Positions 1-64,000 of a stretch of DNA of 64,000 bases are shown piece after piece. The stretch covers positions 98,912-162,911 of the IMG/VR virus record IMGVR_UViG_3300037205_000062; one strand, given 5' to 3'. Numbering within the stretch: the first letter of the stretch is position 1; each line of letters opens with the position of its first letter. A model generated the notes under the pieces. The model worked only from the letters and a program-made list of their open reading frames with translations, did no database searches and was not told the origin of the DNA. The translations under genes and the position numbers were made by a program. This DNA comes from a virus.

Positions 1-125
1 GGCCAAATTTCACCTTTTTTATGTTTCTTAAAGCAAACTTCAAAATCATTAGAATGAAATGCGGTTTTTTTAAAAGAACCACAAAACCAACCACCCTTCC
101 ATTTTTTTTGTCTAAAAATTTTCAT
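1..125 (-). CDS. cupin-like small protein, partial (runs off left edge)
   Basis: The gene starts with an ATG at 125-123 that overlaps the stop codon of the preceding gene (TAATG) and leaves the window at base 1, so only about 41 codons are visible. The visible part contains GWFCGSF and FEVCFKKHKKGE. This resembles the N-terminal strand pair of small phage cupin proteins that sit in sugar-modification clusters. The metal-binding histidines would lie outside the window, so the family call is tentative. Confidence 0.45.
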   Translation of the reverse strand, partial: MKIFRQKKWKGGWFCGSFKKTAFHSNDFEVCFKKHKKGEIW

Positions 126-877
126 TATAGATTTCTAAGTTTTTTGTAATATTCATAATCAATTGGTGTTCCAATAGGATAATGCATGTTAAATGAAAAT
201 GGCAATACTTTCATACCCCTTTGGATCATATAATTATAAGATGGCGCTACATAATATTCTCCATTTACTGTATCTTCGTTTCTTTTCATTTGATTAAATG
301 ATTCAATAAAATATAACCCTTTTTTCCACCAATGAAAACCATTTGTAGCAATATTACTGATAACTCGTTTTTCTTTAATATCTATTATTTCATTATTATC
401 GCTTAATTTAATATAACTATTTTTTGGGCTACAAGAATGAAAAGTGCCTAATACTCCATCAGCATTATTAGTTTCGCAAAAATGTTCAAAAATATCATAA
501 TTCCAATCTTCTATAATTTGATCACAATTTGTTATTATAAGGGGAGATTCAATATCTGTTTTTATAGCACCAATTAATGCTGAATCTGCTGGTCCTTGAG
601 GAAGGTAATCTATAGGTATTATTTGAAAAAAATCTCTTGGTAATTGTTTATTAATTACTTTGAAAATGTCATTTTCATTTAATTGTTTAATATTAACGAT
701 AAAGGTAAAATAGAACGACTTATTAAACCCCATTTGCTTGTCAAATAAATTTTTTATAACGCATTCAATCATTGAATATTTTCCTAATGAAAGAAGGGGT
801 TTGGGTAATGTATAACCACAATCGGAAAATCTTTTCCCAATTCCAGCCATAGGTATTACTATATTAATTTTATTCAT
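125..877 (-). CDS. nucleotidyltransferase (sugar-phosphate NTP transferase family)
   Basis: About 250 residues. The N-terminus IPMAGIGKRF is the glycine-rich nucleotide-binding signature of NTP_transferase enzymes, followed by the PKPLL motif around residue 25 and an NCDQ motif where the metal-binding aspartate is expected. Enzymes of this fold join a sugar or alditol phosphate to an NTP to give an activated donor. I use the internal ATG at 877: an upstream ATG at 961 would add 28 unlike residues lying wholly inside the neighbouring glycosyltransferase gene. It overlaps that gene by 8 bases. In this block it probably supplies a nucleotide-activated sugar; the exact substrate is not readable. 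Confidence 0.8.
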   Translation of the reverse strand: MNKINIVIPMAGIGKRFSDCGYTLPKPLLSLGKYSMIECVIKNLFDKQMGFNKSFYFTFIVNIKQLNENDIFKVINKQLPRDFFQIIPIDYLPQGPADSALIGAIKTDIESPLIITNCDQIIEDWNYDIFEHFCETNNADGVLGTFHSCSPKNSYIKLSDNNEIIDIKEKRVISNIATNGFHWWKKGLYFIESFNQMKRNEDTVNGEYYVAPSYNYMIQRGMKVLPFSFNMHYPIGTPIDYEYYKKLRNL

Positions 878-1496
878 AAATTTTTGGTCGAACATCTGAA
901 CCAGCTCCATTTTTATAAAAATTAGATAATTGTAAATTCTTTTTAATCCAATATATATCAAATTCTTTAGTTAAATGATTAAAGAAATTAAAATTTTCAA
1001 AAGTTTCTTTGGATTTTTCTATATAATTATTAGTCAGTCTAGTTTCTGGTGGAGGATAATGATTATCTTTTGATTTATAATTCCAAAATATTTTTGAATT
1101 TTCTAAATTTCCAAAAGAAAACCAATCGCATACTTGACGGTAATTCATATACATACCATAATGTATAAAAGATAAAGTTTTGTTATTTTTACTAATTATT
1201 TCTAATAATTTATCAATATTATCAAATACCATATCACTTCGTGTTTTAAAAATAAATTGCGTATTAGATTGTTTAATCCCATTAAAAGAAGAGGTACATT
1301 GTAAATTTATATTAGAAGTCCCAACGTTATTAGGTTTAGACGTAATAATTAATGGTATTTCTTTACTAATCTGATTTAAATTTTCATCTGGTTCGTTATC
1401 CCATGTTGACCAAACATATTGTTGATTACTAGAGAGATTTTTTAAAACTTCTTTATAATAATTTGTTGGTCCTTGAATAACTATTGTTGTATCCAT
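870..1496 (-). CDS. WavE-like glycosyltransferase
   Basis: 208 residues beginning MDTTIVIQGPTN. The VIQGP opening and the later FKTRSDMVFD segment, with its DxD-like SDMVFD, match the WavE family of LPS-core/capsule glycosyltransferases. The gene sits between the nucleotidyltransferase and a methyltransferase with almost no spacing, so it is probably cotranscribed. Acceptor and donor cannot be read from sequence. Confidence 0.65.
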   Translation of the reverse strand: MDTTIVIQGPTNYYKEVLKNLSSNQQYVWSTWDNEPDENLNQISKEIPLIITSKPNNVGTSNINLQCTSSFNGIKQSNTQFIFKTRSDMVFDNIDKLLEIISKNNKTLSFIHYGMYMNYRQVCDWFSFGNLENSKIFWNYKSKDNHYPPPETRLTNNYIEKSKETFENFNFFNHLTKEFDIYWIKKNLQLSNFYKNGAGSDVRPKIYE

Positions 1497-1497
1497 T

Positions 1498-2106
1498 TTA
1501 TTTACCTAATAATAACTGACAACATGTTGGATGATAATAAATAGGTTTATATCCGCAAGCTAATAAAAAGGGTATACTATATTCGCTTTTACCTCCTTTA
1601 AATTCTGAATTTTTAATATCATCTAATAAAATTAATGAATTTTCATGTAAATTAAAAATGATATTTTGAATTTCTTTTAATTGATGTCTACATGCTTCTT
1701 CTATTATATTTTTATTATAATCAGAAGTATCCATACTATCCAAATATAAAAAATCTACAGGTTTTTCAAAATTACGAAGATACGCTACGGAATCTTGCTC
1801 TATGTATTCTATATGATTAGAAAATTGTTTTGTAGAGTTTTTACAATCATTTATACTTTCAGAGTTAATATCAACTGTAATTAATTTTGAATTAGTTAAT
1901 TCGCACCATTTTCCAAAAACTATTGTACTACCCCCTCCACCATTAATATCATTAATATTTTTACCCCTAGTTGTACCAGTTTCTAACATTATAATAGGTT
2001 TATCTCCAAATCTTTTATAAATATTATCGAATAATTTAAGAAAGGATTCTGCTCTGCTTTGATATGGTAAATTTCTTATATAATTTTTAATTTCATCTAA
2101 TTTCAT
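1498..2106 (-). CDS. class I SAM-dependent methyltransferase (Methyltransf_24-like)
   Basis: 202 residues. METGTTRGKN near residue 40 is the glycine-rich SAM motif I, and VDINSES is motif II with the acidic residue that binds the ribose. FLYLDSMDTSDYN and LILLDDI look like the post-II and metal-associated motifs of Methyltransf_24 proteins. Such enzymes often methylate sugars or small metabolites in surface-glycan clusters, which fits the neighbours. Confidence 0.65.
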   Translation of the reverse strand: MKLDEIKNYIRNLPYQSRAESFLKLFDNIYKRFGDKPIIMLETGTTRGKNINDINGGGGSTIVFGKWCELTNSKLITVDINSESINDCKNSTKQFSNHIEYIEQDSVAYLRNFEKPVDFLYLDSMDTSDYNKNIIEEACRHQLKEIQNIIFNLHENSLILLDDIKNSEFKGGKSEYSIPFLLACGYKPIYYHPTCCQLLLGK

Positions 2107-2107
2107 A

Positions 2108-2770
2108 TTAAAGTTTAATTTTTGATGCTAAATAGTTACTATGGTGAAAATGTTCTACTGGATATTCAGCATATCTTAATACATCTTTTTCAACATTATA
2201 TATATATCTCCCCTGTAACAAATCATACATATTTCCTAAAGTTTTACCAGCTAAAGGATACCTTTCTCCATATTCAAATTGTATAAATTCTATTTTATCT
2301 AAATAATCTTCTGAACTTTTAATTACTTCATATTCAAGACCTTCTACATCAATTTTAATAAAATCAATATTAGATATATTTCTTGAATCCATATACTTCT
2401 TAAGAGTAGTTAAAAATATAACGTCTTTTTGGTCTTTTCCATCGTGATTATAAATGGATTCTCCATTATAATAATAAGTAAAATATCCTTCTTTATCATT
2501 AATCCCAAAGAAATTTAAATGGATATTTGGATTATTAATTAAGTCATCGTTATTAATAAGTTCCTTAAAAGCAAATTTATTAGGTTCAAATAGATGAACA
2601 TCTTGGTCTTTGAAAATTTTACAAAAGTCAAAATCTTTTTGTGCTCCTACTGAAAAAATAGTTTTAACTCCAAATTTTTCTTGCATTAATCTAGCTAGTT
2701 TATCTTCACCCTCTGACAATTCTTGAGCTACATGTAATCTAGGTCTTTGGTCGTAATAAATGATGTTCAT
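2108..2770 (-). CDS. FkbM-family methyltransferase
   Basis: 220 residues. VHLFEPNKFAFKEL and IKIDVEGLEYEVI are the two hallmark motifs of the FkbM family (an acidic E/P motif after the first strand, and KxDVEG). FkbM enzymes O-methylate sugars or polyketides. This is one of three FkbM-type genes in the window (also at 2804 and 8102), which suggests several distinct methyl marks on a glycan. Confidence 0.75.
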   Translation of the reverse strand: MNIIYYDQRPRLHVAQELSEGEDKLARLMQEKFGVKTIFSVGAQKDFDFCKIFKDQDVHLFEPNKFAFKELINNDDLINNPNIHLNFFGINDKEGYFTYYYNGESIYNHDGKDQKDVIFLTTLKKYMDSRNISNIDFIKIDVEGLEYEVIKSSEDYLDKIEFIQFEYGERYPLAGKTLGNMYDLLQGRYIYNVEKDVLRYAEYPVEHFHHSNYLASKIKL

Positions 2771-2803
2771 AATTAATATATTATACTTTATTGTATATGT
2801 TTA

Positions 2804-3508
2804 CTATAAATAGTCTATTTTAATTAATGTATCTTGCGGTTCATTAGGAAAATCTAATCCATTTATAGGATACTTAATTTTCAACGGAGAATGTCCTACT
2901 GTGTAGGTTCTATTTAAAAAAGTTATTTCTGGAGTATCAGGGAATTCAAAGCCATTATAATCTAAAGAAAATCTTGAAGTATTACCATGGACATGAATAA
3001 TATCAAATATTTTTCTTAATTCTTTCAAAATGCTTAAAAATTCATTTAATCGAGTATTAATATTATGAAATTCTACAATCATACATCTTAATTCTAAAAG
3101 TTGAATTTGTTTACTATGATAAAAAAAATCATACTCCGCTCCCTCTGCATCAATTTTAAGAATAGTGTTTGATAAAAGTTTATTATCTTTGTTCTGTTTT
3201 ATATGATTAAAAAAAGTATTTGTACAACGCCCTTGCTGACCAGATAATCCTTCTTGATGAAATTGAAAAGTATTTATTTGATTAGATAATTGAATAGTAT
3301 GGTCATAACCATGTATTTTAACATGTGGATTTAATCTCTTTAAATGTCGTTCAAAAGAAATTTCATTATCTATTCCATAACTATAACATCTTTTACATTG
3401 ATTAATAGTTTCTAGGTTAATGATATAACCACCATCACGCTTATGTCCTACGCGTATTAATTTATCTTTAGTTTTTACGGGTTGTGTTAGATTTTGTAAG
3501 ATATTCAT
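2804..3508 (-). CDS. FkbM-like methyltransferase (divergent)
   Basis: 234 residues. The motif ILKIDAEGAEYDF near residue 115 matches the FkbM K-D-x-E-G signature, and IHGYDHTI sits where motif II is expected. The N-terminal SAM-binding loop (RVGHKRDGGYII) is less typical. It is separated by about 30 bases from the previous FkbM gene and by 3 bases from the GT17 gene, so it is in the same operon. The substrate is unknown, likely a sugar. Confidence 0.6.
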   Translation of the reverse strand: MNILQNLTQPVKTKDKLIRVGHKRDGGYIINLETINQCKRCYSYGIDNEISFERHLKRLNPHVKIHGYDHTIQLSNQINTFQFHQEGLSGQQGRCTNTFFNHIKQNKDNKLLSNTILKIDAEGAEYDFFYHSKQIQLLELRCMIVEFHNINTRLNEFLSILKELRKIFDIIHVHGNTSRFSLDYNGFEFPDTPEITFLNRTYTVGHSPLKIKYPINGLDFPNEPQDTLIKIDYL

Positions 3509-3511
3509 AAT

Positions 3512-4321
3512 TTAAATATTATCCAAACTATTAATAAAAAACTGAGGATATTTTTCTTTAGTAATACTGGTAGGTAAATATGGGTTAGTGATAAAAGTTA
3601 CAGGATGGTCGGTATTATGGCGTATATTAAATTGCCCTTCTTTTAGACGTTTTTTTAATACTTCCCTTAAAACTTCTTCATTAGGAATTTCGGATTTATT
3701 TAACGTTTCTCCTGCATTTAAAAACTTATGTCTAATAGATTCTACACCACCCATGTAACTTAAATGCCAACCACCCATAGTTAATCTAGGTAATTGGTCT
3801 TTCCTAGTTCTAAAAAATTGTGGATTAAATTGATTTAATGTACTTTTTTTTACAGCTATTGTACCAGGAAAAGTATGAAATAATGAAACTATATTCATCC
3901 AATAAACATGGTGAACGTGTGAAAAAGCTAAAGCATTTCCATGTTTAAAATGATTACTTAATAAGTACTCAAACCATTGATGGTGAGGAATTTCATCCAA
4001 ATCAGAAATTAATACAATATCATTTTCATATACATTATTTAATCCCTTAACTATAGAATTGCGTAAGTAATTATCAATAGTAAAAACGTCACCATTTAAA
4101 GGGGGACAATCCGTTACAACTACATGAATTATTTTATCAAGATAAGTAGAAAAACGATTTTTATTATCACTAAAATATAGTGGTTTTGGAACTGAACAAT
4201 GATTGATTGTAGATTCTACAATAACGAACTTGTCGATATACGGAGAAAGGTATTCTAATCTAGCTTCTAATAAATCTAATTCATTAAAAAATTGAATACA
4301 ATCGTAAATTTTAGGTTTCAT
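3512..4321 (-). CDS. glycosyltransferase family 17
   Basis: 269 residues. The start IYDCIQFFNELDLLEARL and the motif LISDLDEIPHHQ around residue 105 are characteristic of GT17 (the beta-1,4-mannosyl-glycoprotein N-acetylglucosaminyltransferase fold), with DLDE as the putative metal-binding acidic motif. FVIVESTINH follows the first helix as usual. Family members are common in jumbo-phage and bacterial glycan clusters; the donor sugar is not predictable. Confidence 0.8.
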   Translation of the reverse strand: MKPKIYDCIQFFNELDLLEARLEYLSPYIDKFVIVESTINHCSVPKPLYFSDNKNRFSTYLDKIIHVVVTDCPPLNGDVFTIDNYLRNSIVKGLNNVYENDIVLISDLDEIPHHQWFEYLLSNHFKHGNALAFSHVHHVYWMNIVSLFHTFPGTIAVKKSTLNQFNPQFFRTRKDQLPRLTMGGWHLSYMGGVESIRHKFLNAGETLNKSEIPNEEVLREVLKKRLKEGQFNIRHNTDHPVTFITNPYLPTSITKEKYPQFFINSLDNI

Positions 4322-4739
4322 AAATATTTTTCCTTATAATATCGTTATATATATAATCTATCGCTTCTTGAAAAGAAAAACATATATAATAACAATGGTT
4401 ATACAGCCATATATCAATATCCAAACTTCGAGGTACAACCATAATAACCTTCTTATTATTAAATGAACCATAAGCGGCTACCATAGCTGACCTACAAGAC
4501 CATTTAGAAAAATTAATTAAAATATAATCAGATGCTAAAATATCTTGTTTATCTTTATTAACGACTTCATTATATTTAGAATTTGATTTAATAATTGAAT
4601 ATTGTGAAGGTAATGAATCAAGTATGCTGGTTTTTAGATGTTTCTTTACCCATTCTCTCCAATCAATAGGATATGTATTTACACAACTTTTCTTAGGACC
4701 GAAAAGATAGGTTTTTATGGTAATTTTATTTTTTTTCAC
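4311..4739 (-). CDS. nucleoside 2-deoxyribosyltransferase-like protein
   Basis: 142 residues. The segment DKQDILASDYILINFSKWS followed by SAMVAAYGSFNNKKVIMVV follows the pattern of the nucleoside deoxyribosyltransferase-like superfamily, in which an acidic residue and a conserved E/Y act on N-glycosidic bonds. The usual GTxxE glutamate appears replaced in AAYGSF, so catalysis is uncertain. It overlaps the GT17 gene by 11 bases. A second relative of the superfamily lies at 16497. Confidence 0.55.
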   Translation of the reverse strand: MKKNKITIKTYLFGPKKSCVNTYPIDWREWVKKHLKTSILDSLPSQYSIIKSNSKYNEVVNKDKQDILASDYILINFSKWSCRSAMVAAYGSFNNKKVIMVVPRSLDIDIWLYNHCYYICFSFQEAIDYIYNDIIRKNIYET

Positions 4740-4744
4740 TATAT

Positions 4745-5695
4745 TTATAATAGTATAGATTTAGGTAAAACTGTATAATTTCTTCTAATAGCCTGATTAT
4801 CAAAATGGGTTAATTGTGGTACTAAAATATAAGCTTTATTAGATAATACCTTTTTAACAAAATTAGCCATATATATACAATCATAATTTAAAGGAAAGCA
4901 TGTTTCAGGAAATGGCATCCATCTTAATTGATGACTTGGAAAAGGTTGGAATGGCGCTGATACTTGGCGACTTAAACAAAGGGTAGGGATTCCATAGGAA
5001 TATCCAATCACACGTAACCCACTATCTATTGAAAACATTAATTTTGCGGCTGAAATAGCCAAACAAGCCTCTTTTAATCCAACTGCTAAAATTTCAACGT
5101 TTGGATAATTTTCAAATTTAGAATAAATATTTCTTATATCATTTGTACAAATAAGTTTACATTTTATAAATTTGCTAACTTCTTCTACTATACGTTCTAT
5201 ATACCAACGTTCTAAACCGTGGTCATTTTTTGTATTAGACATAAGATGAAATGCCACATATTCCTCTTTTGTATCTAATTTTTGTAAATCTGGCTTGGGA
5301 AAAAATCTATAATATCTTAACCAATCAAAATCATAATCTACCCATTTTAAAGAGTCTATATGACCATCATACCAAATATCATGAGATTCAATTTTTGCGC
5401 GCCATTCATCTGGAACATTTTCATAAACACCCATACTCTTTTCTTCTCCAAATTGAGAAGAAATATAACATTCTTTATATTTTTTATGAGGTATAACAAT
5501 AACTTCTTTATAAAAAGAAGGATATAAAATTTCAATTAATTCTTTTTGAAAAGTTTTCCCTTCGCTATCGACATAAAGATAAATGTCATAATCTGGATAT
5601 TTTTCTTTAATAGCTGGTATAAAACGATTAAATAATAAAATATCACCCGCCCCACCTTCAGCTCTAATTCCTATAGTTTTATTTATACTTTCCAT
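4745..5695 (-). CDS. glycosyltransferase family 9-like (heptosyltransferase-like) protein
   Basis: 316 residues. The N-terminus EGGAGDILLFNRFIPAIKEK matches the GGxGDxLLxTP/R loop of GT9 heptosyltransferases, and the C-terminal half has LAISAAKLMFSIDSGLR, equivalent to the GT9 sugar-nucleotide site (A..vi.~DSG..H). The final histidine of the usual DSGPMH is missing. It is likely a glycan-building or glycan-binding enzyme of the same operon. Confidence 0.6.
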   Translation of the reverse strand: MESINKTIGIRAEGGAGDILLFNRFIPAIKEKYPDYDIYLYVDSEGKTFQKELIEILYPSFYKEVIVIPHKKYKECYISSQFGEEKSMGVYENVPDEWRAKIESHDIWYDGHIDSLKWVDYDFDWLRYYRFFPKPDLQKLDTKEEYVAFHLMSNTKNDHGLERWYIERIVEEVSKFIKCKLICTNDIRNIYSKFENYPNVEILAVGLKEACLAISAAKLMFSIDSGLRVIGYSYGIPTLCLSRQVSAPFQPFPSHQLRWMPFPETCFPLNYDCIYMANFVKKVLSNKAYILVPQLTHFDNQAIRRNYTVLPKSILL

Positions 5696-5698
5696 TTT

Positions 5699-6940
5699 TT
5701 ATATAATTTCTACAATAGGTAATGGGAAAATAAACTTAGTTCCATTTTTTATTGTTTCCTTTTCTCTTTCTAATATTTCTTTTTTAAAATGATATGGACC
5801 AACTAAATAATAGTCTGGTTTCATTTTTCTGCTTTCTTCTTCTGAGATTAGTTTAATACCACTAATAGTTTTAGCACCAAATTTTTCTGGACTTCTTTCT
5901 GCTGCATATTCAATTAGTTCTGGTCCTATTTTACAATAACCTAAAATAGTATTAAGTTTAGTAGACGAACCATAAATATGAATTGTTTTTCCTGATTTTT
6001 TAATGTTATTTATTAATGATACTAGAGTAAATTTTTGCTCTAATACTGACATTCTAAATTTCTTATAGGTATCTTCATCATCTAGCGACGCACAAAATTC
6101 TTCCATTCTTATATTTGATAAGTTTTTCTCAAATTCATTATTGTTATAATCAAAACACGATTTATGAGATACAAATACCATTAAACTACCACCATTTGTA
6201 TCAGTCTTTTGGGCATTAAAAATTTTTAACCCAATAGAATTTAACATTATCTCTAATGGGGCTAAATGATAATGAATAATATGTTCATTTACTATACTAT
6301 CATACGCCAAATTATTTAACATAGAAGGCCAATATGCCACTTCAAATATCCATATTCCTTTATCTGTTAATATCTTTTTTATTTCTTCCGCAAATTTTGT
6401 TGGATTTTCAACATCATAATAGCACGCAATAGATGTAATAATATCAAACTGTTTTCCACATAATTTATTAGTTGGAAACAAATCATTTATTACAATTATA
6501 TCTTCATCTGTTTGTTTTGCTGATATGTCAGACGGATCAACTCCATATTTAATAAAGTTTTTTGGATAATTTCTTAATAATGTATTGTCGTTAGAAGCTA
6601 TATCTAATACTGATCCAAGTTCTAATTGAGTTAACTTTAACGCATTATTTACAATAGATTTAAGATGTTCTCTCATTGTAAAACTTATACCAGATTGATA
6701 CCAATAATTTGTATAAAGAATTCTTGGCGGAATAGTATGTTTCGTTTGGATTAATCCACACGCATCTTCATATTTAGATGTATCGCATCTAACTACTAAA
6801 TTTGGAGTTTTTCTGAGTGGTGGATTTGGAATTCCATCCTTTATAAAGGAACCTTGAAAATACTGTTCTCCTAAATCAATTACATCAGTTAAATTAGGAT
6901 TTCCACAAATTCTACATGTTTGTTTATATTTTATATTCAC
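5699..6940 (-). CDS. sugar C-methyltransferase (zinc domain + SAM domain + C-terminal domain)
   Basis: 413 residues in three parts. Residues 1-60 hold the zinc site CRICGNPNL with later cysteines (VRCDTS, DACGL). Residues about 100-220 hold the SAM domain (VLDIASNDNTLL as motif I). Residues about 310-413 form the Methyltransf_14-type tail with IHIYGSSTKLN. This is the NovU/TylC3-type architecture that C-methylates keto-sugars on nucleotide carriers. Length and domain order are normal. It fits synthesis of a branched deoxysugar by the surrounding cluster. Confidence 0.8.
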   Translation of the reverse strand: MNIKYKQTCRICGNPNLTDVIDLGEQYFQGSFIKDGIPNPPLRKTPNLVVRCDTSKYEDACGLIQTKHTIPPRILYTNYWYQSGISFTMREHLKSIVNNALKLTQLELGSVLDIASNDNTLLRNYPKNFIKYGVDPSDISAKQTDEDIIVINDLFPTNKLCGKQFDIITSIACYYDVENPTKFAEEIKKILTDKGIWIFEVAYWPSMLNNLAYDSIVNEHIIHYHLAPLEIMLNSIGLKIFNAQKTDTNGGSLMVFVSHKSCFDYNNNEFEKNLSNIRMEEFCASLDDEDTYKKFRMSVLEQKFTLVSLINNIKKSGKTIHIYGSSTKLNTILGYCKIGPELIEYAAERSPEKFGAKTISGIKLISEEESRKMKPDYYLVGPYHFKKEILEREKETIKNGTKFIFPLPIVEII

Positions 6941-7275
6941 GTCTTAAATTCGGAAATTGAATTATGAAAGAATTTTTTTTGTAAAACTTGTTTAGCCCTA
7001 TATCTTAATATATTATAATTATCTAATTCCTTCGCTGTAATTAAATTAAATTTAGCTTTATCCACTCCATTAAAAATTAATAAATTAGTTTCTTTTAAAG
7101 AAAGATATTCTTGAGATTTTAAAATAGAAGAAAATTTTACGTGCCCAATTTGTTTAGACAAGAACAGGTAACATTCTTTATAATGTTTTTCCTGTTCCTG
7201 AAACTTATCTTTTTTAATTTCTAATATAGATAAATAATCAAAAGCATATGATTCACTAACTAATAGATTAATCAT
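6937..7275 (-). CDS. small protein, DUF6165-like
   Basis: 112 residues. The opening MINLLVSESYAFDYLSILEI followed by KK resembles the conserved start of the DUF6165 family (VSxGELxDKxxILEIK), whose members sit in glycan-synthesis loci. It overlaps the C-methyltransferase by 4 bases, so translation is probably coupled. Function unknown. Confidence 0.4.
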   Translation of the reverse strand: MINLLVSESYAFDYLSILEIKKDKFQEQEKHYKECYLFLSKQIGHVKFSSILKSQEYLSLKETNLLIFNGVDKAKFNLITAKELDNYNILRYRAKQVLQKKFFHNSISEFKT

Positions 7276-7287
7276 ATATTTTAATAA

Positions 7288-7470
7288 TTACTTATTAAAT
7301 ATAAATTTTACCTGTTCGGACTTGAAATCAATAAACTTTTGAGTTTTCTCGGACCAAACAATCACCTTAATATCTTCTGTTTTTGCGGCGATTCCTTGTT
7401 TTTGAAACAGTTCTGCAACAGTTCCCAAAACTTCAGAAGCATCCAATTCAGCATTTATTTGTATTTTCAT
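7288..7470 (-). CDS. hypothetical protein (60 aa)
   Basis: Short, soluble, mixed-charge protein starting MKIQINAELDASEVLGTVAE. No motif recognised. It lies 12 bases upstream of the DUF6165-like gene on the same strand, and coding is supported by the clean frame and tight spacing. Confidence 0.5.
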   Translation of the reverse strand: MKIQINAELDASEVLGTVAELFQKQGIAAKTEDIKVIVWSEKTQKFIDFKSEQVKFIFNK

Positions 7471-7507
7471 AATAGTATTATATATTAGTTTTATTTATAT
7501 GTCAATA

Positions 7508-7864
7508 TTAAATTTCTATTACTTCACCACTAGTTTTAGATGGATGAAGTTTCTTTGTCTTTTTCTCGTAGTCGTCAATTACTTTTTGTTTTACTGGGTC
7601 TTGGCCAGATACTTTTGCCCTTTTATCGCTTAATTCAGAACTTATATCCCACATGTCGCCTATAGAATAGTTTTTATTTTTAGTGTGATTGACAAAATCA
7701 TTAGCGGAATTAGGATTAATTTTAGTATCTATAGAAGCTGTAGGTTTAGTAAAAATACGAAGCCATTTTGTTCCATTTTCGGAATATTCATGAAGATCAT
7801 TCATACCTTGAAATATTTCTTTAATTTCTTCTGTTTTTGGATGCTGGAAAAGATAAAGTGGCAT
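7508..7864 (-). CDS. FmdB-like phage protein lacking the zinc ribbon
   Basis: 118 residues starting MPLYLFQHPKTEEI. This matches the first strand of FmdB-type proteins found in many phages (MPxYxFxxxxTGE), but the CxxC...CxxC zinc ribbon of the bacterial family is absent. The C-terminal half is charged and probably flexible. Role unknown. Confidence 0.5.
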   Translation of the reverse strand: MPLYLFQHPKTEEIKEIFQGMNDLHEYSENGTKWLRIFTKPTASIDTKINPNSANDFVNHTKNKNYSIGDMWDISSELSDKRAKVSGQDPVKQKVIDDYEKKTKKLHPSKTSGEVIEI

Positions 7865-7868
7865 AATG

Positions 7869-8105
7869 TTATTTCGGATAAGAATTAGTGAGTTTATATT
7901 TTTCTTTTTGTCTTTCTAATTCTTTAGTAAAATCATCATGATTATCTGGGTGTTTTTGTTTGGCGAAAACTGCCGCTAATTGTCTTTGTAATTTCCACAT
8001 AATTTGCTCTTCTGTTCCATCAATAAGAAAATGACCAATATCAACTGGATTTTTTCTAATATCAAAATCATCTTCGCATAAAAAAAGACAAGTAGTTAAT
8101 TTCAT
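7869..8105 (-). CDS. hypothetical protein (78 aa)
   Basis: Starts MKLTTCLFLCEDDFDIRKNP. It is followed within 4 bases by the FmdB-like gene and its start overlaps the end of the FkbM gene at 8102 by 4 bases, so it belongs to the same transcript. No family recognised. Confidence 0.5.
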   Translation of the reverse strand: MKLTTCLFLCEDDFDIRKNPVDIGHFLIDGTEEQIMWKLQRQLAAVFAKQKHPDNHDDFTKELERQKEKYKLTNSYPK

Positions 8106-8788
8106 ATATTATAATATTTTTCTATTTCACTTTTACTAAAAATAAAGAAAATTTTATTATCTTCTTCTTGAACTGATATAATATGAGAATTAATGAATCC
8201 TTTATTTAACATTTCAGATTTGAAAGTGGGGATATGTTCTGGTTCAAGAACCGTTTCGCCGCAAATGCTTTGTACTTTACTTAGGTTAGCTTCTTTTAGG
8301 ATGTCTCTTTCTTGGTATCCTATATTAATTTTTAATATATCAATACTAGTTTCTTTACCGCAATATACGTCTAAAATTTTTGAAAGAGTATCACTTGGGC
8401 AAAAATATCCAAGTGTTTCGTTGGATGGGGCAACTGGTTGAAGATTTGAATAATTAATAAATGATTTTTCTGATTTTGGATGTCCTATTTTTAATCCAGA
8501 ATTATCTTTAGAAATAGATATAAGGTGAGGAATAGCAAATGGATTTTCAGATAAATTTTTTATTAACATCTTAAAATTATCTAAATATGGTTCAAAAGAA
8601 TAAACTCTTTTTGCGCCCAAAGCTAATGAAGTAATAGTAAAATAACCACAATGCGCCCCAATATCTACGACTATAGGACGTTCTTCTTCCTTTTTAAATC
8701 CTCTAACACGATACGAATTAGTATTAAATATCTTATCTAACCAATATTGATCGTCTGAAAAACTACGAATATGTATTACGGGAGTCAT
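8102..8788 (-). CDS. FkbM-family methyltransferase
   Basis: 228 residues. VVDIGAHCGYFTI at about residue 40 is a textbook SAM motif I, VYSFEPYLDNFKML is the FkbM E-P motif, and ILKINIGYQERDIL stands where the usual KxDxEG motif is, with N and G replacing D and E. The altered second motif may change activity. It sits directly downstream of the GT4 gene. Confidence 0.75.
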   Translation of the reverse strand: MTPVIHIRSFSDDQYWLDKIFNTNSYRVRGFKKEEERPIVVDIGAHCGYFTITSLALGAKRVYSFEPYLDNFKMLIKNLSENPFAIPHLISISKDNSGLKIGHPKSEKSFINYSNLQPVAPSNETLGYFCPSDTLSKILDVYCGKETSIDILKINIGYQERDILKEANLSKVQSICGETVLEPEHIPTFKSEMLNKGFINSHIISVQEEDNKIFFIFSKSEIEKYYNI

Positions 8789-8799
8789 AAATAAATATA

Positions 8800-9900
8800 T
8801 TATCTAATAGAGGTTTCGATTATTCTATTAACAAAATCTTCTTTATTAAATTTAGTTTGAAGTTCTAATCCAAATTTATTAACTCGATCTTTTTCTACTC
8901 TAGTAATTGCTTTACGGCAAGCAAATATAAACTCTTCTTCATTCCAGTCAAAAATATTACCTTGATTAAACATATCACCTTTACGGAAAAATATGTTATC
9001 AACAGAATCTATTTTCCCACTAGGATTAATTAGAACAGAGTTATTACTATTAGCCCAACCTTTATAAGCATGAGCATCTAAAATAACAGCATGTTTTCCA
9101 ATAGCTACTGATTGGAATTCTGGAAGTCCCCACCCCTCACCTCCAGAAACTCCCAAAACAATATCTCCACTATTAAGAAAATCATTATAAATATAATTTT
9201 CTTTAAAATTAGGAAAGAAGTTTACATTAAATGGTTTATCCCCTCCTAAAATTTGTTTAATAAATTCGTGATTTTGTTCGGGAGACAAAAAATGATTAAA
9301 AATAGCGCATTGTAAATGATAACGTCTATCGTTGCCAAAGGCTTTAATCCAAGATTGAATTACTTTTGCGTGATGCTTTCTTTTTTCTAATTTTCCGCAA
9401 AGATTAAATACAATTCTACCATCTTGATGATATTGTTTATTTAATTTTGTAAAATTATAAGAGTCAAAAGCAAGAGGAACATAACTACAATTAACTCCAA
9501 ATAATTTAAAGACAGTACAAGCGTATTCACTACTAAGAATTAAATTATTATTTTTAGCTATATTAAGTTCAATTTTAGTTGGACTATCTAGTTCATAAAA
9601 ACTTAATAATGATTGTTTATAACCATAAGATTCAAGACTTTGATTAAGATGCCATAATTTGAACACTGGAATATCTTTAGTATAGTTTTCTAATGTTTTA
9701 ACTAATTTTGATTGAAGCCAAGCTTTAAAATCTTCTTCTATTTTTTGAGAAGAAAGGTCTATATTAGCAATAGCAAAAAGATATAAATCAATGTCACTTG
9801 TTCCATTCTTTTCTCTTTCAAAGAGAGTTTTTAAAATAAGAGTGGATACTTGGCCTAGTGAAACGCTATTAATTGGAAGATGTAAGGCTAATTTATTCAT
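8800..9900 (-). CDS. glycosyltransferase family 4 (GT-B fold)
   Basis: About 366 residues. The C-terminal half has IVFNLCGKLEKRKHH, the typical start of the GT-B nucleotide-sugar domain, and VLGVSGGEGWGLPEFQSVA, which carries the E-x7-E motif of GT4 glycosyltransferases. I choose the ATG at 9900 (MNKLALHLPINSVS) over an ATG ten codons upstream because the extra residues are unlike the family. It is the first glycan-modification gene of the minus-strand operon. Confidence 0.8.
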   Translation of the reverse strand: MNKLALHLPINSVSLGQVSTLILKTLFEREKNGTSDIDLYLFAIANIDLSSQKIEEDFKAWLQSKLVKTLENYTKDIPVFKLWHLNQSLESYGYKQSLLSFYELDSPTKIELNIAKNNNLILSSEYACTVFKLFGVNCSYVPLAFDSYNFTKLNKQYHQDGRIVFNLCGKLEKRKHHAKVIQSWIKAFGNDRRYHLQCAIFNHFLSPEQNHEFIKQILGGDKPFNVNFFPNFKENYIYNDFLNSGDIVLGVSGGEGWGLPEFQSVAIGKHAVILDAHAYKGWANSNNSVLINPSGKIDSVDNIFFRKGDMFNQGNIFDWNEEEFIFACRKAITRVEKDRVNKFGLELQTKFNKEDFVNRIIETSIR

Positions 9901-9960
9901 TATTATGACTGTAAATAAAGAATATTCCATCTTTACTTACAGTTTTGACTATTCTAAATA

Positions 9961-10269
9961 TCAGAATACTTCACTATTATCTGTTTGTTCGGTAGGAACA
10001 ACCTTAGTTTTAGTTTCTACTGATTGAGTAACTACTTGTTTAGTAGCTTCCCTTGATTCAGCGAAATAAACATTAATATCTGGCTGGGAATCAGTTTTCT
10101 TATCCTTATTAGAAAAGGCGATAATGTCAACCTGTTGACCAGCTTTTACATCAAATGGGAATTTTAATCCACCCTTTAAGTAAGCATCACCCTTTTGTGA
10201 CTTGTTTTTCCATAGACCACCGAGACGGTTAGTTTTCCAATCGGTTTTAGTATTTGTATTTGTAGGCAT
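9961..10269 (-). CDS. hypothetical protein, weakly DUF736-like
   Basis: 102 residues. RLGGLWKNKSQKGDAYLKGG followed by QPDINVYFAE recalls the beta-strand repeat of DUF736 proteins (a G-rich strand, then PDYRVY). The last 30 residues are T/E/V-rich and likely disordered. It is placed just upstream of the GT4 gene. Confidence 0.4.
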   Translation of the reverse strand: MPTNTNTKTDWKTNRLGGLWKNKSQKGDAYLKGGLKFPFDVKAGQQVDIIAFSNKDKKTDSQPDINVYFAESREATKQVVTQSVETKTKVVPTEQTDNSEVF

Positions 10270-10310
10270 AATTTGTTATATTATAATAGACCTTAAATTT
10301 AAGTATTTAT

Positions 10311-10931
10311 TCAAACTATATCTGAAATATTTTTACTATTGATTTTACTTTTCACTAATTTAACGCCCTTGTCATGTAAATTTACTACAGTTTGCGTACT
10401 TAAATTCATTTTTTTAGCTACTTTACTCCAAATCATTTTTTTATCTCCGCAATATCTATATTTAAAAATATTACATATTCTATCATCTTTTAATTGATTT
10501 AGTATATTAAATATATAATGATAATTTTCTATATAATTTTTATTATTATTAGAGTAGTCAGTGGTTGCTTGTTTTTCTTCTATACGAGTTTTAATTTCGT
10601 CGCTATCCATTGGAAGAACTAATTTATCAGAATTCATTGTATTCAGACATAAATATCTAGTACAATTCCCTATCCAAGTTGATAATTTAGCATTCTTTTT
10701 AGACTTAAAAGAAAGAATACAACGGTAAATAACGTAATTTTTTTCATCAAAAATATCTTTAATATTAATACCACTAAGTAAGAGTGCTAAATTATACTTT
10801 TGACATATTTTATAAAAAATATTTTCATATCTTTTACAAATCTCATTAAATGAATCATTGTCACCGTATTTCTTAACTGAATTAATTAATTGTAAATCAG
10901 TTTTTTGTTCTGGTAGTTTATTGTTTTTCAT
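10311..10931 (-). CDS. RNA polymerase sigma factor (sigma-70 superfamily, small)
   Basis: 206 residues. DLQLINSVKKYGDNDSFNEI starts a region-2-like helix set, and FKSKKNAKLSTWIGNCTRYL matches the region 2.3/2.4 pattern. The C-terminus WSKVAKKMNLSTQTVVNLHD is a helix-turn-helix like region 4. It probably directs host RNA polymerase to a phage promoter class. It overlaps the upstream diphosphohydrolase-like gene by 14 bases. A second, unrelated-looking sigma factor lies at 17038. Confidence 0.7.
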   Translation of the reverse strand: MKNNKLPEQKTDLQLINSVKKYGDNDSFNEICKRYENIFYKICQKYNLALLLSGINIKDIFDEKNYVIYRCILSFKSKKNAKLSTWIGNCTRYLCLNTMNSDKLVLPMDSDEIKTRIEEKQATTDYSNNNKNYIENYHYIFNILNQLKDDRICNIFKYRYCGDKKMIWSKVAKKMNLSTQTVVNLHDKGVKLVKSKINSKNISDIV

Positions 10932-11328
10932 TACAAAGTTTTTTAATAACTTCTATAGGTAAATCTTTAGGTAAATCATCTAATTCTTTTGGAAGTAGCC
11001 CTATTTCAATTCTTTTCTTTGTATCAATTAAACAGAGTAAATTCCAAGCCGCCGCAGTTAAATGAGGTTCATCATTTTGACCCCTCAAAGCTTTATTTAG
11101 ATGACGTTTAGCTGAATCCGCATATCTTGAAAGAGGTTGGCCTTTTTCCCAATTTCTTTCGCCGTACTTAATCGCTCCACCTTCAAAATGCTTTGCTATC
11201 TCTTCTTCCGCAAACATTGGTAGTAAATCAAATCTTCCTTTACCATCTCTAGTGTCTCTTCTCGAACCTGTATTAAATTCTTGTCTCTTACCAGAATCTT
11301 TAATTACAGGAGTTATTTTAGTAGTCAT
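10918..11328 (-). CDS. dATP/dGTP diphosphohydrolase-like protein (DUF5664 type)
   Basis: 136 residues. GRFDLLPMFAEEEIAKHFE, GAIKYGERNWEKGQPLSRY and HLTAAAWNLLCLIDT follow the conserved pattern of the DUF5664/MazZ-type domain in order. In cyanophage S-2L the related MazZ hydrolyses dGTP and dATP. Here it most likely trims purine deoxynucleotide pools. It is the promoter-proximal gene of the minus-strand block. Confidence 0.75.
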   Translation of the reverse strand: MTTKITPVIKDSGKRQEFNTGSRRDTRDGKGRFDLLPMFAEEEIAKHFEGGAIKYGERNWEKGQPLSRYADSAKRHLNKALRGQNDEPHLTAAAWNLLCLIDTKKRIEIGLLPKELDDLPKDLPIEVIKKLCNEKQ

Positions 11329-11339
11329 ATATTATAGAC

Positions 11340-11880
11340 ATTAAAAAGTACATGTTTATTCAATTTTTATCGGATAAAAATTAATCCTTTCAGGATTTTC
11401 TTAAACCACCTTTCATTATTTAATAATATGTAATATATAACAGTGTGTTGACGCAGTTTCTCCCCTGAAAAGGTTTTTATAAAATATGTATTGGTTCAAG
11501 ATGCTGGTTGGCCTATCATCTTATGTATTTTATAACTATCCAACGGTCGTCACTTCCAGTTTAAGGTACTAACGTGACCCCATGTTTTTGACATGAAAAG
11601 ACTAATTTGAATTAACGTTTTATGTTCCATTCAATGCTTTATCAGTTTGTTGTTTATTCAGTTCGGCACGCAAGTAATATGCGTAATATCTGGCTCTCAC
11701 CAACTTGATTCCGTCTAACTGATGTCCGTTTCTAACCAATTTTCGGACTATTACTCAACAAGTGGCCGATTTTATATATCTACGAGCAATTTGTTGAATC
11801 GTCATATTTATTAAGACACAAAAATACATCTTTTTATTCAAACTCATTGAATATTTTTTTTCTATAACTGTCTATTTATA
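11340..11880. other. divergent intergenic region (about 540 bases)
   Basis: No intact gene is seen. The region separates the minus-strand block from the plus-strand block, so promoters for both directions should lie here, but I see no clear TTGACA/TATAAT pair. It holds a broken small ORF on the minus strand (11620-11805) and an imperfect inverted repeat at about 11476-11541 (TATAAAATA at one end, TATTTTATA at the other, with AAGATG/CATCTT inside). Confidence 0.6.
11620..11805 (-). pseudogene. small basic ORF interrupted by one in-frame TGA
   Basis: Reading from the ATG at 11805 gives MTIQQIARRYIKSATC, then TGA (11757-11755), then an open frame of 44 residues rich in R, K, Y and L, ending at TAA. 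Both halves look like one helical, basic, HTH-like protein. Other genes in the window end in TGA, so the code is not reassigned genome-wide. Either it is a pseudogene or the TGA is read through. Confidence 0.4.
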
Positions 11881-11881
11881 T

Positions 11882-12238
11882 ATGAACGAATTAGAATTTT
11901 TAAGTTTTATTATAGTTATACTTTATGTTTTATTTGACACGGATGCTATACCAGAATATCTTGGATTAATTGATAAAAATTGGTTTAAAATAAATGATTA
12001 TAATAAATTTAAACAAATAGGTTCAATTCCTTTGAGTTATCTTGAATGGTTATCATCTTTGTTTCCTAATAATTTTTTTCTCAAATTGCTATCTTGTTCT
12101 ACTTGTTTAATTCCTTGGTTAGTATTTTTATTTAATTTTTTGTGTAATCTTAATTGGAAAACGATAGGATATGAAATACTCATAGTTTGGGTAACTTATC
12201 CATTATTGAGAAGGATAATTAAGAAGTTATATGAATAG
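11882..12238 (+). CDS. membrane protein, hypothetical
   Basis: 118 residues with hydrophobic segments at about 5-20, 70-95 and 95-110, the middle one containing a cysteine pair (SCSTCLIPWLVFL). First gene of the rightward block. Similar small membrane proteins with a CxxC occur in phages; function unknown. Confidence 0.55.
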   Translation: MNELEFLSFIIVILYVLFDTDAIPEYLGLIDKNWFKINDYNKFKQIGSIPLSYLEWLSSLFPNNFFLKLLSCSTCLIPWLVFLFNFLCNLNWKTIGYEILIVWVTYPLLRRIIKKLYE

Positions 12239-12689
12239 TATTATATTTAACAGGATACAGGAACAACAAAAACACAATTCAATTTCTAAACCTAAAATTG
12301 TAACAAATAAACCAATTATTGAACCAATTAGTCCTGAAAAATTACAAAACGAATTAGAACATTTATTTCAAGTAGAACAAGTAAATAATTCTATTATTGA
12401 AAAGAAAAATATTCAAGAATTTCCAGACTTATTTCATTTTGTAGAATGGTATTTAGGAAAAGAAAGTCTTTTTTTAGAAAAGCAAAATGAAGCACTAAAA
12501 ACTTTAGTACAAGCAAGAGATTTAATTAATGTTGGTTGCGCTTGTAAGAGAACTCAAAGAATTGAAGCGGCGCATAATTATTTTAAGATTTTTTGGGCTA
12601 ATAACGCTAAAACTAATTTAGTATCATCAGTATTACAAGCATGTAAAACTGAATCTGTTTTATTTGGTAATTTTCTACATTATCCATAA
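12231..12689 (+). CDS. hypothetical protein (152 aa)
   Basis: Soluble protein overlapping the membrane protein gene by 8 bases. The C-terminal region (GCACKRTQRIEAAHNYFKIF) is helical and cysteine-containing. It precedes the ribonucleotide reductase gene by about 80 bases. No family recognised. Confidence 0.5.
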   Translation: MNSIIFNRIQEQQKHNSISKPKIVTNKPIIEPISPEKLQNELEHLFQVEQVNNSIIEKKNIQEFPDLFHFVEWYLGKESLFLEKQNEALKTLVQARDLINVGCACKRTQRIEAAHNYFKIFWANNAKTNLVSSVLQACKTESVLFGNFLHYP

Positions 12690-12769
12690 TACACATAAAA
12701 AGTTCATTTATAAATAAATGATTTTTTCCTTGCGTTTTAAGTAAAACTAATGTAATATAATTTTATCAT

Positions 12770-14917
12770 ATGACAATAAATAAAGAGGTTGAAAAGGTTG
12801 GGGTAGATTATTTGGAAGAAATATCAAATTTTATATTTTTAAGTAAATATAGTAGATATAACGAAAAATTAGGAAGACGTGAATCTTGGAATGAGGCAGT
12901 TTCTAGGGTAGAAAACATGCATTTGAAAAAGTATTACTTCTTATCTGATAAGGATAAACAAGAAATTAATCAATCTTTTGATTTAGTTAGAAGTAAGATG
13001 GTAGTTCCATCAATGCGTTCATTACAATTTGGTGGTAAAGCTATTGAAGCTAAAAATGAAAAAATTTATAATTGTTGCGTAAGACATATTGATTCTATTC
13101 GTTCGTTCGCGGAGGTTCTTTATTTACTATTATGTGGTTGTGGTGTTGGATTAGGTATTTCAAAGTATTTTTTAAACAGACTTTCTTTTTTGGCAAATGA
13201 AAAAGATAAAACTGGTTCTATTTTAACTTATACAGTTACAGATAGTATAGAAGGATGGTCTGATTCAGTTGAAGTATTATTAATGTCCTTTTTTAAAAAT
13301 ACTCCATTAACAGGACGAAAAGTAGTATTTGATTATAGTAAAATTCGCGCCGAAGGAGAATCACTTAAAACTAGCGGAGGTAAAGCACCTGGATATAAAG
13401 GTTTGAAACAATGTCATAAAAAAATAAAGGAATTATTAGATCATGTTATTGAATATAAACATCAATCAAGACTTAAAACAATTGATGCTTATGATATTAT
13501 CATGCATTGTGCTGATGCTACATTAAGTGGCGGAGTAAGACGTTCTGCTACTAGTGTTATATTTGATAAAAATGATGAAGATATGATTAATGCTAAGGCT
13601 AAATTTAAGGTCGATAAGGTTTTTCATTTTAGTCATATTGGTGAGGAAACTGTTGGAGGGTTTACTAATAAAATTTACGAGGGCAAAATTAATTTTGAAG
13701 GTTCAAGATATGAAATTCAAATTAAGGAATATGAACTTGAAGATTTAAAAAATAATTTGGTAAGTTGGAATCATTTATTTCCACAAAGAGCAAGATCAAA
13801 TAATAGCGTTTTATTATTAAGGGACAAAACTACGCAAGAGGAATTTGCGAAAATTATTGAAAGGACTAAACAGTTTGGAGAGCCAGGTTTTGTATGGGGA
13901 AATCATCCTTGGCAACTTTTTAATCCATGTTTTGAGATTGGTTTTATTCCAGTTACCAAAGATGGAATTTGTGGTGTGCAATTTTGTAATTTAACCTCAC
14001 AAAATGGTAGAAAAATTACTTCTAAAGAAGAATTTAAGAAATCTGTTATATCTGCCACGATTATTGGAACTTTACAAGCTGGATATACTCATTTTCCATA
14101 TCTTTCTAAGGTTTCGGAAGATTTAACGAAAGAAGAATCCCTTTTAGGAGTTAGCATAACTGGCATGATGGACAATCCTGATATTTTATTAAATCCAGAA
14201 TATCAAAAAGAAATGGCCGAATTATCTATAGAAGTTAATAAAATTTGGAGCCAAAAACTTCAAATAAATCAAGCGGCCAGAATTACTTGTGTTAAACCAG
14301 AAGGAACATCTAGTCTTATTTTGGGTACTGGTTCTGGTATTCACGCGCATCACGCTCGTAAATATTTTAGACGAGTACAAGTAAATAAGCTAGAAACCAT
14401 TTATAAATATTTTAAGAAATTTAATCAACATTTATCTGAACCCTCTGTATGGTCCGCTAATAAAACTGATGATGTAATCTGTTTCCCAATTGAAGTTTCG
14501 CCAAGAGCTATGATTAAAAAGGATTTGAGCGCTATTAAGCATTTAGATTATATTAAGTCTACTCAAGAGAATTGGGTCTTATCTGGCGTAACCAAAGCTA
14601 ATCAAAAACCAATTGAACATAATGTAAGTTGTACTATTATTGTTAAAGATAATGAATGGAATGATGTAATCAAATATATATTTAATAATAAAAATTATTT
14701 TGCCGCCATTTCATTTTTACCAGATGGTAGTGACAAAGTTTACCAACAGGCTCCAATGGAAGCTATTGTAGATGAAAAAGATGAATTAAATTGGAAAAAT
14801 ATTATAAATAATTTCCATAGCGTTGATTACAAGCAACTTAAAGAAACCGATGATAATACTGCTCCAAGCCAAGAAATAGTTTGCGCTGGAGATAAATGTA
14901 GTATTGTAACTATATAA
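12770..14917 (+). CDS. nrdJ: ribonucleoside-triphosphate reductase, adenosylcobalamin-dependent (class II)
   Basis: 715 residues, the usual size of monomeric class II reductases. Visible signatures are VVPSMRSLQFGGKA and YNCCVRH near the N-terminus (first redox cysteine), TPLTGRKVVFDYSKIR, SGGVRRSA, NPCFEIGF with the catalytic cysteine/glutamate pair, GICGVQFCNLTS, and a C-terminal CAGDKCSI cysteine pair for re-reduction. It makes dNTPs from NTPs without oxygen, using coenzyme B12. Its presence implies a host that makes or imports cobalamin. The end of the gene is followed directly by the tmRNA promoter. Confidence 0.93.
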   Translation: MTINKEVEKVGVDYLEEISNFIFLSKYSRYNEKLGRRESWNEAVSRVENMHLKKYYFLSDKDKQEINQSFDLVRSKMVVPSMRSLQFGGKAIEAKNEKIYNCCVRHIDSIRSFAEVLYLLLCGCGVGLGISKYFLNRLSFLANEKDKTGSILTYTVTDSIEGWSDSVEVLLMSFFKNTPLTGRKVVFDYSKIRAEGESLKTSGGKAPGYKGLKQCHKKIKELLDHVIEYKHQSRLKTIDAYDIIMHCADATLSGGVRRSATSVIFDKNDEDMINAKAKFKVDKVFHFSHIGEETVGGFTNKIYEGKINFEGSRYEIQIKEYELEDLKNNLVSWNHLFPQRARSNNSVLLLRDKTTQEEFAKIIERTKQFGEPGFVWGNHPWQLFNPCFEIGFIPVTKDGICGVQFCNLTSQNGRKITSKEEFKKSVISATIIGTLQAGYTHFPYLSKVSEDLTKEESLLGVSITGMMDNPDILLNPEYQKEMAELSIEVNKIWSQKLQINQAARITCVKPEGTSSLILGTGSGIHAHHARKYFRRVQVNKLETIYKYFKKFNQHLSEPSVWSANKTDDVICFPIEVSPRAMIKKDLSAIKHLDYIKSTQENWVLSGVTKANQKPIEHNVSCTIIVKDNEWNDVIKYIFNNKNYFAAISFLPDGSDKVYQQAPMEAIVDEKDELNWKNIINNFHSVDYKQLKETDDNTAPSQEIVCAGDKCSIVTI

Positions 14918-14920
14918 TTC

Positions 14921-14948
14921 TTGACAAATAAGTAAATTTGTGTAATAC
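14921..14948 (+). promoter_or_regulatory. promoter of the tmRNA gene
   Basis: TTGACA at 14921 and TAATAC at 14943 (16-base spacer, TG just before the -10). The predicted start falls about 10 bases later, at the GGGG that begins the tmRNA. Confidence 0.8.
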
Positions 14949-14957
14949 TTAAATATC

Positions 14958-15343
14958 GGGGATGAAAGGTTTCGATTAATAGTATTGAGACTAAGTAGCA
15001 CGCACTGGATTACTGTTGGCCAGTTAAAACATCAGTAAAAACATTAAATGCTAAATCAGCACTTAAATCACTTGTTAGCAAGAGCTTCCTAAAGCTTGCG
15101 CCTCAAGCTGAACTAGCAGTAGCCTAATTAAGACTACTCCATCAACCAAAAGATGCTCGATATTTTGGAAGATGAACTATGCGAGCAAAAAACCTTAGAT
15201 TAATTGGGGTTTAGAATTCAATTAATATAATTGTATTTAATTTTGTTATTTTTAGAATACAATAAGAATTAAAAAATAAACAAGCGTGTAGAGCTAAATT
15301 GATATGTTATTAAGACCCGTCTTCAATGACGGCATCTCCACCA
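14958..15343 (+). ncRNA. ssrA: transfer-messenger RNA (tmRNA)
   Basis: The 5' GGGGATG pairs with the 3' CATCTCC that precedes ACCA, forming the tRNA-like acceptor. The T-arm is CCGTC-TTCAAT-GACGG. A tag frame ends CCTCAAGCTGAACTAGCA then GTAGCC TAA, giving ...PQAELAVA, and the stop sits in a GTAG/CTAC hairpin as in bacterial tmRNAs. Length (386) is typical. tmRNA with SmpB frees stalled ribosomes and tags nascent chains for proteolysis. The resume codon is not certain; GCT (AKSALKS...) is one candidate, giving a rather long tag. It has its own promoter and terminator. Confidence 0.9.
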
Positions 15344-15365
15344 TTGTAAGGCTAGGGATTATAAT

Positions 15366-15400
15366 AAACCCATTCTTTTTGAATAAGATTGGGTTTTTTT
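15366..15400 (+). terminator. intrinsic terminator after the tmRNA
   Basis: A hairpin with AAACCCA...TGGGTTT arms and one internal mismatch is followed by a run of T. It lies 22 bases after the encoded ACCA of the tmRNA. Confidence 0.8.
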
Positions 15401-15413
15401 GTGTCTATATATT

Positions 15414-15554
15414 ATGGGCGAGCAATATAAATTAATAGCAATTAAACGAAAATATATTCCAGAATGGTTATTTTTTGTTATGTCAGTACCAATTGATTTT
15501 ATTAGTCCAAAATGGCTCCCATTTAGGTATTTATTTACTACTCCAATAGAATAA
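15414..15554 (+). CDS. hypothetical protein (46 aa)
   Basis: ATG at 15414 just after the tmRNA terminator. The protein starts MGEQYKLIAIKRKYIPEWLF and is aromatic-rich with one mildly hydrophobic stretch. The next gene starts 4 bases after its stop. Confidence 0.45.
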   Translation: MGEQYKLIAIKRKYIPEWLFFVMSVPIDFISPKWLPFRYLFTTPIE

Positions 15555-15558
15555 AAGT

Positions 15559-15834
15559 ATGCCCGAATCTGACTTACAAAAGGAAATGTTAAGAGAGGCT
15601 AATTTAATACTTGATAGTATAGATTGGTTAGAAAATCAAATAGATAAAAAAATAATTTTATTTGATAAGGCTATGGAAATTAGTGATTTTGAGGTATTAA
15701 AAAATGTTGAATTAGAAATAGAAACCTTATTATTAAAACTCCATAAAGAGGAAGAAAATATGGATAATTATATGATAAAATATAGAAAGCTAATTAAAGA
15801 TGAAAAAGAAAAAATTCTACACAATCCTAAGTAA
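15559..15834 (+). CDS. hypothetical coiled-coil protein (91 aa)
   Basis: Almost entirely helical, with heptad-like leucine/isoleucine spacing and many E/K residues (for example LEIETLLLKLHKEEENM). Function unknown. The following small gene starts inside its end. Confidence 0.5.
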   Translation: MPESDLQKEMLREANLILDSIDWLENQIDKKIILFDKAMEISDFEVLKNVELEIETLLLKLHKEEENMDNYMIKYRKLIKDEKEKILHNPK

Positions 15835-15949
15835 AATTACCAGACATATTTATGGAGCTTTTGAAAGAAACAAAGAGGGTTTGCTTCAAGCTAAAAAATA
15901 TAAAGAAAAGCTGAAAAAAGAAACTAAAATAGATTTTATAATAAAATGA
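15800..15949 (+). CDS. hypothetical basic protein (49 aa)
   Basis: Starts MKKKKFYTILSKITRHIYGA. It overlaps the upstream gene by 35 bases in another frame and its TGA overlaps the next ATG (ATGA). Very lysine-rich and possibly nucleic-acid binding; no family recognised. Confidence 0.4.
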   Translation: MKKKKFYTILSKITRHIYGAFERNKEGLLQAKKYKEKLKKETKIDFIIK

Positions 15950-16176
15950 GTAAAAATAATATAAATGCTTCATGTATTTGTGGTAGTTCAACTAAGACAC
16001 TTGACATGGATAATATAAATAAAATAAATGAATTATTGAATGTTCTTATCGCTTTTGAATATCATAAAGATCAAGAGGAAAAGAAAAATAACGTTAATTT
16101 AAGTGGTCAATCTTTTACTTTATTTCATTTAATACAACTTAAAGAACTTATTGATAAAGAGTATAATTTGAAATAA
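15946..16176 (+). CDS. hypothetical protein (76 aa)
   Basis: Contains CICGSS near the N-terminus, then helical sequence. Start overlaps the previous stop (ATGA), indicating coupled translation. No family recognised. Confidence 0.5.
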   Translation: MSKNNINASCICGSSTKTLDMDNINKINELLNVLIAFEYHKDQEEKKNNVNLSGQSFTLFHLIQLKELIDKEYNLK

Positions 16177-16181
16177 TACAT

Positions 16182-16457
16182 ATGATTACTTTGAGCTTGA
16201 TTAAAGAATTATTTTTTATTTCACTTTACATTAAAAAAATCGTAAGTGTGACGTTTAATATAAAATATAATCTTGATGTTAAAGTAACTCCAGATGGATT
16301 TTTGACTATTTATTATAATGGCAACTATATTTGGCGTGAATTAATAGAGGGGCCAACTTCAATGTTTGGCGTAGAATCATGCGACGCAATTTCTCGTATT
16401 ATTGCTTGTATTGATTCTAATGATTCTTCTTGGCCTAAATATAGGTTCATTCAATAA
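16182..16457 (+). CDS. hypothetical protein (91 aa)
   Basis: N-terminal hydrophobic stretch (LIKELFFISLYIKKIVSV) followed by a soluble beta-rich part. Located 5 bases after the previous gene; probably the last gene of that transcript, because a strong promoter follows. Confidence 0.45.
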   Translation: MITLSLIKELFFISLYIKKIVSVTFNIKYNLDVKVTPDGFLTIYYNGNYIWRELIEGPTSMFGVESCDAISRIIACIDSNDSSWPKYRFIQ

Positions 16458-16461
16458 AATC

Positions 16462-16490
16462 TTGACATTTATATAAGAGTAATTTATACT
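16462..16490 (+). promoter_or_regulatory. sigma-70-type promoter, leaderless arrangement
   Basis: TTGACA, 17 bases, TATACT. The -10 ends only 6 bases before the ATG at 16497, so the predicted transcript starts at the start codon. Confidence 0.8.
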
Positions 16491-16496
16491 TCTTAT

Positions 16497-17036
16497 ATGT
16501 TAGGTACACTAAATAGAACAAGATGTTACTTGGTTGGTTCTATGGAATTCTCAAACGGCCAACCATGGAGAAATTATGTTAAAGAACACTTAAAAGAGAC
16601 TGGAATAATTTTTTTCGATCCTTATCATAAGCCATTTATCTCTTCTATTGAAGAAGATGATGAAGCGAGGAAAGATTTCAAAAACTGGATGCAAGAGGAG
16701 CAATACGATAAAATGGCTAAATTTATGCGTATGATTCGTGCCGATGATCTTAGACTATGCGATTTAAGTGATTTTTTTATAGTTCAAATTAATCCACAGG
16801 TAGCTTCATGGGGTTCAGCAGAAGAATTGACAACGATTAATAGACAAAAAAAACCTGTTTTTATTTTTATAGAAGGTGGCAAAAACAAATGTCCAATATG
16901 GATTATGGGTATGATACCTCACAAATACATTTACAATAATGTTGATGAAATTTTAGAAGTTATAAACAATATTCATTCTGGAGCAAAAGAAATAGATAGT
17001 GATAGATGGCATCTTCTAAAAACAGAATATAGATAA
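16497..17036 (+). CDS. nucleoside 2-deoxyribosyltransferase-like protein
   Basis: 179 residues. CYLVGSMEF at the start, RADDLRLCDLSDFFIVQIN in the middle and VASWGSAEELTTINRQKKPV later follow the order of motifs in phage nucleoside deoxyribosyltransferase-like proteins, with GSxEE as the putative nucleophile region. It could salvage or exchange bases of deoxynucleosides. Transcribed from its own leaderless promoter; the sigma factor gene follows after one base. Confidence 0.65.
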   Translation: MLGTLNRTRCYLVGSMEFSNGQPWRNYVKEHLKETGIIFFDPYHKPFISSIEEDDEARKDFKNWMQEEQYDKMAKFMRMIRADDLRLCDLSDFFIVQINPQVASWGSAEELTTINRQKKPVFIFIEGGKNKCPIWIMGMIPHKYIYNNVDEILEVINNIHSGAKEIDSDRWHLLKTEYR

Positions 17037-17037
17037 T

Positions 17038-17685
17038 ATGGAAAATACTAATAATAGTTTATTGATTGACAAAATCAAAAACGGTGATATTCAGGCATTT
17101 CAAGAATTTTTAGAAGAAAACTTTAAAAAATCTAAATGTATTATTCAGAAACAATATAGATTATCTTATCACGACTTAGAAGATATTATACAAATAACTA
17201 GCTTAAAAGCTTGGAAATCTATAAGAAATCTTAAAAAAATTAATGAACCTTATAATTGGTTTTTTTCAATATTTAAAAATGAGACAATTAGATTTCTTGT
17301 TCATAAAAATGAAATAGAAAAAAATGAAATATCTGATTTAACTTTTTCGGAGGAAATTGATTTCTGTAAAAATGATAACATTTACCATCTTACGGTGTTA
17401 GACCAAATATTAAATGATACGGCCAAAACTTTTCTTGAAAAGAAAGAGGATATTGAAGAATATAAAAGGGTTATTCATTATATGATGACTAAACTTAAAA
17501 AAAATCATAAGGAAATTATTGAATTAATTTTAGTTCAAGAAAAATCCTATAAAGAAGCTTCAGATATTTTGAAAATTCCGTTAGGATCAATTATGAGTAG
17601 ATTACATTATGCGAAGTTAGAAGCGCAAAAAATTATCAATGAATATTCAAAGAGTATTAACATCGAACTTGCTATCTTGGGATGA
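17038..17685 (+). CDS. ECF-type RNA polymerase sigma factor
   Basis: 215 residues. Region 2 is visible as YHDLEDIIQITSLKAWKSIR, and region 4 as HKEIIELILVQEKSYKEASD then a recognition helix (IPLGSIMSRLHYAKLEA). The IP-x-G-S/T-x-x-S-R-L motif is typical of ECF sigma factors. Likely sets a transcription programme for part of the phage genome. Overlaps the next gene by 47 bases. Confidence 0.85.
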   Translation: MENTNNSLLIDKIKNGDIQAFQEFLEENFKKSKCIIQKQYRLSYHDLEDIIQITSLKAWKSIRNLKKINEPYNWFFSIFKNETIRFLVHKNEIEKNEISDLTFSEEIDFCKNDNIYHLTVLDQILNDTAKTFLEKKEDIEEYKRVIHYMMTKLKKNHKEIIELILVQEKSYKEASDILKIPLGSIMSRLHYAKLEAQKIINEYSKSINIELAILG

Positions 17686-18214
17686 ACCTATTGGGGTTCC
17701 TTTTCCAGAACATCTAAGACTTTTAGTAGAGTCTATAGATTGGAAATCTACTACTTGGCAATCATTTGGTTTGCCAGTTCATTTAGGTAAATATTCTATT
17801 GTGGGAAAACTACTATATTTAGATGAATTAGCTGATGGCACCCAGAAAGTTGTTAGAGAAGAAATAACTGGTACTATTTATGCTAGTGTTCTTTTAATGG
17901 ATAATATAGATTTTGGAACATCACATTATGCTATTACTTTTTCTATTACCTTTGTTAAAGGAGAAATATTAGAAATTAAATTAGCTGAATTACAATCATT
18001 AGATAAGGTTGAATATAATAAAAATATACAAAATTTTCAAAATAGTTTTAAGAAAAAACTAAAGTTTAAAAATTCTTGGTTTTATAAAAACATTTATATT
18101 CCATATTATTTTATACTTAAGGCTATATTTTTTATTCCTTTATGGATTTTAATGTCTTTACAATATTTGGTTGTTGGATTATTTAAGTTACTAACTTGGT
18201 CATGGAATGAATAA
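17639..18214 (+). CDS. hypothetical protein with C-terminal membrane segment
   Basis: 191 residues. The first 140 are soluble with a WDEPIGVPFPEHLRLLVESI stretch. The last 45 contain two hydrophobic stretches (YYFILKAIFFIPLWILMSL and YLVVGLFKLLTW). The possible anti-sigma role is suggested only by position behind the sigma gene. Confidence 0.5.
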   Translation: MNIQRVLTSNLLSWDEPIGVPFPEHLRLLVESIDWKSTTWQSFGLPVHLGKYSIVGKLLYLDELADGTQKVVREEITGTIYASVLLMDNIDFGTSHYAITFSITFVKGEILEIKLAELQSLDKVEYNKNIQNFQNSFKKKLKFKNSWFYKNIYIPYYFILKAIFFIPLWILMSLQYLVVGLFKLLTWSWNE

Positions 18215-18368
18215 AATTTATAAAATAAAAAAGCTACATGAATTACCCGAAGACCCATTGGGTGTCGATAAAAAGAAAAGAGATAAAATTGAGGAAGCTA
18301 TGGGCAAAAAGTTTACTGATGCGGAATGGATAAATTATAAATTAATGATTTTAGGATTAAAAAGATGA
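18207..18368 (+). CDS. hypothetical protein (53 aa)
   Basis: Starts MNKIYKIKKLHELPEDPLGV. It overlaps the end of the membrane-anchored protein gene by 8 bases and the start of the next gene by ATGA. Charged, helical, no motif. Confidence 0.45.
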   Translation: MNKIYKIKKLHELPEDPLGVDKKKRDKIEEAMGKKFTDAEWINYKLMILGLKR

Positions 18369-19333
18369 AATATTTATCATATCAAGATGTATTATTAGTG
18401 GCTAATTATTCAGAATTAGAGACTAGGGATAACGCTGATGCTTCTGTAGAATTATGTGGATTTAAGTTTAAACTTCCAATAGTTCCATCGAATATGTTAG
18501 ATGTAATAAATCCATTGTTAGCAAAATATTTATCAAATAATGGATATTTTTATATTTATCATAGATTTGGAAAAGGTTTTGATGTTAATCTAACAGATAA
18601 TTTGAATACTGTTTATTTTGTTAAAATTGCCAACAAAGAGAAATGGTCATTAATTAGTATTTCTACTGGTATTAACCAAGATTCTTTGAAAGAGTTAATG
18701 ACTATTAAAGCTTTAAGGTTACGTGTTGATTTTATTACTATTGACGTTGCTCATGCTCATCATATTAAAGTAAAACAGCAAATAAAATGGATTAGAGAGA
18801 ATTTACCAAATACTAAAATCATAGCTGGAAATGTAATGACTTCTCAAGCTTGTATTGATTTAAAAGAATGGGGGGCAGATGTTTTAAAGATTGGCGTTGG
18901 GCAAGGTTCAATTTGTACGACACGTTTTCAAACTGGTTTTTCTATGCCTATGTTTAGTTGTATTCAAGAATGTAATTGTTGTGATTTTAATGTTCTCCCT
19001 ATTATTGCTGATGGCGGAATACAAACTATAGGTGATATATCTAAAGCTTTGGTGGCAGGGGCCAAGATGGTTATGAGTGGAAAACTATTTGCTTCATGTA
19101 TTGACTCTCCAGCCCAAATACTTGATGGGAAGAAACAATATCGTGGTTCCACGTCATTTGCGGTTAAAAAACACAATAAACATATCGAGGGTAAAACTAT
19201 TGATTTAGAAGCTGATATTACTTTTGCCGAACGTCTTCAAGAGATAAAAGAAGCGATTCAGTCATCAATTTCGTATGCGGGTGGGAAAAATTTAGATTCA
19301 TTTAAAAAAGTCAAATGGATTGAAATCACATGA
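18365..19333 (+). CDS. guaC: GMP reductase / IMP dehydrogenase-family enzyme
   Basis: 322 residues with a single TIM-barrel and no CBS insert, as in GMP reductases. SYQDVLL at the start, VDFITIDVAHAHH, AGNVMTS, GVGQGSICTTR with the catalytic cysteine, and IIADGGIQTIGDISKALVAG all match the family. GMP reductase converts GMP to IMP with NADPH. The TRFQTGFSM segment after the cysteine is closer to GMP reductase, but IMP dehydrogenase cannot be excluded by eye. Confidence 0.8.
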   Translation: MKYLSYQDVLLVANYSELETRDNADASVELCGFKFKLPIVPSNMLDVINPLLAKYLSNNGYFYIYHRFGKGFDVNLTDNLNTVYFVKIANKEKWSLISISTGINQDSLKELMTIKALRLRVDFITIDVAHAHHIKVKQQIKWIRENLPNTKIIAGNVMTSQACIDLKEWGADVLKIGVGQGSICTTRFQTGFSMPMFSCIQECNCCDFNVLPIIADGGIQTIGDISKALVAGAKMVMSGKLFASCIDSPAQILDGKKQYRGSTSFAVKKHNKHIEGKTIDLEADITFAERLQEIKEAIQSSISYAGGKNLDSFKKVKWIEIT

Positions 19334-19521
19334 AACATAATATTGAACAATTAGAGGCGAAAATTGACAATCTTATTTTAGAAGCACAAAATAAAATTAA
19401 AGATGTTGTATCTGGTAAATTACATACAGATAATGATATAGAATTAAATTTAATAGTTAATGAAGTAAAAAAAATTATTAAAAAACTTAAGAAATTAAAA
19501 AAGGAATTAATAGAATGGTAA
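19330..19521 (+). CDS. hypothetical coiled-coil protein (63 aa)
   Basis: Starts within the stop of the GMP reductase gene (ATGA). The chain is one long charged helix ending in repeated KKLKK. No function inferred. Confidence 0.5.
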   Translation: MKHNIEQLEAKIDNLILEAQNKIKDVVSGKLHTDNDIELNLIVNEVKKIIKKLKKLKKELIEW

Positions 19522-19712
19522 ATAAAATACTTTTACAAGAGAAAGAAGTTACTGATCATTTAATGAATGCTTGGGAACTTTTTTGCCAATTAGAACAAAC
19601 GCACCCTTGCCATGGACCAGATTTTTGCGATGGAATACATAAGTGTCAACAAATCATTATGTGGCGCGAATGTCAAAGAAATAATCCAGAAAAATATCCC
19701 ATGAAAATATGA
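19515..19712 (+). CDS. conserved phage-type small protein (65 aa)
   Basis: Contains VTDHLMNAWELFCQLEQTHP, DGIHKCQQIIMWRECQR and PEKYP. This pattern recurs in short proteins of many tailed phages; function unknown. Overlaps both neighbours by 4-7 bases. Confidence 0.55.
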   Translation: MVNKILLQEKEVTDHLMNAWELFCQLEQTHPCHGPDFCDGIHKCQQIIMWRECQRNNPEKYPMKI

Positions 19713-20197
19713 ATCTTTTTGTATTGGATAGAATGCCAGATAAGGCTGCCCAGTATAATTGTGACAGTCATGTTAGAAAAATTATTTTGGAAGCTACCGA
19801 AATGATGGGTTGCGCTTATGATGATGGAGATTTTGCCCCTTGGCCTTGGGTATCTAAATCAAAATTTGTAAATCATCCAATGTCGTATTGGGTAAGAGAA
19901 AATCGTCATAATTTTTCTTGGACACTAGAACATGCTTATGCTCTTTGTAGTGAATTTGAATATCGTTTTGGAAAACCGCATAAATGTTTCCAATATTTAG
20001 ATTGGATTTCTCATAATATTCCAATAAATAATTTATCTGATGATAAACAAAGTGATTGGCCAAGATGTTTTGGTTATTGGAAAGAAGATATTGAAATAAC
20101 TAATGATGCCATACAAGATTATAGAAAATATTATCGCTTGGCAAAACGTCATTTAATGATTTATACGAAAAGAAATTTGCCAGAATGGTATTATTAA
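19709..20197 (+). CDS. conserved phage protein of unknown function (162 aa)
   Basis: The start MNLFVLDRMPDKAAQYNCD and the segment HVRKIILEATEMM, then PMSYWVRENRHNFSW and DAIQDYRKYYRLAKRHLMIY, follow a conserved family seen in cyanophages and other large phages (L-D-x-D/M-P-x-x-A-A-Q-Y-x-C-D-x-H-V-x-K). No biochemical role is known to me. Confidence 0.6.
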   Translation: MNLFVLDRMPDKAAQYNCDSHVRKIILEATEMMGCAYDDGDFAPWPWVSKSKFVNHPMSYWVRENRHNFSWTLEHAYALCSEFEYRFGKPHKCFQYLDWISHNIPINNLSDDKQSDWPRCFGYWKEDIEITNDAIQDYRKYYRLAKRHLMIYTKRNLPEWYY

Positions 20198-20200
20198 TAC

Positions 20201-20229
20201 TTGACAAGAATATAAATAAATCTTATAAT
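20201..20229 (+). promoter_or_regulatory. sigma-70-type promoter, leaderless arrangement
   Basis: TTGACA, 17 bases, TATAAT (perfect consensus). Five bases separate the -10 from the ATG at 20235. Confidence 0.85.
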
Positions 20230-20234
20230 TAGAT

Positions 20235-20561
20235 ATGAAGTTACCTTTAATTAATGGTGAAGTTGACACTGATAAACTCAACGATAAAGATGCGGCGATA
20301 TATGAATCCATCATAAACTTCTATGATGTTTGTAAAAAATATAACGTTACTGGTTTCGCGAAACTAATTCTACAAGAAGAAAATGGACTAAGTATGTTAC
20401 ATATTCCAGATGAAAATGATGAAGTGCGAGCTAGAGAATATACCAAACTTATTACCTATCTTTCAGAATGGATTAATAAAACTAGCGGGGGGAGATTAAT
20501 AGTTATTGATACTCAGAAGGATTCTGAATCACAAGAATCAGATGATGAAAAAAATACTTGA
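20235..20561 (+). CDS. hypothetical protein (108 aa), paralogue of 28852-29151
   Basis: LPLINGEVDTDKLNDKD at the start and LITYLSEWINKTSGGRLIVI near the end correspond in order to the protein at 28852 (INGETVDTVKLAD; LLMAINEYVDTQSGGKYHLE). The acidic tail is unique to this copy. Function unknown. Confidence 0.55.
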   Translation: MKLPLINGEVDTDKLNDKDAAIYESIINFYDVCKKYNVTGFAKLILQEENGLSMLHIPDENDEVRAREYTKLITYLSEWINKTSGGRLIVIDTQKDSESQESDDEKNT

Positions 20562-20586
20562 CAAAAGTATAAATAAAATATATTGT
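20558..20586 (+). promoter_or_regulatory. sigma-70-type promoter
   Basis: TTGACA, 17 bases, TATTGT. The -35 overlaps the end of the upstream gene; the leader before the ATG at 20597 would be only a few bases. Confidence 0.7.
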
Positions 20587-20596
20587 TTTTTTGTAA

Positions 20597-21220
20597 ATGA
20601 ATATACAAACAATAAAAGTAGAGCAATTTCCTTTAATTATTATTACTGATAGTCATTGTAATTTAGAAAATATAAGAAAATTACAAGAATTATATCCAAA
20701 AAATGAGATTATCTCATTGGGAGACATTACTACTTTATGGAAACAGAGAGAAGAATTTAATAAATTTTCAATAGATTTTTTTATTAATAGTAAAATTTGT
20801 ACTCTATTGGGAAACCATGAGGATTTTATTTTAGCGGTGGATAAAAATGATAGGAATATTATTAGTAATGTAACAAATAAAAATTTACAAAAATACAATT
20901 TAGAAAAATATCACATTGATTTTTTGTCGTCTTTACCTATTGGTTTTAAGTTAGATTTTCTTAATGGCAATTATTATTTAGCATTTCATAATTTTCCTAA
21001 TGATTTATGGGGTTTTAGCGATAACATTACTAAGGAAAAATTCTTAGATAGTTATTCTGTGGTATGTAGTAATTGTATCGGGGTTTTAGTTGGTCATAAT
21101 CATAAAAGTTTTATAAAAACATTTGAGGGTATTTTTACTAAACTTATTGGAATTGGCGCGCTAAAGGACAAAGATTACGCCATACTGAATGAAGGAGGGA
21201 TACAATTTAAATCATTATGA
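20597..21220 (+). CDS. calcineurin-like metallophosphoesterase
   Basis: 207 residues. The metal-binding blocks are visible in order: IITDSHCN (D-x-H), SLGDI (GD), LLGNHED (GNHE) and VLVGHNHK (GH-x-H). Such enzymes cleave phosphomonoesters or phosphodiesters, including phage 2',3'-cyclic-phosphate and Ap4A-type substrates. Overlaps the next gene by 4 bases. Confidence 0.85.
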   Translation: MNIQTIKVEQFPLIIITDSHCNLENIRKLQELYPKNEIISLGDITTLWKQREEFNKFSIDFFINSKICTLLGNHEDFILAVDKNDRNIISNVTNKNLQKYNLEKYHIDFLSSLPIGFKLDFLNGNYYLAFHNFPNDLWGFSDNITKEKFLDSYSVVCSNCIGVLVGHNHKSFIKTFEGIFTKLIGIGALKDKDYAILNEGGIQFKSL

Positions 21221-21483
21221 TTTATTATGATACTATAAATAGTTTATTTGAAATTTCTGCTGGTTTTATTTTTTGGTTTAATATAGTCGAAATAACAATA
21301 GATAAACAAGTAAAAGGAATATCATTTTGTGCCTGTATATATTTTTTGATATGGGCATATTGGAATATTTATTATTATTTTAGCATAGGACAAACTTATT
21401 CATTTTGGGGTGCTGTGTTTTTAGCTATGCCAAATACTATTTGGATATTGTTGGTAATGAAATATAAGAGAAAAAAATTATGA
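21217..21483 (+). CDS. membrane protein, hypothetical (88 aa)
   Basis: About three hydrophobic stretches (residues 10-25, 38-55, 65-85). Start overlaps the upstream stop and its own end overlaps the next ATG. Unknown function. Confidence 0.5.
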   Translation: MIYYDTINSLFEISAGFIFWFNIVEITIDKQVKGISFCACIYFLIWAYWNIYYYFSIGQTYSFWGAVFLAMPNTIWILLVMKYKRKKL

Positions 21484-22007
21484 GTAAATGTGTTTTACAA
21501 GATTGGGTGTTAGAATTACCTTTCATGCAACAGTCAGTTTTAATTTCGTCAATTCGTGGGGCAGATGGAGTTATTAAAGACCATCCATCGAAAAATTTAA
21601 TGCGTTGGTTACGTAGGTGTGTTTTATTATCAGCATTTGATAAAAGGGTATTGGATAATCCATATGAAGAAGGAGGGGGTAGTTATACTGGACCAAGTTA
21701 TCTGACTGAAAAAAAATTAACAGATGATCCTTTATACAAATGGGAAGATATGATGGACGTAGTAGTAAAAGATTTTATGAAATCTCAAGACTCCTTACCT
21801 TTACATTTTTATTTACATGTAATTCATGCCTCTTCTATTTTAGGTTATCATCATTCCAATGAACGTATTCGTAATTGGTGGAATAAAACGTACAATAGGT
21901 TGTGCCATGACATGCATTTACATCCAGAAACTCAAGAAGAATTAGATAATAGATTAAATGATAATGAAAAAGCATGGAGAGCAGATGAAAGTAGATTTAA
22001 AAAATAA
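21480..22007 (+). CDS. conserved phage protein of unknown function (175 aa)
   Basis: The N-terminal part LQDWVLELPFMQQSVLISSI RGAD (positions 21489-21560) and the central H/W-rich stretch HASSILGYHH then RNWWNKTYNRLCHDMHLHPE recall a family of conserved phage proteins. No enzymatic motif that I can name. Confidence 0.55.
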   Translation: MSKCVLQDWVLELPFMQQSVLISSIRGADGVIKDHPSKNLMRWLRRCVLLSAFDKRVLDNPYEEGGGSYTGPSYLTEKKLTDDPLYKWEDMMDVVVKDFMKSQDSLPLHFYLHVIHASSILGYHHSNERIRNWWNKTYNRLCHDMHLHPETQEELDNRLNDNEKAWRADESRFKK

Positions 22008-22008
22008 T

Positions 22009-22443
22009 ATGCCAAAAGCAATCAATATTAATGCCTATCAAGCGGGCGACATCATACAGCTTGCGCCAGATACAGTTATGGTTTCTATTAATAATGAACA
22101 CGAACAATTATTTCCATTACTTTTAGATAGAAAATCCCCAAAGGTGCTAACTTTGCAATTTGCCGATATTCAAGATGATAAATATATGAATGGAACGACT
22201 TATCATCCAATTCCAGAAGAACAAGCGTATTGGCTTTTGAAATTTATTGAAGAACATAAGGGTAAAAATTTCATTGTACATTGCGCTGCTGGTATTTCGA
22301 GGAGTGCGGCGGTTTGTCTATTTTTACATTTAATGCATGGTTACGATTTAAAAGAGAACTTCTGGAAAGTCTCGCACCCAAACAAATATGTAGTTGGGGC
22401 ATTAATGGTGTATTATGCCAAAAATAAAAATAACCTAATTTAA
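22009..22443 (+). CDS. dual-specificity / tyrosine phosphatase-like protein
   Basis: About 144 residues from the ATG at 22009, two bases after the upstream stop; a further upstream start would overlap that gene. HCAAGISRSA is the C-x5-R active-site loop of cysteine phosphatases, preceded by FIEEHKGKNFIV. The general-acid aspartate probably lies in LQFADIQDD. Substrate could be phosphoprotein or phosphorylated nucleotide/RNA. Confidence 0.75.
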   Translation: MPKAININAYQAGDIIQLAPDTVMVSINNEHEQLFPLLLDRKSPKVLTLQFADIQDDKYMNGTTYHPIPEEQAYWLLKFIEEHKGKNFIVHCAAGISRSAAVCLFLHLMHGYDLKENFWKVSHPNKYVVGALMVYYAKNKNNLI

Positions 22444-22445
22444 GT

Positions 22446-22523
22446 ATGAAGTCAAGGCAAGTTATTTTAAGAGATAAGAAAGTTTCTCCACAAAAACTAT
22501 TGTGTAGCAGATTTTATTTTTAA
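22446..22523 (+). CDS. short member of the MK(S/A)RKII-signature family (25 aa)
   Basis: Begins MKSRQVILRDK, the N-terminal signature shared with at least seven other small proteins in the window, but stops after 25 residues. Probably a truncated member or a minimal form. Confidence 0.4.
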   Translation: MKSRQVILRDKKVSPQKLLCSRFYF

Positions 22524-22532
22524 AAAATTAAT

Positions 22533-22733
22533 ATGAAATTACTAGGAATAATAGATGGTGTACCAATTTATGATTACAGTGATGGAGAAGATGAAGATGA
22601 TGATTTTGATTATGGCGAAATGCCAGATATTCCTAAATGGCTGGTTATTTTAATGATTACTATAGGGATTGGAATAGTTGGTTATTGTTTATATGGCTTA
22701 ATTTGTTTTATAAAATTACATGAAAGCTTATAA
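22533..22733 (+). CDS. single-pass membrane protein (66 aa)
   Basis: An acidic N-terminal half (DGEDEDDDFDYGEMPD) is followed by one transmembrane segment (WLVILMITIGIGIVGYCLYG). Unknown role. Overlaps the next gene by 14 bases. Confidence 0.5.
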   Translation: MKLLGIIDGVPIYDYSDGEDEDDDFDYGEMPDIPKWLVILMITIGIGIVGYCLYGLICFIKLHESL

Positions 22734-23022
22734 ATTATTCAGATTAAAGAAAAATGAGGCAATTACTTCGCTTTTTATCAATAAAAGCATAGAATTACCA
22801 ATTGGACAATGGATGTTGGCCCATAATCATCCAACTAAAGGGTTTCAAGTTCGCAAGGGCTGGCATTCAATGAAAAAGAAATCTGCCCCTCATTTAAGTA
22901 AAAATGGTAGAGTATGGTGTGAAGTGGAAATTCTTGATTTTAAAGAGTTTAAGAGACCAAAAAGTCAAGGCGGTCAGTGGTATTTGTCAAATCGCCTAAA
23001 GATAAATTCAATTTTATCTTGA
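22720..23022 (+). CDS. conserved phage protein of unknown function (100 aa)
   Basis: YKLFRLKKNEAITSLFINK, HPTKGFQVRKGWHSM, APHLSKNGRVWCEVEI and RPKSQGGQWYLS form a recognisable conserved phage family of unknown function. Its 3' end overlaps the -35 of the next promoter. Confidence 0.6.
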   Translation: MKAYKLFRLKKNEAITSLFINKSIELPIGQWMLAHNHPTKGFQVRKGWHSMKKKSAPHLSKNGRVWCEVEILDFKEFKRPKSQGGQWYLSNRLKINSILS

Positions 23023-23047
23023 CAAACAAATAAATAAATGGCATACT
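23019..23047 (+). promoter_or_regulatory. sigma-70-type promoter, leaderless arrangement
   Basis: TTGACA, 17 bases, CATACT; 6 bases to the ATG at 23054. Confidence 0.65.
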
Positions 23048-23053
23048 TTAAAT

Positions 23054-23278
23054 ATGAATAAAACAAATAGTAATAAACGAGTGGTTTACGGTGTTTCATA
23101 CAAGAATCATGGTCGATGGACGACTCCATCAAATATGAGTATCTTTACGAAGACACAGGTAAAGCAATTGAGTGGACAGCCCAAGAATTCTCCTATGGAG
23201 AGGCATTTGGCGGCTTTTACTGAAATTGCCGCGTGGGATAGAAAGCAACCAGCGCGCATTGTCAAGTTTGCTGCTTAA
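23054..23278 (+). CDS. hypothetical protein (74 aa)
   Basis: Basic protein starting MNKTNSNKRVVYGVSYKNHG. Follows a leaderless promoter. No family recognised. Confidence 0.5.
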   Translation: MNKTNSNKRVVYGVSYKNHGRWTTPSNMSIFTKTQVKQLSGQPKNSPMERHLAAFTEIAAWDRKQPARIVKFAA

Positions 23279-23346
23279 TTGGGGAAAACCAGAAGAGCAT
23301 TTCCTGTATTAATTTATTGGTAATGCTTCATTGCATATTTAATAAA

Positions 23347-23547
23347 ATGAAATCAAGAAAAATTATTCCAAGAAATCGTACTGATATGGTGCCTTTATAT
23401 TATGTATGCGATATTAATAAGACGGATCGTGTGGTATATCAGGGGACTAACGAGGAATGTCGAGATTATGCTATAACAGCTAATAAAAGTTGTGGGTATA
23501 CGCTATATTGGTATAAAAATTCATATAAGGTTTTTAAAAAAAATTAA
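23347..23547 (+). CDS. MK(S/A)RKII-signature protein (66 aa)
   Basis: I start it at the ATG at 23347 because MKSRKIIPRN is the shared N-terminal signature; the open frame extends 10 codons further upstream. The body (PLYYVCDINKTDRVVYQGTN) is a small beta-rich domain unrelated to the other family members. Confidence 0.6.
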   Translation: MKSRKIIPRNRTDMVPLYYVCDINKTDRVVYQGTNEECRDYAITANKSCGYTLYWYKNSYKVFKKN

Positions 23548-23553
23548 TGATTT

Positions 23554-23760
23554 ATGGATGAATATGATAAACAATTTATATATGGCATTGAACAGATTTT
23601 TAATACCTTTCTTGAATTAAATAAACAATCTGATATTAAAATAGGCAGCAAAGCCAGCGTTGATTTTACTAATAAAAAAAATAAATTAACAATTGAATTA
23701 GAATTTGTTGAAAATAATTTAGAAAATAATTTCACAACGTCTATAATTAGATGTAAGTAA
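23554..23760 (+). CDS. hypothetical acidic protein (68 aa)
   Basis: Starts MDEYDKQFIYGIEQIFNTFL. The opposite strand is also open here, but this strand continues the operon direction and spacing. No motif. Confidence 0.45.
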   Translation: MDEYDKQFIYGIEQIFNTFLELNKQSDIKIGSKASVDFTNKKNKLTIELEFVENNLENNFTTSIIRCK

Positions 23761-23765
23761 AGAAA

Positions 23766-23879
23766 ATGAAAGTAAATTATATAGTTTCGCAATTGATTTC
23801 CCAAAAATGGGAATGCGCTACTATGCGCCCTAGTCTCTTTACAAAAGGTAATAGAGTTGCAATTTTAGATAGTATATAA
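23766..23879 (+). CDS. hypothetical protein (37 aa)
   Basis: Starts MKVNYIVSQLISQKWECATM. Five bases after the previous stop and directly before a terminator, so it is the last gene of the operon. Confidence 0.4.
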   Translation: MKVNYIVSQLISQKWECATMRPSLFTKGNRVAILDSI

Positions 23880-23906
23880 GGTGGGAAAAGTTAAAGTTTC
23901 ATAAGT

Positions 23907-23933
23907 AACCCACCAAAAAATGGTGGGTTTTTT
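23907..23933 (+). terminator. intrinsic terminator
   Basis: AACCCACC and GGTGGGTT arms around an A-rich loop, followed by TTTTTT. It closes the operon ahead of the tRNA array. Confidence 0.9.
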
Positions 23934-23964
23934 GTTTTAGACTTGGTTTTAAGTAAAAAAGTAG

Positions 23965-23993
23965 TTGACAAAGAAAAAAGTAGATGTTAGATT
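23965..23993 (+). promoter_or_regulatory. promoter at the head of the tRNA array
   Basis: TTGACA, 17 bases, TAGATT, placed after the terminator and before the first tRNA. There is no coding start nearby, as expected for a stable-RNA transcript. Confidence 0.65.
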
Positions 23994-24161
23994 AGTGTTG
24001 TTGAAAGAATTTTAATGTTAGATTGGTTTAGACCCGTAGATGTACCATTAAACATCATGCTGAGTACAGCGTGCAAGACATCATTGTGCGAGTCTGTGCG
24101 ACGTGTAACGTAAGTTACAAAAGTTTCAGTGGCCTTGAAGTCTATTAAAAACCACTTTTTT

Positions 24162-24235
24162 GCGGTATTAGCACAAAAGTAGTGCATTTGCTTGCCAAGC
24201 AAGATAAGTCGGAGCATTACCGACATACCGCTCCA
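24162..24235 (+). tRNA. tRNA-Gly(GCC)
   Basis: Acceptor GCGGTAT/ATACCGC with TCCA encoded. Anticodon loop TTGCCAA. D-loop AAAAGTA (A18 G19). T-loop AGCATTA instead of TTCRANY, with G55. Confidence 0.85.
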
Positions 24236-24239
24236 TTTT

Positions 24240-24579
24240 CGTGACTGAATTAAAACGATACTGTTATCGTTAAAGTTTTAAGCAGGTGAAGAATCTGTTT
24301 AAGTTGCCATGAAATCTTAGTAAATAAGGTAGTCAGAAACTTAGATTGGCCAATCGAAGTCTATGATGTAAGCTATTACTTATAGAACATAACGGATAGC
24401 TTTTTGCTGCGACGGCGGCGAGTGACTGAAATAAAATTGAAAAGATGTAATGCTTGGGCGTAGAAAGGAATCGCCCCGATTTAATTTATCTTTAGACGAG
24501 ATAGGCAAATGTCCTATTTACGAAAAGTGCAGGGAAAGCTACCTAGAAAGCTTGACATGATGGAGAGACATCTTTTCAT
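24240..24579 (+). other. non-coding, structured stretch between tRNA-Gly and tRNA-Asn
   Basis: No ORF is convincing. The last part (24440-24576) is closed by AAAAGATGT/ACATCTTTT and contains a GGGCG/CGCCC hairpin. At 24243-24309 a 67-base element with GACTGAA/TTAAGTT ends and an encoded GCCA looks like a decayed tRNA. No known RNA family recognised. Confidence 0.4.
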
Positions 24580-24654
24580 TGTAAGGTATCATAACAGTAA
24601 TGAATTTGCCTGTTAAGCAAAATTATGCAGGGGCGGAACCTGCCCTTACAGCCA
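24580..24654 (+). tRNA. tRNA-Asn(GTT)
   Basis: Acceptor TGTAAGG/CCTTACA, G73, CCA encoded. Anticodon loop CTGTTAA. D-loop AACAGTA (A18 G19). T-loop GGCGGAA (G54, G55, C56, G58). Confidence 0.88.
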
Positions 24655-24773
24655 AATCATAAAGATAGTTATCCCTCTTATTTATAAGATTACTCGAAAA
24701 CGAGAAACAAAATAGGTGATGCTTGAGTGGGATTAAAATGGATAATATAGATTAATTTCTGTATTGTTCACTA

Positions 24774-24863
24774 TGCTGCGTGAAGGAAAATAGCCTTGTC
24801 GCCCTCATAAGGCGAATACTGAAAATGCGTATAAGTGGATAAAGACCCGCCGTTCAGCAACCA
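24774..24863 (+). tRNA. tRNA candidate with CAT anticodon and long variable arm
   Basis: D-arm AAGG/CCTT with loop AAAATAG, anticodon arm TCGCC-CTCATAA-GGCGA and an encoded ACCA are clear. The acceptor (TGCTG/CAGCA) has a two-base bulge, the variable region forms an ATAC/GTAT stem, and the T-loop is not standard. Could be Met or Ile2; a decayed gene is possible. Confidence 0.5.
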
Positions 24864-24926
24864 TTTAGATAATCCTTGTGCCTTAATAACTTATAGAAAA
24901 ATCGGCAACGGCAAGAATTAAAAAAC

Positions 24927-24998
24927 ACACCCATGTTTAAGTAAACAATTTCGTCTCCAAAACGAAAAATCAAGGAGCGTTACCCTGTGGGTGTGCCA
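24927..24998 (+). tRNA. tRNA-Trp(CCA)
   Basis: Acceptor ACACCCA/TGGGTGT, G73, CCA encoded. Anticodon loop CTCCAAA. The D-arm is small (TGTTT-AAGT-AAACA). T-loop AGCGTTA. Confidence 0.8.
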
Positions 24999-25005
24999 TT
25001 AATTT

Positions 25006-25083
25006 ATATGCGCTAAGTTCGTTTGAACCTTTTAACTTAAATGTTAAATTAGCCTAGACGTTAAACTCGTCTTGCGTATTCCA
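25006..25083 (+). tRNA. tRNA-like element, identity unclear
   Basis: 78 bases with acceptor ATATGCG/TGCGTAT (two wobbles), T73 and CCA encoded, and T-arm AGACG-TTAAACT-CGTCT. The anticodon hairpin (TTTAA...TTAAA) has an ambiguous loop containing TTAAAT. Possibly Leu(TAA), or defective. Confidence 0.45.
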
Positions 25084-25087
25084 TTTT

Positions 25088-25161
25088 ACCAAACTCCGAA
25101 AAGCAGTTCTAAGAGAACCACTTAGAGGTTCATCCGATGGTTCGGGATGCGGCTGTTTGGT
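25088..25161 (+). ncRNA. candidate structured RNA closed by ACCAAAC/GTTTGGT
   Basis: 74 bases with a perfect 7-base terminal helix, internal CCG/CGG and hairpins (CATCC...GGATG). tRNA-sized but no CCA and no T-arm, so not called a tRNA. Function unknown. Confidence 0.3.
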
Positions 25162-25177
25162 GATTAATTTAGAAAAT

Positions 25178-25268
25178 GGTCGGTGTCCTCATTGCGAATC
25201 TGTAAAATTCGTCCTTACAACAAAAATGAGAAGTTAGGTCAATGGAGCGTTACCATCACTGACTACCA
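25178..25268 (+). tRNA. tRNA-Tyr(GTA) with missing D-arm
   Basis: Acceptor GGTCGGT/ACTGACT (G1-U72), A73, CCA encoded. Anticodon arm CGAAT-CTGTAAA-ATTCG. T-arm AATGG-AGCGTTA-CCATC. Only 8 bases link position 9 to the anticodon stem, so there is no D-arm. These bases (CTCATT) can pair with AATGAG in the long variable region. Confidence 0.65.
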
Positions 25269-25322
25269 TGTAATTAAAAATATTATAACAATCAGTAAAA
25301 TCTTTTGCCTAATTTATCTAAT

Positions 25323-25410
25323 GGAAGTCGTAAGTATCAGAGTTGATACGACGCACTTGAAATGCGTATGTGCCTACGGGCATGGGGGGCAGAACCTCAC
25401 ACTTCCGCCA
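25323..25410 (+). tRNA. tRNA-Ser(TGA)
   Basis: Class II shape: variable arm TGCC-TACG-GGCA. Acceptor GGAAGTC against CACTTCC (one mismatch), G73, CCA encoded. Anticodon loop CTTGAAA. T-loop GGCAGAA. Confidence 0.85.
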
Positions 25411-25413
25411 TTT

Positions 25414-25614
25414 ATGACATTAAAAGAAGAAAATCAATGGTTTACTAATCATAAAAACCTTTGTAAATATAGTAGAAAACCAGAAAAAATTGACGAATCT
25501 GTTGCATGTGATTATTGTGGCACAGAAAATACTTATCCTTGGTTAGTTTGTGAAAATCCAAATTGCTATGAAGTTGTAGCATTAGAAAAACAAAGAAGAA
25601 AAAATAATTTCTGA
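25414..25614 (+). CDS. small zinc-finger protein (66 aa)
   Basis: ATG 3 bases after tRNA-Ser. CDYCGTENTYPWLVCENPNC gives two cysteine pairs, likely one zinc site. The frame is open further upstream only through the tRNA genes, so the ATG at 25414 is the sensible start. Confidence 0.6.
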   Translation: MTLKEENQWFTNHKNLCKYSRKPEKIDESVACDYCGTENTYPWLVCENPNCYEVVALEKQRRKNNF

Positions 25615-25652
25615 CAGGCGGTAAATAAAGGGGTAAAAACATCATAGGTTTA

Positions 25653-25709
25653 GGCTATTTAGATAGTCAGAATCCTTCCAATTATTTAGGAAGTCCTTGA
25701 AAAATAGCC
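25653..25709 (+). ncRNA. candidate structured RNA closed by GGCTATTT/AAATAGCC
   Basis: 57 bases with an 8-base terminal helix and an inner CTTCC/GGAAG hairpin, just before tRNA-Ala. No known family recognised. Confidence 0.3.
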
Positions 25710-25720
25710 ATTAATTTATT

Positions 25721-25796
25721 GGGGGTGTGGCTCGACAAGCAAGGCACCACGTTTGCAACGTGTTTTATGCAGGAGCGATACCTGTCACCTCCACCA
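25721..25796 (+). tRNA. tRNA-Ala(TGC)
   Basis: Acceptor GGGGGTG/CACCTCC, A73, CCA encoded. Anticodon loop TTTGCAA. D-loop contains CAAGCA (A18 G19). T-loop AGCGATA. Confidence 0.85.
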
Positions 25797-25918
25797 TTTT
25801 TGATAAGATTTGACGCGTGGACTACTTCGTAAGATGATAAAGTCCGAAGCTGGAAACGGCGAGAAGCCTGTTAAAACCAAAAGAGAGATACTTTTGTGTC
25901 CCTTATCAAATTTTTAAT
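25797..25918 (+). ncRNA. candidate structured RNA closed by TTTGATAAG/CTTATCAAA
   Basis: About 110 bases between tRNA-Ala and tRNA-Gln with a 9-base perfect terminal helix, an inner GGACT/AGTCC pairing and CAAAAG-AGAGATA-CTTTTG, a hairpin with a T-loop-like sequence. T-rich on both outer flanks. Unknown. Confidence 0.35.
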
Positions 25919-25992
25919 TCCCGTTTCGTATAGAAGCATTACCTGCGCCTTTGGAGCGTAAGAAGGTGGAGCGTTACCATCAACGGGAGCCA
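25919..25992 (+). tRNA. tRNA-Gln(TTG)
   Basis: Acceptor TCCCGTT/AACGGGA, G73, CCA encoded. Anticodon loop CTTTGGA. D-loop TAGAAGCAT (A18 G19). T-loop AGCGTTA. Confidence 0.85.
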
Positions 25993-26031
25993 AAAGATTT
26001 ATTTAGCATTAAAAATTTGTCAACATAAGTT

Positions 26032-26110
26032 GGGATATAGTCCGAAGTAGTCGAGGTACTTTCCTGTCACGAAAGAAATCTAACGGATGCGAGTTCCGTA
26101 TATCCCGCCA
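26032..26110 (+). tRNA. tRNA-Asp(GTC)
   Basis: Acceptor GGGATAT/ATATCCC, G73, CCA encoded. Anticodon arm CTTTC-CTGTCAC-GAAAG. T-arm ACGGA-TGCGAGT-TCCGT. D-loop contains TAGTC. Confidence 0.87.
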
Positions 26111-26122
26111 ATTTAAATATAT

Positions 26123-26199
26123 GGACGTATAACTCAATTAGATAGAGTATCAGCTTGCGAAGCTGAAAGTTGAAAGTGCAAATCTTTCTACGTCCACCA
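26123..26199 (+). tRNA. tRNA-Arg(GCG)
   Basis: Acceptor GGACGTA/TACGTCC, A73, CCA encoded. D-arm ACTC-AATTAGATA-GAGT. Anticodon arm TCAGC-TTGCGAA-GCTGA. T-arm GAAAG-TGCAAAT-CTTTC. Anticodon GCG is unusual because bacteria normally use an edited ACG for this box. Confidence 0.87.
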
Positions 26200-26221
26200 A
26201 GGCTTTATTGCCTTTGTTTTT
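26198..26221 (+). terminator. possible terminator or processing hairpin
   Basis: AAGGC-TTTATT-GCCTT followed by TGTTTTT directly after tRNA-Arg. A second strong hairpin (GGCGGCGG-GAAA-CCGTCGCC at 26250-26269) follows before tRNA-His. Confidence 0.45.
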
Positions 26222-26286
26222 CAATTCATAAACAAAATTGAATGGTGGAGGCGGCGGGAAACCGTCGCCCTTTAAATTTATTTAAT

Positions 26287-26362
26287 GGTATATATCCTCT
26301 ATGTAGTAAGAGCGCGGCCTGTGAAGCCGCCAAAACGAATGCAAGTTTCGTTATATACCCCA
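26287..26362 (+). tRNA. tRNA-His(GTG)
   Basis: Anticodon arm GCGGC-CTGTGAA-GCCGC. Has the extra G-1 opposite C73 that is the histidine identity element. D-loop ATGTAGTA (A18 G19). T-arm ACGAA-TGCAAGT-TTCGT. CCA encoded. Confidence 0.9.
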
Positions 26363-26367
26363 ATTTT

Positions 26368-26451
26368 GGCCTCGTGACCTATTTGAGAATAGAACATCAT
26401 ACGGATTTAAACCCCGTGGTTTTGAAGGTGCAAGTCCTTTCGAGGCTACCA
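26368..26451 (+). tRNA. tRNA-Leu(TAA), atypical D region
   Basis: Acceptor GGCCTCG/CGAGGCT (G1-U72), A73, CCA encoded. Anticodon stem ACGGA/CCCGT with an A31-C39 mismatch and loop TTTAAAC. T-arm GAAGG-TGCAAGT-CCTTT. The D region is about 7 bases longer than normal and the variable loop is short for leucine. Confidence 0.65.
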
Positions 26452-26507
26452 TTTTTATTGATTATTTCTAAATAACTTAGAAAATTGGATTGATAAAAAC
26501 AAAATCT

Positions 26508-26642
26508 ATGTTAGAAATTACAAGAAGTTTTGGATTAAAAAGTTCCAATTCAATTCGTAAATGGTGTCAATTATACCAAATAGATTATAAATCTCTTTCT
26601 CCATTTTCTTATAAGAAAAATTTTAATGCGCTTATGTTGTAA
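26508..26642 (+). pseudogene. HNH endonuclease, N-terminal fragment split by tRNA-Leu(TAG)
   Basis: Starts MLEITRSFGLKSSNSIRKWC, an HTH-like N-terminus of phage HNH homing enzymes. The reading frame runs into the tRNA gene at 26628 and stops there. The matching HNH C-terminus resumes immediately after the tRNA at 26714 in another frame. Confidence 0.6.
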
Positions 26643-26711
26643 TAGAAGCCAAGCTGCGTTTAGACCGCAGTGGAGAAATCCGTGGGGGTGCAAGTCCCTC
26701 TAGGCGCACCA
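26628..26711 (+). tRNA. tRNA-Leu(TAG)
   Basis: Acceptor GCGCTTA/TAGGCGC, A73, CCA encoded. Anticodon arm CTGCG-TTTAGAC-CGCAG. Variable arm GGA/TCC. T-arm GGGGG-TGCAAGT-CCCTC. D-loop TAATAGAAG (A18 G19). Lies inside a broken HNH gene. Confidence 0.88.
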
Positions 26712-26713
26712 TT

Positions 26714-26827
26714 AGATTAGATCATATTAATGGTATTCGTAACGACAATAGACTAGAAAATCTTAGATTTTTATGTCCCAACTGCCATAGTCAAACACAA
26801 ACCTTCGGTTCTAAAAAAAGAATTTAA
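26714..26827 (+). pseudogene. HNH endonuclease, C-terminal fragment
   Basis: Encodes RLDHINGIRNDNRLENLR then FLCPNCHSQTQTF, the H-N-H and CPNCH zinc part of homing endonucleases. It has no start codon of its own and begins 2 bases after the tRNA-Leu(TAG) CCA end. Confidence 0.75.
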
Positions 26828-26828
26828 T

Positions 26829-26904
26829 GGCCCGTAGTAACAACAGCATGTTTGCCTCCTTTACACGGAGAATCGAGCAAGGGCAGCACTTGCACGGGCT
26901 ACCA
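26829..26904 (+). tRNA. tRNA-Val(TAC)
   Basis: Acceptor GGCCCGT/ACGGGCT (G1-U72), A73, CCA encoded. Anticodon loop TTTACAC. T-arm GCAAG-GGCAGCA-CTTGC. D-loop ACAGCA (A18 G19). Confidence 0.85.
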
Positions 26905-26912
26905 TTTTAATC

Positions 26913-26941
26913 TTGACATTACAATAAGAATCCACTAATAT
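26913..26941 (+). promoter_or_regulatory. internal promoter of the tRNA array
   Basis: TTGACA, 17 bases, TAATAT; the predicted start is just upstream of tRNA-Pro. Confidence 0.75.
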
Positions 26942-26949
26942 AGTTATAT

Positions 26950-27026
26950 CGGAATGTAGCGTAGGCTGGTAACGCGTCTGCTTTGGGAGCAGAAGATCGT
27001 GAGTCCGAATCTCACCATTCCGACCA
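26950..27026 (+). tRNA. tRNA-Pro(TGG)
   Basis: Acceptor CGGAATG/CATTCCG, A73, CCA encoded. Anticodon arm TCTGC-TTTGGGA-GCAGA. D-loop keeps G18 G19. T-loop TCCGAAT (C55). The most conventional of the set apart from C55. Confidence 0.92.
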
Positions 27027-27029
27027 TGT

Positions 27030-27278
27030 ATGTTTGAAAAGTATATTACTCATATTTTTGAGAATAATGAGGAAGCAGAAAATGAATCAGCAAAAATTAT
27101 TCATTCAACAGCTAGTAGTATTAGAGGATGGGAACAGTATCAATCTTTTTTAAAAGATAAAAAAGAAAACGATACATTAGTTTGGTTTGATTATAGTTAT
27201 CCAATGGCTTCCAGAAAAGGATTGGGTATTCTAAGAAACGGTAAAATAATTTCTCATTGTATTTTTATAATGAGTTGA
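27030..27278 (+). CDS. hypothetical protein (82 aa) inside the tRNA array
   Basis: Starts MFEKYITHIFENNEEAENES three bases after tRNA-Pro. Soluble; no family recognised. Confidence 0.5.
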   Translation: MFEKYITHIFENNEEAENESAKIIHSTASSIRGWEQYQSFLKDKKENDTLVWFDYSYPMASRKGLGILRNGKIISHCIFIMS

Positions 27279-27281
27279 TAC

Positions 27282-27373
27282 GGCTTCAAGATGTAAAGTG
27301 CATGGGGGGACTTATAATCCCTATAATCGGCAGATTGCCGTTCTGGACGGTGCAATTCCGTATGAAGCTACTA
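27282..27373 (+). tRNA. tRNA candidate with TAT anticodon, long variable arm, no CCA
   Basis: Acceptor GGCTTCA/TGAAGCT followed by ACTA instead of NCCA. Anticodon arm GGGA-CTTATAA-TCCC. Variable arm CGGCA-GAT-TGCCG. T-loop TGCAATT. TAT would decode AUA (Ile), but the long variable arm is a Ser/Leu/Tyr feature. Confidence 0.6.
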
Positions 27374-27384
27374 ATGGTTTTAAT

Positions 27385-27460
27385 GGCCTCGTAACTCAAT
27401 TAGCAGAGTGTTCACCTGATTAGTGAAATGTTGGGGGTGCAAGTCCCTTCGAGGCTACCA
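27385..27460 (+). tRNA. tRNA-Ile(GAT)
   Basis: Acceptor GGCCTCG/CGAGGCT (G1-U72), A73, CCA encoded. D-arm ACTC-AATTAGCA-GAGT. Anticodon arm TTCAC-CTGATTA-GTGAA. T-arm GGGGG-TGCAAGT-CCCTT. Confidence 0.9.
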
Positions 27461-27475
27461 TTAAATATTTTTAAT

Positions 27476-27613
27476 ATGGACGAAACGATTACTATTTCCA
27501 AAGAAGAATATGAGGAACTTTTAGAAGATGCTAAATTCATGCGTGCATTAGAAGCCGCAGGAGTAGATAATTGGGAAGGATACGAATACGCCCAAGATTT
27601 ATTGGGAAAATAA
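27476..27613 (+). CDS. conserved small phage protein (45 aa)
   Basis: Starts MDETITISKEEYEELLEDAK and continues FMRALEAAGVDNWEGYEYA. This compact helical family (ISxEEYExLLEDxxFLxALxAAGVDNWEGY) occurs widely in phages. Start taken at 27476; the longer frame would begin inside tRNA-Ile. Confidence 0.65.
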   Translation: MDETITISKEEYEELLEDAKFMRALEAAGVDNWEGYEYAQDLLGK

Positions 27614-27619
27614 TTTAAT

Positions 27620-27695
27620 GTTGCCGAATACAAAGAGACGAGTAAGTAGTCCTTCAAACTACTCCTAGCAGGTGCGAGTCCTGTCGGCAATACCA
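27620..27695 (+). tRNA. tRNA-Glu(TTC)
   Basis: Acceptor GTTGCCG/CGGCAAT (G1-U72), A73, CCA encoded. Anticodon arm GTAGT-CCTTCAA-ACTAC, which puts C instead of U at position 33. T-arm GCAGG-TGCGAGT-CCTGT. Confidence 0.8.
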
Positions 27696-27700
27696 TTTAT

Positions 27701-27775
27701 GCATATGTAACTCAGAGGCAGAGTATTGCACTTCCAATGCAAAGGTCGAGATTTCAAAATTCTCCATATGCTCCA
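27701..27775 (+). tRNA. tRNA-Gly(TCC), canonical elbow
   Basis: Acceptor GCATATG/CATATGC, T73, CCA encoded. Anticodon arm TTGCA-CTTCCAA-TGCAA. D-loop AGAGGCA keeps GG and T-loop TTCAAAA keeps TTC. The one clear gene in the array with a standard 18-55/19-56 pair. Confidence 0.9.
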
Positions 27776-27877
27776 ATTTCCAAGACGGAATCGTTTCTGG
27801 CGTTGCCAGACTAGAAATAGCTAAGTTACAATGTTTCGGTTTTAAAGACAAAATAACTACACCTGTCCTTGGAAATA
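27776..27877 (+). ncRNA. candidate structured RNA closed by ATTTCCAAG/CTTGGAAAT
   Basis: About 100 bases between tRNA-Gly and tRNA-Thr with a 9-base perfect terminal helix and an inner TCTGGC-GTT-GCCAGA hairpin. No ORF and no known family. Confidence 0.35.
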
Positions 27878-27880
27878 TTT

Positions 27881-27955
27881 GCTTCGTAAGCATAAAAAGT
27901 GATGCACTTGATTTGTATCCAAGATAAGCCAGAGCGTTACTGGCACGAAGCTCCA
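27881..27955 (+). tRNA. tRNA-Thr(TGT)
   Basis: Acceptor GCTTCGT/ACGAAGC, T73, CCA encoded. D-arm GCAT-AAAAAGTG-ATGC. Anticodon stem CTTGA/CCAAG with an A31-C39 mismatch and loop TTTGTAT. T-arm GCCAG-AGCGTTA-CTGGC. Confidence 0.85.
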
Positions 27956-27997
27956 ATTTTTTTAGTTTTAAAAAAACAATTAATTTTCAAATAATAC

Positions 27998-28026
27998 TTG
28001 ACACAATTTTAAATATTTGTTAATCT
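27998..28026 (+). promoter_or_regulatory. sigma-70-type promoter, leaderless arrangement
   Basis: TTGACA, 17 bases, TAATCT; 6 bases to the ATG at 28033. Confidence 0.8.
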
Positions 28027-28032
28027 TTAAAT

Positions 28033-28470
28033 ATGACTAAAGTATCTATTGAAGCTGTTTTGGAGGGTTTGAAGCGGGCGGGAGTAGCAGCCAAAGAAGT
28101 TGGAGTAACATTGAATTATTTGGAAAAGGTTGCTCAAGAAGAACAAGCTCAAAAGGACGCTGAAAAGCTTCCGACTCAAAAAAATGAATATGGTGTTATT
28201 TTATTTGATGTAGATGGAGTAATATCTGGAAAAGATTTTTCAGCAGTTGTTTACCAAATTCCGCAGGGTGATGACCATGGTTTAGTTTTGGGCAAAATTT
28301 CGGAATCTATACGAGAACAAATGGCAGCAGCAAAACGTAAAAAATTTACAATTGATACACTTGGCGCGGCAATTCAAAGCTTAAAGCGTAAGTTTATTAA
28401 AGATAAAAATGTTAATTTGAAGACTAAAAATCCCGTGAGAGTATTGATAAGTAATAATAAATTAGTTTAA
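28033..28470 (+). CDS. hypothetical protein (145 aa)
   Basis: N-terminal helix (SIEAVLEGLKRAGVAAKEVG), a central IILFDVDGVISGKDFSAVV-like beta stretch and a basic helical C-terminus. The DVDGV resembles a HAD motif I by eye, but no other HAD motif is seen, so I do not assign it. Confidence 0.5.
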   Translation: MTKVSIEAVLEGLKRAGVAAKEVGVTLNYLEKVAQEEQAQKDAEKLPTQKNEYGVILFDVDGVISGKDFSAVVYQIPQGDDHGLVLGKISESIREQMAAAKRKKFTIDTLGAAIQSLKRKFIKDKNVNLKTKNPVRVLISNNKLV

Positions 28471-28505
28471 TATGCAAACATGAAGATAGAAGAATAATAA
28501 TTTAA

Positions 28506-28582
28506 GCGTTCGTAGCTAAAATAGCCAAAGCATTCGGCTTTTAACCGAAATAGTGTGGGCGCAAGTCCCACCGAGCGCACCA
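28506..28582 (+). tRNA. tRNA-Lys(TTT)
   Basis: Acceptor GCGTTCG/CGAGCGC, A73, CCA encoded. Anticodon arm TTCGG-CTTTTAA-CCGAA. T-arm GTGGG-CGCAAGT-CCCAC. D-loop AAAATAGCCAA (A18 G19). Confidence 0.9.
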
Positions 28583-28604
28583 TTTTGTTAAAAGTTTTTA
28601 ATTT

Positions 28605-28678
28605 GCGCTACAAGCATTAAAATGATGCAAAAGGTTCTTACCCTTTAGAACACGGCGTATTACCGTGGTGGCGCACCA
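28605..28678 (+). tRNA. tRNA-Lys(CTT)
   Basis: Acceptor GCGCTAC/GTGGCGC, A73, CCA encoded. D-arm GCAT-TAAAATG-ATGC (A18 A19). Anticodon arm AAAGG-TTCTTAC-CCTTT. T-arm CACGG-CGTATTA-CCGTG. T56 opposite A19 replaces the usual G19-C56. Confidence 0.85.
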
Positions 28679-28743
28679 ATCTAATTTAGTAACCTCACCA
28701 GCTATCGCGCTTGGTCAAGAAAAAATAATACTTGTGGTGTCGC

Positions 28744-28750
28744 AAGGAGG
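28744..28750 (+). promoter_or_regulatory. strong ribosome binding site (AAGGAGG)
   Basis: A full Shine-Dalgarno about 12 bases before the ATG at 28763. Worth noting because most genes in the window lack one. Confidence 0.6.
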
Positions 28751-28762
28751 CGAAGTAATTTT

Positions 28763-28855
28763 ATGGAAATAAAAACAATAGACAATTTAATTATTGATAC
28801 TCATAAAGAAAACTATATTAACGCAGAAATGATTGAGTTAATGGAAAAATCATGA
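28763..28855 (+). CDS. hypothetical protein (30 aa)
   Basis: Starts MEIKTIDNLIIDTHKENYIN. Its stop overlaps the next ATG (ATGA). The start KTIDN resembles the start of the following gene (KTING), so it may be a remnant of a duplicated copy. Confidence 0.4.
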   Translation: MEIKTIDNLIIDTHKENYINAEMIELMEKS

Positions 28856-29151
28856 AAATTAAAACTATCAATGGAGAGACTGTAGATACTGTTAAATTGG
28901 CAGATTTGAAATCTCAATTTATTGAAACAATGGAATCAAATGCCATAGTAGATTTTTCAAAGAAATTTGGTGCGTCATTTTTTTTATTTGGAAGATGTCA
29001 AGATGAAGGTTGGGTAAAATTTAATATACCTAATGAAAAAGAATTCAATTTTTTATTAATGGCGATAAATGAATACGTTGATACACAATCTGGCGGTAAA
29101 TATCATTTGGAAATGGTTCCGAATAATATTGAGCCAACGGAAGAAATATGA
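28852..29151 (+). CDS. hypothetical protein (99 aa), paralogue of 20235-20561
   Basis: INGETVDTVKLADLK at the start and FLLMAINEYVDTQSGGKYHL near the end align with the protein at 20235. Overlaps the next gene by 4 bases. Function unknown. Confidence 0.55.
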   Translation: MKIKTINGETVDTVKLADLKSQFIETMESNAIVDFSKKFGASFFLFGRCQDEGWVKFNIPNEKEFNFLLMAINEYVDTQSGGKYHLEMVPNNIEPTEEI

Positions 29152-29381
29152 AATTTTATGTTAAAGCAATTGGTCCGAATAGATATTCTGGTGGAAGTTG
29201 TAATTGGCTATTAATAAGAGAAATAAAAAGAGAAAATGATAGTTTAGTTATAAAAATTAAAACTAAATGGGGTATTAAATATATTTCTTGTAGTTTAGAT
29301 ATGGTAACTCCAAATTTAATTTTTAAGAATGAACTAAATGGATTTGAAAATTTTAAAAATATTTGCGATAAATTTAAATGA
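29148..29381 (+). CDS. hypothetical protein (77 aa)
   Basis: Starts MKFYVKAIGPNRYSGGSCNW; beta-rich and basic. Its stop codon overlaps the first bases of tRNA-Phe, so the mRNA and tRNA ends are shared. Confidence 0.5.
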   Translation: MKFYVKAIGPNRYSGGSCNWLLIREIKRENDSLVIKIKTKWGIKYISCSLDMVTPNLIFKNELNGFENFKNICDKFK

Positions 29382-29455
29382 CTACTAAACTAATCAAGTG
29401 AAAGTGCAATTCTGAAAAAATTGAAAGTCGTGAGCGTTACACGAAGTAGTCACCA
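29380..29455 (+). tRNA. tRNA-Phe(GAA)
   Basis: Acceptor GACTACT/AGTAGTC, A73, CCA encoded. Anticodon arm CAATT-CTGAAAA-AATTG. T-arm TCGTG-AGCGTTA-CACGA. D-loop contains CAAGTG (A18 G19). Confidence 0.88.
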
Positions 29456-29459
29456 GATT

Positions 29460-29552
29460 GGAAGATACACGAATAGTTAGGTTTTCGTAGAAATTTGCTA
29501 AATTTCCGTTCCCGAAAGGGGACTGTCGGGGCGGCACCGACATCTTCCGCCA
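29460..29552 (+). tRNA. tRNA-Ser(GCT)
   Basis: Acceptor GGAAGAT/ATCTTCC, G73, CCA encoded. Anticodon arm GAAAT-TTGCTAA-ATTTC. Variable arm GTTCCC-GAAA-GGGGAC. T-arm GTCGG-GGCGGCA-CCGAC. Confidence 0.9.
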
Positions 29553-29639
29553 ATAAACAAAAATGAAATATGATTATCAAAATCAAATTTAATTTAAAAG
29601 ATAAAGTGTTAATCAAAGAACGTAAGTGTAATAATCTAC

Positions 29640-30371
29640 ATGGCTCAATGTCGTCAATGTAAAGCGAAACTTAATGCTCATGTAAATTATTGGCATCAGG
29701 AATTGACTCCTACCGATAATCAAAATAGTAGAGAGGATATTTCTAAAGCTTTACCTAGTTGGGCTAGTGAAATGGCCGCATTTTGTAGCGCCAAATGTCT
29801 TTCAAGTTATCTTCAAGGTCAAGGTCAATCTGTAGCCAAATTAGATGGTACGCCTTCTGGGACTGGTATTGTTGATCTTTTGCGCGAACCTTTTAAATAT
29901 ACTAATATAACAAAACAAGAATTGGATAGAAGAGGTTTTAATGCTCTTCAAAATAAAAAAGTAGTTAATGATATAACGGAAGATAGAAAAATAGTCAATC
30001 AAACCTATGACAAAAAAGGCGCAAAAAATGATGGAAATAAGGGGGATTTAAGAAGTCAAGTAGGTTTAGCTACGCCAGAAGAAGACGCCAGCCAAAAACC
30101 AGTTTTTGATAAATTAAAACAACTTAAGGATAAAGAAAATATGGAAACTCAAGCAAAAACAACAAAAACTTGTGATAATTGTAAATGCGTTCTTGATGCT
30201 AAAGAAGATAAAGGGGAAATGATTAAGGCTACACTAAACGACCATTCAACACAAAAAAATAAGCAATATGATCTTTGCAGCGAGGAGTGTCTTCGTCAAA
30301 TGTTAAACGGAAGAAGTAAAAAGAAAAAATCTAAAGCCAGTATTATTGAATTAGATATGTCTATCGAATAA
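29640..30371 (+). CDS. two-zinc-ribbon protein (243 aa)
   Basis: CRQC at residues 4-7 with FCSAKC later, and CDNCKC near 178 with DLCSEEC near 218, give two treble-clef-like zinc sites separated by a charged linker. The next gene (30420) has one related site (CDECG...FCDESC), so they are paralogues. Role unknown; possibly structural or nucleic-acid binding. Confidence 0.6.
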   Translation: MAQCRQCKAKLNAHVNYWHQELTPTDNQNSREDISKALPSWASEMAAFCSAKCLSSYLQGQGQSVAKLDGTPSGTGIVDLLREPFKYTNITKQELDRRGFNALQNKKVVNDITEDRKIVNQTYDKKGAKNDGNKGDLRSQVGLATPEEDASQKPVFDKLKQLKDKENMETQAKTTKTCDNCKCVLDAKEDKGEMIKATLNDHSTQKNKQYDLCSEECLRQMLNGRSKKKKSKASIIELDMSIE

Positions 30372-30419
30372 AATTATAAAAATATCTATTTTTTTGTGTA
30401 ATTACTTTTATAATAATTT

Positions 30420-30761
30420 ATGAATACTTCAAATGCTAAACATTGCGTAGCTTGTGATGAATGCGGGGCTAGTCTTGGTGAACTTTATCCTAATGACCAT
30501 AATAATATCTCTGTACAATTGAGTGATATGGGTAAACATCATGCTGGTGATAGCGAAACTGCTTACCATAACCCAGAAAAATCTCTTAGTTCTAAAAAAA
30601 CATTTCATTTTTGTGATGAAAGTTGTATGGCTTCCAATCTAAATAAGCGCGCCAAAGCTAAAGCTAAGATGTCTAAGATGTCTAAGGCGAATGTTGTTGA
30701 TTATCAAGGTAATATAGAAGTAGATATGACTGATTACCTAAAAAAAAAGAGTTTGAGTTAA
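30420..30761 (+). CDS. zinc-ribbon protein, zero-frame product (113 aa)
   Basis: CVACDECG near residue 10 and HFCDESCM near 62 form a zinc site related to that of 29640. The zero frame ends soon after a run of nine A (LKKKSLS stop). The -1 frame continues openly for another 80 codons with sensible protein sequence, so the full product is probably made by frameshifting at 30743-30749. Confidence 0.6.
   Translation: MNTSNAKHCVACDECGASLGELYPNDHNNISVQLSDMGKHHAGDSETAYHNPEKSLSSKKTFHFCDESCMASNLNKRAKAKAKMSKMSKANVVDYQGNIEVDMTDYLKKKSLS
30743..30749 (+). promoter_or_regulatory. candidate -1 ribosomal frameshift site (A AAA AAG)
   Basis: Exactly the dnaX-type heptamer, in phase with the 30420 frame. 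Slipping back one base joins ...DYLKKK to EFELSEAAYISTHERSKLG in the frame that ends at 30994. Confidence 0.6.
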
Positions 30762-30994
30762 GCGAAGCGGCCTATATATCAACTCATGAAAGAAGTAAGT
30801 TGGGTGAGGAACATTTTTTAGACAAAAAGCGTCGTTCTTTTCCCATTAGACCAGGTCATGAATGTACTGATTTGAACGCTGCACTTCATAGAATTGGAAC
30901 ATATAAAGGTGAATTAAGTCACGAAGAACTTCATAGTAAAATTTTAAGTCGTATGAAATCTCATGGCTGCCCTTTACCCAAAAGCGATAAATAA
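30749..30994 (+). CDS. -1 frame extension of the zinc-ribbon protein (81 codons)
   Basis: Reads EFELSEAAYISTHERSKLGE, then RRSFPIRPGHECTDLNAALH and ends LPKSDK. The KRRSFPI...CTDLNAALHRI pattern resembles the R-K-Y-P-I...V-R-N-A-L small helical domain attached to various phage proteins. No ATG or ribosome site serves it alone (a TTG lies at 30800), supporting expression as a fusion. Confidence 0.55.
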   Translation, partial: EFELSEAAYISTHERSKLGEEHFLDKKRRSFPIRPGHECTDLNAALHRIGTYKGELSHEELHSKILSRMKSHGCPLPKSDK

Positions 30995-31009
30995 ACATTT
31001 TATAAAATT

Positions 31010-31312
31010 ATGAAAAAAACTCTATTTACTACGGTATCTTTAATGGCGTTAACTGTTTGTGCTTTCGGACAAACAAATAACATCACGCCCGTGATTGTAA
31101 CCGACTTTCCATCTGCTATTAGCGCCGCATTTCATTTTGTTAACATAAACGTTAATCCAACCTTACTAATTTTAGTTCTACACTTGTTAGGTAAATATTA
31201 TACTAATTATCATCTTGCTGATAAATTTTCTCACGAAATTAATTGGTTTGGTAAACTTGCTAGTGTAGTTGCTTTAATTCCTATTAAACAAATATCCCCA
31301 TCATCTAAGTAA
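31010..31312 (+). CDS. exported membrane protein with signal peptide (100 aa)
   Basis: MKKTLFTTVSLMALTVCAFG is a clear signal peptide with cleavage likely after FGQ. A second hydrophobic segment (PTLLILVLHLLGKYY) follows. Could be a small holin-like or envelope protein. No lysis enzyme is adjacent. Confidence 0.55.
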   Translation: MKKTLFTTVSLMALTVCAFGQTNNITPVIVTDFPSAISAAFHFVNINVNPTLLILVLHLLGKYYTNYHLADKFSHEINWFGKLASVVALIPIKQISPSSK

Positions 31313-31320
31313 TTGTATAT

Positions 31321-31524
31321 ATGTCATATACTACTGGTACATTACCATATTTAGAAAGTAGAATGCATCAGCTATCTCAAAATAGTGGAGATTTAAATAG
31401 TTATGCGTTAGAAGCTCAAAATAATTATACATTAACTCCATCGCATGCTGATAAATTAAACAAAGAATTTCATAAAATAATGTTATCAGTTCATAATGTA
31501 GTCGAAACTGGAAAACACTTTTAA
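31321..31524 (+). CDS. hypothetical protein (67 aa)
   Basis: Starts MSYTTGTLPYLESRMHQLSQ; helical and soluble. Eight bases after the signal-peptide gene. Confidence 0.45.
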   Translation: MSYTTGTLPYLESRMHQLSQNSGDLNSYALEAQNNYTLTPSHADKLNKEFHKIMLSVHNVVETGKHF

Positions 31525-31600
31525 AATTTAAGCCATCCGAAAGGGTGGTGACGATTACATAAACGATAATCCTCAAGGGTTGTCGCTTTTTCTCATTGTT

Positions 31601-31669
31601 GCCAGTGACGTTAAGAACGACCAAATCTTCATAAGATTTAGGGAGACGGGGCAGAACCGACCATTGGCA
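31601..31669 (+). tRNA. tRNA-Met(CAT), CCA not encoded
   Basis: Acceptor GCCAGTG/CATTGGC, A73, followed by GTA rather than CCA. Anticodon arm AAATC-TTCATAA-GATTT. T-loop GGCAGAA. A G1-C72 pair argues against an initiator; elongator Met or Ile2 possible. Confidence 0.75.
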
Positions 31670-31772
31670 GTATTTTACATAGTGACAAACGAAGATGCTA
31701 CCTACCATTATTGTAAGTCGTTTAAGTACGTTGATATTGGTTAGAACGGTGTGCAATTTCTATGTAAATAAT

Positions 31773-31845
31773 GGGGTTATAGAATAATAGTTAATTCGCT
31801 AATTTCTCGAATTAGTTATCGTGAGTGCGATTCTCCGTAACCCTT
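31773..31845 (+). tRNA. tRNA-Glu(CTC), first copy, CCA not encoded
   Basis: D-arm GAAT-AATAGTTA-ATTC and anticodon arm CTAAT-TTCTCGA-ATTAG are perfect, but the T-stem is weak and the acceptor ends TAACCCT-T without CCA. Probably a decaying duplicate of 33881-33956. Confidence 0.65.
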
Positions 31846-31847
31846 CT

Positions 31848-31932
31848 TGCGCAATGGCGTAATTACAAGCCGCGCCAGTTTCAAACTCTGGTGTTGAAAA
31901 ACGTGTGGGTGGAAGTCCCTCTTGCGCAACCA
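31848..31932 (+). tRNA. tRNA-Leu(CAA), first copy
   Basis: Acceptor TGCGCAA/TTGCGCA, A73, CCA encoded. Anticodon loop TTCAAAC. Variable arm GTT-GAAA-AAC. T-loop TGGAAGT (G56). D-loop GTAATTACAA has C19, the partner needed for G56. Confidence 0.85.
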
Positions 31933-31940
31933 ATTTCTTC

Positions 31941-31969
31941 TTGACAATATTCTAAAGATAGCATAATAT
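31941..31969 (+). promoter_or_regulatory. sigma-70-type promoter, leaderless arrangement
   Basis: TTGACA, 17 bases, TAATAT; 5 bases to the ATG at 31975. Confidence 0.85.
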
Positions 31970-31974
31970 TTGTT

Positions 31975-32247
31975 ATGCCTTACATTAAACCAGAAAATAG
32001 AAACAAATATACAAGTTCAATCAATAATTTAGTTAATTTGTTGACTAATGATGGTTGCGAAGCTGACGTAGGAGAAATTAACTACGTTATCTCTTCTGTT
32101 ATTTGGAAGTTATTTAAAAATAAACGTAGATATAAAACTGGTAATGATTTAATGGGCGTTTTGGAATGCGTTAAACAGGAATTTTATAGACGGCAATTGG
32201 CCGAACTAGAAAATGAAAAAATTAAAGAAAATGGAGATATTTTATGA
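31975..32247 (+). CDS. conserved DUF6899-like protein (90 aa)
   Basis: MPYIKPENRNKY, GEINYVISSVIWKLFKN, GVLECVKQEFYRR and NEKIKENGDI match a widespread small family (DUF6899-like) in phages and bacteria. Function unknown. Overlaps the ATPase gene by 4 bases. Confidence 0.65.
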   Translation: MPYIKPENRNKYTSSINNLVNLLTNDGCEADVGEINYVISSVIWKLFKNKRRYKTGNDLMGVLECVKQEFYRRQLAELENEKIKENGDIL

Positions 32248-32762
32248 AGGTAATTAATCTTTTCGCAGAAGCGGGAGCGGGTAAATCTACTACTGCTGCT
32301 GGTCTATTTTTCTTAATGAAGTGTGCGGGCTACCATGTTGAATTAGCAACTGAATATGCTAAAGATTTAGTACATGAAGAACGTACAAAAACTTTTAATG
32401 ATCAGTTGTATATTACTGCAAAACAAAATCACAAACTATTTTTATTAAATAATAAATATGATTATGCCATTACTGATTCTCCATTGTTATTGGGCTTAGT
32501 TTATAGACAAGATGATTGTGTATCATATTTTGATGATTTAGTATTTCAATTATTTAATTCATATGAGAATGTAAATATTCTTTTAACTCGATCAAAACCT
32601 TATAAACAAATTGGCAGAAATCAAACAGAAGAGGAATCTAAAAAAATCAGAGAAAATATACTTCAAATGTTAAATTATTATAATTTGGATTATTATTCAG
32701 TTGTAGCTGACGATAAAGCGCCACATGAAATTTTTTACAGATTAAAACTTGACAAATTTTAA
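32244..32762 (+). CDS. P-loop ATPase/kinase (AAA_28 / NadR-kinase-like)
   Basis: 172 residues. LFAEAGAGKSTTAAGL is a Walker A loop, YDYAITDSPLLLGLVY carries the Walker B-like D, and LTRSKPYKQIGRNQTEEES fits the arginine-rich lid seen in NadR-type ribosylnicotinamide kinases and AAA_28 proteins. A kinase role in nicotinamide riboside salvage is possible given the NAD genes further right, but is not proven by motifs. Confidence 0.65.
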   Translation: MKVINLFAEAGAGKSTTAAGLFFLMKCAGYHVELATEYAKDLVHEERTKTFNDQLYITAKQNHKLFLLNNKYDYAITDSPLLLGLVYRQDDCVSYFDDLVFQLFNSYENVNILLTRSKPYKQIGRNQTEEESKKIRENILQMLNYYNLDYYSVVADDKAPHEIFYRLKLDKF

Positions 32763-32797
32763 AACCTATTTTACATTTGATTATTAATAAATAATTT

Positions 32798-32980
32798 ATG
32801 AATTTTGATCAATGGTATTTCAATTTTGATGAAACTAACAGGGTGGCAACGGCGCAAGATGGTTGGAATGCCTGTAAAAAAGAAATTATTAAAATAATAG
32901 CCAAACACGAAAAGGAGACTTATTGGATTACTTTAGATTGGAAAGAACAAGATTGGATTAAAAAAATAAAAGAGTTGTGA
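32798..32980 (+). CDS. hypothetical protein (60 aa)
   Basis: Starts MNFDQWYFNFDETNRVATAQ. The NFDQWY...AQDGWNACK pattern (W...A..GW.A) recurs in short phage proteins of unknown role. Confidence 0.45.
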   Translation: MNFDQWYFNFDETNRVATAQDGWNACKKEIIKIIAKHEKETYWITLDWKEQDWIKKIKEL

Positions 32981-33037
32981 AAAAAGATTCTTTTTATTAC
33001 GATGGTAGATAAGTTTACTTAACTGGCGAAAGCCAAG

Positions 33038-33044
33038 AAAGGAG
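33038..33044 (+). promoter_or_regulatory. strong ribosome binding site (AAAGGAG)
   Basis: Four bases before the ATG at 33049; preceded by a small CTTGGC-type hairpin (TGGC-GAAA-GCCA). Confidence 0.6.
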
Positions 33045-33048
33045 AATA

Positions 33049-33453
33049 ATGGAAAAATATTATGAATGTATTGGAATAGTAAATTATTCTGATAAAGATG
33101 GTTGGATAACTATGACCCTTCCCCAATCTTTATCTAATTATTATTCTTGGTGGGTTAAGAGATTTATTTGGAAAGGTGTTTCTACTCCGCTATACGGTTG
33201 TCATTGCACCATTTTACCAGCAAAACACAACGGAGATTTTCGCAAACATTCAGCGTGGAAAAAACATCAAGGAGAAAAAGTAAAAGTAATATATGAGTCT
33301 AAAATATATACTGATAATGATTGGTTTTTTATGGGGCGCTATTTTTGGTTGAGAATCCAAACAGATATTGTTGGGCAAATAAGAGGAGAATTTGGTTTGC
33401 CAAAAGAATTATATTGGCCGTTGCACGCTACTATTGGTTATTGTCAACAATGA
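33049..33453 (+). CDS. 2H phosphoesterase-like protein
   Basis: 134 residues. Two H-x-T motifs, GCHCTIL near residue 50 and LHATIGY near residue 126, are spaced as in the 2H phosphoesterase superfamily (LigT, cyclic phosphodiesterases, phage Acb1). Members act on 2',3'-cyclic phosphates, or, for Acb1, on the cyclic oligonucleotides of CBASS defence. The region between motifs is not alignable by eye to a specific member. Confidence 0.6.
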   Translation: MEKYYECIGIVNYSDKDGWITMTLPQSLSNYYSWWVKRFIWKGVSTPLYGCHCTILPAKHNGDFRKHSAWKKHQGEKVKVIYESKIYTDNDWFFMGRYFWLRIQTDIVGQIRGEFGLPKELYWPLHATIGYCQQ

Positions 33454-33472
33454 TAAATTGTATATTTGTATT

Positions 33473-33742
33473 ATGAAAGAAATTAAAATTCCCATGAATG
33501 ATTATATAGAAAGACAAAAAGATATAAATTTTCTGTTAAGCTTTTCGTGTGATATTATAGCAAGTTATTCTTTATTAAAAGATTATGATGTTAGACATGT
33601 GGCTTGGGCGATAGATAGATTATTTGGTTATAATCCATCGCTAGAAGAACAAAAAGAAATTTGTAAACCCAATAAAAATGTAAAAGTCCCCAAATATGAT
33701 TTACTGACAGAGGGTTATGACCCTAATAAATTGCCAAAATAA
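33473..33742 (+). CDS. hypothetical protein (89 aa)
   Basis: Start chosen at 33473 (MKEIKIPMNDYIERQKDI); the open frame upstream lies inside the previous gene. Ends 2 bases before tRNA-Leu(GAG). No family recognised. Confidence 0.5.
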   Translation: MKEIKIPMNDYIERQKDINFLLSFSCDIIASYSLLKDYDVRHVAWAIDRLFGYNPSLEEQKEICKPNKNVKVPKYDLLTEGYDPNKLPK

Positions 33743-33744
33743 AT

Positions 33745-33831
33745 GCTTATATGGCGAAATAGAAAACGCATAACGTCGAGAGCGTTACACCCGTAAGGGG
33801 TTTGCAAGTGCAAGTCTTGCTATAAGCACCA
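33745..33831 (+). tRNA. tRNA-Leu(GAG)
   Basis: Acceptor GCTTATA/TATAAGC, A73, CCA encoded. D-arm GCG-AAATAGAAAA-CGC. Anticodon arm TAACG-TCGAGAG-CGTTA with C33. Variable arm CCC-GTAA-GGG. T-arm GCAAG-TGCAAGT-CTTGC. Confidence 0.82.
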
Positions 33832-33880
33832 TTTGCAAAGAATGTTGGGAAAAAGATTTTAAAGATTTAGAATAAATATT

Positions 33881-33956
33881 GGGGTTATCGTCTAATTAGA
33901 TAGGACTAGAGTTTCTCGAACTTTGAATTTGGTTGCAAATACCAATAACCCCTCCA
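33881..33956 (+). tRNA. tRNA-Glu(CTC), second copy
   Basis: Acceptor GGGGTTA/TAACCCC, T73, CCA encoded. Anticodon arm AGAGT-TTCTCGA-ACTTT. T-arm TTGGT-TGCAAAT-ACCAA. D-loop contains TTAGAT (A18 G19). Confidence 0.87.
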
Positions 33957-33959
33957 AAT

Positions 33960-34044
33960 AGCCAAATGGCGTAATTACAAGCCGCGCTAAACTCAAAATT
34001 TAGTGTCGAAAGACGTGAGAGTGGAAATCTCTCTTTGGCTACCA
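33960..34044 (+). tRNA. tRNA-Leu(CAA), second copy
   Basis: Acceptor AGCCAAA/TTTGGCT, A73, CCA encoded. Anticodon arm CTAAA-CTCAAAA-TTTAG. Variable arm GTC-GAAA-GAC. T-arm GAGAG-TGGAAAT-CTCTC (G56) with D-loop GTAATTACAA (C19), identical to the first copy. Confidence 0.9.
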
Positions 34045-34049
34045 TTTAT

Positions 34050-34559
34050 ATGTCTTTTCAATCTGCTACCCCTCAAGGCCCAAATAATACTATGACAGAT
34101 GTTTGGATTACTCCTCAATGGATTATAGATAAAATTGGCGTATCTGACCTTGATCCTTGCGGATGGTTGCCAAATGGAACCCCTATAATTCAAACCGCTT
34201 ACAATTATTTTACAGAAAAAGATAATGGATTAATACAAGATTGGTCAAAATATAAAAGTGTTTTTGTTAATTTTCCTTATTCACAAAGTTATGAATGGCT
34301 TGAAAAATGTAAAATAGAATCAAATAAAGGATGCGAAATTATAGTTTTGTGTTTTGTCAGATCAGAGACTCGTGCTTGGCAACAAAATATTAAAAATGCC
34401 ACGGGTATTAATTTAATAAATAAAAGAATTAAATTTTTAACTCACGAAGGGATAGAAAAGGGAAATGGAAATTGCCCAAGTTGTTTGATAGCATGGGGAG
34501 AAAACTCCTTTAATAGAATTAAAAAAGTTGATGGGATTTATTTAAAACTTGACAAATAA
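34050..34559 (+). CDS. phage DNA N6-adenine methyltransferase-like protein
   Basis: About 169 residues from the ATG at 34050, six bases after the tRNA. WITPQWIIDKIGVSDLDPCG, GLIQDWSKYKSVFVNFPYSQ and the later INKRIKFLTHEG are the ordered motifs of phage Dam proteins. The catalytic D/NPPY is NFPY here, so activity may be altered. Its likely role is protection of phage DNA from restriction. Confidence 0.75.
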   Translation: MSFQSATPQGPNNTMTDVWITPQWIIDKIGVSDLDPCGWLPNGTPIIQTAYNYFTEKDNGLIQDWSKYKSVFVNFPYSQSYEWLEKCKIESNKGCEIIVLCFVRSETRAWQQNIKNATGINLINKRIKFLTHEGIEKGNGNCPSCLIAWGENSFNRIKKVDGIYLKLDK

Positions 34560-34832
34560 TAATTTGCTTCTAAAACAGCTATTAGAGATAGTATTAAATA
34601 TCCTTGGCGCGTAGATTGGAATAAAGAATTATCTATGAAAGTTATGCGTTATGCTTTAGACTATAAATTTAAAAAAGGTACAGATTGGTATAGAAAGTTA
34701 AAATTAACTGAAAATTGGGAAATAATAGAGTGGAATAATTGGCATGATGTTTGGTGGGGTAAAGATATTAAAACGCGTAAAGGCGAAAATCATCTTGGAA
34801 AGATATTAATGGAAATAAGAGATAAGACTTGA
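34559..34832 (+). pseudogene. truncated NADAR-domain protein
   Basis: Frame open from just after a stop overlapping the methyltransferase end; the first ATG is at 34635. Reads FASKTAIRDSIKYPWRVDWN, WHDVWWG and ENHLGKILMEIR, which fit the C-terminal two thirds of NADAR domains. The N-terminal F-L-S-N-F part is missing, so it is probably a remnant. A complete NADAR gene lies at 38144. Confidence 0.5.
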
Positions 34833-34846
34833 ACGGCTTGATAATA

Positions 34847-35035
34847 ATGAAAAAAATTCCAATTAAAGATTGTAATGGAAAAATGATTTATGAAGGTGAT
34901 TTAGTTGAAATAGACGGTAAAATTCACAAAGCTTTATTTTTTAATGAGAATGATTTTTGGTTCTATAAAGATGGCGCTGGATGGATTTATGACTTGGGAA
35001 AATATAAAATAAAATTATGGGGCAAGTCTTTATAA
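34847..35035 (+). CDS. small YopX-like protein (62 aa)
   Basis: Starts MKKIPIKDCNGKMIYEGDLV; the GKxIYEGD pattern is the core of YopX-type phage proteins. A second, full-length YopX-like gene is at 52908. Function unknown. Confidence 0.5.
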   Translation: MKKIPIKDCNGKMIYEGDLVEIDGKIHKALFFNENDFWFYKDGAGWIYDLGKYKIKLWGKSL

Positions 35036-35046
35036 ATTAAAAAATT

Positions 35047-35325
35047 ATGACAACCGTAGTGAATATTAAGAATGGTAATAAATATGATGTTTATTGTGGA
35101 CGAGGCAGTATATTTGGAAATCCATATGAAATAGGGAAAGATGGAACAAGAGAACAAGTCATAGAACGTTATAAAATTTGGTTTAATTTCTTATTAAAAG
35201 ATAAATTTTTTGTAAACGAATTATTAAAACTTAATGGTAGAACTTTGGGCTGTTTTTGCGTGCCACAAAAATGTCATTGTGAAATAATAAAGGAATGGCT
35301 TGACAATCCCAAAAACTTTAAATAG
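35047..35325 (+). CDS. DUF4326 protein (92 aa)
   Basis: VYCGRGSIFGNPYEIGKDGT, then LNGRTLGCFCVPQKCH near the C-terminus, are the defining motifs of DUF4326, common in phages and plasmids. Probably metal-binding through the cysteine/histidine cluster. Role unknown. Confidence 0.8.
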   Translation: MTTVVNIKNGNKYDVYCGRGSIFGNPYEIGKDGTREQVIERYKIWFNFLLKDKFFVNELLKLNGRTLGCFCVPQKCHCEIIKEWLDNPKNFK

Positions 35326-35328
35326 TAT
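35300..35328 (+). promoter_or_regulatory. sigma-70-type promoter
   Basis: TTGACA, 17 bases, TAGTAT. ATGs follow 6 bases (35335, an 8-codon frame) and 13 bases (35342, the real gene) after the -10. Confidence 0.7.
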
Positions 35329-35341
35329 ATAAATATGACCT

Positions 35342-35506
35342 ATGCTTTTAGAAAATGGTGATTATTATTGGCAGGGAAACGAGGAAGAATGCAATGATTG
35401 TCATGAAAAATATCCTATGATGTGGATGATAATGTGTGATTTTGGTATAATAAGATGTTTTGATTGTTGGCAAAAAAACGAAGAGTATGAAAGAAAAAAA
35501 ATTTAA
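35342..35506 (+). CDS. small zinc-ribbon protein (54 aa)
   Basis: MLLENGDYYWQGNEEECNDC then IRCFDCWQ gives two cysteine pairs. Overlaps the next gene by 20 bases. Too short for standard ORF cut-offs, but framed by a good promoter. Confidence 0.5.
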   Translation: MLLENGDYYWQGNEEECNDCHEKYPMMWMIMCDFGIIRCFDCWQKNEEYERKKI

Positions 35507-35756
35507 AATACTTAAGTATTATAAAACTTTTCGAGAGTGGTCAAACGAAGGATATAGTATAAACAAGGGAAGCAAGGCGACGTGGGTAAATAATATACCA
35601 AAATTCAGTCGCTCGCAGGTTACTAAAAGATTTAGTAATAGTAGACGTTATTCTATTTGGGAAAATTATGATCCGCGAGATGGTGATGCGGATTTTGAAA
35701 ATGGTTATAGTGACGAAGAAATGGGTTTTGATATAAATGATTTTGGAGATAATTAA
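35487..35756 (+). CDS. hypothetical protein (89 aa)
   Basis: Starts MKEKKFKILKYYKTFREWSN; basic front and acidic tail (DEEMGFDINDFGDN). A longer TTG start at 35460 is possible but lies in the previous gene. No family recognised. Confidence 0.5.
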   Translation: MKEKKFKILKYYKTFREWSNEGYSINKGSKATWVNNIPKFSRSQVTKRFSNSRRYSIWENYDPRDGDADFENGYSDEEMGFDINDFGDN

Positions 35757-35759
35757 AAT

Positions 35760-35987
35760 ATGAAAAAGAAATTTTATAAAACAGTTCCATGCGATTGTAA
35801 TGAATGTAAATCGTCTCGTTCTATTGGTGGAAATTCTGGTACTAAAAAAATAGAAGTTAAACCACATTCTTGTTTCGAGAATTCGCGAGTTACCAAATGC
35901 GATGGGGGAGCAAAAGATGAACGCACTTGTAATATATGTGGGAAAGTTTGGGAATGTTCTTGTAATTTTGATGATGATTTTGATTAA
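35760..35987 (+). CDS. cysteine-rich zinc-binding protein (75 aa)
   Basis: CDCNEC near the start, then CFENS, CNICGKVWECSC near the end give at least two zinc sites. Ends next to tRNA-Cys. Unknown role. Confidence 0.5.
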   Translation: MKKKFYKTVPCDCNECKSSRSIGGNSGTKKIEVKPHSCFENSRVTKCDGGAKDERTCNICGKVWECSCNFDDDFD

Positions 35988-35988
35988 T

Positions 35989-36064
35989 GGTGTCGTGGTC
36001 GAGTAGCTAAGACAGCGGATTGCAAACCCGTTATTCCTTGGTGCAAATCCAAGCGATACCTCCA
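35989..36064 (+). tRNA. tRNA-Cys(GCA)
   Basis: Acceptor GGTGTCG/CGATACC, T73, CCA encoded. Anticodon stem GCGGA/CCCGT with an A31-C39 mismatch, loop TTGCAAA. T-arm CTTGG-TGCAAAT-CCAAG. D-loop GAGTAGCTAA (A18 G19). Confidence 0.87.
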
Positions 36065-36108
36065 TTTTAAGTACGATTTTATTAAATTGAATAGTGTAAG
36101 TATTATTG

Positions 36109-36186
36109 ATGGATTGGCCCGCAATAATTACTTTCATAATAATAGCAACAATTTTAATTGGTTGGTCTATTTTTATTTTGAAATGA
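36109..36186 (+). CDS. membrane micropeptide (25 aa)
   Basis: MDWPAIITFIIIATILIGWS then IFILK: a single transmembrane helix between two tRNA genes. Plausible but short. Confidence 0.35.
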   Translation: MDWPAIITFIIIATILIGWSIFILK

Positions 36187-36190
36187 TAAT

Positions 36191-36266
36191 GGGCATATAA
36201 CTCAAATAGATAGAGTCCTCCCTTCTAAGGAGCGAGATTCGGGTGCAATTCCTGATATGCCTACCA
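36191..36266 (+). tRNA. tRNA-Arg(TCT)
   Basis: Acceptor GGGCATA/TATGCCT (G1-U72), A73, CCA encoded. D-arm ACTC-AAATAGATA-GAGT. Anticodon loop CTTCTAA. T-arm TCGGG-TGCAATT-CCTGA. Confidence 0.88.
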
Positions 36267-36274
36267 TTTGTAAC

Positions 36275-36337
36275 ATGACACAAAAAGAAAAAAATGCTTT
36301 ATTAAAGATTGTAAAGGAACTGGAAAAACTTAAATAA
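36275..36337 (+). CDS. possible peptide (20 aa)
   Basis: MTQKEKNALLKIVKELEKLK, a short amphipathic helix between a tRNA and a perfect TTCACGC/GCGTGAA hairpin (36359-36377). Weakly supported. Confidence 0.25.
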   Translation: MTQKEKNALLKIVKELEKLK

Positions 36338-36394
36338 CGAGACAACTTTAATGTTGGTTTCACGCTATTAGCGTGAATGTGTAATAATTAGTGT

Positions 36395-36733
36395 ATGATT
36401 TCCTTAATCAAACACTATTATCACAAGTTAACTAAAAAAATTAGCGAGCCAAAACGTTCTGACAAATGGCCAACAGTTAGAAAACATCATTTAGAAAAAG
36501 AAGGTTGGTGTAAATTTTGTGGTGGGACAGAAGGTTTACAAGTACATCATTGCGAACCGTTTCATATTGATCCTGCAAAAGAATTAGACCCAACAAATTT
36601 AATTACATTATGTGAATTAATGGACAAAGAATGTCATTTACATATAGGACATTTAGGTAATTGGAAAAACTTTAATCCAAAAGTAAGAGAACAAGCTAAT
36701 TCTCCTAAAGTTGGGACGCCAGCTTCTAAATAA
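36395..36733 (+). CDS. HNH nuclease-like protein
   Basis: 112 residues. CKFCGGTEGLQVHHCEPFHI (two Cys, then HH), DPTNLITLC and CHLHIGHLGN form the HNH zinc/metal core. It resembles a compact phage HNH protein whose last helix is HLGNWKNFNP. Could be a homing enzyme or a DNA-packaging-type HNH protein. Confidence 0.7.
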   Translation: MISLIKHYYHKLTKKISEPKRSDKWPTVRKHHLEKEGWCKFCGGTEGLQVHHCEPFHIDPAKELDPTNLITLCELMDKECHLHIGHLGNWKNFNPKVREQANSPKVGTPASK

Positions 36734-36743
36734 TTTATTATTT

Positions 36744-36820
36744 GTTCGTATATCGGTCTAGCTTCCTAAGCCTGATACCGTAGATAGATAAGGTGGGTGC
36801 AAATCCCTCTGCGAACTCCA
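36744..36820 (+). tRNA. tRNA-like, probably Arg(CCT), lacking a normal D-arm
   Basis: Acceptor GTTCGTA/TGCGAAC, T73, CCA encoded. T-arm GTGGG-TGCAAAT-CCCTC. The best anticodon loop is TTCCTAA on a mismatched stem extended by CGGT/ACCG. That leaves no room for a D-arm. Identity uncertain. Confidence 0.5.
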
Positions 36821-36894
36821 TGCTCTATGGTGTAGTAGGAACACGTTTGACTCTGAATCAAATATCTTGGGTGCAAATCCTAATAGAGCAACCA
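36821..36894 (+). tRNA. tRNA-Gln(CTG)
   Basis: Begins directly after the previous CCA. Acceptor TGCTCTA/TAGAGCA, A73, CCA encoded. D-arm GTGT-AGTAGGA-ACAC. Anticodon arm TTTGA-CTCTGAA-TCAAA. T-arm TTGGG-TGCAAAT-CCTAA. Confidence 0.9.
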
Positions 36895-36921
36895 AAATAG
36901 TTAATAGAAGATAGATTGTAT

Positions 36922-36995
36922 GCCTTGTTAGTTTAACAGAAAAACGTATCATCGGTAATGATAAAACGTAAGGGCAGCACTTACACTTGGCTCCA
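36922..36995 (+). tRNA. tRNA-Thr(GGT)
   Basis: D-arm GTTT-AACAGAA-AAAC, anticodon arm TATCA-TCGGTAA-TGATA (C33), T-arm GTAAG-GGCAGCA-CTTAC, TCCA encoded. The acceptor GCCTTGT/ACTTGGC has two T-T mismatches. Confidence 0.78.
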
Positions 36996-36998
36996 TTT

Positions 36999-37181
36999 AT
37001 GGAAAAATGTAAAATTTGTGATGGTCTTGGTTGGTATGGTCAATTGGTTCATTCTAATTTACCTTGGGAAGCTGAACAAGTACAATGTAGAGACTGTTTG
37101 GGAACAGGATACGAAAACAATGCCCAACAAGAACCTCTTAAAGAAATTATTATTGAAAATTTGCCTTGCGTAAGAACCTAG
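36999..37181 (+). CDS. DnaJ-type zinc-finger small protein (60 aa)
   Basis: MEKCKICDGLGWYG and CRDCLGTGYENN are two C-x-x-C-x-G-x-G repeats as in DnaJ zinc fingers. Start placed at 36999, after the tRNA-Thr CCA. Confidence 0.6.
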   Translation: MEKCKICDGLGWYGQLVHSNLPWEAEQVQCRDCLGTGYENNAQQEPLKEIIIENLPCVRT

Positions 37182-37260
37182 TTCTATTTCGTAAATAGAC
37201 GTGATACCTGCAATGGTATGCTTGGCTCAATTGTTAGAACGGTAATATAATCGGCGGACT

Positions 37261-37297
37261 ACCCCGTATCATCGAAAGATGGTATGGGGTTTTTTAT
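37261..37297 (+). terminator. strong intrinsic terminator ending the tRNA array
   Basis: ACCCCGTATCATC-GAAA-GATGGTATGGGGT (13-base arms, one mismatch) followed by TTTTTTATTT. Confidence 0.92.
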
Positions 37298-37300
37298 TTA

Positions 37301-37329
37301 TTGACATTAAAATAAAAGTGTAATAAATT
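37301..37329 (+). promoter_or_regulatory. sigma-70-type promoter
   Basis: TTGACA, 17 bases, TAAATT, directly after the array terminator. The ATG at 37353 is 23 bases downstream, so this one has a short leader. Confidence 0.6.
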
Positions 37330-37352
37330 TAATAATAATAAATTCATTTAAT

Positions 37353-37484
37353 ATGAAAGAACCATGGGAAGATAGCCCTTGGTATAAAGAATGGTTAGAA
37401 TTGGCCCATAATAAGCCAAAACAACCTGAAATTGGTTATTGGTATTGGGACAGTGTAAATAAATGTTGGAAATTTCAAAACTAG
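37353..37484 (+). CDS. hypothetical Trp-rich protein (43 aa)
   Basis: MKEPWEDSPWYKEWLELAHN then EIGYWYWDSVNKCWKF. Eight tryptophans or tyrosines in the last third. No family recognised. Confidence 0.45.
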   Translation: MKEPWEDSPWYKEWLELAHNKPKQPEIGYWYWDSVNKCWKFQN

Positions 37485-37497
37485 ATAAATAATAAAT

Positions 37498-37638
37498 ATG
37501 AGTTGTGTAAAAGTAGAATGTAGTAATGCTTTGTTATGGATATGGGCGTTATGCTTGTTTGGTGGAATGATTTTAGTTCTATCTATGGGCATAGAAGACG
37601 GCTGTCATCTTTTAAAAGATTACTTGACAAATAAATAA
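37498..37638 (+). CDS. small membrane protein (46 aa)
   Basis: MSCVKVECSNALLWIWALCL then FGGMILVLSMG: one transmembrane segment. The -35 of the next promoter lies inside its last codons. Confidence 0.45.
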   Translation: MSCVKVECSNALLWIWALCLFGGMILVLSMGIEDGCHLLKDYLTNK

Positions 37639-37652
37639 AACTAACCTATTAT
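37624..37652 (+). promoter_or_regulatory. sigma-70-type promoter, leaderless arrangement
   Basis: TTGACA, 17 bases, TATTAT; 5 bases to the ATG at 37658. Confidence 0.8.
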
Positions 37653-37657
37653 TGATT

Positions 37658-38134
37658 ATGGTTGATTTTCTTAATCAAGATTTGTTAGAAGTTAGTGTTG
37701 ATGTTATAATTCAAAGTAATAATTGTTTTTGTACTCAAGGCACGGGAATTGCAAAAGCTATCCGTGAAAAATATCCAGAAGTTTTTACCCAAGATAGTCT
37801 TACTAAAAGAGGCGATGCGAATAAATTAGGGACTATTTTACCAGTTAAATTAGTAACCTCCGTTGCTCCTTATTATTGTTTATTAAACTATAATCAATAT
37901 AAATTTGGAAGAAATAAAAGACAAGTAAATTATGAATCATTTTATCGTTGTCTTGAATTATCTAAAGATTTTTGTATCAAAAATGGTTGTAAAACTTTGG
38001 GATTGCCGTATAAAATGTCTTGTCACAATGCGGGAGGATCGTGGCCAGTTGTTTTGTGTATGATTGAATCAGTTTTTAATGATGAAAATATTAAAGCATA
38101 TATATGTAAATTGCCTGAAATTGACCCTTTTTGA
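37658..38134 (+). CDS. macrodomain protein (ADP-ribose binding / de-ADP-ribosylating)
   Basis: 158 residues. VDVIIQSNNCFCTQGTGIAK is the macrodomain substrate loop (N-x-G/C...G-x-G-I-A), followed by LGLPYKMSCHNAGGSW near the end, as in DarG/Poa1-like macrodomains. These remove or bind ADP-ribose on nucleic acid or protein. It is followed 9 bases later by a NADAR gene, so the pair probably reverses ADP-ribosylation. Confidence 0.8.
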   Translation: MVDFLNQDLLEVSVDVIIQSNNCFCTQGTGIAKAIREKYPEVFTQDSLTKRGDANKLGTILPVKLVTSVAPYYCLLNYNQYKFGRNKRQVNYESFYRCLELSKDFCIKNGCKTLGLPYKMSCHNAGGSWPVVLCMIESVFNDENIKAYICKLPEIDPF

Positions 38135-38143
38135 TATTATAAT

Positions 38144-38668
38144 ATGAGTGACGTTATGTATAATGATTTTCCAGATTGGAAAGAAAAGATAAAAAGTTAT
38201 CTTGTTCATGATGAAGCTCAAATAAAGGGATTTTTCTTTGATTATCGTTGGTTAAGTAACTTTTCTAAAGGTAAGTGTTGTTATGAAGGCGATATTTATC
38301 TTTATTCTGAAAATGCTTATCAGGCCGCCAAAGTGTCACCAGAACATAGAAAAAGGTTTTTTTTCTGTTCCCCTTCTGAATCAAAAAAGATTTGGAAAGA
38401 TTTACCTCCAATAGATATTAGCAAAGACGACTGGGATAAACGCAAATATGATGTTATGTTTGACATTGTAGTAAGTAAATTTTTGTTTAATAAAGATTTG
38501 CGCCAAAAGTTAATTGATACTGGCAATCGTTATTTGGAAGAAACAAATCATTGGCATGATAATTTTTACGGTTATTGTATATGCGAGCGGTGTAAGGATA
38601 AAATACATCAAAATATGCTTGGGAAAATCCTTATGCTTAATAGGACTTTTTATCAAAATAATAAATAG
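38144..38668 (+). CDS. NADAR-domain protein
   Basis: 174 residues. FFFDYRWLSNFSKGKC, YLYSENAYQAAK, the W...K..VM-like DDWDKRKYDVMFDIVVSKFL, and the C-terminal WHDNFYGYCIC with MLGKILMLNR cover the whole NADAR fold. NADAR enzymes hydrolyse N-glycosidic bonds, including ADP-ribosyl-guanine in the DarT2-type systems. Forms a pair with the macrodomain gene upstream. Confidence 0.82.
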   Translation: MSDVMYNDFPDWKEKIKSYLVHDEAQIKGFFFDYRWLSNFSKGKCCYEGDIYLYSENAYQAAKVSPEHRKRFFFCSPSESKKIWKDLPPIDISKDDWDKRKYDVMFDIVVSKFLFNKDLRQKLIDTGNRYLEETNHWHDNFYGYCICERCKDKIHQNMLGKILMLNRTFYQNNK

Positions 38669-38803
38669 AATAAGTTAAATAGACTTGACAATTTGATAAT
38701 TTTATGTCCTAATTGTCATAGTCAAACAAATACAAATAAAGGAAAAAATGCAAGCAGAAAACATTATAGAAAGGGAAAATGTCCGACAACAGAATCAAAG
38801 TAG
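38669..38803 (+). pseudogene. HNH endonuclease C-terminal remnant
   Basis: Frame without start codon reads NKLNRLDNLIILCPNCHSQT then a basic tail ending at TAG. The CPNCHSQT zinc motif is nearly identical to that of the remnant at 26714. Ends inside the next (split) gene. Confidence 0.6.
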
Positions 38804-38828
38804 ATTCTGGTTTACGTCGGATACTTAG
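38748..38828 (+). pseudogene. metallophosphoesterase, N-terminal piece ending at TAG
   Basis: ATG at 38748 after an AAAGGA site. Reads MQAENIIERENVRQQNQSRF then WFTSDT and TAG. W-F-T-S-D-T-H-F is the usual first block of this phosphoesterase family. Here the D-T is followed by TAG-CT and the rest (HFFHKNIIKYS) continues in the -1 frame. Confidence 0.55.
38782..38821 (+). other. perfect two-part hairpin upstream of the frame break
   Basis: TCCGAC-AA-CAGAATC-AAAGTA-GATTCTG-GTTTAC-GTCGGA. It lies in the 5' coding part of the phosphoesterase, ending 4 bases before the TAG. Confidence 0.5.
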
Positions 38829-38890
38829 CTCATTTTTTTCATAAAAATATTATCAAATATTCTAGTCGTCCATTTTCTAATATCGAAGAA

Positions 38891-39442
38891 ATGAACGAAA
38901 CTATCGTAAATAATTGGAATAAAGTAGTGAATGAAGATGACATCGTTTATTTTCTTGGTGATTTTATTTTTGGAAACAGTGCGCAAACCAAAGACCTTTT
39001 TTTTAAATTAAAAGGAAAAATTAAAATAATTTGGGGCAATCATGATTCTACTTTAAAACAATTTTTAAAAGGTATAAATAATTATCCAGAATTAAAAAAG
39101 AGAATCGAAATTTTAGGTGATTATGCCGAAATAAAGATAAACGAGCAAGATATTACTCTGTGTCATTATGCTATGAAAATTTGGAATCATTCGCATCATG
39201 GAGCATGGAATTTGTTCGGACATAGTCATGGAAATCTTCCAGATGATCCGCATAGTTTGAGTTTTGACGTAGGAGTAGATTGTCATAATTTTTCACCAAT
39301 TTCTTTTGATGAAGTGTCTAAAATAATGTCCAAAAAAGTTTGGAAATCTATTGACCATCATGGAGAAAAATTTAATAAAGAGGATTATTCTAAATTAGAG
39401 CGTCAACGTCAATACGAAATGTTAAAATTAGAATTTAATTGA
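38891..39442 (+). CDS. metallophosphoesterase, main part
   Basis: 183 residues from the first in-frame ATG. VYFLGDFIFG (GD), IIWGNHDST (GNHD), TLCHYAM (H) and LFGHSHGN (GHSH) are the metal ligands of calcineurin-like enzymes. The first block (D-x-H) lies upstream in the broken N-terminal segment, so this product alone would lack one metal ligand unless the two parts are joined by frameshifting. Confidence 0.8.
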   Translation: MNETIVNNWNKVVNEDDIVYFLGDFIFGNSAQTKDLFFKLKGKIKIIWGNHDSTLKQFLKGINNYPELKKRIEILGDYAEIKINEQDITLCHYAMKIWNHSHHGAWNLFGHSHGNLPDDPHSLSFDVGVDCHNFSPISFDEVSKIMSKKVWKSIDHHGEKFNKEDYSKLERQRQYEMLKLEFN

Positions 39443-39467
39443 CAAAGTATAAAATTTAATATATGTT
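39439..39467 (+). promoter_or_regulatory. sigma-70-type promoter
   Basis: TTGACA, 17 bases, TATGTT; short leader to the GTG start at 39480. Confidence 0.65.
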
Positions 39468-39479
39468 TTTTTTAAAATC

Positions 39480-40157
39480 GTGAAACCTAACAAGATTATA
39501 TTAGTCAGACATGGCGAAAGTCAAGGCAATGTTAATAAAGAAATTTATTCCGAAATTCCAGATTACGCTATTTATCTAACTGAAAAGGGTAAGAAACAAG
39601 CTCAAGAAGCTGGACAAAAAATAAAACATATTATAAATAACGAATCTTATTGTGCTTATTTTTCACCTTATTTTAGGGCGCGACAAACAATGGATATAAC
39701 ATTAGATGAATTAAACCCTTTAAAATTAGCATTTTTTCGAGAGGAACCGAGAATTAGAGAGCAAGAATATTCTGGAAAACTACGTGATGGCAAACTTTTA
39801 AATGAAAAGGAAAGAGAATCTTTTGGAAAATTCTTTTATCGTTTACATGGTGGAGAATCAGCGGCTGATGTTTATGATCGTGTAAGTGATTTTATTGGTT
39901 CTCTACATAGAGATTTTGTAAAAGAAAATTATCCAAATAATATTTTACTTTTTGGTCATGGAATGACAAATAGAGTCTTTTTGATGCGTTGGTTACATAT
40001 TTCTATTGAAGAATTTGAAATGTGGAAAAATCCTCATAATGGTGAATTGCATATTTTGGAATTACAAAAGGATGACAAATATAGACTTATTACAGAAATG
40101 AGAAAACACGAAAAGGGTTATGGATATAAATATAATTTTAAAGGACATGAAAATTGA
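39480..40157 (+). CDS. histidine phosphatase (phosphoglycerate mutase-like)
   Basis: 225 residues. IILVRHGESQGN is the RHG active-site motif, CAYFSPYFRARQTM holds the second arginine, and ILLFGHGMTNRVF the second histidine. GTG start at 39480; no in-frame ATG upstream. Acts on phosphorylated small molecules or proteins; substrate unknown. Confidence 0.85.
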   Translation: MKPNKIILVRHGESQGNVNKEIYSEIPDYAIYLTEKGKKQAQEAGQKIKHIINNESYCAYFSPYFRARQTMDITLDELNPLKLAFFREEPRIREQEYSGKLRDGKLLNEKERESFGKFFYRLHGGESAADVYDRVSDFIGSLHRDFVKENYPNNILLFGHGMTNRVFLMRWLHISIEEFEMWKNPHNGELHILELQKDDKYRLITEMRKHEKGYGYKYNFKGHEN

Positions 40158-40383
40158 TATACAAAATCGAAGTAAAATTACTAAAATAATTAATGGCGCG
40201 ATTATAAGCGCCATTAATGATCATGGACCTATTACTGAAGATAATTATAGTAGTGCTTCTAAACGAGTGTATGGCGAATTGAAATGTTTAGCTAAAAATC
40301 AACGGGATATAGATGAAAATATAGAAAATAATATAAATTCTCAATGTTTAGCAGATACTTTTGGTAGTCACGGGCAGGGATAA
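40147..40383 (+). CDS. hypothetical protein (78 aa)
   Basis: Start at 40147 (MKIDIQNRSKITKIINGAII), overlapping the previous stop by 11 bases. Helical and charged. Last gene before the RNase P RNA promoter. Confidence 0.5.
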   Translation: MKIDIQNRSKITKIINGAIISAINDHGPITEDNYSSASKRVYGELKCLAKNQRDIDENIENNINSQCLADTFGSHGQG

Positions 40384-40390
40384 AAAAGTC

Positions 40391-40419
40391 TTGACATTTC
40401 AGAAAATTTGATCTAAAAT
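40391..40419 (+). promoter_or_regulatory. promoter of the RNase P RNA candidate
   Basis: TTGACA, 17 bases, TAAAAT; no coding start follows, and the predicted start is about 40426. Confidence 0.8.
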
Positions 40420-40426
40420 ATACAAA

Positions 40427-40700
40427 TAGAATAATCTAACGCTGTATTAGGTAAAACCCTAATATAGAGGAAGTTCGACGGAGCTAAACAGCCGTGGCAG
40501 GAATAAAATCCGTTATTGACCACAAGGTAGCTCTAATTCTAAACGTCCGAGGGTAATGTTTCCCGTTGACGACAGGTTGAAGCAGCCATTATTAGTACAT
40601 GGCCATTAGAAATAATGAGATAAATGTTAGATTGAAATTAACAAAACGTCGGCTATTTTCTATATACATTTCGAGTCGCAAATAACGAGCGTATAAACCA
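40427..40700 (+). ncRNA. rnpB: RNase P RNA (candidate)
   Basis: GAGGAAGTTCGACGGAGC (from 40465) matches the 5' P4 region of bacterial RNase P RNA (GAGGAAAGUCCGGGC). The 3' GATAAATG (40618) and ACAAAACGTCGGCTA (40639) match its GAUGAAUG...ACAGAACCCGGCUUA. The two P4 strands pair with co-varied bases (CGACG/CGTCG). A hairpin TATTAGG/CCTAATA sits where P3 is expected, and ACGCT/AGCGT can form P1. No ORF fits the region. RNase P removes tRNA 5' leaders. Exact ends are estimated. Confidence 0.82.
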
Positions 40701-40710
40701 TGCTTAATAC

Positions 40711-40738
40711 TTGACATTCTATAAAATTCCAATATAAT
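40711..40738 (+). promoter_or_regulatory. sigma-70-type promoter
   Basis: TTGACA, 16 bases, TATAAT; 8 bases to the ATG at 40747. Confidence 0.8.
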
Positions 40739-40746
40739 AGATTTAT

Positions 40747-41100
40747 ATGTATAATTTGTTTCTCGATGACGAGAGGATGCCAAAAAACGTAACTTGGGTA
40801 AAATTACCATTAGTCGAGTGGGTTATTGTGCGTAGTTATAATCAATTTGTTCAAGTCATCAAACAAAAAGGTCTTCCATCGCTAATATCCTTCGATCATG
40901 ATCTTTCTTACGAGGACGAAAAAAAGACAAAAGATTTTAAAGAAAAAAATGGCTATGATTGCGCGAAGTTTTTATTTGAATATTGTATGTCAAAAAATTT
41001 AGAATTGCCAAAGTATTATATTCACTCACTTAATGTTGTTGGTCGCGAAAATATTTTTAATTTATTAAACTCTTTCAATAAATTTCAAAATATAGATTAA
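40747..41100 (+). CDS. cyclic-phosphate processing receiver-like protein (cREC)
   Basis: 117 residues. NLFLDDERMPKNVTW, VIVRSYNQFVQVIKQKG, ISFDHDLSYE, GYDCAKFLFEYC and YIHSLNVVGRENI are the ordered motifs of the receiver-like family predicted to process cyclic phosphates (D-D-E-R, D-H-D-L, H-S-x-N). It probably acts on RNA or nucleotide ends. Neighbours are NAD and phosphate-ester enzymes. Confidence 0.75.
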   Translation: MYNLFLDDERMPKNVTWVKLPLVEWVIVRSYNQFVQVIKQKGLPSLISFDHDLSYEDEKKTKDFKEKNGYDCAKFLFEYCMSKNLELPKYYIHSLNVVGRENIFNLLNSFNKFQNID

Positions 41101-41115
41101 TATAAAAACAAGTGC

Positions 41116-41143
41116 TTGACAATAATTAAAATTGTGATAATTT
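41116..41143 (+). promoter_or_regulatory. sigma-70-type promoter, leaderless arrangement
   Basis: TTGACA, 16 bases, TAATTT; 6 bases to the ATG at 41150. Confidence 0.7.
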
Positions 41144-41149
41144 CAAATT

Positions 41150-42268
41150 ATGAATAGGGAAATGGTTCAAAAAATTCACGAAACACCTTTTAAGTTTTTT
41201 GCGGCTATTAGTGGTGGAGGACAAGGTTTTTTGGGCGATTTTTGCAAAATAGAAGGGGCATCTAATAATTTTATTGGTGCCATTATTCCTTATAATCAAA
41301 ATATTTTTAATAAATTTTTAGGGGGCAGGAGTCCAGACCATTATGTTAGCTCCGAGGCGGCGAGAAAGCTTGCTGTATCATCGTTTATGGAATGTTTAAA
41401 TGCTAATATCCCGCGTCAAAATGCCGTAGGGTTAGCGGCAACCTGCTCCCTTGCGAAATTTAATGAAAGAGAAAATAGAAAACATAAAGTGTATATTGCT
41501 GCCCATTGCTATACGTTTACATTGGTTATTGAGATTATTCTAAATCAACATCGTCGTAACCGTAGTAGCGAAGATGAATTAGTGTCCAATTTGTTGTTTG
41601 AAGTATTAGCGTATGTTACTCTGGCAAAACCCATTAATATTAAACCGTTTTATATTGATGAAGAAAATGGGGAAAGTTTCAAAATTACAGAAGAAAGAGA
41701 TAAAAATTTAGGTTATCTTATTAATGGCGAAACTGATTTAATTAGTACTGTCAATTTAGCTGAAACTAAAGAACTTGTAATATTTAGTGGTTCATTTAAC
41801 CCTATTCATAATGCCCATAAAGAGATTGTCGAGGCGGCACAAAAAATTACTAATCAACCAGTATTTTTAGAATTAACTATAAATAATGCTGATAAAGGTT
41901 TTCTAGACTTTATTGAATTAGAAAATCGTATCAATAATTTAGCTGGATATGAATTTATTTTAACTAATGCTCGCACTATGAAAGATAAAGTAGATACGAT
42001 TAAAAAATATGCCCCAAAAGCTAATTTAATTTTCGTTGTTGGTTCGGACACTTGGGAACGTATTTGGAATCCCAAATATGGATTTGAATTACATTTTCTT
42101 GAACAGTTTTTTACGAATCAAAACGTTAGGTTTATTAAATTCAAAAGAGGTGGATTTGTTGAAAAGGAAATTTCTTGTGGTAAAAATTTGTTAATTCAAC
42201 ATGATAAAATTAATGAGCCAACCAAAACTATTAGTTCGAGTGATATAAGAAAAGGTTTGACAACTTAA
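41150..42268 (+). CDS. CinA-like domain fused to nicotinamide-nucleotide adenylyltransferase
   Basis: 372 residues. Residues 1-165 look like the C-terminal CinA/NMN-amidohydrolase domain (AAISGGGQGFLGDF, AVGLAATCSLA). Residues about 205-372 are a nucleotidyltransferase: VIFSGSFNPIHNAHKEIVEA is the G-x-F-x-P-x-H-x-x-H motif and TISSSDIRKGL is the I-S-S-T-x-I-R motif. The second half would make NAD+ from NMN and ATP. With NAMPT at 43183 this completes a two-step NAD+ synthesis from nicotinamide. Confidence 0.82.
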   Translation: MNREMVQKIHETPFKFFAAISGGGQGFLGDFCKIEGASNNFIGAIIPYNQNIFNKFLGGRSPDHYVSSEAARKLAVSSFMECLNANIPRQNAVGLAATCSLAKFNERENRKHKVYIAAHCYTFTLVIEIILNQHRRNRSSEDELVSNLLFEVLAYVTLAKPINIKPFYIDEENGESFKITEERDKNLGYLINGETDLISTVNLAETKELVIFSGSFNPIHNAHKEIVEAAQKITNQPVFLELTINNADKGFLDFIELENRINNLAGYEFILTNARTMKDKVDTIKKYAPKANLIFVVGSDTWERIWNPKYGFELHFLEQFFTNQNVRFIKFKRGGFVEKEISCGKNLLIQHDKINEPTKTISSSDIRKGLTT

Positions 42269-42283
42269 CAAGTATAATATAAT
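42257..42283 (+). promoter_or_regulatory. sigma-70-type promoter (short spacer)
   Basis: TTGACA at 42257 and TATAAT at 42278 (15-base spacer), 8 bases before the ATG at 42292. Confidence 0.5.
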
Positions 42284-42291
42284 TTATTTTT

Positions 42292-42726
42292 ATGGATTAT
42301 CCTACTTCATTTCAAACTACGGATGCTTTTATTTTTAATCGTGTTACAAGAGGTATGTTACTTGGACGAAAGAAGGGTGCAGATAAATGGCGATTTATTG
42401 GAGGGTTTGTTGATCCAAAAGACGTTTCTTTAGAAGCCGCCGCACAACGCGAAAGGATTGAAGAGGCTGGAAAAAATTTAGAATGCGCTTTTCCTGAATA
42501 TATTTTTAGTTTTCGTGTTGATGATCCTCGTTATAAAGATAGTCCACATAAAATTCTTACCGCTGTTTTCGCGCACGAATATATTTTTGGCTATGCTCAA
42601 GCGGGCGATGATATTGAACAAGTTGATTGGTTTGACTTTTCTTATATTAGAGGAAGTTATAAAAAGATTGTGGTTAAAACTCATTGGCCAATTGTTGAAA
42701 GTTTAATAAAACATGGTTTAATATGA
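42292..42726 (+). CDS. NUDIX-family protein
   Basis: 144 residues. FIGGFVDPKDVSLEAAAQRE then RIEEAG is a NUDIX box, with R replacing the usual L/V after RE. It sits between the NMN adenylyltransferase and a second NUDIX gene, so it may hydrolyse ADP-ribose or NAD-related pyrophosphates, as in bacterial NadM-NUDIX loci. Overlaps the next gene by 4 bases. Confidence 0.75.
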   Translation: MDYPTSFQTTDAFIFNRVTRGMLLGRKKGADKWRFIGGFVDPKDVSLEAAAQRERIEEAGKNLECAFPEYIFSFRVDDPRYKDSPHKILTAVFAHEYIFGYAQAGDDIEQVDWFDFSYIRGSYKKIVVKTHWPIVESLIKHGLI

Positions 42727-43151
42727 AAAATGAATATCAATTATGTGGAGTTTGTATAATTTGGTGCGGCGGCAAAATTGTTTTAGCTGAAAGAAAAGCT
42801 ACAAGTTTTAGTGGATATTATGGGGTTGCTGGCGGTAAAATCAATAAAGGAGAAAACATTTTGGATGGAACAGTTAGGGAAGTTTGGGAGGAAACTGGTG
42901 CTTATATTTATAAGGGTGGTTTAGACTTAATAGATTGTTACGTTTTAGATGATAAAAAGCAAAAGGTTTTTATTTTTGAATCTGGCCAAGACATTATTTA
43001 TTTTCATAATATTAAGCATACTGAACCTAAAAAACTTGGTCCTTGGAAACTGTATACAAAAGAGGAAGCGTTAAAACTTAATTTAATGCCATATATTCGT
43101 GAATATTTGGAAAACGTTAATGTTAAAAAATTCAAACCAATTTTTGCTTGA
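42723..43151 (+). CDS. NUDIX hydrolase
   Basis: 142 residues. GGKINKGENILDGTVREVWE then ETGA is a perfect NUDIX box (G-x5-E-x7-R-E-x-x-E-E-x-G). The rest is a typical short NUDIX fold. Substrate unknown (ADP-ribose, dNTP or capped RNA possible). Confidence 0.85.
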   Translation: MKNEYQLCGVCIIWCGGKIVLAERKATSFSGYYGVAGGKINKGENILDGTVREVWEETGAYIYKGGLDLIDCYVLDDKKQKVFIFESGQDIIYFHNIKHTEPKKLGPWKLYTKEEALKLNLMPYIREYLENVNVKKFKPIFA

Positions 43152-43176
43152 CAAACCTTTAAATATACATTAAATT
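43148..43176 (+). promoter_or_regulatory. sigma-70-type promoter, leaderless arrangement
   Basis: TTGACA, 17 bases, TAAATT; 6 bases to the ATG of the NAMPT gene. Confidence 0.8.
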
Positions 43177-43182
43177 TTAATT

Positions 43183-44595
43183 ATGAGTAATATCATATTC
43201 CAAACGGATAGTTATAAACTTAATCACTGGAATCAATACCCAGAAGATACAGAAGTAGTTTATTCTTATTTTGAATCTCGTCATGGTGCCGCATTTCCCT
43301 ACACCATTTTCTTTGGATTACAGGCTATTCTTAAAAAGTATTTGGTTGGGCAAGTGGTTACTCGCGCAAAAATTGAACGGGCTGCGGCTTTATGCTTGGC
43401 GCATTTTGGTACTAATACCATGTTTAATCGTAGTGGTTGGGAATACATTTTAGAAAAACATAATGGTTTTTTGCCTATTCGTATTAAAGCAATACCAGAA
43501 GGATTAAAAATTCCGACTAATAATGTTTTGATGACGGTTGAAAATACTGACGAACAAAATTGTGGATGGTTAACAAATGCTTTAGAAAGCGTTTTAACTC
43601 ATGTTTGGTATTCGAGTACGGTAGCAACTCTTTCGCGAAGTGTAAAAGAAACTATTCGAGTTTATCTTGAAAAAACTTCTGAAAATATGGGTGGTTTAAA
43701 TTTCATGTTACACGATTTTGGTTATCGCGGTGTAAGTAGCGATGAATCTTCGGAATTTGGCGGTGCTGCTCACCTTGTTAATTTTATGGGAACTGATACC
43801 GTGCCAGCCATGGAATTTATAGTTGATTATTATAACGGTAAAAAGGATTTTTCTGGAATTGCTTATAGTGTTCCCGCGACTGAACATAGTATCATGACAG
43901 CTTTAGGTAAAAATGGCGAAGCTAATGTTGTTGAAAGACTTTTAACTCAATATCCCAAAGGTATTTTGTCGGTTGTCGCTGATAGTTATGACATTTATAA
44001 TTTTGTAAATATTATTGTTGGAAAAATATTTAAAGAAGAAATCTTAAATCGTGATGGCATATTTGTTGTACGCCCTGATAGTTGTGACCCAACTCACCCA
44101 ACTCCAGAAAGTTTAATGGTTTGGATTATGAATGCTCTTTGGGGCAATTTTGGCGGCACTATCAATAAAAAAGGCTATAAGGTTATTAATCCAAAGATAC
44201 GTGTGCTTTGGGGCGATGGAATTGATAACATTGGAATTGAAAAAATTTTGCAAGCCGTTATGGATAATGGGTTTAGCGTAGAAAATATTGCTACGTTTGG
44301 AATGGGCGGCGGCTTGCTTCAAAAAATTAATCGTGATACACAACGTTTTGCTTTCAAGAGTAGCGCACAAAAGCGAAATGGTCTTTGGTATGATATTCAA
44401 AAGGAACCTAGAGATACTACTAAAATTAGTAAAAAGGGGCGTTTGAAGTTAGTTAATGACAATGGTAATTTTTTGACAGTTCCAATTACTGATAATCGTC
44501 CTGATGTTCTTCAAACAGTTTTTGAAAATGGACAATTAATTAAGGAGTATACATTTAATGAAATAAGGGCGAACGCCGAAAAGGATTTAACATGA
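43183..44595 (+). CDS. nampt: nicotinamide phosphoribosyltransferase
   Basis: 470 residues, the usual size. TDSYKLNHWNQYPEDTEVVY is the N-terminal signature, FMLHDFGYRGVSSDESSEFG carries the active-site H-D-F-G-x-R-G motif, and VRPDSCDPTHPTPESL and FGMGGGLLQKINRDTQRFAF with SSAQKRNG follow in order. Converts nicotinamide and PRPP to NMN. With the NMN adenylyltransferase it forms an NAD+ reconstitution route like the phage NARP2 pathway. Confidence 0.95.
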   Translation: MSNIIFQTDSYKLNHWNQYPEDTEVVYSYFESRHGAAFPYTIFFGLQAILKKYLVGQVVTRAKIERAAALCLAHFGTNTMFNRSGWEYILEKHNGFLPIRIKAIPEGLKIPTNNVLMTVENTDEQNCGWLTNALESVLTHVWYSSTVATLSRSVKETIRVYLEKTSENMGGLNFMLHDFGYRGVSSDESSEFGGAAHLVNFMGTDTVPAMEFIVDYYNGKKDFSGIAYSVPATEHSIMTALGKNGEANVVERLLTQYPKGILSVVADSYDIYNFVNIIVGKIFKEEILNRDGIFVVRPDSCDPTHPTPESLMVWIMNALWGNFGGTINKKGYKVINPKIRVLWGDGIDNIGIEKILQAVMDNGFSVENIATFGMGGGLLQKINRDTQRFAFKSSAQKRNGLWYDIQKEPRDTTKISKKGRLKLVNDNGNFLTVPITDNRPDVLQTVFENGQLIKEYTFNEIRANAEKDLT

Positions 44596-44741
44596 AAAAA
44601 CAAAAAAATAAACAAACTTATTGTCGCTGGTGCGGTAGCTATGGATCACATAAAAGTTCTGAACACGTTTACGAAAACGAAAAACCTATTATTCTATCCG
44701 AAAATGAAAGCAAGAAAAATAATAAAAAGAAGCGTCTTTAA
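44592..44741 (+). CDS. small zinc-knuckle-like basic protein (49 aa)
   Basis: MKKQKNKQTYCRWCGSYGSH then a lysine-rich tail. Starts within the NAMPT stop (ATGA). One CxxC plus histidines may bind zinc. Confidence 0.45.
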   Translation: MKKQKNKQTYCRWCGSYGSHKSSEHVYENEKPIILSENESKKNNKKKRL

Positions 44742-44940
44742 GTATTTTCATAAAGATTCTAATGTTGTATATAGAACAAAGAATAATGTTTCATTATGTG
44801 GATATATGTATTTAGAAGAACATAATCATTGGTATCCAGCAGTATTTGCCAACAGGAAATCGGAAGAAGTACTTATAAGTGATGGATGGAAACTTATTCC
44901 TTTTGACGCAATTGATAAATTAAGACAAAAATATTTATAA
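44704..44940 (+). CDS. MK(S/A)RKII-signature protein (78 aa)
   Basis: Start at 44704: MKARKIIKRSVFKYFHKDSN. Its body (VYRTKNNVSLCGYM) is related to the next gene (CRVKNNIFMYS), so these two are true paralogues within the signature family. Overlaps the upstream small gene by 38 bases. Confidence 0.6.
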   Translation: MKARKIIKRSVFKYFHKDSNVVYRTKNNVSLCGYMYLEEHNHWYPAVFANRKSEEVLISDGWKLIPFDAIDKLRQKYL

Positions 44941-44947
44941 CATAATT

Positions 44948-45469
44948 ATGAAAACTAGAATAATTAAAAAACGAAGTGACTATTTGTATTTTTACCATCC
45001 AAATGATCGTAGAGTCTGTAGAGTTAAGAATAATATTTTTATGTATTCGACTGATATGGAAAAATGGATTATAGACAAGAGTATAATTTCTATTTCTCGG
45101 TTAACAACCATATGTAATTGGAAAGAATGTTCTTATGAATTTGCAAAAGATTTATGCGATAAAAAAAATTCAGGCAATTCAATTGCTATTGATTCAATTC
45201 CTGAAGATTTAATTGTTGTTGATCCAATCAAAGCTTACCCTTTAAACTCGAATTATAATTGGTCGGACGCAGTAAATAAATCACCTTGTAGAGATTTATC
45301 TTCGCGACTAAATGAAATTAAGAAAGGATCACCTCAAATACTGCAAGACTATCTTATGGCCGTAGTTGAACCTAATCCAACAAATATAACATGTGCCGAC
45401 AATCCTTGTAATTCTAAAAATCACCATGACGAAATAGTAAAATGGATAGAACCAGATTATAATACTTAA
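44948..45469 (+). CDS. MK(S/A)RKII-signature protein, long form (173 aa)
   Basis: MKTRIIKKRSDYLYFYHPND begins the protein; residues 1-50 match the previous gene, and about 120 extra residues follow, without known motif. It ends at the start of the HNH gene. Confidence 0.55.
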   Translation: MKTRIIKKRSDYLYFYHPNDRRVCRVKNNIFMYSTDMEKWIIDKSIISISRLTTICNWKECSYEFAKDLCDKKNSGNSIAIDSIPEDLIVVDPIKAYPLNSNYNWSDAVNKSPCRDLSSRLNEIKKGSPQILQDYLMAVVEPNPTNITCADNPCNSKNHHDEIVKWIEPDYNT

Positions 45470-46099
45470 ATGGATTTATTAAATGACAAAAGGGTTTTAA
45501 GACTTAACGCAAATTATCAAAGACTTGGTTTTTGCAGTGGACAAGATGCTTTTATTGCCCTAATGGGAGAAAACGCTGATGGTTCACCACCAGCTTTAGC
45601 GTTAGATATTTATTATAATTATGATGAATTTGGAAAACCTATCATTGAAAAAATAAAATATTTTGATGCTTTAGATTGGGAATTTTGGCTTTTAACAGAA
45701 CCACGCAAGGGTGATTTAGATAAAGTCATTCATACTTCTAAAAGAATCGTTAGAATACCAACGGTTTTGGTATGTCCAAGATTTCGTAAAATGCCAATGA
45801 GACAACAAAAGGCTACTCCATCCGCTATATATGAACGGGATGGAAATAAGTGTGTTTATAGTGGCATTCCCTTGACAAATAAAACTCGTTCACTTGATCA
45901 CGTTATACCTCGCTCAAAAGGTGGGGAAAATACTTGGGAAAATTTAGTGGCATGTCATAGAGATATTAATTCAAAAAAGGGAGATAAATTCAATCATGAA
46001 ATTGGTTTAAAAATTGCGCGGCCAATTCCTTCTCCAAGAATATTGCCCTTATGTTCGACCATTAAAGGTGTTTATCATCCAGATCATGAACATTTTTAG
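45470..46099 (+). CDS. HNH endonuclease family protein
   Basis: 209 residues. AIYERDGNKCVYSGIPL, RSLDHVIPRSKGGENTWENL and HRDINSKKGDK are the HNH core (H in LDHV, N in ENL, H in CHRD). The first zinc cysteine pair is partly lost (CVYSG instead of CxYCG). Such genes may be homing or nicking enzymes. Confidence 0.8.
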   Translation: MDLLNDKRVLRLNANYQRLGFCSGQDAFIALMGENADGSPPALALDIYYNYDEFGKPIIEKIKYFDALDWEFWLLTEPRKGDLDKVIHTSKRIVRIPTVLVCPRFRKMPMRQQKATPSAIYERDGNKCVYSGIPLTNKTRSLDHVIPRSKGGENTWENLVACHRDINSKKGDKFNHEIGLKIARPIPSPRILPLCSTIKGVYHPDHEHF

Positions 46100-46140
46100 A
46101 ACAATAATTTAAAATAAAATAATTTTCTTTAAAAAAGAAC

Positions 46141-46169
46141 TTGACAATATATTAATATTGGTTTAGTTT
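46141..46169 (+). promoter_or_regulatory. sigma-70-type promoter, leaderless arrangement
   Basis: TTGACA, 17 bases, TAGTTT; 7 bases to the ATG at 46177. Confidence 0.75.
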
Positions 46170-46176
46170 TCATTAT

Positions 46177-46440
46177 ATGAAATTGTTGCTTGAATTTACC
46201 GAAGGCGAATTAGAAAATTTTCGTACATTTTCTCAATCCGTTGAAAAACAACTTGGCAACGTTTATGTTGGAACAAATTCACTTTGTGTTTATTACGATT
46301 ATCCAAAAGAATTAGCTGGACTTTTGCGACCAACGGCAGGGAATCCTTATGTGAGTGACGCAGAACTTGCTGAATTAAAGCATAAACTTAAATCAGGAAA
46401 ATTAGTTTTTGAAATATTTAGTAGTAAGCCGCAAAAATGA
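46177..46440 (+). CDS. hypothetical protein (87 aa)
   Basis: Starts MKLLLEFTEGELENFRTFSQ; soluble, mixed. Overlaps the next gene by 4 bases. Confidence 0.5.
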   Translation: MKLLLEFTEGELENFRTFSQSVEKQLGNVYVGTNSLCVYYDYPKELAGLLRPTAGNPYVSDAELAELKHKLKSGKLVFEIFSSKPQK

Positions 46441-46700
46441 AACATAGACCTTTAATTTTACGTTCTGATGCTTCTTGTGAATATTTATGGAGTGGTACCG
46501 TTTATGAACGGTCGTATTATGAATGGCCGTACGTGAAAATTTTTAAAAAGAATAAGAATGGTGTTTTTGTCAAGCAATTAAGTGGTAATGAATGGATTTC
46601 TATACATGATGTTACTTGGAATTATTACCAATTTGTAAAAGAATGGAAAAAAATTGGAAAAAAAGAACTACAGTTTTATTATCCAGATATAGTTTTATAA
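46437..46700 (+). CDS. MK(S/A)RKII-signature protein, divergent (87 aa)
   Basis: MKHRPLILRSDASCEYLWSG keeps the MKxRxxxxRS pattern. The body is W/Y-rich and does not resemble the other members. Confidence 0.5.
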   Translation: MKHRPLILRSDASCEYLWSGTVYERSYYEWPYVKIFKKNKNGVFVKQLSGNEWISIHDVTWNYYQFVKEWKKIGKKELQFYYPDIVL

Positions 46701-46723
46701 GACCCTATTGCTTGAAAAATTTC

Positions 46724-46752
46724 TTGACAAATCATAAAAACCATCATAAATT
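46724..46752 (+). promoter_or_regulatory. sigma-70-type promoter, leaderless arrangement
   Basis: TTGACA, 17 bases, TAAATT; 6 bases to the ATG at 46759. Confidence 0.8.
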
Positions 46753-46758
46753 TATTCT

Positions 46759-46992
46759 ATGAACAAACATATTAAAGATGTAGAATCATTCAATATTGGA
46801 CTTCAATCCGCCTTGGATGTATTGCGGCAACATTTTTTTGCGGGCAATCTCGATGGCGCTAATAACGCCATTCTTCAAATTGAAAGAATGATTGTACCCA
46901 TATCGGATAATGGAGTTTACGACGATATTTATATTCCTGATTCTGTAAAGGAGGAATTCGTCCCCCCCGCTGATTTAATGGAGCAAGTTTAA
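46759..46992 (+). CDS. hypothetical protein (77 aa)
   Basis: Starts MNKHIKDVESFNIGLQSALD; helical with an acidic tail. Its stop overlaps the next ATG by one base (TAATG). Confidence 0.5.
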   Translation: MNKHIKDVESFNIGLQSALDVLRQHFFAGNLDGANNAILQIERMIVPISDNGVYDDIYIPDSVKEEFVPPADLMEQV

Positions 46993-47393
46993 TGTTATTT
47001 CCTAATCCTAATGGTAAAATTATAGCGGTTATTGGTAGTAGAGAGTTTGCAGATAAAAAACTTCTTTATGATTATCTTACACCACGTAGAGATAAAATAA
47101 AATTAATAGTTTCAGGCGGCGCACGAGGCGCTGATACATTAGCGGTAAAATTTGCAACCGATTTCGGTATACCTTATTTAGTATTTCCTGCTTTATGGCA
47201 CGATTTAGAAACTGGAGTATTTAATAAAGGCGCGGGCTTTAAAAGAAATTGGTTTATAATTTCTAATTGTGATGTTGTTATTCCTTTTATAAAAAAGGGC
47301 GGAAGCAAAGGAACACAAAATTCTATTGATATTGCTAAACAATTAGGAAAACCAGTTAAAATTATTGAATTTGAACCAATAGAAACTTTGTAA
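46992..47393 (+). CDS. SLOG-family protein (YspA/DUF2493 type)
   Basis: 133 residues. IAVIGSREFADKKLLYDYL, LIVSGGARGADTLAVKFA, RNWFIISNCDVVI and GGSKGTQNSIDIAKQLGKPV are the four signatures of the YspA-like SLOG family, Rossmann-type proteins that bind nucleotides or NAD-derived ligands. In the context of NAMPT and macrodomain genes a role in nucleotide-signal defence or counter-defence is plausible, but not shown. Confidence 0.8.
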   Translation: MLFPNPNGKIIAVIGSREFADKKLLYDYLTPRRDKIKLIVSGGARGADTLAVKFATDFGIPYLVFPALWHDLETGVFNKGAGFKRNWFIISNCDVVIPFIKKGGSKGTQNSIDIAKQLGKPVKIIEFEPIETL

Positions 47394-47402
47394 TTAAAAT
47401 TC

Positions 47403-47431
47403 TTGACAAAAAGTAAAAATTAATCTATATT
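47403..47431 (+). promoter_or_regulatory. sigma-70-type promoter, leaderless arrangement
   Basis: TTGACA, 17 bases, TATATT; 6 bases to the ATG at 47438. Confidence 0.8.
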
Positions 47432-47437
47432 AAACAT

Positions 47438-47677
47438 ATGAGTAATAAGTATAATTATCGTGATAAATCAGGCAAATTTGCGAAATCGGTTTCAAATACC
47501 AAAATCGTTGCAGGCAGATTATACTCTTGGAAAGGTATAACTGTTCGCGCCATTTCTGCCGCCAACAAAGAAAACGCCATTGTTAGCGTACATAAAGCCT
47601 TAATAGGAACTGTCCCTAAAAGCGAGCTTCAACTCCTTTCCAAGGACCAAGTTCTAGCTTATTTGGAAAACGTATAA
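47438..47677 (+). CDS. hypothetical protein (79 aa)
   Basis: Starts MSNKYNYRDKSGKFAKSVSN; basic first half, beta-rich second half. No family recognised. Confidence 0.5.
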   Translation: MSNKYNYRDKSGKFAKSVSNTKIVAGRLYSWKGITVRAISAANKENAIVSVHKALIGTVPKSELQLLSKDQVLAYLENV

Positions 47678-47682
47678 ATTAC

Positions 47683-47711
47683 TTGACTGAGTTATAAAAG
47701 TACGTCATAAT
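47683..47711 (+). promoter_or_regulatory. sigma-70-type promoter
   Basis: TTGACT, 17 bases, CATAAT; 9 bases to the ATG at 47721. Confidence 0.65.
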
Positions 47712-47720
47712 TTGGGTAAT

Positions 47721-47936
47721 ATGAGAAATGTTGAATATTTATTACCTCTTGAAAATAATGGCGAAGCAGTTGAACGACATTTTAAATCTCATATCTCCAA
47801 AGGTTCAATATCGCCCACAAAAAGAGTTGCGAATGTTAATTTAAGTGAAGTGGAAAAGGCTAGAGCAGAGATGATACGCAAGCACCGAAATTGGCGGCGA
47901 CGGAGGAATTCACTTTTAAATTCTTACTATGAATAA
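47721..47936 (+). CDS. hypothetical basic protein (71 aa)
   Basis: Start at ATG 47721 (MRNVEYLLPLENNGEAVERH); a TTG three codons upstream is also possible. The C-terminus is arginine-rich (HRNWRRRRNSL) and may bind nucleic acid. Confidence 0.5.
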   Translation: MRNVEYLLPLENNGEAVERHFKSHISKGSISPTKRVANVNLSEVEKARAEMIRKHRNWRRRRNSLLNSYYE

Positions 47937-47942
47937 TAATTT

Positions 47943-48266
47943 ATGATTAACGTTTGCGTCATTTATCCAAATACACAAGAATCCAGAAATAGTATTTTTG
48001 GAAAACTTGTTGAATGGTCTAAAAAAATAGATTTAGAAACCCAAGGAATTTCAGCGAACCATTTTAAGGTAGTTAAAGGCTGGCCACCAAAAGAGGTATT
48101 AGAAAATTTTCCTTTAAATCTTCAAATTGAAGAGATTATTATAGAAAATGATAAGATAACTACTATCCGTAAATTAGTAGTTGATGCTGAAATTATTGAA
48201 AATTCGACCGTAGAAGAAATTCAACAAAAAGAAACTTCACAAATTATTGAGACTACAAATGTTTAA
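47943..48266 (+). CDS. hypothetical protein (107 aa)
   Basis: MINVCVIYPNTQESRNSIFG start, acidic Q/T-rich tail. It overlaps the DHFR gene by 8 bases, hence translationally linked. Confidence 0.5.
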   Translation: MINVCVIYPNTQESRNSIFGKLVEWSKKIDLETQGISANHFKVVKGWPPKEVLENFPLNLQIEEIIIENDKITTIRKLVVDAEIIENSTVEEIQQKETSQIIETTNV

Positions 48267-48741
48267 AGGAATTATAGCAATGGATGATGCCCGAACCATA
48301 GGTAAAGATAATGATTTGCCTTGGCCAAAACAGAATGGAGATTTATCTTTTTTTAAGGAAAAGACTTGGGGCGACAATGTTATTTTTGGTCGTAAAACAT
48401 TTCAAGGATTAGGAAGGACGTGTTTACCTAATCGTAAAATTTATGTAATGACTAATTTTAATCCTTATGGATGGAGTTATTCAGAAATTAATTTTTCTGG
48501 CGGCAAAGGCGAAACAAGAATTATTCAACATGAGTCAGATTTACCAGCAGAAGATTTTTGGGTTTGTGGCGGGAAAGCTATTTATAATTTATTTCTACCC
48601 AAAATGACTGAGTGTTTTGTGACCTATATAAAAGGTGTATTTGATGGAAATGTAAAAATGAATTATTTTGAAAATCAATTTCCTTATCAGAAAGAAATAG
48701 CTCAAACAGAAAATTATAGAACTGTATGGTTTTGGAAATAA
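48259..48741 (+). CDS. folA: dihydrofolate reductase
   Basis: 160 residues from ATG 48259. FKGIIAMDDARTIGKDNDLP then WPK is the N-terminal DHFR motif, VIFGRKTFQGLG the NADPH loop, and FWVCGGKAIYNLFLPKMTEC the C-terminal GG motif. Regenerates tetrahydrofolate used by ThyA at 51375. Confidence 0.92.
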   Translation: MFKGIIAMDDARTIGKDNDLPWPKQNGDLSFFKEKTWGDNVIFGRKTFQGLGRTCLPNRKIYVMTNFNPYGWSYSEINFSGGKGETRIIQHESDLPAEDFWVCGGKAIYNLFLPKMTECFVTYIKGVFDGNVKMNYFENQFPYQKEIAQTENYRTVWFWK

Positions 48742-48780
48742 GCTATTATTTAAGTTGAAATATACTTAAATGATAGTGAT

Positions 48781-49200
48781 ATGAATGGAAGAAAACGCTT
48801 GTCTTGGGAAGAAACTGCATTAAGATTAGCTTATAACATCGCTGATTATCGTTCGGAAGATTTATATATACAAGTAGGTGCGGTTATTATTAAAAATGAT
48901 AATTCAATTATATTAGGTTATAATGGTGCGCCGATTGGTATTGATATTGATTGGTCTAATCGTGATGAAAGACGTAAGAGAGTTATTCATGCAGAAGAAA
49001 ACGCATTAGATAATATTACATTTGGAGAAGCAAAGATAGTAGCAGTTACCGCAATGCCCTGCGAAAAATGTATGGTTAAATTAGCTCAAAAAGGAGTTAA
49101 AAGAGTTATTTATGGTTGTGAATTAGAAGGATACGATAATAATTTTGCTAAACAACTCGCCAAAGAATTTGGAATAGAATTAATTCAAAAAATTATTTAG
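48781..49200 (+). CDS. dCMP deaminase-like cytidine deaminase
   Basis: 139 residues. VIHAEENAL (H-A-E) and MPCEKCMVKLAQKGVKRVIY (P-C-x-x-C) give the zinc site of cytidine/dCMP deaminases. Size and N-terminal helix fit dCMP deaminase, which feeds dUMP to ThyA. Confidence 0.85.
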   Translation: MNGRKRLSWEETALRLAYNIADYRSEDLYIQVGAVIIKNDNSIILGYNGAPIGIDIDWSNRDERRKRVIHAEENALDNITFGEAKIVAVTAMPCEKCMVKLAQKGVKRVIYGCELEGYDNNFAKQLAKEFGIELIQKII

Positions 49201-49236
49201 TATAATTTGTAAAGAAGTTGGAAATTATAAAAAATT

Positions 49237-49752
49237 ATGATATTTTCTCGTACTTGGGCAATGCCGTCGCATGAGACTTTTAAAATGAAGCCTTGTGCCG
49301 AATTTGTTAAAAGGTATTTAGCTAACTCTAAGATAAGTATTGACCCATTTGCTCGAAATTGTGATTGGGCGACTTATACTAATGACATAAATCCTCATAC
49401 TTCTGCCCAACATCATTTAGATGCTATAGAATATTTAAAGTTATTATATAGTCAGGGAGTAAAATCTGATTTAATTATTTTAGATGCACCATATACATGT
49501 CGCCAAATTAGTGAATGTTATAAAGAAATAGGAATTAAAGTAACTCAAAAACATACTCAAATTGGCTCTTTTTACAAGGATATTAAAGACGCTGCCGATT
49601 CTATTATAAGCCCCAATGGTATAGTTTTGACATTTGGTTATAGTTCCGTAGGGATGGGAATTAAAAGAGGATATAAGATAGAGGAAATTAGACTTGTTGC
49701 CCAAGGTGGTCCACATTTTGATGTTATATGTGTGGCCGAAAGGAAAACTTAG
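49237..49752 (+). CDS. DNA methyltransferase-like protein
   Basis: 171 residues. SIDPFARNCDWATYTNDINP (D-P-F at the SAM loop), HHLDAIEYLKLL and LIILDAPYTCRQI (DAPY in place of DPPY) give the order of an amino-methyltransferase. Possibly an adenine methyltransferase with altered catalytic motif. Ends tail-to-tail with the next minus-strand gene. Confidence 0.65.
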   Translation: MIFSRTWAMPSHETFKMKPCAEFVKRYLANSKISIDPFARNCDWATYTNDINPHTSAQHHLDAIEYLKLLYSQGVKSDLIILDAPYTCRQISECYKEIGIKVTQKHTQIGSFYKDIKDAADSIISPNGIVLTFGYSSVGMGIKRGYKIEEIRLVAQGGPHFDVICVAERKT

Positions 49753-49753
49753 A

Positions 49754-50182
49754 TTATATAATTACCATAAAGGCTTTAGCGCCCTTGGCCCTATCATTGT
49801 CAAAAGAACTTTTCCCGCCTAAAGCTACTCCCTCATAGATATTAAAGATAGTTAAATCTCCATCACCAGATAATTCCATAGCTTCTTTTAATAGATTATT
49901 ACTATCTTCAAAAGATAAGTTTGCTGGTGTTTTACCATCGGCTAATAGTAAAGTATTGCGGTAAGCACAATCGTGAAGATAGGCGGCTTTCCAGTAGGTT
50001 CCGAATGGAGCTAATCCAGTTGACCATAGAGCTTGTGGTGTACTCGCGCCATCGGATGTTGCGCCTTTTGGTAAGATGTAAGTCGTACCATTTTTTGATA
50101 TATATATGGCGTTTTCAAGTAAAAAGAAATTATGTCCATCTGCCGTTGCTACTGAAAAGTATGGAGATTGAAAACCATTCAT
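49754..50182 (-). CDS. DUF1353-like protein
   Basis: 142 residues. ILPKGATSDGASTPQALWST and YWKAAYLHDCAYRNTLL match the DUF1353 family (S-D-G-A-S-x-P, H-D-x-x-Y), a possible metal-dependent phage protein. It is the distal gene of a three-gene minus-strand island; a terminator lies between it and the lipoprotein gene. Confidence 0.7.
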   Translation of the reverse strand: MNGFQSPYFSVATADGHNFFLLENAIYISKNGTTYILPKGATSDGASTPQALWSTGLAPFGTYWKAAYLHDCAYRNTLLLADGKTPANLSFEDSNNLLKEAMELSGDGDLTIFNIYEGVALGGKSSFDNDRAKGAKAFMVII

Positions 50183-50192
50183 ATAAGTTATT

Positions 50193-50228
50193 ACACAAAA
50201 AAAACTCCTTACTTTCGTAAAGAGTTAG
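50193..50228 (-). terminator. intrinsic terminator (minus strand)
   Basis: On the minus strand AACTCTTTAC-GAAA-GTAAGGAGTT is followed by a T run; it lies just after the lipoprotein gene. Confidence 0.75.
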
Positions 50229-50248
50229 TATGTATTATAAGTAAATTA

Positions 50249-50674
50249 TTATTGGCCTAGACCTTGATTTATACCAGCACTAATCCAACCAGTGATTTCT
50301 TGAACTGTCGCATTAGTTCCATTAGCAGAATATTTATCAGCTAGATTTAATCCATTAATTACAATTGGAGCAATGATAGCATCCTTTACTCCCGCTTGAG
50401 TTAAAGCGGCTGATACTTGGGCTGTTGTTAAAGTATTAGTGCCAGTTGAAATTCCATTTAAAACAGATTCGGCAAGTACAAAATCGGGTTTATATTGCGC
50501 GCCATTTGATTGTGATAGAATCTCAGCAGTTCCAATGCTAACGGCACTGGTTATAGCAAACTGTTCAAGAGCAATGTTATTTTGATTGGTACTGACAGTA
50601 GTACAACCAGTTACAATAGCAACTAAACTTAACGCTACTACGCTTATTGTGGAAAATATTTTAAATTTTGTCAT
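50249..50674 (-). CDS. lipoprotein
   Basis: 141 residues. MTKFKIFSTISVVALSLVAI then VTGC is a lipoprotein signal peptide with the lipobox cysteine. The mature part is A/T/G-rich and helical. Expressed by the phage, it could alter the host envelope, for example in superinfection exclusion. Confidence 0.7.
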   Translation of the reverse strand: MTKFKIFSTISVVALSLVAIVTGCTTVSTNQNNIALEQFAITSAVSIGTAEILSQSNGAQYKPDFVLAESVLNGISTGTNTLTTAQVSAALTQAGVKDAIIAPIVINGLNLADKYSANGTNATVQEITGWISAGINQGLGQ

Positions 50675-50711
50675 AACTTATTATATTATATTACACTAAT
50701 TTTTTCTAATA

Positions 50712-51299
50712 TTAGAATGAAAACAATTTAATATCTATTTTTCCAGTAAAACCGTCATCTTTACTTATAGTAGAAAAGCGTTGAACCAAAGAAAAATCTA
50801 AACGATAATGATGACTAAATAGAATTATATCATGGTCAATTCCTAAACCTAATCCAAAATTCTTTGAACCATCGTCTAATCTTGTTTCCGCTAAACTTTT
50901 AAGCATAATATCCCATGTATTCAAATATTTAATTGTTGAAAAAGGGGTAATGCGGTAGTCTGCCGCGACGGAAGCGTGATCTATATAATCAATAGCATTA
51001 CCCGAATAAGAATCTAAATTATAAGAACCTAATTCTACCCCAACTCCTATGTTTTTAGTAGTCCACATTTCAGTTTCAAGTGAATAACCAGTTGTCATTT
51101 TTTTTAGTCCTAAACTTGTTAATGATGGCACACTAAAGGTTGGCGCTATTGATATATCAAATTCTCCTGCATTAAAAAACGAATTGGTATTTATAGTAGG
51201 GGAAATGTAAGGGAAATTAAAATTTTGCGCCGATGCCGTCATCACTCCTAAAACTATAAAAGTAACAAGATAATTTATTAAATTTTTAAAAGACTTCAT
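50712..51299 (-). CDS. exported outer-membrane-barrel-like protein
   Basis: 195 residues with a signal peptide (NYLVTFIVLGVMTASAQ) and alternating hydrophobic strands (TTKNIGVGVELGSYNL, FGLGLGIDHDIIL) ending in a phenylalanine (IDIKLFSF), the usual end of outer-membrane proteins. Indicates a Gram-negative host. May mask or replace a receptor. Confidence 0.6.
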   Translation of the reverse strand: MKSFKNLINYLVTFIVLGVMTASAQNFNFPYISPTINTNSFFNAGEFDISIAPTFSVPSLTSLGLKKMTTGYSLETEMWTTKNIGVGVELGSYNLDSYSGNAIDYIDHASVAADYRITPFSTIKYLNTWDIMLKSLAETRLDDGSKNFGLGLGIDHDIILFSHHYRLDFSLVQRFSTISKDDGFTGKIDIKLFSF

Positions 51300-51374
51300 A
51301 TTGAGAATTACACTTAATTTTTTATTTGACTTTAATTAAATTATATGTTAGTATTCTTATATGGATTTATCTTT

Positions 51375-52451
51375 ATGAATAACGCTGACAAACAATATCT
51401 TGAATTAGTTGATTATGTTTTAGCTAATGGCAGGCTTAAAAAAAATAGAACGGGAATTGATACAATTGGGGTATTCGGCCAACAGTTACGATTTAACTTG
51501 TCAGAGGGTTTTCCCTTGCTTACGACAAAAAAAGTTTTTTTTAAAGGCATAGTCCATGAATTATTGTGGTTTTTGTCTGGAAGTACAAACATAAAATATT
51601 TAGTTGATAATGATGTTCACATTTGGGATGAATGGGCATTTAAGCGTAATCAGCAAGAATTTCAAGAATTTCAAAAAAAGTGGCCAAATTCTATTGTTCA
51701 ACCAGTAGAATATAAAACACAATCCGAATTTATTGAAGCGGTTAGAAAATATATGTCTCCTAATGGTTTAGGTGAACTTGGAGAGGGAACTTATGGGGGA
51801 ATGTGGCGTAAATTTCCCTATTCTGAATTAGATAAATTTTATAATTCGGAAACTGGTTTTACAGAGGTTGGAGAAAAAATTGGTTATGTTGACCAAATTC
51901 AAAAAGTCATTGATAAATTAAAAACTAATCCCGATGATAGACGTATGATTGTATCGGCTTGGCATCCTTATTGGGTAGAACATTGCAGTTTACCCCCCTG
52001 CCATTGTCTATTTCAATTTCATACGGAAGAATTAACAATTGAAGAAAGAAATTCTTATGGAATAAATGTTATGGGACAGTCGTTTTTAGATGAAAAAGAA
52101 ATGGATGAAAAGGGTGTTCCAAAACGTCGTTTAAATTGTCAATTGTATCAAAGAAGTTGCGATTTAGCCATCGGAAACCCATATAATATAGCGAGTTACG
52201 CACTATTAACTCACATGATAGCGCAAGTATCTAATATGGTAGTTGGTGATTTTATACATACTTTTGGCGACTTACATATTTACGTTCCGCACATTGAAAA
52301 TTTAAAAATTCAAAGAACAAGAGAACCTTATCCATTACCTACAATTCAGCTTAATCCTGAAATTAAAAATATTTTTGATTTTAAAATTGAGGATATTAAA
52401 CTTCTAAATTATCAGAGTCATGGGAAGTTGGCTTTTGAGGTTGCCGTTTAA
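51375..52451 (+). CDS. thyA: thymidylate synthase
   Basis: About 358 residues from ATG 51375 (MNNADKQYLELVDYVLANGR); an upstream ATG at 51345 adds ten unlike residues. TTKKVFFKGIVHELLWFLSG, SLPPCHCLFQFH (catalytic Cys), QLYQRSCDLAIGNPYNIASY and HIYVPHIENLKIQ are the standard motifs. An insert of about 40 residues follows WDEWA. Methylates dUMP using methylene-tetrahydrofolate. Confidence 0.95.
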   Translation: MNNADKQYLELVDYVLANGRLKKNRTGIDTIGVFGQQLRFNLSEGFPLLTTKKVFFKGIVHELLWFLSGSTNIKYLVDNDVHIWDEWAFKRNQQEFQEFQKKWPNSIVQPVEYKTQSEFIEAVRKYMSPNGLGELGEGTYGGMWRKFPYSELDKFYNSETGFTEVGEKIGYVDQIQKVIDKLKTNPDDRRMIVSAWHPYWVEHCSLPPCHCLFQFHTEELTIEERNSYGINVMGQSFLDEKEMDEKGVPKRRLNCQLYQRSCDLAIGNPYNIASYALLTHMIAQVSNMVVGDFIHTFGDLHIYVPHIENLKIQRTREPYPLPTIQLNPEIKNIFDFKIEDIKLLNYQSHGKLAFEVAV

Positions 52452-52453
52452 GC

Positions 52454-52482
52454 TTGACAATCAATAAAACTTTGTTTATGGT
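52454..52482 (+). promoter_or_regulatory. sigma-70-type promoter, leaderless arrangement
   Basis: TTGACA, 17 bases, TATGGT; 5 bases to the ATG at 52488. Confidence 0.75.
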
Positions 52483-52487
52483 TGGAT

Positions 52488-52676
52488 ATGGATTCGCATT
52501 TAACACAAAATACATTGGATATTATCGCTTTTATGAACGAAGCAATTGAAAACGGGCAACGCTTTAAACTTGGCGACGAACCAAATGAAATTGTTTTGTT
52601 TGATGGAGTAAGGGATGATATTAGGATGACTAATACTCATGGTGGCGGCACTTGGCACATTAATGATTATCAATGA
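52488..52676 (+). CDS. hypothetical protein (62 aa)
   Basis: Start at ATG 52488 (MDSHLTQNTLDIIAFMNEAI), consistent with the leaderless promoter; a TTG two codons upstream is the alternative. Acidic, soluble. Confidence 0.5.
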   Translation: MDSHLTQNTLDIIAFMNEAIENGQRFKLGDEPNEIVLFDGVRDDIRMTNTHGGGTWHINDYQ

Positions 52677-52679
52677 TTT

Positions 52680-52865
52680 ATGAGAAGTTCAGACGACCCA
52701 ACTTTAATTGGAGCATTATTTCAAGATGATTTGCCCGATGGTTGCTGCGCTATAAAATGCGAAAAATGCACTTGTATTTTTCCTGACAAAAGCGAAATAG
52801 GCGAACCCTGTATTTGTCCTACTTGTAAAACGGAATTATTTTATCGTAGTTGGTGTAGTTGGTAA
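52680..52865 (+). CDS. zinc-ribbon protein (61 aa)
   Basis: CCAIKCEKCTCIFPDKSEIG then PCICPTCKTE: two C-x-x-C pairs as in FmdB-like zinc ribbons. Confidence 0.55.
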   Translation: MRSSDDPTLIGALFQDDLPDGCCAIKCEKCTCIFPDKSEIGEPCICPTCKTELFYRSWCSW

Positions 52866-52872
52866 TTTTCTC

Positions 52873-52901
52873 TTGACAATTTCTTAAAATTATTCAATAA
52901 T
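52873..52901 (+). promoter_or_regulatory. sigma-70-type promoter, leaderless arrangement
   Basis: TTGACA, 17 bases, AATAAT; 6 bases to the ATG at 52908. Confidence 0.75.
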
Positions 52902-52907
52902 CAAATT

Positions 52908-53300
52908 ATGAGTCATCCAGTTAAATTTAGAGCGTGGTTTAATGGCAAAATGCATTATCCAGTATTTTTTGGTTTTGAAAACGGCATTCTTCTATGGGAG
53001 TGGAAGGATGGAGATTTTAACAAAAATTCTCGCGAATTTCAAATGTTTACAGGTTTGTGCGACGTTAACGATAATGAAATTTATGAGGGGGATATTTTAA
53101 CAGGCATTAAACTTCCTAACGTTGGTAAGGGTACTTTTTTTGCTCAAGTTCAATATGTACCTTGTTATTATAGATTTGTAGCTACACTTCCGAATGGGGA
53201 ACAGTTGACGCCAATTTTGAATGGTGAAGGTGTTTATACGCATCACCTTAAAATTGTTGGAAATGCTTTTGCTAATCCAGAACTTTTAAAATTTTTATGA
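52908..53300 (+). CDS. YopX-family phage protein
   Basis: 130 residues. VKFRAWFNGKMHYPV, FQMFTGLCDVNDNEIYEGDI and the final VGNAFANPEL match YopX (FRAW...QFTGLxDKNGxxIYEGD...GN...NPEL). Function unknown. Overlaps the next gene by 4 bases. Confidence 0.8.
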   Translation: MSHPVKFRAWFNGKMHYPVFFGFENGILLWEWKDGDFNKNSREFQMFTGLCDVNDNEIYEGDILTGIKLPNVGKGTFFAQVQYVPCYYRFVATLPNGEQLTPILNGEGVYTHHLKIVGNAFANPELLKFL

Positions 53301-53602
53301 AAACTTTTACATCGAAAGACGGAAAATATTCAGCAAAATATGATGATTCTTTTAAGGTTGGTGATTTAATTACTGCTTATCAAAAGGGTTATCATGAGTT
53401 TGTAAAATATCAAGAGAGAGGTGAAACTGCTGCTCCCCTTATATATTATAGACGTGTTTTTAAGTTTAATGGACGTTCAGCAAAGTCTAAAAAAGTATTA
53501 TGCTGCGATGCCGTGTATTGTCATAAAGCTTCCGAACATATTAAAAATTTAATTAAAAATTTACACGAACAGATAAAACTTTTGGAACAAATTCCAGCTT
53601 AA
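53297..53602 (+). CDS. hypothetical protein (101 aa)
   Basis: Starts MKTFTSKDGKYSAKYDDSFK; a beta-rich front and a helical end (HIKNLIKNLHEQIKLLEQI). No family recognised. Confidence 0.5.
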   Translation: MKTFTSKDGKYSAKYDDSFKVGDLITAYQKGYHEFVKYQERGETAAPLIYYRRVFKFNGRSAKSKKVLCCDAVYCHKASEHIKNLIKNLHEQIKLLEQIPA

Positions 53603-53611
53603 TCATTAAGC

Positions 53612-53653
53612 TTGACAATTAAGCTTGACAATTATTTAAGGTTAACATATTTT
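53612..53653 (+). promoter_or_regulatory. promoter with duplicated -35 element
   Basis: AAGCTTGACAATT occurs twice in tandem (TTGACA at 53612 and 53625). The second is 17 bases from TATTTT; 7 bases to the ATG at 53661. Confidence 0.65.
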
Positions 53654-53660
53654 TGATACT

Positions 53661-54629
53661 ATGGACTTTGACCATTTTACATATATTCCCAATGGACGTT
53701 GGCAAATGGGATGCGAAGTTGAATGTTGTATTAAGCGCGCCCAAAACAGAAGCTTTGAGAAACAACTTAAATCTTTACACAAAGGAATTGAATTTGAATA
53801 TGATGGTTCATTAAGGCCAATTGGTTGGTCACACGATAATCATAATAGTGAACTGTATTATAATAGAGGGGACATTAGAAACGACGCTCCATTTGATCAA
53901 GGACACGAATTACTGACGCCTGTTTTACCTGTAAAAGATGCTAGTTTACTTTTAATTGAAATTTTTCGTTTAATTGAAAAAGATGGTTATACAAATAAAA
54001 GTTGTGGGCTACACGTTAATTTTTCTCCAATTAATAAATCTGATTATGGAAAGATCAATCCTTTCTATTTAGTTTCGCAACCTATTTGGAATGAAATTCG
54101 GGAAGTGTTTGGGCGTATGAAAAACAAATATTGTAAAAATATTTTTGTGCGCGAAGATATTTGTAAAAATCCCACTTCTATTTTGGAGCATGTTAAGCAT
54201 GGGAAATTTTGGGATAAGTATGATGGTATTGAAAGGACGACTGATTATAAGCATTTGAATGCGATTTCCCTATGGCGTTACATGGTAAAAATGCAGCAAT
54301 TTAATCGTTTTAATAAACAACGTTTTGTTGATTATAAGTGGCATTATTCAGTTGTTAACTTTGATCATTATACTCCCTTACCCGCGCATGATTCAAGAAT
54401 TGAAGTTAGGGGATTTGGTAATAAAAATTATCATTTAAGATTAGAGGAAATTATTTCATACATAGAAAAAATTATTGAATTGTTTGAAAATTCTATGAAT
54501 TTTACTTTAAAGGATATTGGCAAAGAGGAAATAATAGCACCAAAAAAGGAAATTAAACCAAAAAAAGCGTTACAATCTCCTTATTCATCTATTCTTGATG
54601 AAGAATATGATTATACTGAAGCCTTTTAA
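53661..54629 (+). CDS. amidoligase (Amidoligase_2 / GCS-like fold)
   Basis: 322 residues. WQMGCEVECC (G-x-E-x-E), EYDGSLRPIG, GHELLTPVLPVKDA (H-E-L-x-x-P) and NKSCGLHVNFSP (S-C-G-x-H-V) are the conserved blocks of amidoligases related to glutamine synthetase/glutamate-cysteine ligase. They form amide bonds using ATP. A second carboxylate-amine ligase lies at 60647. Confidence 0.8.
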   Translation: MDFDHFTYIPNGRWQMGCEVECCIKRAQNRSFEKQLKSLHKGIEFEYDGSLRPIGWSHDNHNSELYYNRGDIRNDAPFDQGHELLTPVLPVKDASLLLIEIFRLIEKDGYTNKSCGLHVNFSPINKSDYGKINPFYLVSQPIWNEIREVFGRMKNKYCKNIFVREDICKNPTSILEHVKHGKFWDKYDGIERTTDYKHLNAISLWRYMVKMQQFNRFNKQRFVDYKWHYSVVNFDHYTPLPAHDSRIEVRGFGNKNYHLRLEEIISYIEKIIELFENSMNFTLKDIGKEEIIAPKKEIKPKKALQSPYSSILDEEYDYTEAF

Positions 54630-54631
54630 TT

Positions 54632-55102
54632 ATGACAGCTACACCTGAACAATTAGAACAACATGGCAAAGCGGTTAAGAAGCATGTTTTTTATGTGAGA
54701 AAAAATGGCCGTAAATTAATTAAGGAATTTCAGAAACGCCTTAAGGAACATGATTTATCTAAATTAGAAGAGCCAGAATTGAGTGTTTACGCCGAACATA
54801 ATGATAAACTTAAACTAACAGAGTATGGAACGAAAGAATATGAACAACTTTTGGAATTAGTAAAACCAGCTATTACCGCACATTATAGTCAAAATAGGCA
54901 TCATCCAGAACATTTTCCAGATGGAATAAATGAAATGGATTTAGTTGATTTGTTGGAATTACTGTCGGACTGGACAGCAAGCGTAAAGAAAAATAAGAAC
55001 GGCAATATTCATCGTTCTATTGAATTAAATACTAAAAGATTTAATATTAGTCCACAGTTAGCACAAATTCTAACAAATACTGTTCACAGATATTTAAGTT
55101 AA
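54632..55102 (+). CDS. DUF5662-like protein
   Basis: 156 residues. HVFYVRKNGRKL, LKEHDLSKLEEPE, ITAHYSQNRHHPEHFPDG and MDLVDLLELLSDWTAS match the DUF5662 family: HD...H and HHPE could bind metal. Unknown activity. Confidence 0.75.
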   Translation: MTATPEQLEQHGKAVKKHVFYVRKNGRKLIKEFQKRLKEHDLSKLEEPELSVYAEHNDKLKLTEYGTKEYEQLLELVKPAITAHYSQNRHHPEHFPDGINEMDLVDLLELLSDWTASVKKNKNGNIHRSIELNTKRFNISPQLAQILTNTVHRYLS

Positions 55103-55106
55103 TATT

Positions 55107-55274
55107 ATGAAAATTACTTTAGAGCATTTGTTAAGCCAGCAATATTTAAGGGAAGATTATAGCTCTTATTATCCAGAAAAAAATACTGATGAAGATTTTC
55201 GGGTAGAAATTACTCGATTGTTTAATGATTGGGACAAACATCCTTGGGACTGTAAGTGTTTAATTTGTGTTTAA
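55107..55274 (+). CDS. hypothetical protein (55 aa)
   Basis: MKITLEHLLSQQYLREDYSS ... KHPWDCKCLICV. C-terminal CKCLIC may bind metal. Follows the DUF5662 gene by 4 bases. Confidence 0.45.
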   Translation: MKITLEHLLSQQYLREDYSSYYPEKNTDEDFRVEITRLFNDWDKHPWDCKCLICV

Positions 55275-55312
55275 TGCTTGGCAAACGATAAAAAACTTTT
55301 TATTATTTTAAT

Positions 55313-55510
55313 ATGAAATTCAAAGTATCAATTATTGTTGGAGTTGTTGAAGCTAACTCCCAAGAAGAAGCTAACAAAAAGGCTATTCAACATTTAGAAA
55401 ATTTTGCTGGTTCTAATGATGGTAGCGAAATTTTGGCGAATGCTGAACCTATTCTTACAGAAACTACTACTAATGCTTCATGGAGCAAATGGGGAGGATT
55501 TAAAAATTAA
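55313..55510 (+). CDS. hypothetical protein (65 aa)
   Basis: MKFKVSIIVGVVEANSQEEA is a small alpha-beta protein. A weak promoter (TTGGCA...ATTATT) precedes it. No family recognised. Confidence 0.5.
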   Translation: MKFKVSIIVGVVEANSQEEANKKAIQHLENFAGSNDGSEILANAEPILTETTTNASWSKWGGFKN

Positions 55511-55511
55511 C

Positions 55512-55739
55512 ATGAAAAACGTCCAACGAGAATATATTTGCGAAAATCCAGAATGCGGGAACGGAATGAGAGTTTGTGTATTTCATTCTAATATGAAATC
55601 TCGCCAGCAACAATGTGCTTGGTGTGGTCAAAAAATAAAAGATACAGGTAGATATTGGCTTGTTTGGCGCAAAAATGTTATTGGATATAATGGAGACGGT
55701 ACAAAATTTGAGATTTTTAAAAGAAAAGATTTAAAATGA
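55512..55739 (+). CDS. zinc-ribbon protein (75 aa)
   Basis: Start at 55512, one base after the previous stop. YICENPECGNGMRVC and QCAWCGQKI give two cysteine pairs. Overlaps the next gene by 4 bases. Confidence 0.55.
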   Translation: MKNVQREYICENPECGNGMRVCVFHSNMKSRQQQCAWCGQKIKDTGRYWLVWRKNVIGYNGDGTKFEIFKRKDLK

Positions 55740-56509
55740 AAAAGAAAAAAGATTATCCACGTTTGTCTAATGGCGAAATTGATTATTCAAAAGTTGATGC
55801 GGGTAACTGCTTTCGAGATTTTCCCAAAATCTATTCGACAGTTGAAGATATTGAAGAATTCATTTTACATAAAAATTGTTATTATCCAGTATTAATGAAT
55901 CTTCTTAAACTCCGAAAAGAGAATAAGTTAAACTTAACCCCTACGGAAGACGCATTTTATTTTGAAAATCTTTTTGATTATATTTATGATGTTTATCGCA
56001 TCCCTACCGAAGAAACTTATAAGAAAGTAGCTGAATGGTTGCAACATATTGAGTATTCTTTGGTTTTTAGCGGTTTATCTTATGTAAAGTGTAATTCATA
56101 CGAATCTGTTAGAAGCAATTGGGAAGCAAAAGTAAGGTTAGCTGAATTTGCAAAAGAATCTGGTATTAAAAATACTAAATTCGATTTAAAAGAAATTAAT
56201 TGCTTTATTGATATTGGGGAAAACAATGATTTTTATAATAGAAAAGACCCGAAGTTAATTGAATCTTTTTGGATTAAATGTGATAAATGCGTTATTCAAC
56301 CCATTATTAAGGGCGATGAAGCTTATGCTCGCGTCCACGTTTATCCTGAAAGGGTTTATATTTGCGGTTGCGATGATTCATCCTATACACTGTTTACTAA
56401 AACCAAAAAAGAAGCAAAAGAATTTGCGCTATATTTAAAATGTGCCGCGCCAGTTTGGAATTTTCGTTATACTAATATAATTCATCACAAACTTGAATTT
56501 ACTAATTAA
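55736..56509 (+). CDS. hypothetical protein (257 aa)
   Basis: Starts MKKKKDYPRLSNGEIDYSKV. Helical N-terminal half; the second half has a cysteine-containing beta region (WIKCDKCVIQP, YICGCDDSSY). No family recognised. Confidence 0.5.
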   Translation: MKKKKDYPRLSNGEIDYSKVDAGNCFRDFPKIYSTVEDIEEFILHKNCYYPVLMNLLKLRKENKLNLTPTEDAFYFENLFDYIYDVYRIPTEETYKKVAEWLQHIEYSLVFSGLSYVKCNSYESVRSNWEAKVRLAEFAKESGIKNTKFDLKEINCFIDIGENNDFYNRKDPKLIESFWIKCDKCVIQPIIKGDEAYARVHVYPERVYICGCDDSSYTLFTKTKKEAKEFALYLKCAAPVWNFRYTNIIHHKLEFTN

Positions 56510-56551
56510 ATTACTTCACTTTTCCCTAAACTTGTCTTTTTTTTTATAAAA

Positions 56552-56761
56552 ATGAAATCGCGCCCCATTCATCCTAGACAACACAAAGAGCTTGCCATCG
56601 GTGACATTGTATATTTTAGAACAAGTTGTATGAATTTTAATCAAGGTGATTCGGCTAAAGTGACTAAGTTTTTAATAAAAAATGGTAAACCTGCTTATGT
56701 CACTGTAGAAGGAAATTCAATGTTGATCCCCTTTTACTATTTTTGTAAAAAGGAAATATGA
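56552..56761 (+). CDS. MK(S/A)RKII-signature protein (69 aa)
   Basis: MKSRPIHPRQHKELAIGDIV. The body IGDIVYFRTSCMNFNQGDSA looks like a small SH3/KOW-like barrel and is similar in layout to the next gene (VGDTVYLLNDHVAHFRGEAF). Overlaps it by 4 bases. Confidence 0.6.
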   Translation: MKSRPIHPRQHKELAIGDIVYFRTSCMNFNQGDSAKVTKFLIKNGKPAYVTVEGNSMLIPFYYFCKKEI

Positions 56762-56970
56762 AAGCTCGGAAAATTATACCAAGAGAAGAAAAAGAGTTTC
56801 GTGTGGGAGATACGGTTTATCTTCTAAATGATCATGTTGCTCACTTCAGAGGAGAAGCTTTTAAAATTAAAAAAATAATTATTTCGTGGGGCGCGAAGTA
56901 TTTTGTTTTTGATGGTCAAAAAGATGACGAATTTTTTATGGAACATAATTTTTCTAAAAAGAAACCTTGA
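56758..56970 (+). CDS. MK(S/A)RKII-signature protein (70 aa)
   Basis: MKARKIIPREEKEFRVGDTV, then a small barrel-like body. Paralogue of the previous gene. Confidence 0.6.
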   Translation: MKARKIIPREEKEFRVGDTVYLLNDHVAHFRGEAFKIKKIIISWGAKYFVFDGQKDDEFFMEHNFSKKKP

Positions 56971-57002
56971 CTTTTATATAAGGTTATCTTATTATTAGTT
57001 TA

Positions 57003-57533
57003 ATGAAAATATTTATTAAGGATGTAAAAGGTCTTTCTATTCCAAAACAAGCCACTGAAAATGATGCGGCTTATGATATAATTGCTACCACTCCCCCTAT
57101 TATATTTGGAACTAAAATTCAACGTTCTATGGACTATATGGATATGTGGAGCAAAATTACTTTTATTGAATATGGCACAAATGTTTTTATTGCGCCAGAA
57201 GATAAGAATTTTCATACTTTACTTCATCCTCGTTCTAGCATTTCTAAAACGAATTTAATTTTGGCAAATTCCGTGGGATTAGTGGATAACGGCTATCGTG
57301 GACAACTTTATTGCCGTTTTAAATATATTAGTCAACCCGAAGATTTAATAGTTTTAAATGAAGCGGGTGGCACACGAGTTTATACTATTGTTAATTTAGA
57401 TAATATATATAAAGAGGGCGACAAAATTATTCAGATTAAAGCGAGCCAAAATATTCCGATTGATTTTGAGTTAGTATATGATTTAAATAAAACTCAAAGG
57501 GGCGAAGGTGGATTTGGGTCTAGTGGCATTTGA
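57003..57533 (+). CDS. dut: dUTP pyrophosphatase
   Basis: 176 residues. ATENDAAYDI (motif 1), LHPRSSISK (motif 2), NSVGLVDNGYRGQLY (motif 3), and RGEGGFGSSG (motif 5) are all visible. An insert of about 25 residues follows motif 1. Removes dUTP and supplies dUMP for ThyA. Confidence 0.93.
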   Translation: MKIFIKDVKGLSIPKQATENDAAYDIIATTPPIIFGTKIQRSMDYMDMWSKITFIEYGTNVFIAPEDKNFHTLLHPRSSISKTNLILANSVGLVDNGYRGQLYCRFKYISQPEDLIVLNEAGGTRVYTIVNLDNIYKEGDKIIQIKASQNIPIDFELVYDLNKTQRGEGGFGSSGI

Positions 57534-57539
57534 TATTTC

Positions 57540-57568
57540 TTGACAAAGTATAAAAATTGTTTTATAGT
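57540..57568 (+). promoter_or_regulatory. sigma-70-type promoter, leaderless arrangement
   Basis: TTGACA, 17 bases, TATAGT; 6 bases to the ATG at 57575. Confidence 0.8.
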
Positions 57569-57574
57569 TTTTAT

Positions 57575-57787
57575 ATGAAAACGAAACTGTATTTAATAGC
57601 ACATCAAACTGATTTGTTTGGTACATGGGAAACTCCCGAAGAAGCGGTTAAACAACATTTTTCTTATGAAATTAAACACAATGGTTTGAATGTTGACGAA
57701 CAAGTTAAAAAGATGCTAAATCCTCGTTCTGATTATCCAATTTTTATTAAATTGGAAGCTGGCAAGAAATTTAGCATGGATAGATAA
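57575..57787 (+). CDS. hypothetical protein (70 aa)
   Basis: Start at 57575 (MKTKLYLIAHQTDLFGTWET), fixed by the leaderless promoter; the frame is open six codons upstream. No family recognised. Confidence 0.5.
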   Translation: MKTKLYLIAHQTDLFGTWETPEEAVKQHFSYEIKHNGLNVDEQVKKMLNPRSDYPIFIKLEAGKKFSMDR

Positions 57788-57811
57788 TTTTGTCGTTCTG
57801 GAAAATAACAC

Positions 57812-57840
57812 TTGACATTAACAAAAAATTTTGATATTGT
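57812..57840 (+). promoter_or_regulatory. sigma-70-type promoter, leaderless arrangement
   Basis: TTGACA, 17 bases, TATTGT; 6 bases to the ATG at 57847. Confidence 0.8.
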
Positions 57841-57846
57841 TGAAAT

Positions 57847-58239
57847 ATGAAAATTAACATTATTTACCCTAAAGGTTGGTGGAGACTATCAAAAGGTCAA
57901 ATGATGAAAAAGGGAGATAAATTTTGGGATGGGGATTCTGGCGAGGGTTATTGGTTTTTGTATAAGGGCAAGCCTTGTCCAGTTGAGGATACACTTGTTG
58001 TAAGAAAGTATTTAAGCAAGAAGTCTGCTTTAAAACTTAAACAAGAAGAAACCAAAAGGGTTATTAGTGAAAATGTTCCTGTTGTAAATGTGAGTAAAGC
58101 TTTATCGGGAGAATTGAAACCAAATGCTTTTGTTTATCAAGACGAATTTGGAAGAATAGGTATTCTGTTTGGTGTGAGTGGTTGGTTGGGTGCAAAGATT
58201 GAGAAATTTGAGGGTGACCAAGCGCCATTTTGCGGTTAA
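57847..58239 (+). CDS. hypothetical protein (130 aa)
   Basis: MKINIIYPKGWWRLSKGQMM, then GDKFWDGDSGEGYWFLYKGK. W/G-rich first half and a helical linker. Two hairpins follow. No family recognised. Confidence 0.5.
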   Translation: MKINIIYPKGWWRLSKGQMMKKGDKFWDGDSGEGYWFLYKGKPCPVEDTLVVRKYLSKKSALKLKQEETKRVISENVPVVNVSKALSGELKPNAFVYQDEFGRIGILFGVSGWLGAKIEKFEGDQAPFCG

Positions 58240-58281
58240 TTTACACCCCACTATAAATCAAAAAAACTAAAACGGGGTGTC

Positions 58282-58310
58282 GGCGGGTCGCAAGACTTGC
58301 CTTTTTATTT
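58282..58310 (+). terminator. intrinsic terminator
   Basis: GGCGGGTC-GCAA-GACTTGCC followed by TTTTTATTTTATT. Confidence 0.85.
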
Positions 58311-58312
58311 TA

Positions 58313-58340
58313 TTGACAAATCGACAAATTGATGTATATT
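58313..58340 (+). promoter_or_regulatory. sigma-70-type promoter, leaderless arrangement
   Basis: TTGACA, 16 bases, TATATT; 6 bases to the ATG at 58347. Confidence 0.75.
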
Positions 58341-58346
58341 TGAAGT

Positions 58347-58622
58347 ATGGGCAAAAATCGCAACAAGAACAAAAATCTCAATTTCTCAAGAGGCGAGAAA
58401 ACTATGTTGGCATTGGTCGCTAACTTAAATTCGCCAAATAGAAAATATCCAACAGAATTGGAAACACAGAATGCCCTGATGAATATTCAGGGGCTTCTTA
58501 ATGTTTTGAATGGAAAAGCCTATCGTGTTGCGCGGTGTATTGTAGATAAATCTTATCAAGAAGATAGTGATAAAATTAAAAATTACGCCCAAGGTTTAGT
58601 CGAGTGGGCAGAGACGATATGA
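58347..58622 (+). CDS. hypothetical protein (91 aa)
   Basis: MGKNRNKNKNLNFSRGEKTM; asparagine/lysine-rich start then a helical part. No family recognised. Confidence 0.5.
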   Translation: MGKNRNKNKNLNFSRGEKTMLALVANLNSPNRKYPTELETQNALMNIQGLLNVLNGKAYRVARCIVDKSYQEDSDKIKNYAQGLVEWAETI

Positions 58623-58666
58623 TAAGATAATTTGAATATAGATCACTTTTTTTAGGTCTATTATAT

Positions 58667-59173
58667 GTGTACATTAATAGATTTGATAAAAATGGTAAAT
58701 GCGCCCAAGACGGTAATAAAGTAGAAGATTTATTTTATAATCTTTTAATAAAAAGGGGACAGGTCAGAAAAGCTACCATTGGAGAACAACGTAAACATAT
58801 TGATTTTATTCTTACTAAAGAAGGGAAAGAAATTACTTACGATGTTAAGGCGCTTAAGCGGATTAATAGAAACGATTCTGATACTGATGATAGTTTAATT
58901 TGGATAGAATGGTTAAGCGTCGGAGGGAATGATGGTTGGATTAGCGGCAAGTGTGACTTCATTGTTTTTGAGCAAAAAAATTCTTTTATTATTATACAAA
59001 GAGAGAAACTAAAGGAACTTTGTATGAAACTTTGTGATTTAACTTCAATTGTAAAATCTTCCAGCAACGCTCTTTATTGTTCGTATCAAAGATATGGGCG
59101 AAAAGATTTACTTTCTCTTATTAAGACTTCTGACATTATACCAGTGGCTGATGAAATTGTTCAGAAAATTTAA
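58667..59173 (+). CDS. phage PDDEXK-like nuclease family protein
   Basis: 168 residues, GTG start. KHIDFILTKEGKEITYDVKA then LKRINR shows D...(E/D)xK-type spacing (D in HIDF, D-V-K in YDVKA), and IWIEWLSVGGNDGWISGKCD follows as in a conserved phage endonuclease-like family. Catalytic role inferred from the pattern only. Confidence 0.6.
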   Translation: MYINRFDKNGKCAQDGNKVEDLFYNLLIKRGQVRKATIGEQRKHIDFILTKEGKEITYDVKALKRINRNDSDTDDSLIWIEWLSVGGNDGWISGKCDFIVFEQKNSFIIIQREKLKELCMKLCDLTSIVKSSSNALYCSYQRYGRKDLLSLIKTSDIIPVADEIVQKI

Positions 59174-59214
59174 TTTTATATTTTACATAAACGTCTCATT
59201 TTTGGACATTTTTC

Positions 59215-59243
59215 TTGACATATATAGAAAATTACTGTAAATT
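59215..59243 (+). promoter_or_regulatory. sigma-70-type promoter, leaderless arrangement
   Basis: TTGACA, 17 bases, TAAATT; 6 bases to the ATG at 59250. Confidence 0.8.
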
Positions 59244-59249
59244 AAGATT

Positions 59250-59399
59250 ATGGACACGATAAAAATTATTCTAAATGAAAAAGGTCAATTAGACACAATT
59301 CTTAGCGATGGGGAACCCAATATACAAGTTCTACAGCGCGGGAAAAATGACAGTAAAATTGACGAATTTGAAAGCATACTCGACGTAGTAGATTATTAA
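59250..59399 (+). CDS. hypothetical acidic protein (49 aa)
   Basis: MDTIKIILNEKGQLDTILSD ... ESILDVVDY. Placed directly behind a leaderless promoter, which supports it in spite of its size. Confidence 0.5.
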   Translation: MDTIKIILNEKGQLDTILSDGEPNIQVLQRGKNDSKIDEFESILDVVDY

Positions 59400-59404
59400 T
59401 TCTC

Positions 59405-59860
59405 ATGGATATTGATACACTTCAATTGCCAATATGGGTTGTGCAAGGCGTTAATTTTATTGCTAAAGTTCAAACGGATGAATATAACGCGCAATTCGCG
59501 CCCTTACACCAAGCCGAAGAAGCCGCTACTCGAATCATAGAGCAATTCAAAGGGCATGATAGAAAAATTCCTTGTGAAATTTCAGGTGAACAAAAAATTC
59601 CAGAATTAGGCGGCGTACTTCTTGTGTATTTATTAAATTCAGACCCGCAAGATGGTTTTCTTTTAATGGTACATGAATTACTTGCTAATGCTGGTTTTTA
59701 TAAAGACTCTTTTGCAGTTCAAAAATTAACAGAAGAAACTCTAAAAGAAAATAATCAAACAGAAGATGATATTTTAAAAATTAAAAAAACCAAAAAGGAA
59801 AAAAAGAAACCAGTCAAAAAACCACGTAAACGTGGACCTAACAAGAAAAAGAAAAAATAG
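59405..59860 (+). CDS. hypothetical protein with lysine-rich tail (151 aa)
   Basis: Soluble alpha-beta part (residues 1-115), then a strongly basic tail (KKTKKEKKKPVKKPRKRGPN) likely to bind nucleic acid. Confidence 0.5.
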   Translation: MDIDTLQLPIWVVQGVNFIAKVQTDEYNAQFAPLHQAEEAATRIIEQFKGHDRKIPCEISGEQKIPELGGVLLVYLLNSDPQDGFLLMVHELLANAGFYKDSFAVQKLTEETLKENNQTEDDILKIKKTKKEKKKPVKKPRKRGPNKKKKK

Positions 59861-59863
59861 CAC

Positions 59864-59892
59864 TTGACATATAATAAAAAGTATTTTAATGT
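59864..59892 (+). promoter_or_regulatory. sigma-70-type promoter with leader ORF
   Basis: TTGACA, 17 bases, TAATGT; 6 bases to an ATG (59899) that opens a 4-codon frame (MTRI stop), followed by a terminator hairpin. Confidence 0.65.
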
Positions 59893-59911
59893 CATATTAT
59901 GACACGTATAT

Positions 59912-59946
59912 AACGCTCTAACAAATTTGGAGCGTTTTTATTTTTA
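59912..59946 (+). terminator. terminator/attenuator between leader peptide and gene
   Basis: AACGCTC...GAGCGTT followed by TTTTATTTTT. The start codon of the next gene lies at the end of the T run, so read-through is needed to express it. Confidence 0.65.
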
Positions 59947-60293
59947 TGAAATCACGAAAAATTATACTAAGAAATAGTTGTTTCAGCTATAAATTTTTTA
60001 AATTGGGGCATTTATATGAATTAGTTAAAATTGGCAAAAACCCACTTAAATCTTCTAATTATTGGTTTGGTGCAAAAGTTTGGCTACGTGAAAATGATGA
60101 AAAAATAGAAAAAGTTGGTCTTTTGCGTAAGGGCCAAATCGCATGTATTAAAGATGACGTTTTATTTCCTCATATTGCCTTTGATGATTCTTTTAAATTT
60201 TTAGAAGATAATAAACCTCAAACATTAATTGCAAAAGCATGCAGAGGGAAAGCGGTAAATTATTCTAAAACATTTGGAACTGTTACGACATAA
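59946..60293 (+). CDS. MK(S/A)RKII-signature protein (115 aa)
   Basis: MKSRKIILRNSCFSYKFFKL, then a beta-rich body (LGHLYELVKIGKNPLKSSNY) unlike other members except for the YxLxK-type barrel pattern. Sits behind an attenuator-like hairpin. Confidence 0.6.
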   Translation: MKSRKIILRNSCFSYKFFKLGHLYELVKIGKNPLKSSNYWFGAKVWLRENDEKIEKVGLLRKGQIACIKDDVLFPHIAFDDSFKFLEDNKPQTLIAKACRGKAVNYSKTFGTVTT

Positions 60294-60314
60294 AATAAAA
60301 TTTACAAAACAAAC

Positions 60315-60343
60315 TTGACAAACCAAAAAAGACAATCTAACTT
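60315..60343 (+). promoter_or_regulatory. sigma-70-type promoter
   Basis: TTGACA, 17 bases, TAACTT; 9 bases to the ATG at 60353. Confidence 0.65.
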
Positions 60344-60352
60344 AATAATATT

Positions 60353-60601
60353 ATGGCACAAAAACCAACAAAAAGTATCGGGCAACCTGAAATAATGGTT
60401 GCGGAAACACAAATCGTTCGGGATGCAGTTGTTATCTCGTTCCCCAAGAGTATTCTTAATAAGGTACCAATTGAAAATGGGCGCGCCTTTTTCTGTGTTA
60501 CCAATGGTGTGCTGCAAGTTAGCGGCAAAGTGCCTAGCGCAGTAATGCCGATGGCAGTAATTAGCGATGAGGGCTTTATGCCCCAAGGTGGACAAGGTTA
60601 A
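60353..60601 (+). CDS. small protein at the head of the ligase cluster (82 aa)
   Basis: MAQKPTKSIGQPEIMVAETQ ... GFMPQGGQG. One beta-rich core with a disordered GQ tail. It could be a substrate of the ligases that follow, by position only. Confidence 0.5.
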   Translation: MAQKPTKSIGQPEIMVAETQIVRDAVVISFPKSILNKVPIENGRAFFCVTNGVLQVSGKVPSAVMPMAVISDEGFMPQGGQG

Positions 60602-60608
60602 TTTTTTC

Positions 60609-60637
60609 TTGACATAAACGCAAAACTAAACTATACC
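60609..60637 (+). promoter_or_regulatory. sigma-70-type promoter
   Basis: TTGACA, 17 bases, TATACC; 9 bases to the ATG at 60647. Confidence 0.7.
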
Positions 60638-60646
60638 TAAATTATT

Positions 60647-61552
60647 ATGTTAAATAAAGAATCAGCATATATCAAAACAGGTGAATATAAACCCGTTGTA
60701 GATTTTACTATGGGAGCTGACCCTGAATTTTTGGTTGTTGACAAGAAAGTTGTTGTCAAGGGTAATGAAATCTTGAAGGAGGGGGATGATTTTGGGGTTG
60801 ACGGTAATGGTGTTTTGTTTGAAATTCGTCCTGAACCATCTACTTCCCCATTAGAAGTCACAAACAATGTGAGACAGGCAATGGTACGTCAATGTATCAA
60901 AAATCCCAAGTTTCTTGATTTTGACTGGTATGCTGGAAGCTTTCAGCGCGATTTTGGTATTGGCGGCCATATTCATTTTGGCATTAAAGATAATCTGATT
61001 GATTTTCCCAACGCCTCAAATATTTTGGCGCAATATGTTGGCGCGGCATCAATCCTGTTGGAAGATAGGGAACAAGGTTTGTGTCGGCGCAAGTGGAAGA
61101 ATGGTCAATACGGACATCATATAGATTTTCGTCCCCAACCTTATGGTTTTGAGTATCGTTGTCCTTCAAGTTGGATTACTGACCCCAAGGTTTCGGCTGC
61201 TATTATGTGTTTAGCTAAGGTCGTCATGTTTGAAGCTTTAAATAATAATAAATTTAAGGTTGTTAATCGTATCAAGAAAAATCATGTGCAAGAAATGTTG
61301 ACTGATGAAGTACGAAGTTTTTGGCCTGATATTTGGAATGACATTACAAAAATGTCTTTGTATCCTCATTATAAATCTTATTTGGATTTGATTTATTTTA
61401 TGATTAAGCGCCGTAGGAATTGGTTTCCTAATTGTTCGCTTAAAGAAGCTTGGGGAATCGTTGACCTAACGGCGTTTCAAACTTCACCCTTGAAATTGCA
61501 AGCTATTTGGCAAAAATTTCCGAAAAATGAAATGTCAATTGTACAATCATAA
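60647..61552 (+). CDS. COOH-NH2 ligase (phiEco32-type amidoligase)
   Basis: 301 residues. FTMGADPEFLVVD (G-A-D-P-E), DGNGVLFEIRPEPS (E-x-R-P) and FGIGGHIHFGI (G-G-H-I-H-F) are the signatures of the phage COOH-NH2 ligase type 2 family. It forms amide bonds with ATP. In phages these genes are found with ATP-grasp and class II glutamine amidotransferase genes, exactly as here. Confidence 0.85.
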   Translation: MLNKESAYIKTGEYKPVVDFTMGADPEFLVVDKKVVVKGNEILKEGDDFGVDGNGVLFEIRPEPSTSPLEVTNNVRQAMVRQCIKNPKFLDFDWYAGSFQRDFGIGGHIHFGIKDNLIDFPNASNILAQYVGAASILLEDREQGLCRRKWKNGQYGHHIDFRPQPYGFEYRCPSSWITDPKVSAAIMCLAKVVMFEALNNNKFKVVNRIKKNHVQEMLTDEVRSFWPDIWNDITKMSLYPHYKSYLDLIYFMIKRRRNWFPNCSLKEAWGIVDLTAFQTSPLKLQAIWQKFPKNEMSIVQS

Positions 61553-61600
61553 ACAATAATTTAACAAAAAAAACAAAACCAACACATAAATAAAACTATT

Positions 61601-61996
61601 ATGGTAAACTTCAATAAAAAAGACGATAACATGGAACAGATTGCAAATGCAACTGGTATGCTTAATCTAAGCACAAAAAATGAATATCGAATCTATGGTT
61701 TAGCTAACGAGCTTAATCCTCCCATTCTTTTTTCGGCGCAAGAAAACATAGTTAATGCCGAACAAGAAAAAACCATAGCTGGTTTCTTGGCTACCAACGG
61801 CATTGATTGCGCCACAGAAGATGTTGAAGCTAATAATAATAAAATATATATCGGTCTTCGGCGCGATGTTCGTAATAACATCTTATTGGCATCCAATTTA
61901 ATTCAAACTTTTGTGTACTTTTTGGAAGGGAGAGTTGAATTACCAATTGACTTCAAGGTGGATGGTATTCCATCTTTTAAGACGAATATTTCTTAA
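61601..61996 (+). CDS. hypothetical protein of the ligase cluster (131 aa)
   Basis: Alpha-beta protein starting MVNFNKKDDNMEQIANATGM; a second ATG at 61631 is possible. Lies between the ligase and the amidotransferase. Unknown role. Confidence 0.5.
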   Translation: MVNFNKKDDNMEQIANATGMLNLSTKNEYRIYGLANELNPPILFSAQENIVNAEQEKTIAGFLATNGIDCATEDVEANNNKIYIGLRRDVRNNILLASNLIQTFVYFLEGRVELPIDFKVDGIPSFKTNIS

Positions 61997-62002
61997 AAAT
62001 CA

Positions 62003-62031
62003 TTGACAAACATACAAAAATATTTTATATT
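62003..62031 (+). promoter_or_regulatory. sigma-70-type promoter
   Basis: TTGACA, 17 bases, TATATT; 7 bases to the leader ORF ATG at 62039. Confidence 0.75.
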
Positions 62032-62038
62032 TTATTAT

Positions 62039-62083
62039 ATGAAACATACATACCAAACCACTCAAACGAAAGGAACTAATTAA
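62039..62083 (+). CDS. possible leader peptide (14 aa)
   Basis: MKHTYQTTQTKGTN, rich in Thr and Gln, leaderless start. Its end contains AAAGGAA, which can serve as ribosome site for the amidotransferase gene 4 bases downstream. May couple translation. Confidence 0.4.
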   Translation: MKHTYQTTQTKGTN

Positions 62084-62087
62084 TATT

Positions 62088-62900
62088 ATGTGTAGGCTCG
62101 CTGCTTTTCCTCCTCACTTTCCACAAGATAAAGCATTAGAAATTTTGCTTGAAATGGAAGGGGGCAATACTGACGGTGTTGGTAGTGCCCATCTTAATGC
62201 AGATGGAGAATTCGTTGTTCAAAAATGGCCAACGTCGCTTTCTAAACTAATTGAAAAGCCTACTCCTTTTCTGCAACATATGGCTGGTGACGGTCATAAT
62301 GGATGGACAATTACGCATCTTCGCGCAAAATCTCATGGTGAGGTAGCAATGAAAAACACTCACCCTTTTGTAATTGATAATAAATGGGCGTTTTGTCATA
62401 ATGGGGTTTGGGGTGATTATGACGTGGTAAAACTCGCTCTTTCAAAAACCGTAAAGTTTGAGGGAGAAACGGATACGGAAGTAGCTGGACATCTATTTAA
62501 TATTGCTGGCGCAAAAGCGTTTTGCGATACCATAGACACTGCGGGTGTATTTCTTGCGCTTCGCAAAGATGGCGCTTTATACATTGTTAAAACTAGCGGT
62601 TCGCTAGAATTCACAGAATTGGACAATGGAAAAATTCTTGGCGCTTCCGACTTGAAAAGAGTTGAATGGAATAAGGCAGAATGCGTCCAAGCTGGTTGGT
62701 ACTATTTTAAGAAAGATGGTACTTTACAAAAAAGTGGACGAAAAACTTCTTATTTTTCCACTGGACATTCGTATCCTTATACTGGATATAATAGTTCTAC
62801 TGCTGGTGATAAATGGCTTCCAGCAGCTTTTAAGGATAAAGATAAGGATAAAGATGAAAAGACCATTACGGCAGGATATGAAAGTCTTTACGAAGAATAA
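62088..62900 (+). CDS. class II glutamine amidotransferase
   Basis: 270 residues. MCRLAAFPP puts the catalytic cysteine at position 2. ITHLRAKSHGEVAMKNTHPF (R and N-x-H-P-F), WAFCHNGVWGDY (H-N-G) and GETDTEVAGHLF (D-T/S-E) are the remaining Ntn-amidotransferase motifs of the YafJ-like type. It releases ammonia from glutamine, probably for an amide ligase of the cluster. The tail has DKDKDKDE repeats. Confidence 0.88.
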   Translation: MCRLAAFPPHFPQDKALEILLEMEGGNTDGVGSAHLNADGEFVVQKWPTSLSKLIEKPTPFLQHMAGDGHNGWTITHLRAKSHGEVAMKNTHPFVIDNKWAFCHNGVWGDYDVVKLALSKTVKFEGETDTEVAGHLFNIAGAKAFCDTIDTAGVFLALRKDGALYIVKTSGSLEFTELDNGKILGASDLKRVEWNKAECVQAGWYYFKKDGTLQKSGRKTSYFSTGHSYPYTGYNSSTAGDKWLPAAFKDKDKDKDEKTITAGYESLYEE

Positions 62901-62913
62901 TATTTAAAAAAGT

Positions 62914-63960
62914 ATGTTTAACTTATTTGCCATGTTTAGTCCGTTAAAGTCTAAATCTAAGACGGCTACCAAAACAATAGTGTCTAAATTTACCAAAGCG
63001 GCTCGTAAACCTTTGGTGAAAAAGGCGACTATAATTAAAAGCTGGATTAAACCTGCTTCCATTTATCATATTCCTGCTCCCAAACCAATAGTAGTCAAGA
63101 AACAGGTACCAGCAGTAATTCCGCCCGCTCCTGTTATTAAACCTCTGCCATCTCACATATTAATTCCTGTTATTTATCCTTATGATCGCACCTCCGAAGC
63201 TGCGCGTTTACTCGCAAGGGAATTAAAAACCAAGCGGGTGTTTGAGAATGGTTCTTATGTTTATCAACCAAATAATTTGGTAATTAACTACGGTAATAAG
63301 CGTCAACCAAATTGGGGATACAATAGAAACGTAAAGATTTTGAATCATTGGAATGTTATTCAATTATCAAGTAATAAGTTGACAGCATTAAATCGTCTTA
63401 AGGAACGAAAAGTCTCCACTATTGAATTTACCACAAGCAAAGACAAAGCAGTTGAATGGGTAAGAAGTGGGCAAACTGTTATGTGTCGCACTATTCTTAA
63501 TGGTCATAGTGGACATGGCATTGTGGTTGCTATTGCGCCCGAACAGGTTGTAGATGCACCATTATATTCCGTTTATAAAAAGAATATTGGAGAATTTCGC
63601 CTTATTATCGTGAATGGAGTTGTCGTAGATTTTATGCAGAAAAAGCGTAAAATTGATTGGAAAGGCGAGAATGGGGAAAAGGTAAATCCATTAGTCAAAA
63701 ATCATTGTAATGGTTGGATATTTGCGCGCCAAGATGTTCATCCTCCAAAAATTGTCCTAGATGAAGCCGTTAAAGCAATGGAAGCATTGGAATTAAATTT
63801 TGCGGCAGTAGATGCCATTTACAATCAAAAGGAAAACAAAGCTTATATTTTGGAATGTAATACTGCAATCGGTCTTGAAGCCGATGGAACTACACTTAAG
63901 AATCTTAGTACTGCATTTTTGGCGATTTGTAATAATCAAAAACCAAAATCAGTAATTTAA
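62914..63960 (+). CDS. ATP-grasp ligase
   Basis: 348 residues. After a basic, proline-rich front (residues 1-80), TSEAARLLARELKTKRV and LVINYGNKRQPNW begin the fold. TVMCRTILNGHSGHGIVVAI is the nucleotide-binding loop, EFRLIIVNGVVVDFMQKKRK and VDAIYNQKENKAYILECNTA carry the metal and substrate residues (E-C-N near the end). Member of the phage ATP-grasp family linked to COOH-NH2 ligases; forms carboxylate-amine bonds. Confidence 0.85.
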   Translation: MFNLFAMFSPLKSKSKTATKTIVSKFTKAARKPLVKKATIIKSWIKPASIYHIPAPKPIVVKKQVPAVIPPAPVIKPLPSHILIPVIYPYDRTSEAARLLARELKTKRVFENGSYVYQPNNLVINYGNKRQPNWGYNRNVKILNHWNVIQLSSNKLTALNRLKERKVSTIEFTTSKDKAVEWVRSGQTVMCRTILNGHSGHGIVVAIAPEQVVDAPLYSVYKKNIGEFRLIIVNGVVVDFMQKKRKIDWKGENGEKVNPLVKNHCNGWIFARQDVHPPKIVLDEAVKAMEALELNFAAVDAIYNQKENKAYILECNTAIGLEADGTTLKNLSTAFLAICNNQKPKSVI

Positions 63961-64000
63961 TAATTTAGGGAATGAGTGAGCTAAAAATTGATTAACAAGC
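63961..64000. other. right edge, no gene seen
   Basis: Forty AT-rich bases after the ATP-grasp stop; nothing recognisable. Confidence 0.5.

What the first reader, a model, noticed from the sequence alone, without database searches (positions are those of the whole stretch)
24162..36995. tRNAs with a rebuilt elbow: G55 and A18 replace the universal U55 and G18, with co-variation
In about 31 of 36 tRNAs the T-loop reads nGC (TGCRANT, AGCRTTA, GGCRGMA, CGCAAGT) instead of TTCRANY, so pseudouridine-55 and usually T54 are impossible. In the same genes the D-loop has A18 G19 instead of G18 G19 wherever a D-loop is readable. The exceptions prove the link: Gly(TCC) has GG with TTC, Pro(TGG) has GG with TCC, Lys(CTT) has A19 with T56, both Leu(CAA) copies have C19 with G56. 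Positions 54/58 also vary together (T/A, A/T, G/G). This is what selection on a real but altered 18-55/19-56/54-58 core would look like. I know of no described tRNA set like this in bacteria or phages.
Basis: partly seen in the sequence, partly recalled or inferred. Interest (0 to 1): 0.97.

Follow-up and report, generated by a model that had tools for sequence, protein, structure and literature searches.

The report
Phage tRNAs with swapped elbow pair
A virus carries a nearly complete set of transfer RNAs whose 'elbow' is held by an A18–G55 contact instead of the G18–U55 contact found in almost all life, and the same swap recurs in many other phages and in some bacteria, so an apparently universal rule of tRNA structure has a natural, working-looking alternative.

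Summary
The window is the last 64 kb of a 163-kb IMG/VR phage record. I find about 34 tRNA genes, of which 32 have G55; where the D-loop is readable they have A18. The class is much wider than this phage. In 2,671 distinct cloverleafs, found without using loop sequence, U55 goes with G18 (1685/1740) and G55 with A18 (832/883). IMG/VR scans that left base 18 free returned A18 in 84/84, 82/86 and 67/68 supported genes. Near-identical tRNA pairs differ mainly by G18→A18 plus U55→G55, in several isotypes, so the switch recurred. Positions 19–56 use all four Watson–Crick pairs.

Synthetase identity elements are kept (Ala G3:U70 24/24; Asp, Cys and Asn discriminators all correct) and all 20 amino acids are covered. 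These look like chargeable translational tRNAs, not relics.

Best structural model: G55-C56-R57 plus A18 forms a composite GNRA tetraloop, as reported for UGNRA lonepair triloops. The swap removes the targets of TruB and TrmH. In Verrucomicrobia, including Chthoniobacter flavus, such arrays lie beside RNA-repair RlaP genes, suggesting replacement tRNAs for translation under attack. That driver is inferred. I found no earlier description in the papers available to me.

The parts
24162..24235 (+). tRNA-Gly(GCC), T-loop AGCATTA, A18 G19
24580..24654 (+). tRNA-Asn(GTT), T-loop GGCGGAA, A18 G19
24925..24998 (+). tRNA-Trp(CCA)-like, T-loop AGCGTTA, weak D-arm
25178..25268 (+). tRNA-Tyr(GTA)-like, T-loop AGCGTTA, unusual D/variable region
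   Evidence: plus reading of the sequence
25323..25410 (+). tRNA-Ser(TGA), T-loop GGCAGAA, long variable arm
25721..25796 (+). tRNA-Ala(TGC), T-loop AGCGATA, G3:U70 kept
25919..25992 (+). tRNA-Gln(TTG), T-loop AGCGTTA
26032..26110 (+). tRNA-Asp(GTC), T-loop TGCGAGT
26123..26199 (+). tRNA-Arg(GCG), T-loop TGCAAAT, A18 G19
26288..26362 (+). tRNA-His(GTG), T-loop TGCAAGT, C73 and G-1
26368..26451 (+). tRNA-Leu(TAA), T-loop TGCAAGT
   Evidence: (T-arm anchored) and reading of the sequence
26628..26711 (+). tRNA-Leu(TAG), T-loop TGCAAGT
26829..26904 (+). tRNA-Val(TAC), T-loop GGCAGCA
26950..27026 (+). tRNA-Pro(TGG), exception: G18 G19 with TCC
   Evidence: ~82% identical to phiKZ-type tRNA-Pro
27282..27373 (+). 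class II tRNA-like, T-loop TGCAATT, no CCA
27385..27460 (+). tRNA-Ile(GAT), T-loop TGCAAGT
27620..27695 (+). tRNA-Glu(TTC), T-loop TGCGAGT
27701..27775 (+). tRNA-Gly(TCC), canonical exception: G18 G19 with TTC
27881..27955 (+). tRNA-Thr(TGT), T-loop AGCGTTA
28506..28582 (+). tRNA-Lys(TTT), T-loop CGCAAGT
28605..28678 (+). tRNA-Lys(CTT), T-loop CGTATTA with A19 (A19-U56)
29380..29455 (+). tRNA-Phe(GAA), T-loop AGCGTTA
29460..29552 (+). tRNA-Ser(GCT), T-loop GGCGGCA, long variable arm
31601..31669 (+). tRNA-Met(CAT)-like, T-loop GGCAGAA, no CCA, weak
   Evidence: reading of the sequence
31773..31846 (+). tRNA-Glu(CTC), T-loop TGCGATT, no CCA
31848..31932 (+). tRNA-Leu(CAA), T-loop TGGAAGT with C19 (C19-G56)
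33745..33831 (+). tRNA-Leu(GAG), T-loop TGCAAGT, C33
33881..33956 (+). tRNA-Glu(CTC), T-loop TGCAAAT
33960..34044 (+). tRNA-Leu(CAA), T-loop TGGAAAT with C19
35989..36064 (+). tRNA-Cys(GCA), T-loop TGCAAAT
36191..36266 (+). tRNA-Arg(TCT), T-loop TGCAATT
36744..36820 (+). tRNA-like, T-loop TGCAAAT, anticodon arm unclear
36821..36894 (+). tRNA-Gln(CTG), T-loop TGCAAAT
36922..36995 (+). tRNA-Thr(GGT), T-loop GGCAGCA, C33
14958..15343 (+). tmRNA that keeps GG and UUCAA in its tRNA-like domain (internal control)

Best explanation
These are genuine, chargeable tRNAs with a rebuilt elbow. SHOWN from sequence: A18 replaces G18 whenever G55 replaces U55; 19-56 stays Watson-Crick; 57 stays purine; the cloverleaf, anticodon and synthetase identity elements are kept. 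INFERRED structure: A18 still slips between 57 and 58, but pairs with G55 so that G55-C56-R57-A18 forms a composite GNRA tetraloop, in place of the U55 U-turn closed by G18. INFERRED consequence: the elbow folds without host pseudouridine-55 (TruB) and Gm18 (TrmH), and in many members without m5U54 or m1A58. INFERRED role: phages and some bacterial tRNA arrays use the form for a backup translation set that keeps working when host tRNAs are cut, limiting or policed; RNA-repair genes beside the Verrucomicrobia arrays point to tRNA damage as the setting.
For: Coupling: 2,671 distinct cloverleafs; blind scans with base 18 free gave 84/84, 82/86, 67/68 in viruses and 21/21 in bacteria. Repeated switching: near-identical pairs, up to 98.5% outside the T-loop, differ by G18/A18 and U55/G55 in Glu, Thr, Val, Gly, Ile and other isotypes. 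19-56 uses GC, AU, UA and CG in both classes, and 57 is a purine in 891/891 G55 genes. Identity elements: Ala G3:U70 24/24 versus 3/826 in others, Asp G73 33/33, Cys U73 34/34, Asn G73 25/25, His C73 35/41, Ser and Tyr long arms 12/12 and 16/16. UGNRA lonepair triloops take an outside A to complete a GNRA fold (PMC2258182). RlaP, 1-2 copies per genome, lies within 12 kb of the array in four Verrucomicrobia genomes. Jumbo-phage tRNAs and RlaP are proposed to counter tRNA cleavage (PMC7824862). A stress-induced bacterial tRNA array co-regulated with rtcB is known (PMC10272220).
Against: No expression, charging, modification or 3D data. This phage record has no RtcB and no RlaP was found in it. 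Some window genes fold poorly or lack CCA. A few G55 tRNAs keep G18 (for example L547). The 15-48 pair is Watson-Crick less often in the G55 class (265/753 versus 947/1326), so the core differs in other ways too. Nothing tested links the swap to a particular nuclease or modifying enzyme.
Confidence: 0.72

Rival explanations
1. Compensatory neutral switching: A18/G55 is simply a second, about equally fit solution; the double change arises by drift and is kept without a special advantage.
For: Both forms coexist in one array (G016), and near-identical pairs exist in both states.
Against: Whole arrays are switched together (window, G014, G129).
Confidence: 0.25
2. Decayed relic: an unexpressed, degenerating tRNA array.
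For: A few genes fold poorly or lack CCA; two have C33.
Against: Intact stems, all 20 amino acids, exact identity elements, near-perfect 18-55 coupling, recurrence in hundreds of contigs.
Confidence: 0.03
3. Non-ribosomal tRNAs, like the peptidoglycan tRNA-Gly of staphylococci, which (from memory) also has GUGC in the T-loop and avoids EF-Tu.
For: Similar T-loop change in that precedent, recalled and not tested here.
Against: Complete isotype sets, including C1xA72 initiator-like Met tRNAs (14/63), make a non-translational role for all unlikely. No dedicated amino-acid transferase was seen among the proteins tested.
Confidence: 0.06
4. Evasion of one specific host nuclease or antiphage effector that reads G18/U55 or pseudouridine-55 (a narrower form of the role proposed above).
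For: Phage enrichment, whole arrays switched, RNA-repair neighbours.
Against: No such enzyme identified; bacteria also keep the form on the chromosome (Val(GAC) near rpoB).
Confidence: 0.3

Closest known systems
Canonical bacterial elongator and initiator tRNAs
   Same: Cloverleaf, anticodons, CCA, synthetase identity elements, 19-56 pair, R57
   Different: A18/G55 instead of G18/U55; 54-58 can be A/U, G/G or C/A; often a short D-loop
UGNRA lonepair triloops completed by an outside A (composite GNRA; riboswitch paper PMC2258182)
   Same: U54-G55-N56-R57-A58 with an outside A at 18
   Different: Described in other structured RNAs; here it would be the tRNA elbow itself
Stress-induced tRNA array of Anabaena sp. 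PCC 7120 (trn operon, PMC10272220)
   Same: Dense accessory tRNA array beside a housekeeping set, tied to RNA repair (rtcB)
   Different: Whether its tRNAs carry A18/G55 could not be tested (plasmid record not held)
Jumbo-phage tRNA arrays and RNA repair as answer to tRNA cleavage (PMC7824862; PMC10264068)
   Same: Phage tRNA array in a genome with NAD salvage, macro and NADAR genes
   Different: Known evasion is by anticodon-loop changes; here the elbow is changed
Staphylococcal peptidoglycan tRNA-Gly (from memory, not tested)
   Same: G at position 55 of the T-loop
   Different: One isotype, non-ribosomal use; here all isotypes

Membership tests
Canonical bacterial tRNA | Cloverleaf with four paired arms and CCA end | tested here: met
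   26 genes with CCA on the + strand, 2 weak on the - strand
Canonical bacterial tRNA | G18 G19 with U55 C56 | tested here: not met
   32 of 34 window genes have G55, with A18 where readable; only Gly(TCC) fits fully
Canonical bacterial tRNA | Synthetase identity elements | tested here: met
   Ala G3:U70 24/24; Asp, Cys, Asn discriminators 33/33, 34/34, 25/25
Canonical bacterial tRNA | Charged and used by the ribosome | not testable with these tools
   No expression or biochemical data
Composite GNRA (UGNRA lonepair triloop plus outside A) | G at 55, purine at 57, an A positioned to insert | tested here: met
   57 purine 891/891; A18 in 832/883 G55 genes
Composite GNRA (UGNRA lonepair triloop plus outside A) | Sheared G.A pair and stacking in 3D | not testable with these tools
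Composite GNRA (UGNRA lonepair triloop plus outside A) | U54-A58 trans Watson-Crick/Hoogsteen closing pair | tested here: inconclusive
   T/A in the TGC loops, but A/T, G/G and C/A in the others
Bacterial accessory tRNA array tied to RNA repair | Dense array beside a separate housekeeping set | tested here: met
   Chthoniobacter, Brevifollis and G129 arrays; housekeeping tRNAs elsewhere in Chthoniobacter and Brevifollis
Bacterial accessory tRNA array tied to RNA repair | RNA-repair gene nearby | tested here: met
   For the Verrucomicrobia arrays: RlaP within 12 kb in G030, G036, G129, G207; on other contigs in G031 and G124. Not found in the window phage
tRNA pseudogene array | Loss of pairing, anticodon and identity elements | tested here: not met
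Staphylococcal peptidoglycan tRNA-Gly | Glycine-only, poor EF-Tu binding | not tested
   Recalled only; the Bacilli scan gave 0/301 with a rigid pattern

The most novel reading that the evidence does not exclude
A18/G55 tRNAs form a parallel translation set, spread by phages and mobile islands, whose composite-GNRA elbow folds without host modification and is invisible to host enzymes (modifying or cutting) that read the canonical elbow; paired with RNA repair, it lets translation continue when the housekeeping tRNAs are attacked.
Probability: 0.33. Interest if true: 0.95.

Novelty: new variant of a known kind. Interest (0 to 1): 0.9.

Why it matters
Pseudouridine-55 is described as the most universally conserved tRNA modification (PMC7912444), and G18-U55 as a fixed part of the elbow. 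A recurrent, fully compensated alternative in all isotypes shows that the elbow has a second natural solution, makes the purpose of the universal one testable, and means that tRNA finders (here 13 of about 34 by ARAGORN) undercount phage tRNAs. A cultured phage (Pelagibacter HTVC008M) and a cultured bacterium (Chthoniobacter flavus) carry such genes, so the question can go to the bench. Such tRNAs may also help in designing tRNAs that ignore host modification.

Tried and rejected
Near-identity search of the array in 50,697 phage records gave nothing; a remote search found only phiKZ-type tRNA-Pro and a stretch outside the tRNAs. An amidoligase-like protein found no relatives in IMG/VR. An exact Gly(GCC) array pattern gave no hits. 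Plasmid searches for the class found nothing, and the Anabaena delta plasmid is not held. G55-type motifs were absent from S-CRM01 and one 642-kb huge phage, and the single match in XacN1 was no better than its control. RtcB is absent from this record. The structure prediction of the ORF at 33049-33453 was useless (pLDDT 33), so its two HxT motifs remain a motif-level remark. Rejected: relic array; assembly error (the class is also in isolates); hidden non-tRNA RNA families (Rfam found only tRNA above its cut-offs). The paper searches found no description of A18/G55 tRNAs; subscription journals are mostly not covered. From memory, in-vivo suppressor selections by Steinberg's group reported functional G54-G58 loops and a 'purine trap'; these papers were not held.
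Full report
WHAT THE WINDOW IS. The window is bases 98,912-162,911 of a 162,911-base IMG/VR virus record, linear and probably incomplete. It is a tailed phage: a terminase finds over 100 relatives, at 52-55% identity for the 80 listed, in IMG/VR, mostly short contigs, and there is a DNA polymerase and a DnaB-like helicase. The window also has ribonucleotide reductase, thymidylate synthase, nicotinamide phosphoribosyltransferase, a nucleotidyltransferase of the NMNAT type, a macro-domain protein, a NADAR protein and a SLOG protein (the two first named by reading the sequence). There is no near match in 50,697 phage records. The host is unknown.

OBSERVATION. I wrote a finder that scores only the four stems, U33 and the 3' CCA and never looks at D- or T-loop sequence. 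It finds 26 genes on the + strand, all in the finding's interval, and 2 weak ones on the - strand. Relaxing CCA and U33 adds Glu(TTC), Leu(GAG), Thr(GGT), a Leu(TAA) and some weaker ones. ARAGORN finds 13 and Rfam 15. Of about 34 genes, 32 have G55. The one error is about T54, which most genes keep. The tmRNA 9 kb upstream keeps GG and UUCAA, so the change is not a general feature of this phage's RNAs.

NOT PRIVATE TO THIS PHAGE. Relatives found with the ribonucleotide reductase carry tRNAs of both kinds. G014 (61% identical enzyme) has an almost fully G55 array; G016 has canonical and G55 genes side by side; G019, G020 and G021 have one to three among canonical ones (the tallies drop duplicates and low scores). 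I then scanned IMG/VR with patterns that fix the T-loop and G19 but leave base 18 free. Among distinct matches that fold as cloverleafs, base 18 was A in 84/84 (AGCRTTA loops), 82/86 (GGCRGNA) and 67/68 (TGCRANT). The four GGC exceptions can be read with A18 in a neighbouring register. In 84,980 bacterial and archaeal species the AGC pattern gave 35 stretches, of which 30 sites fold (21 distinct under the stricter rule), all with A18.

STRENGTH OF THE COUPLING. Over all loci the finder gives 2,671 distinct cloverleafs. Placing 19 by pairing with 56, U55 has G18 in 1685 of 1740 and G55 has A18 in 832 of 883. Positions 19-56 appear as G-C, A-U, U-A and C-G in both classes. Position 57 is a purine in all 891 G55 genes. 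54/58 occurs as U/A, A/U, G/G or C/A; A54/U58 also occurs with U55, so it varies independently of 18-55. Shared ancestry does not explain the coupling: matched pairs with the same anticodon and lengths are up to 98.5% identical outside the T-loop yet differ by G18/A18 together with U55/G55, in Glu, Thr, Val, Gly, Ile, Asp, Ala and Trp tRNAs. In the Val pair (L150/L318) the only other change is one compensated acceptor pair.

FUNCTIONAL TRNAS? In G55 genes the synthetase identity elements are those of ordinary bacterial tRNAs: Ala G3:U70 24/24 (3/826 elsewhere), Asp G73 33/33, Cys U73 34/34, Asn G73 25/25, His C73 35/41, long variable arm in Ser 12/12 and Tyr 16/16; 14 of 63 CAT tRNAs have the C1xA72 mismatch of initiators. 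Forty-six anticodons and all 20 amino acids occur. Decay would not keep this. One difference: the 15-48 pair is Watson-Crick less often (265/753 versus 947/1326), with the caution that 15 and 48 were placed by simple counting.

STRUCTURE. The elbow normally has residue 18 inserted between the fourth and fifth T-loop bases with a contact to U55, and 19-56 as the outer pair (PMC4810234). For UGNRA lonepair triloops, PMC2258182 states that a contact between the triloop G and an outside A commonly gives a composite GNRA tetraloop. U54-G55-C56-R57-A58 is UGNRA and A18 is the outside A: G55-C56-R57-A18 reads GNRA. This predicts a purine at 57 (found) and A at 18 (found). The sheared geometry is inferred. 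Loops with A54/U58 or G54/G58 would need an equivalent closing pair, also inferred.

BACTERIAL HOMES. Verrucomicrobia carry dense accessory arrays of this type: Chthoniobacter flavus Ellin428, Brevifollis gellanilyticus and several MAGs. One genome in a single 5.96-Mb contig (G129) has about 31 tRNAs in 3.6 kb, within a lower-GC island that also has TniQ, TniB and a Mu-type transposase, NAD-salvage genes and a Band_7 protein. Housekeeping tRNAs lie elsewhere in the two isolates. RlaP, a nucleotidyltransferase predicted to restore nucleotides lost from cut tRNAs (PMC7824862), has one or two copies per genome where present and lies within 12 kb of the array in G030, G036, G129 and G207; in G031 and G124 it is on another contig, and three other genomes with TGC-type matches lack it. 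A rigid TGC pattern matched 12 of 188 genomes of that class and 0 of 301 Bacilli. Some Alphaproteobacteria MAGs have a single Val(GAC) tRNA of this type, in one case just upstream of genes that read as rpoB and rpoC.

CULTURED PHAGES. Pelagibacter phage HTVC008M has a G55 tRNA-Gly at 91140-91213 that is not annotated. In phage Mosig the homologous place is annotated as a hypothetical protein. Salicola phage SCTP-2 has a Lys tRNA of this kind.

ROLE. What is shown is a compensated alternative elbow in tRNAs that look chargeable. What follows from known enzymology is that G55 cannot become pseudouridine, A18 cannot become Gm18, and loops without U54 or A58 cannot carry m5U54 or m1A58. The likely use is a backup translation set for times when host tRNAs are limiting or cut. 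A bacterial precedent for an induced accessory array co-regulated with rtcB is the Anabaena trn operon (PMC10272220). For phages the anti-cleavage role of tRNAs is proposed in PMC7824862 and, with anticodon-loop changes, in PMC10264068 (title and abstract only). Why the elbow in particular is changed remains unproved. I give 0.33 to active evasion or modification independence as the driver, and about 0.25 to near-neutral switching.

LIMITS. Collection scans stop at 120 rows, so frequencies in viruses are unknown. Base 18 was placed by rule. No expression, modification or structural data exist here. The literature check covered open-access full texts only.

Noticed in passing
33745-33831 and 36922-36995: Leu(GAG) and Thr(GGT) have C33 in place of the near-universal U33 of the anticodon loop.
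   Followed up: no
L561:10043-13650 (G129), L564:14784-19924, L565:445-1215: About 31 A18/G55 tRNAs in a lower-GC Verrucomicrobia island with TniQ, TniB and Mu-type transposase genes, NAD-salvage genes, a Band_7 protein and RlaP.
   Followed up: partly
L284:658-731; L290:6714-6787: Alphaproteobacteria MAGs carry a Val(GAC) tRNA of the A18/G55 type; in L284 it lies just upstream of genes that read as rpoB/rpoC.
   Followed up: partly
L311:5001-5074 and L312:3001-3074: Pelagibacter phages HTVC008M and Mosig have G55 tRNA-Gly genes that are unannotated or annotated as a short hypothetical protein.
   Followed up: yes
window 33049-33453: ORF inside the tRNA array with two HxT motifs (HCTI, HATI), like 2H phosphoesterases; matches phrog_12204 of unknown function; no Pfam hit.
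   Followed up: partly
window 37652-47393: Macro, NADAR, histidine phosphatase, NMNAT-type, NUDIX, NAMPT and SLOG (YAcAr) genes: a set of NAD and ADP-ribose conflict genes downstream of the array.
   Followed up: partly
L015:11364-14504: The terminase is 1,046 aa while relatives match over about 606 codons, suggesting an insertion such as an intein.
   Followed up: no
L019:7293-9626: DNA polymerase ORF matches HNH endonuclease families in its C-terminal part.
   Followed up: no
all G55 loci: Position 60 goes with 54: U54 with U60, but A54 and G54 (and about half of C54) with A60; in canonical tRNAs 60 is a pyrimidine.
   Followed up: partly
L547: A Verrucomicrobia CAT tRNA has G18 G19 together with T-loop TGCAAAT, a clear exception to the 18-55 rule.
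   Followed up: no
window 25178-25268: The Tyr(GTA)-like gene has a very short D region that could pair with its variable region (CTCAT/ATGAG).
   Followed up: no
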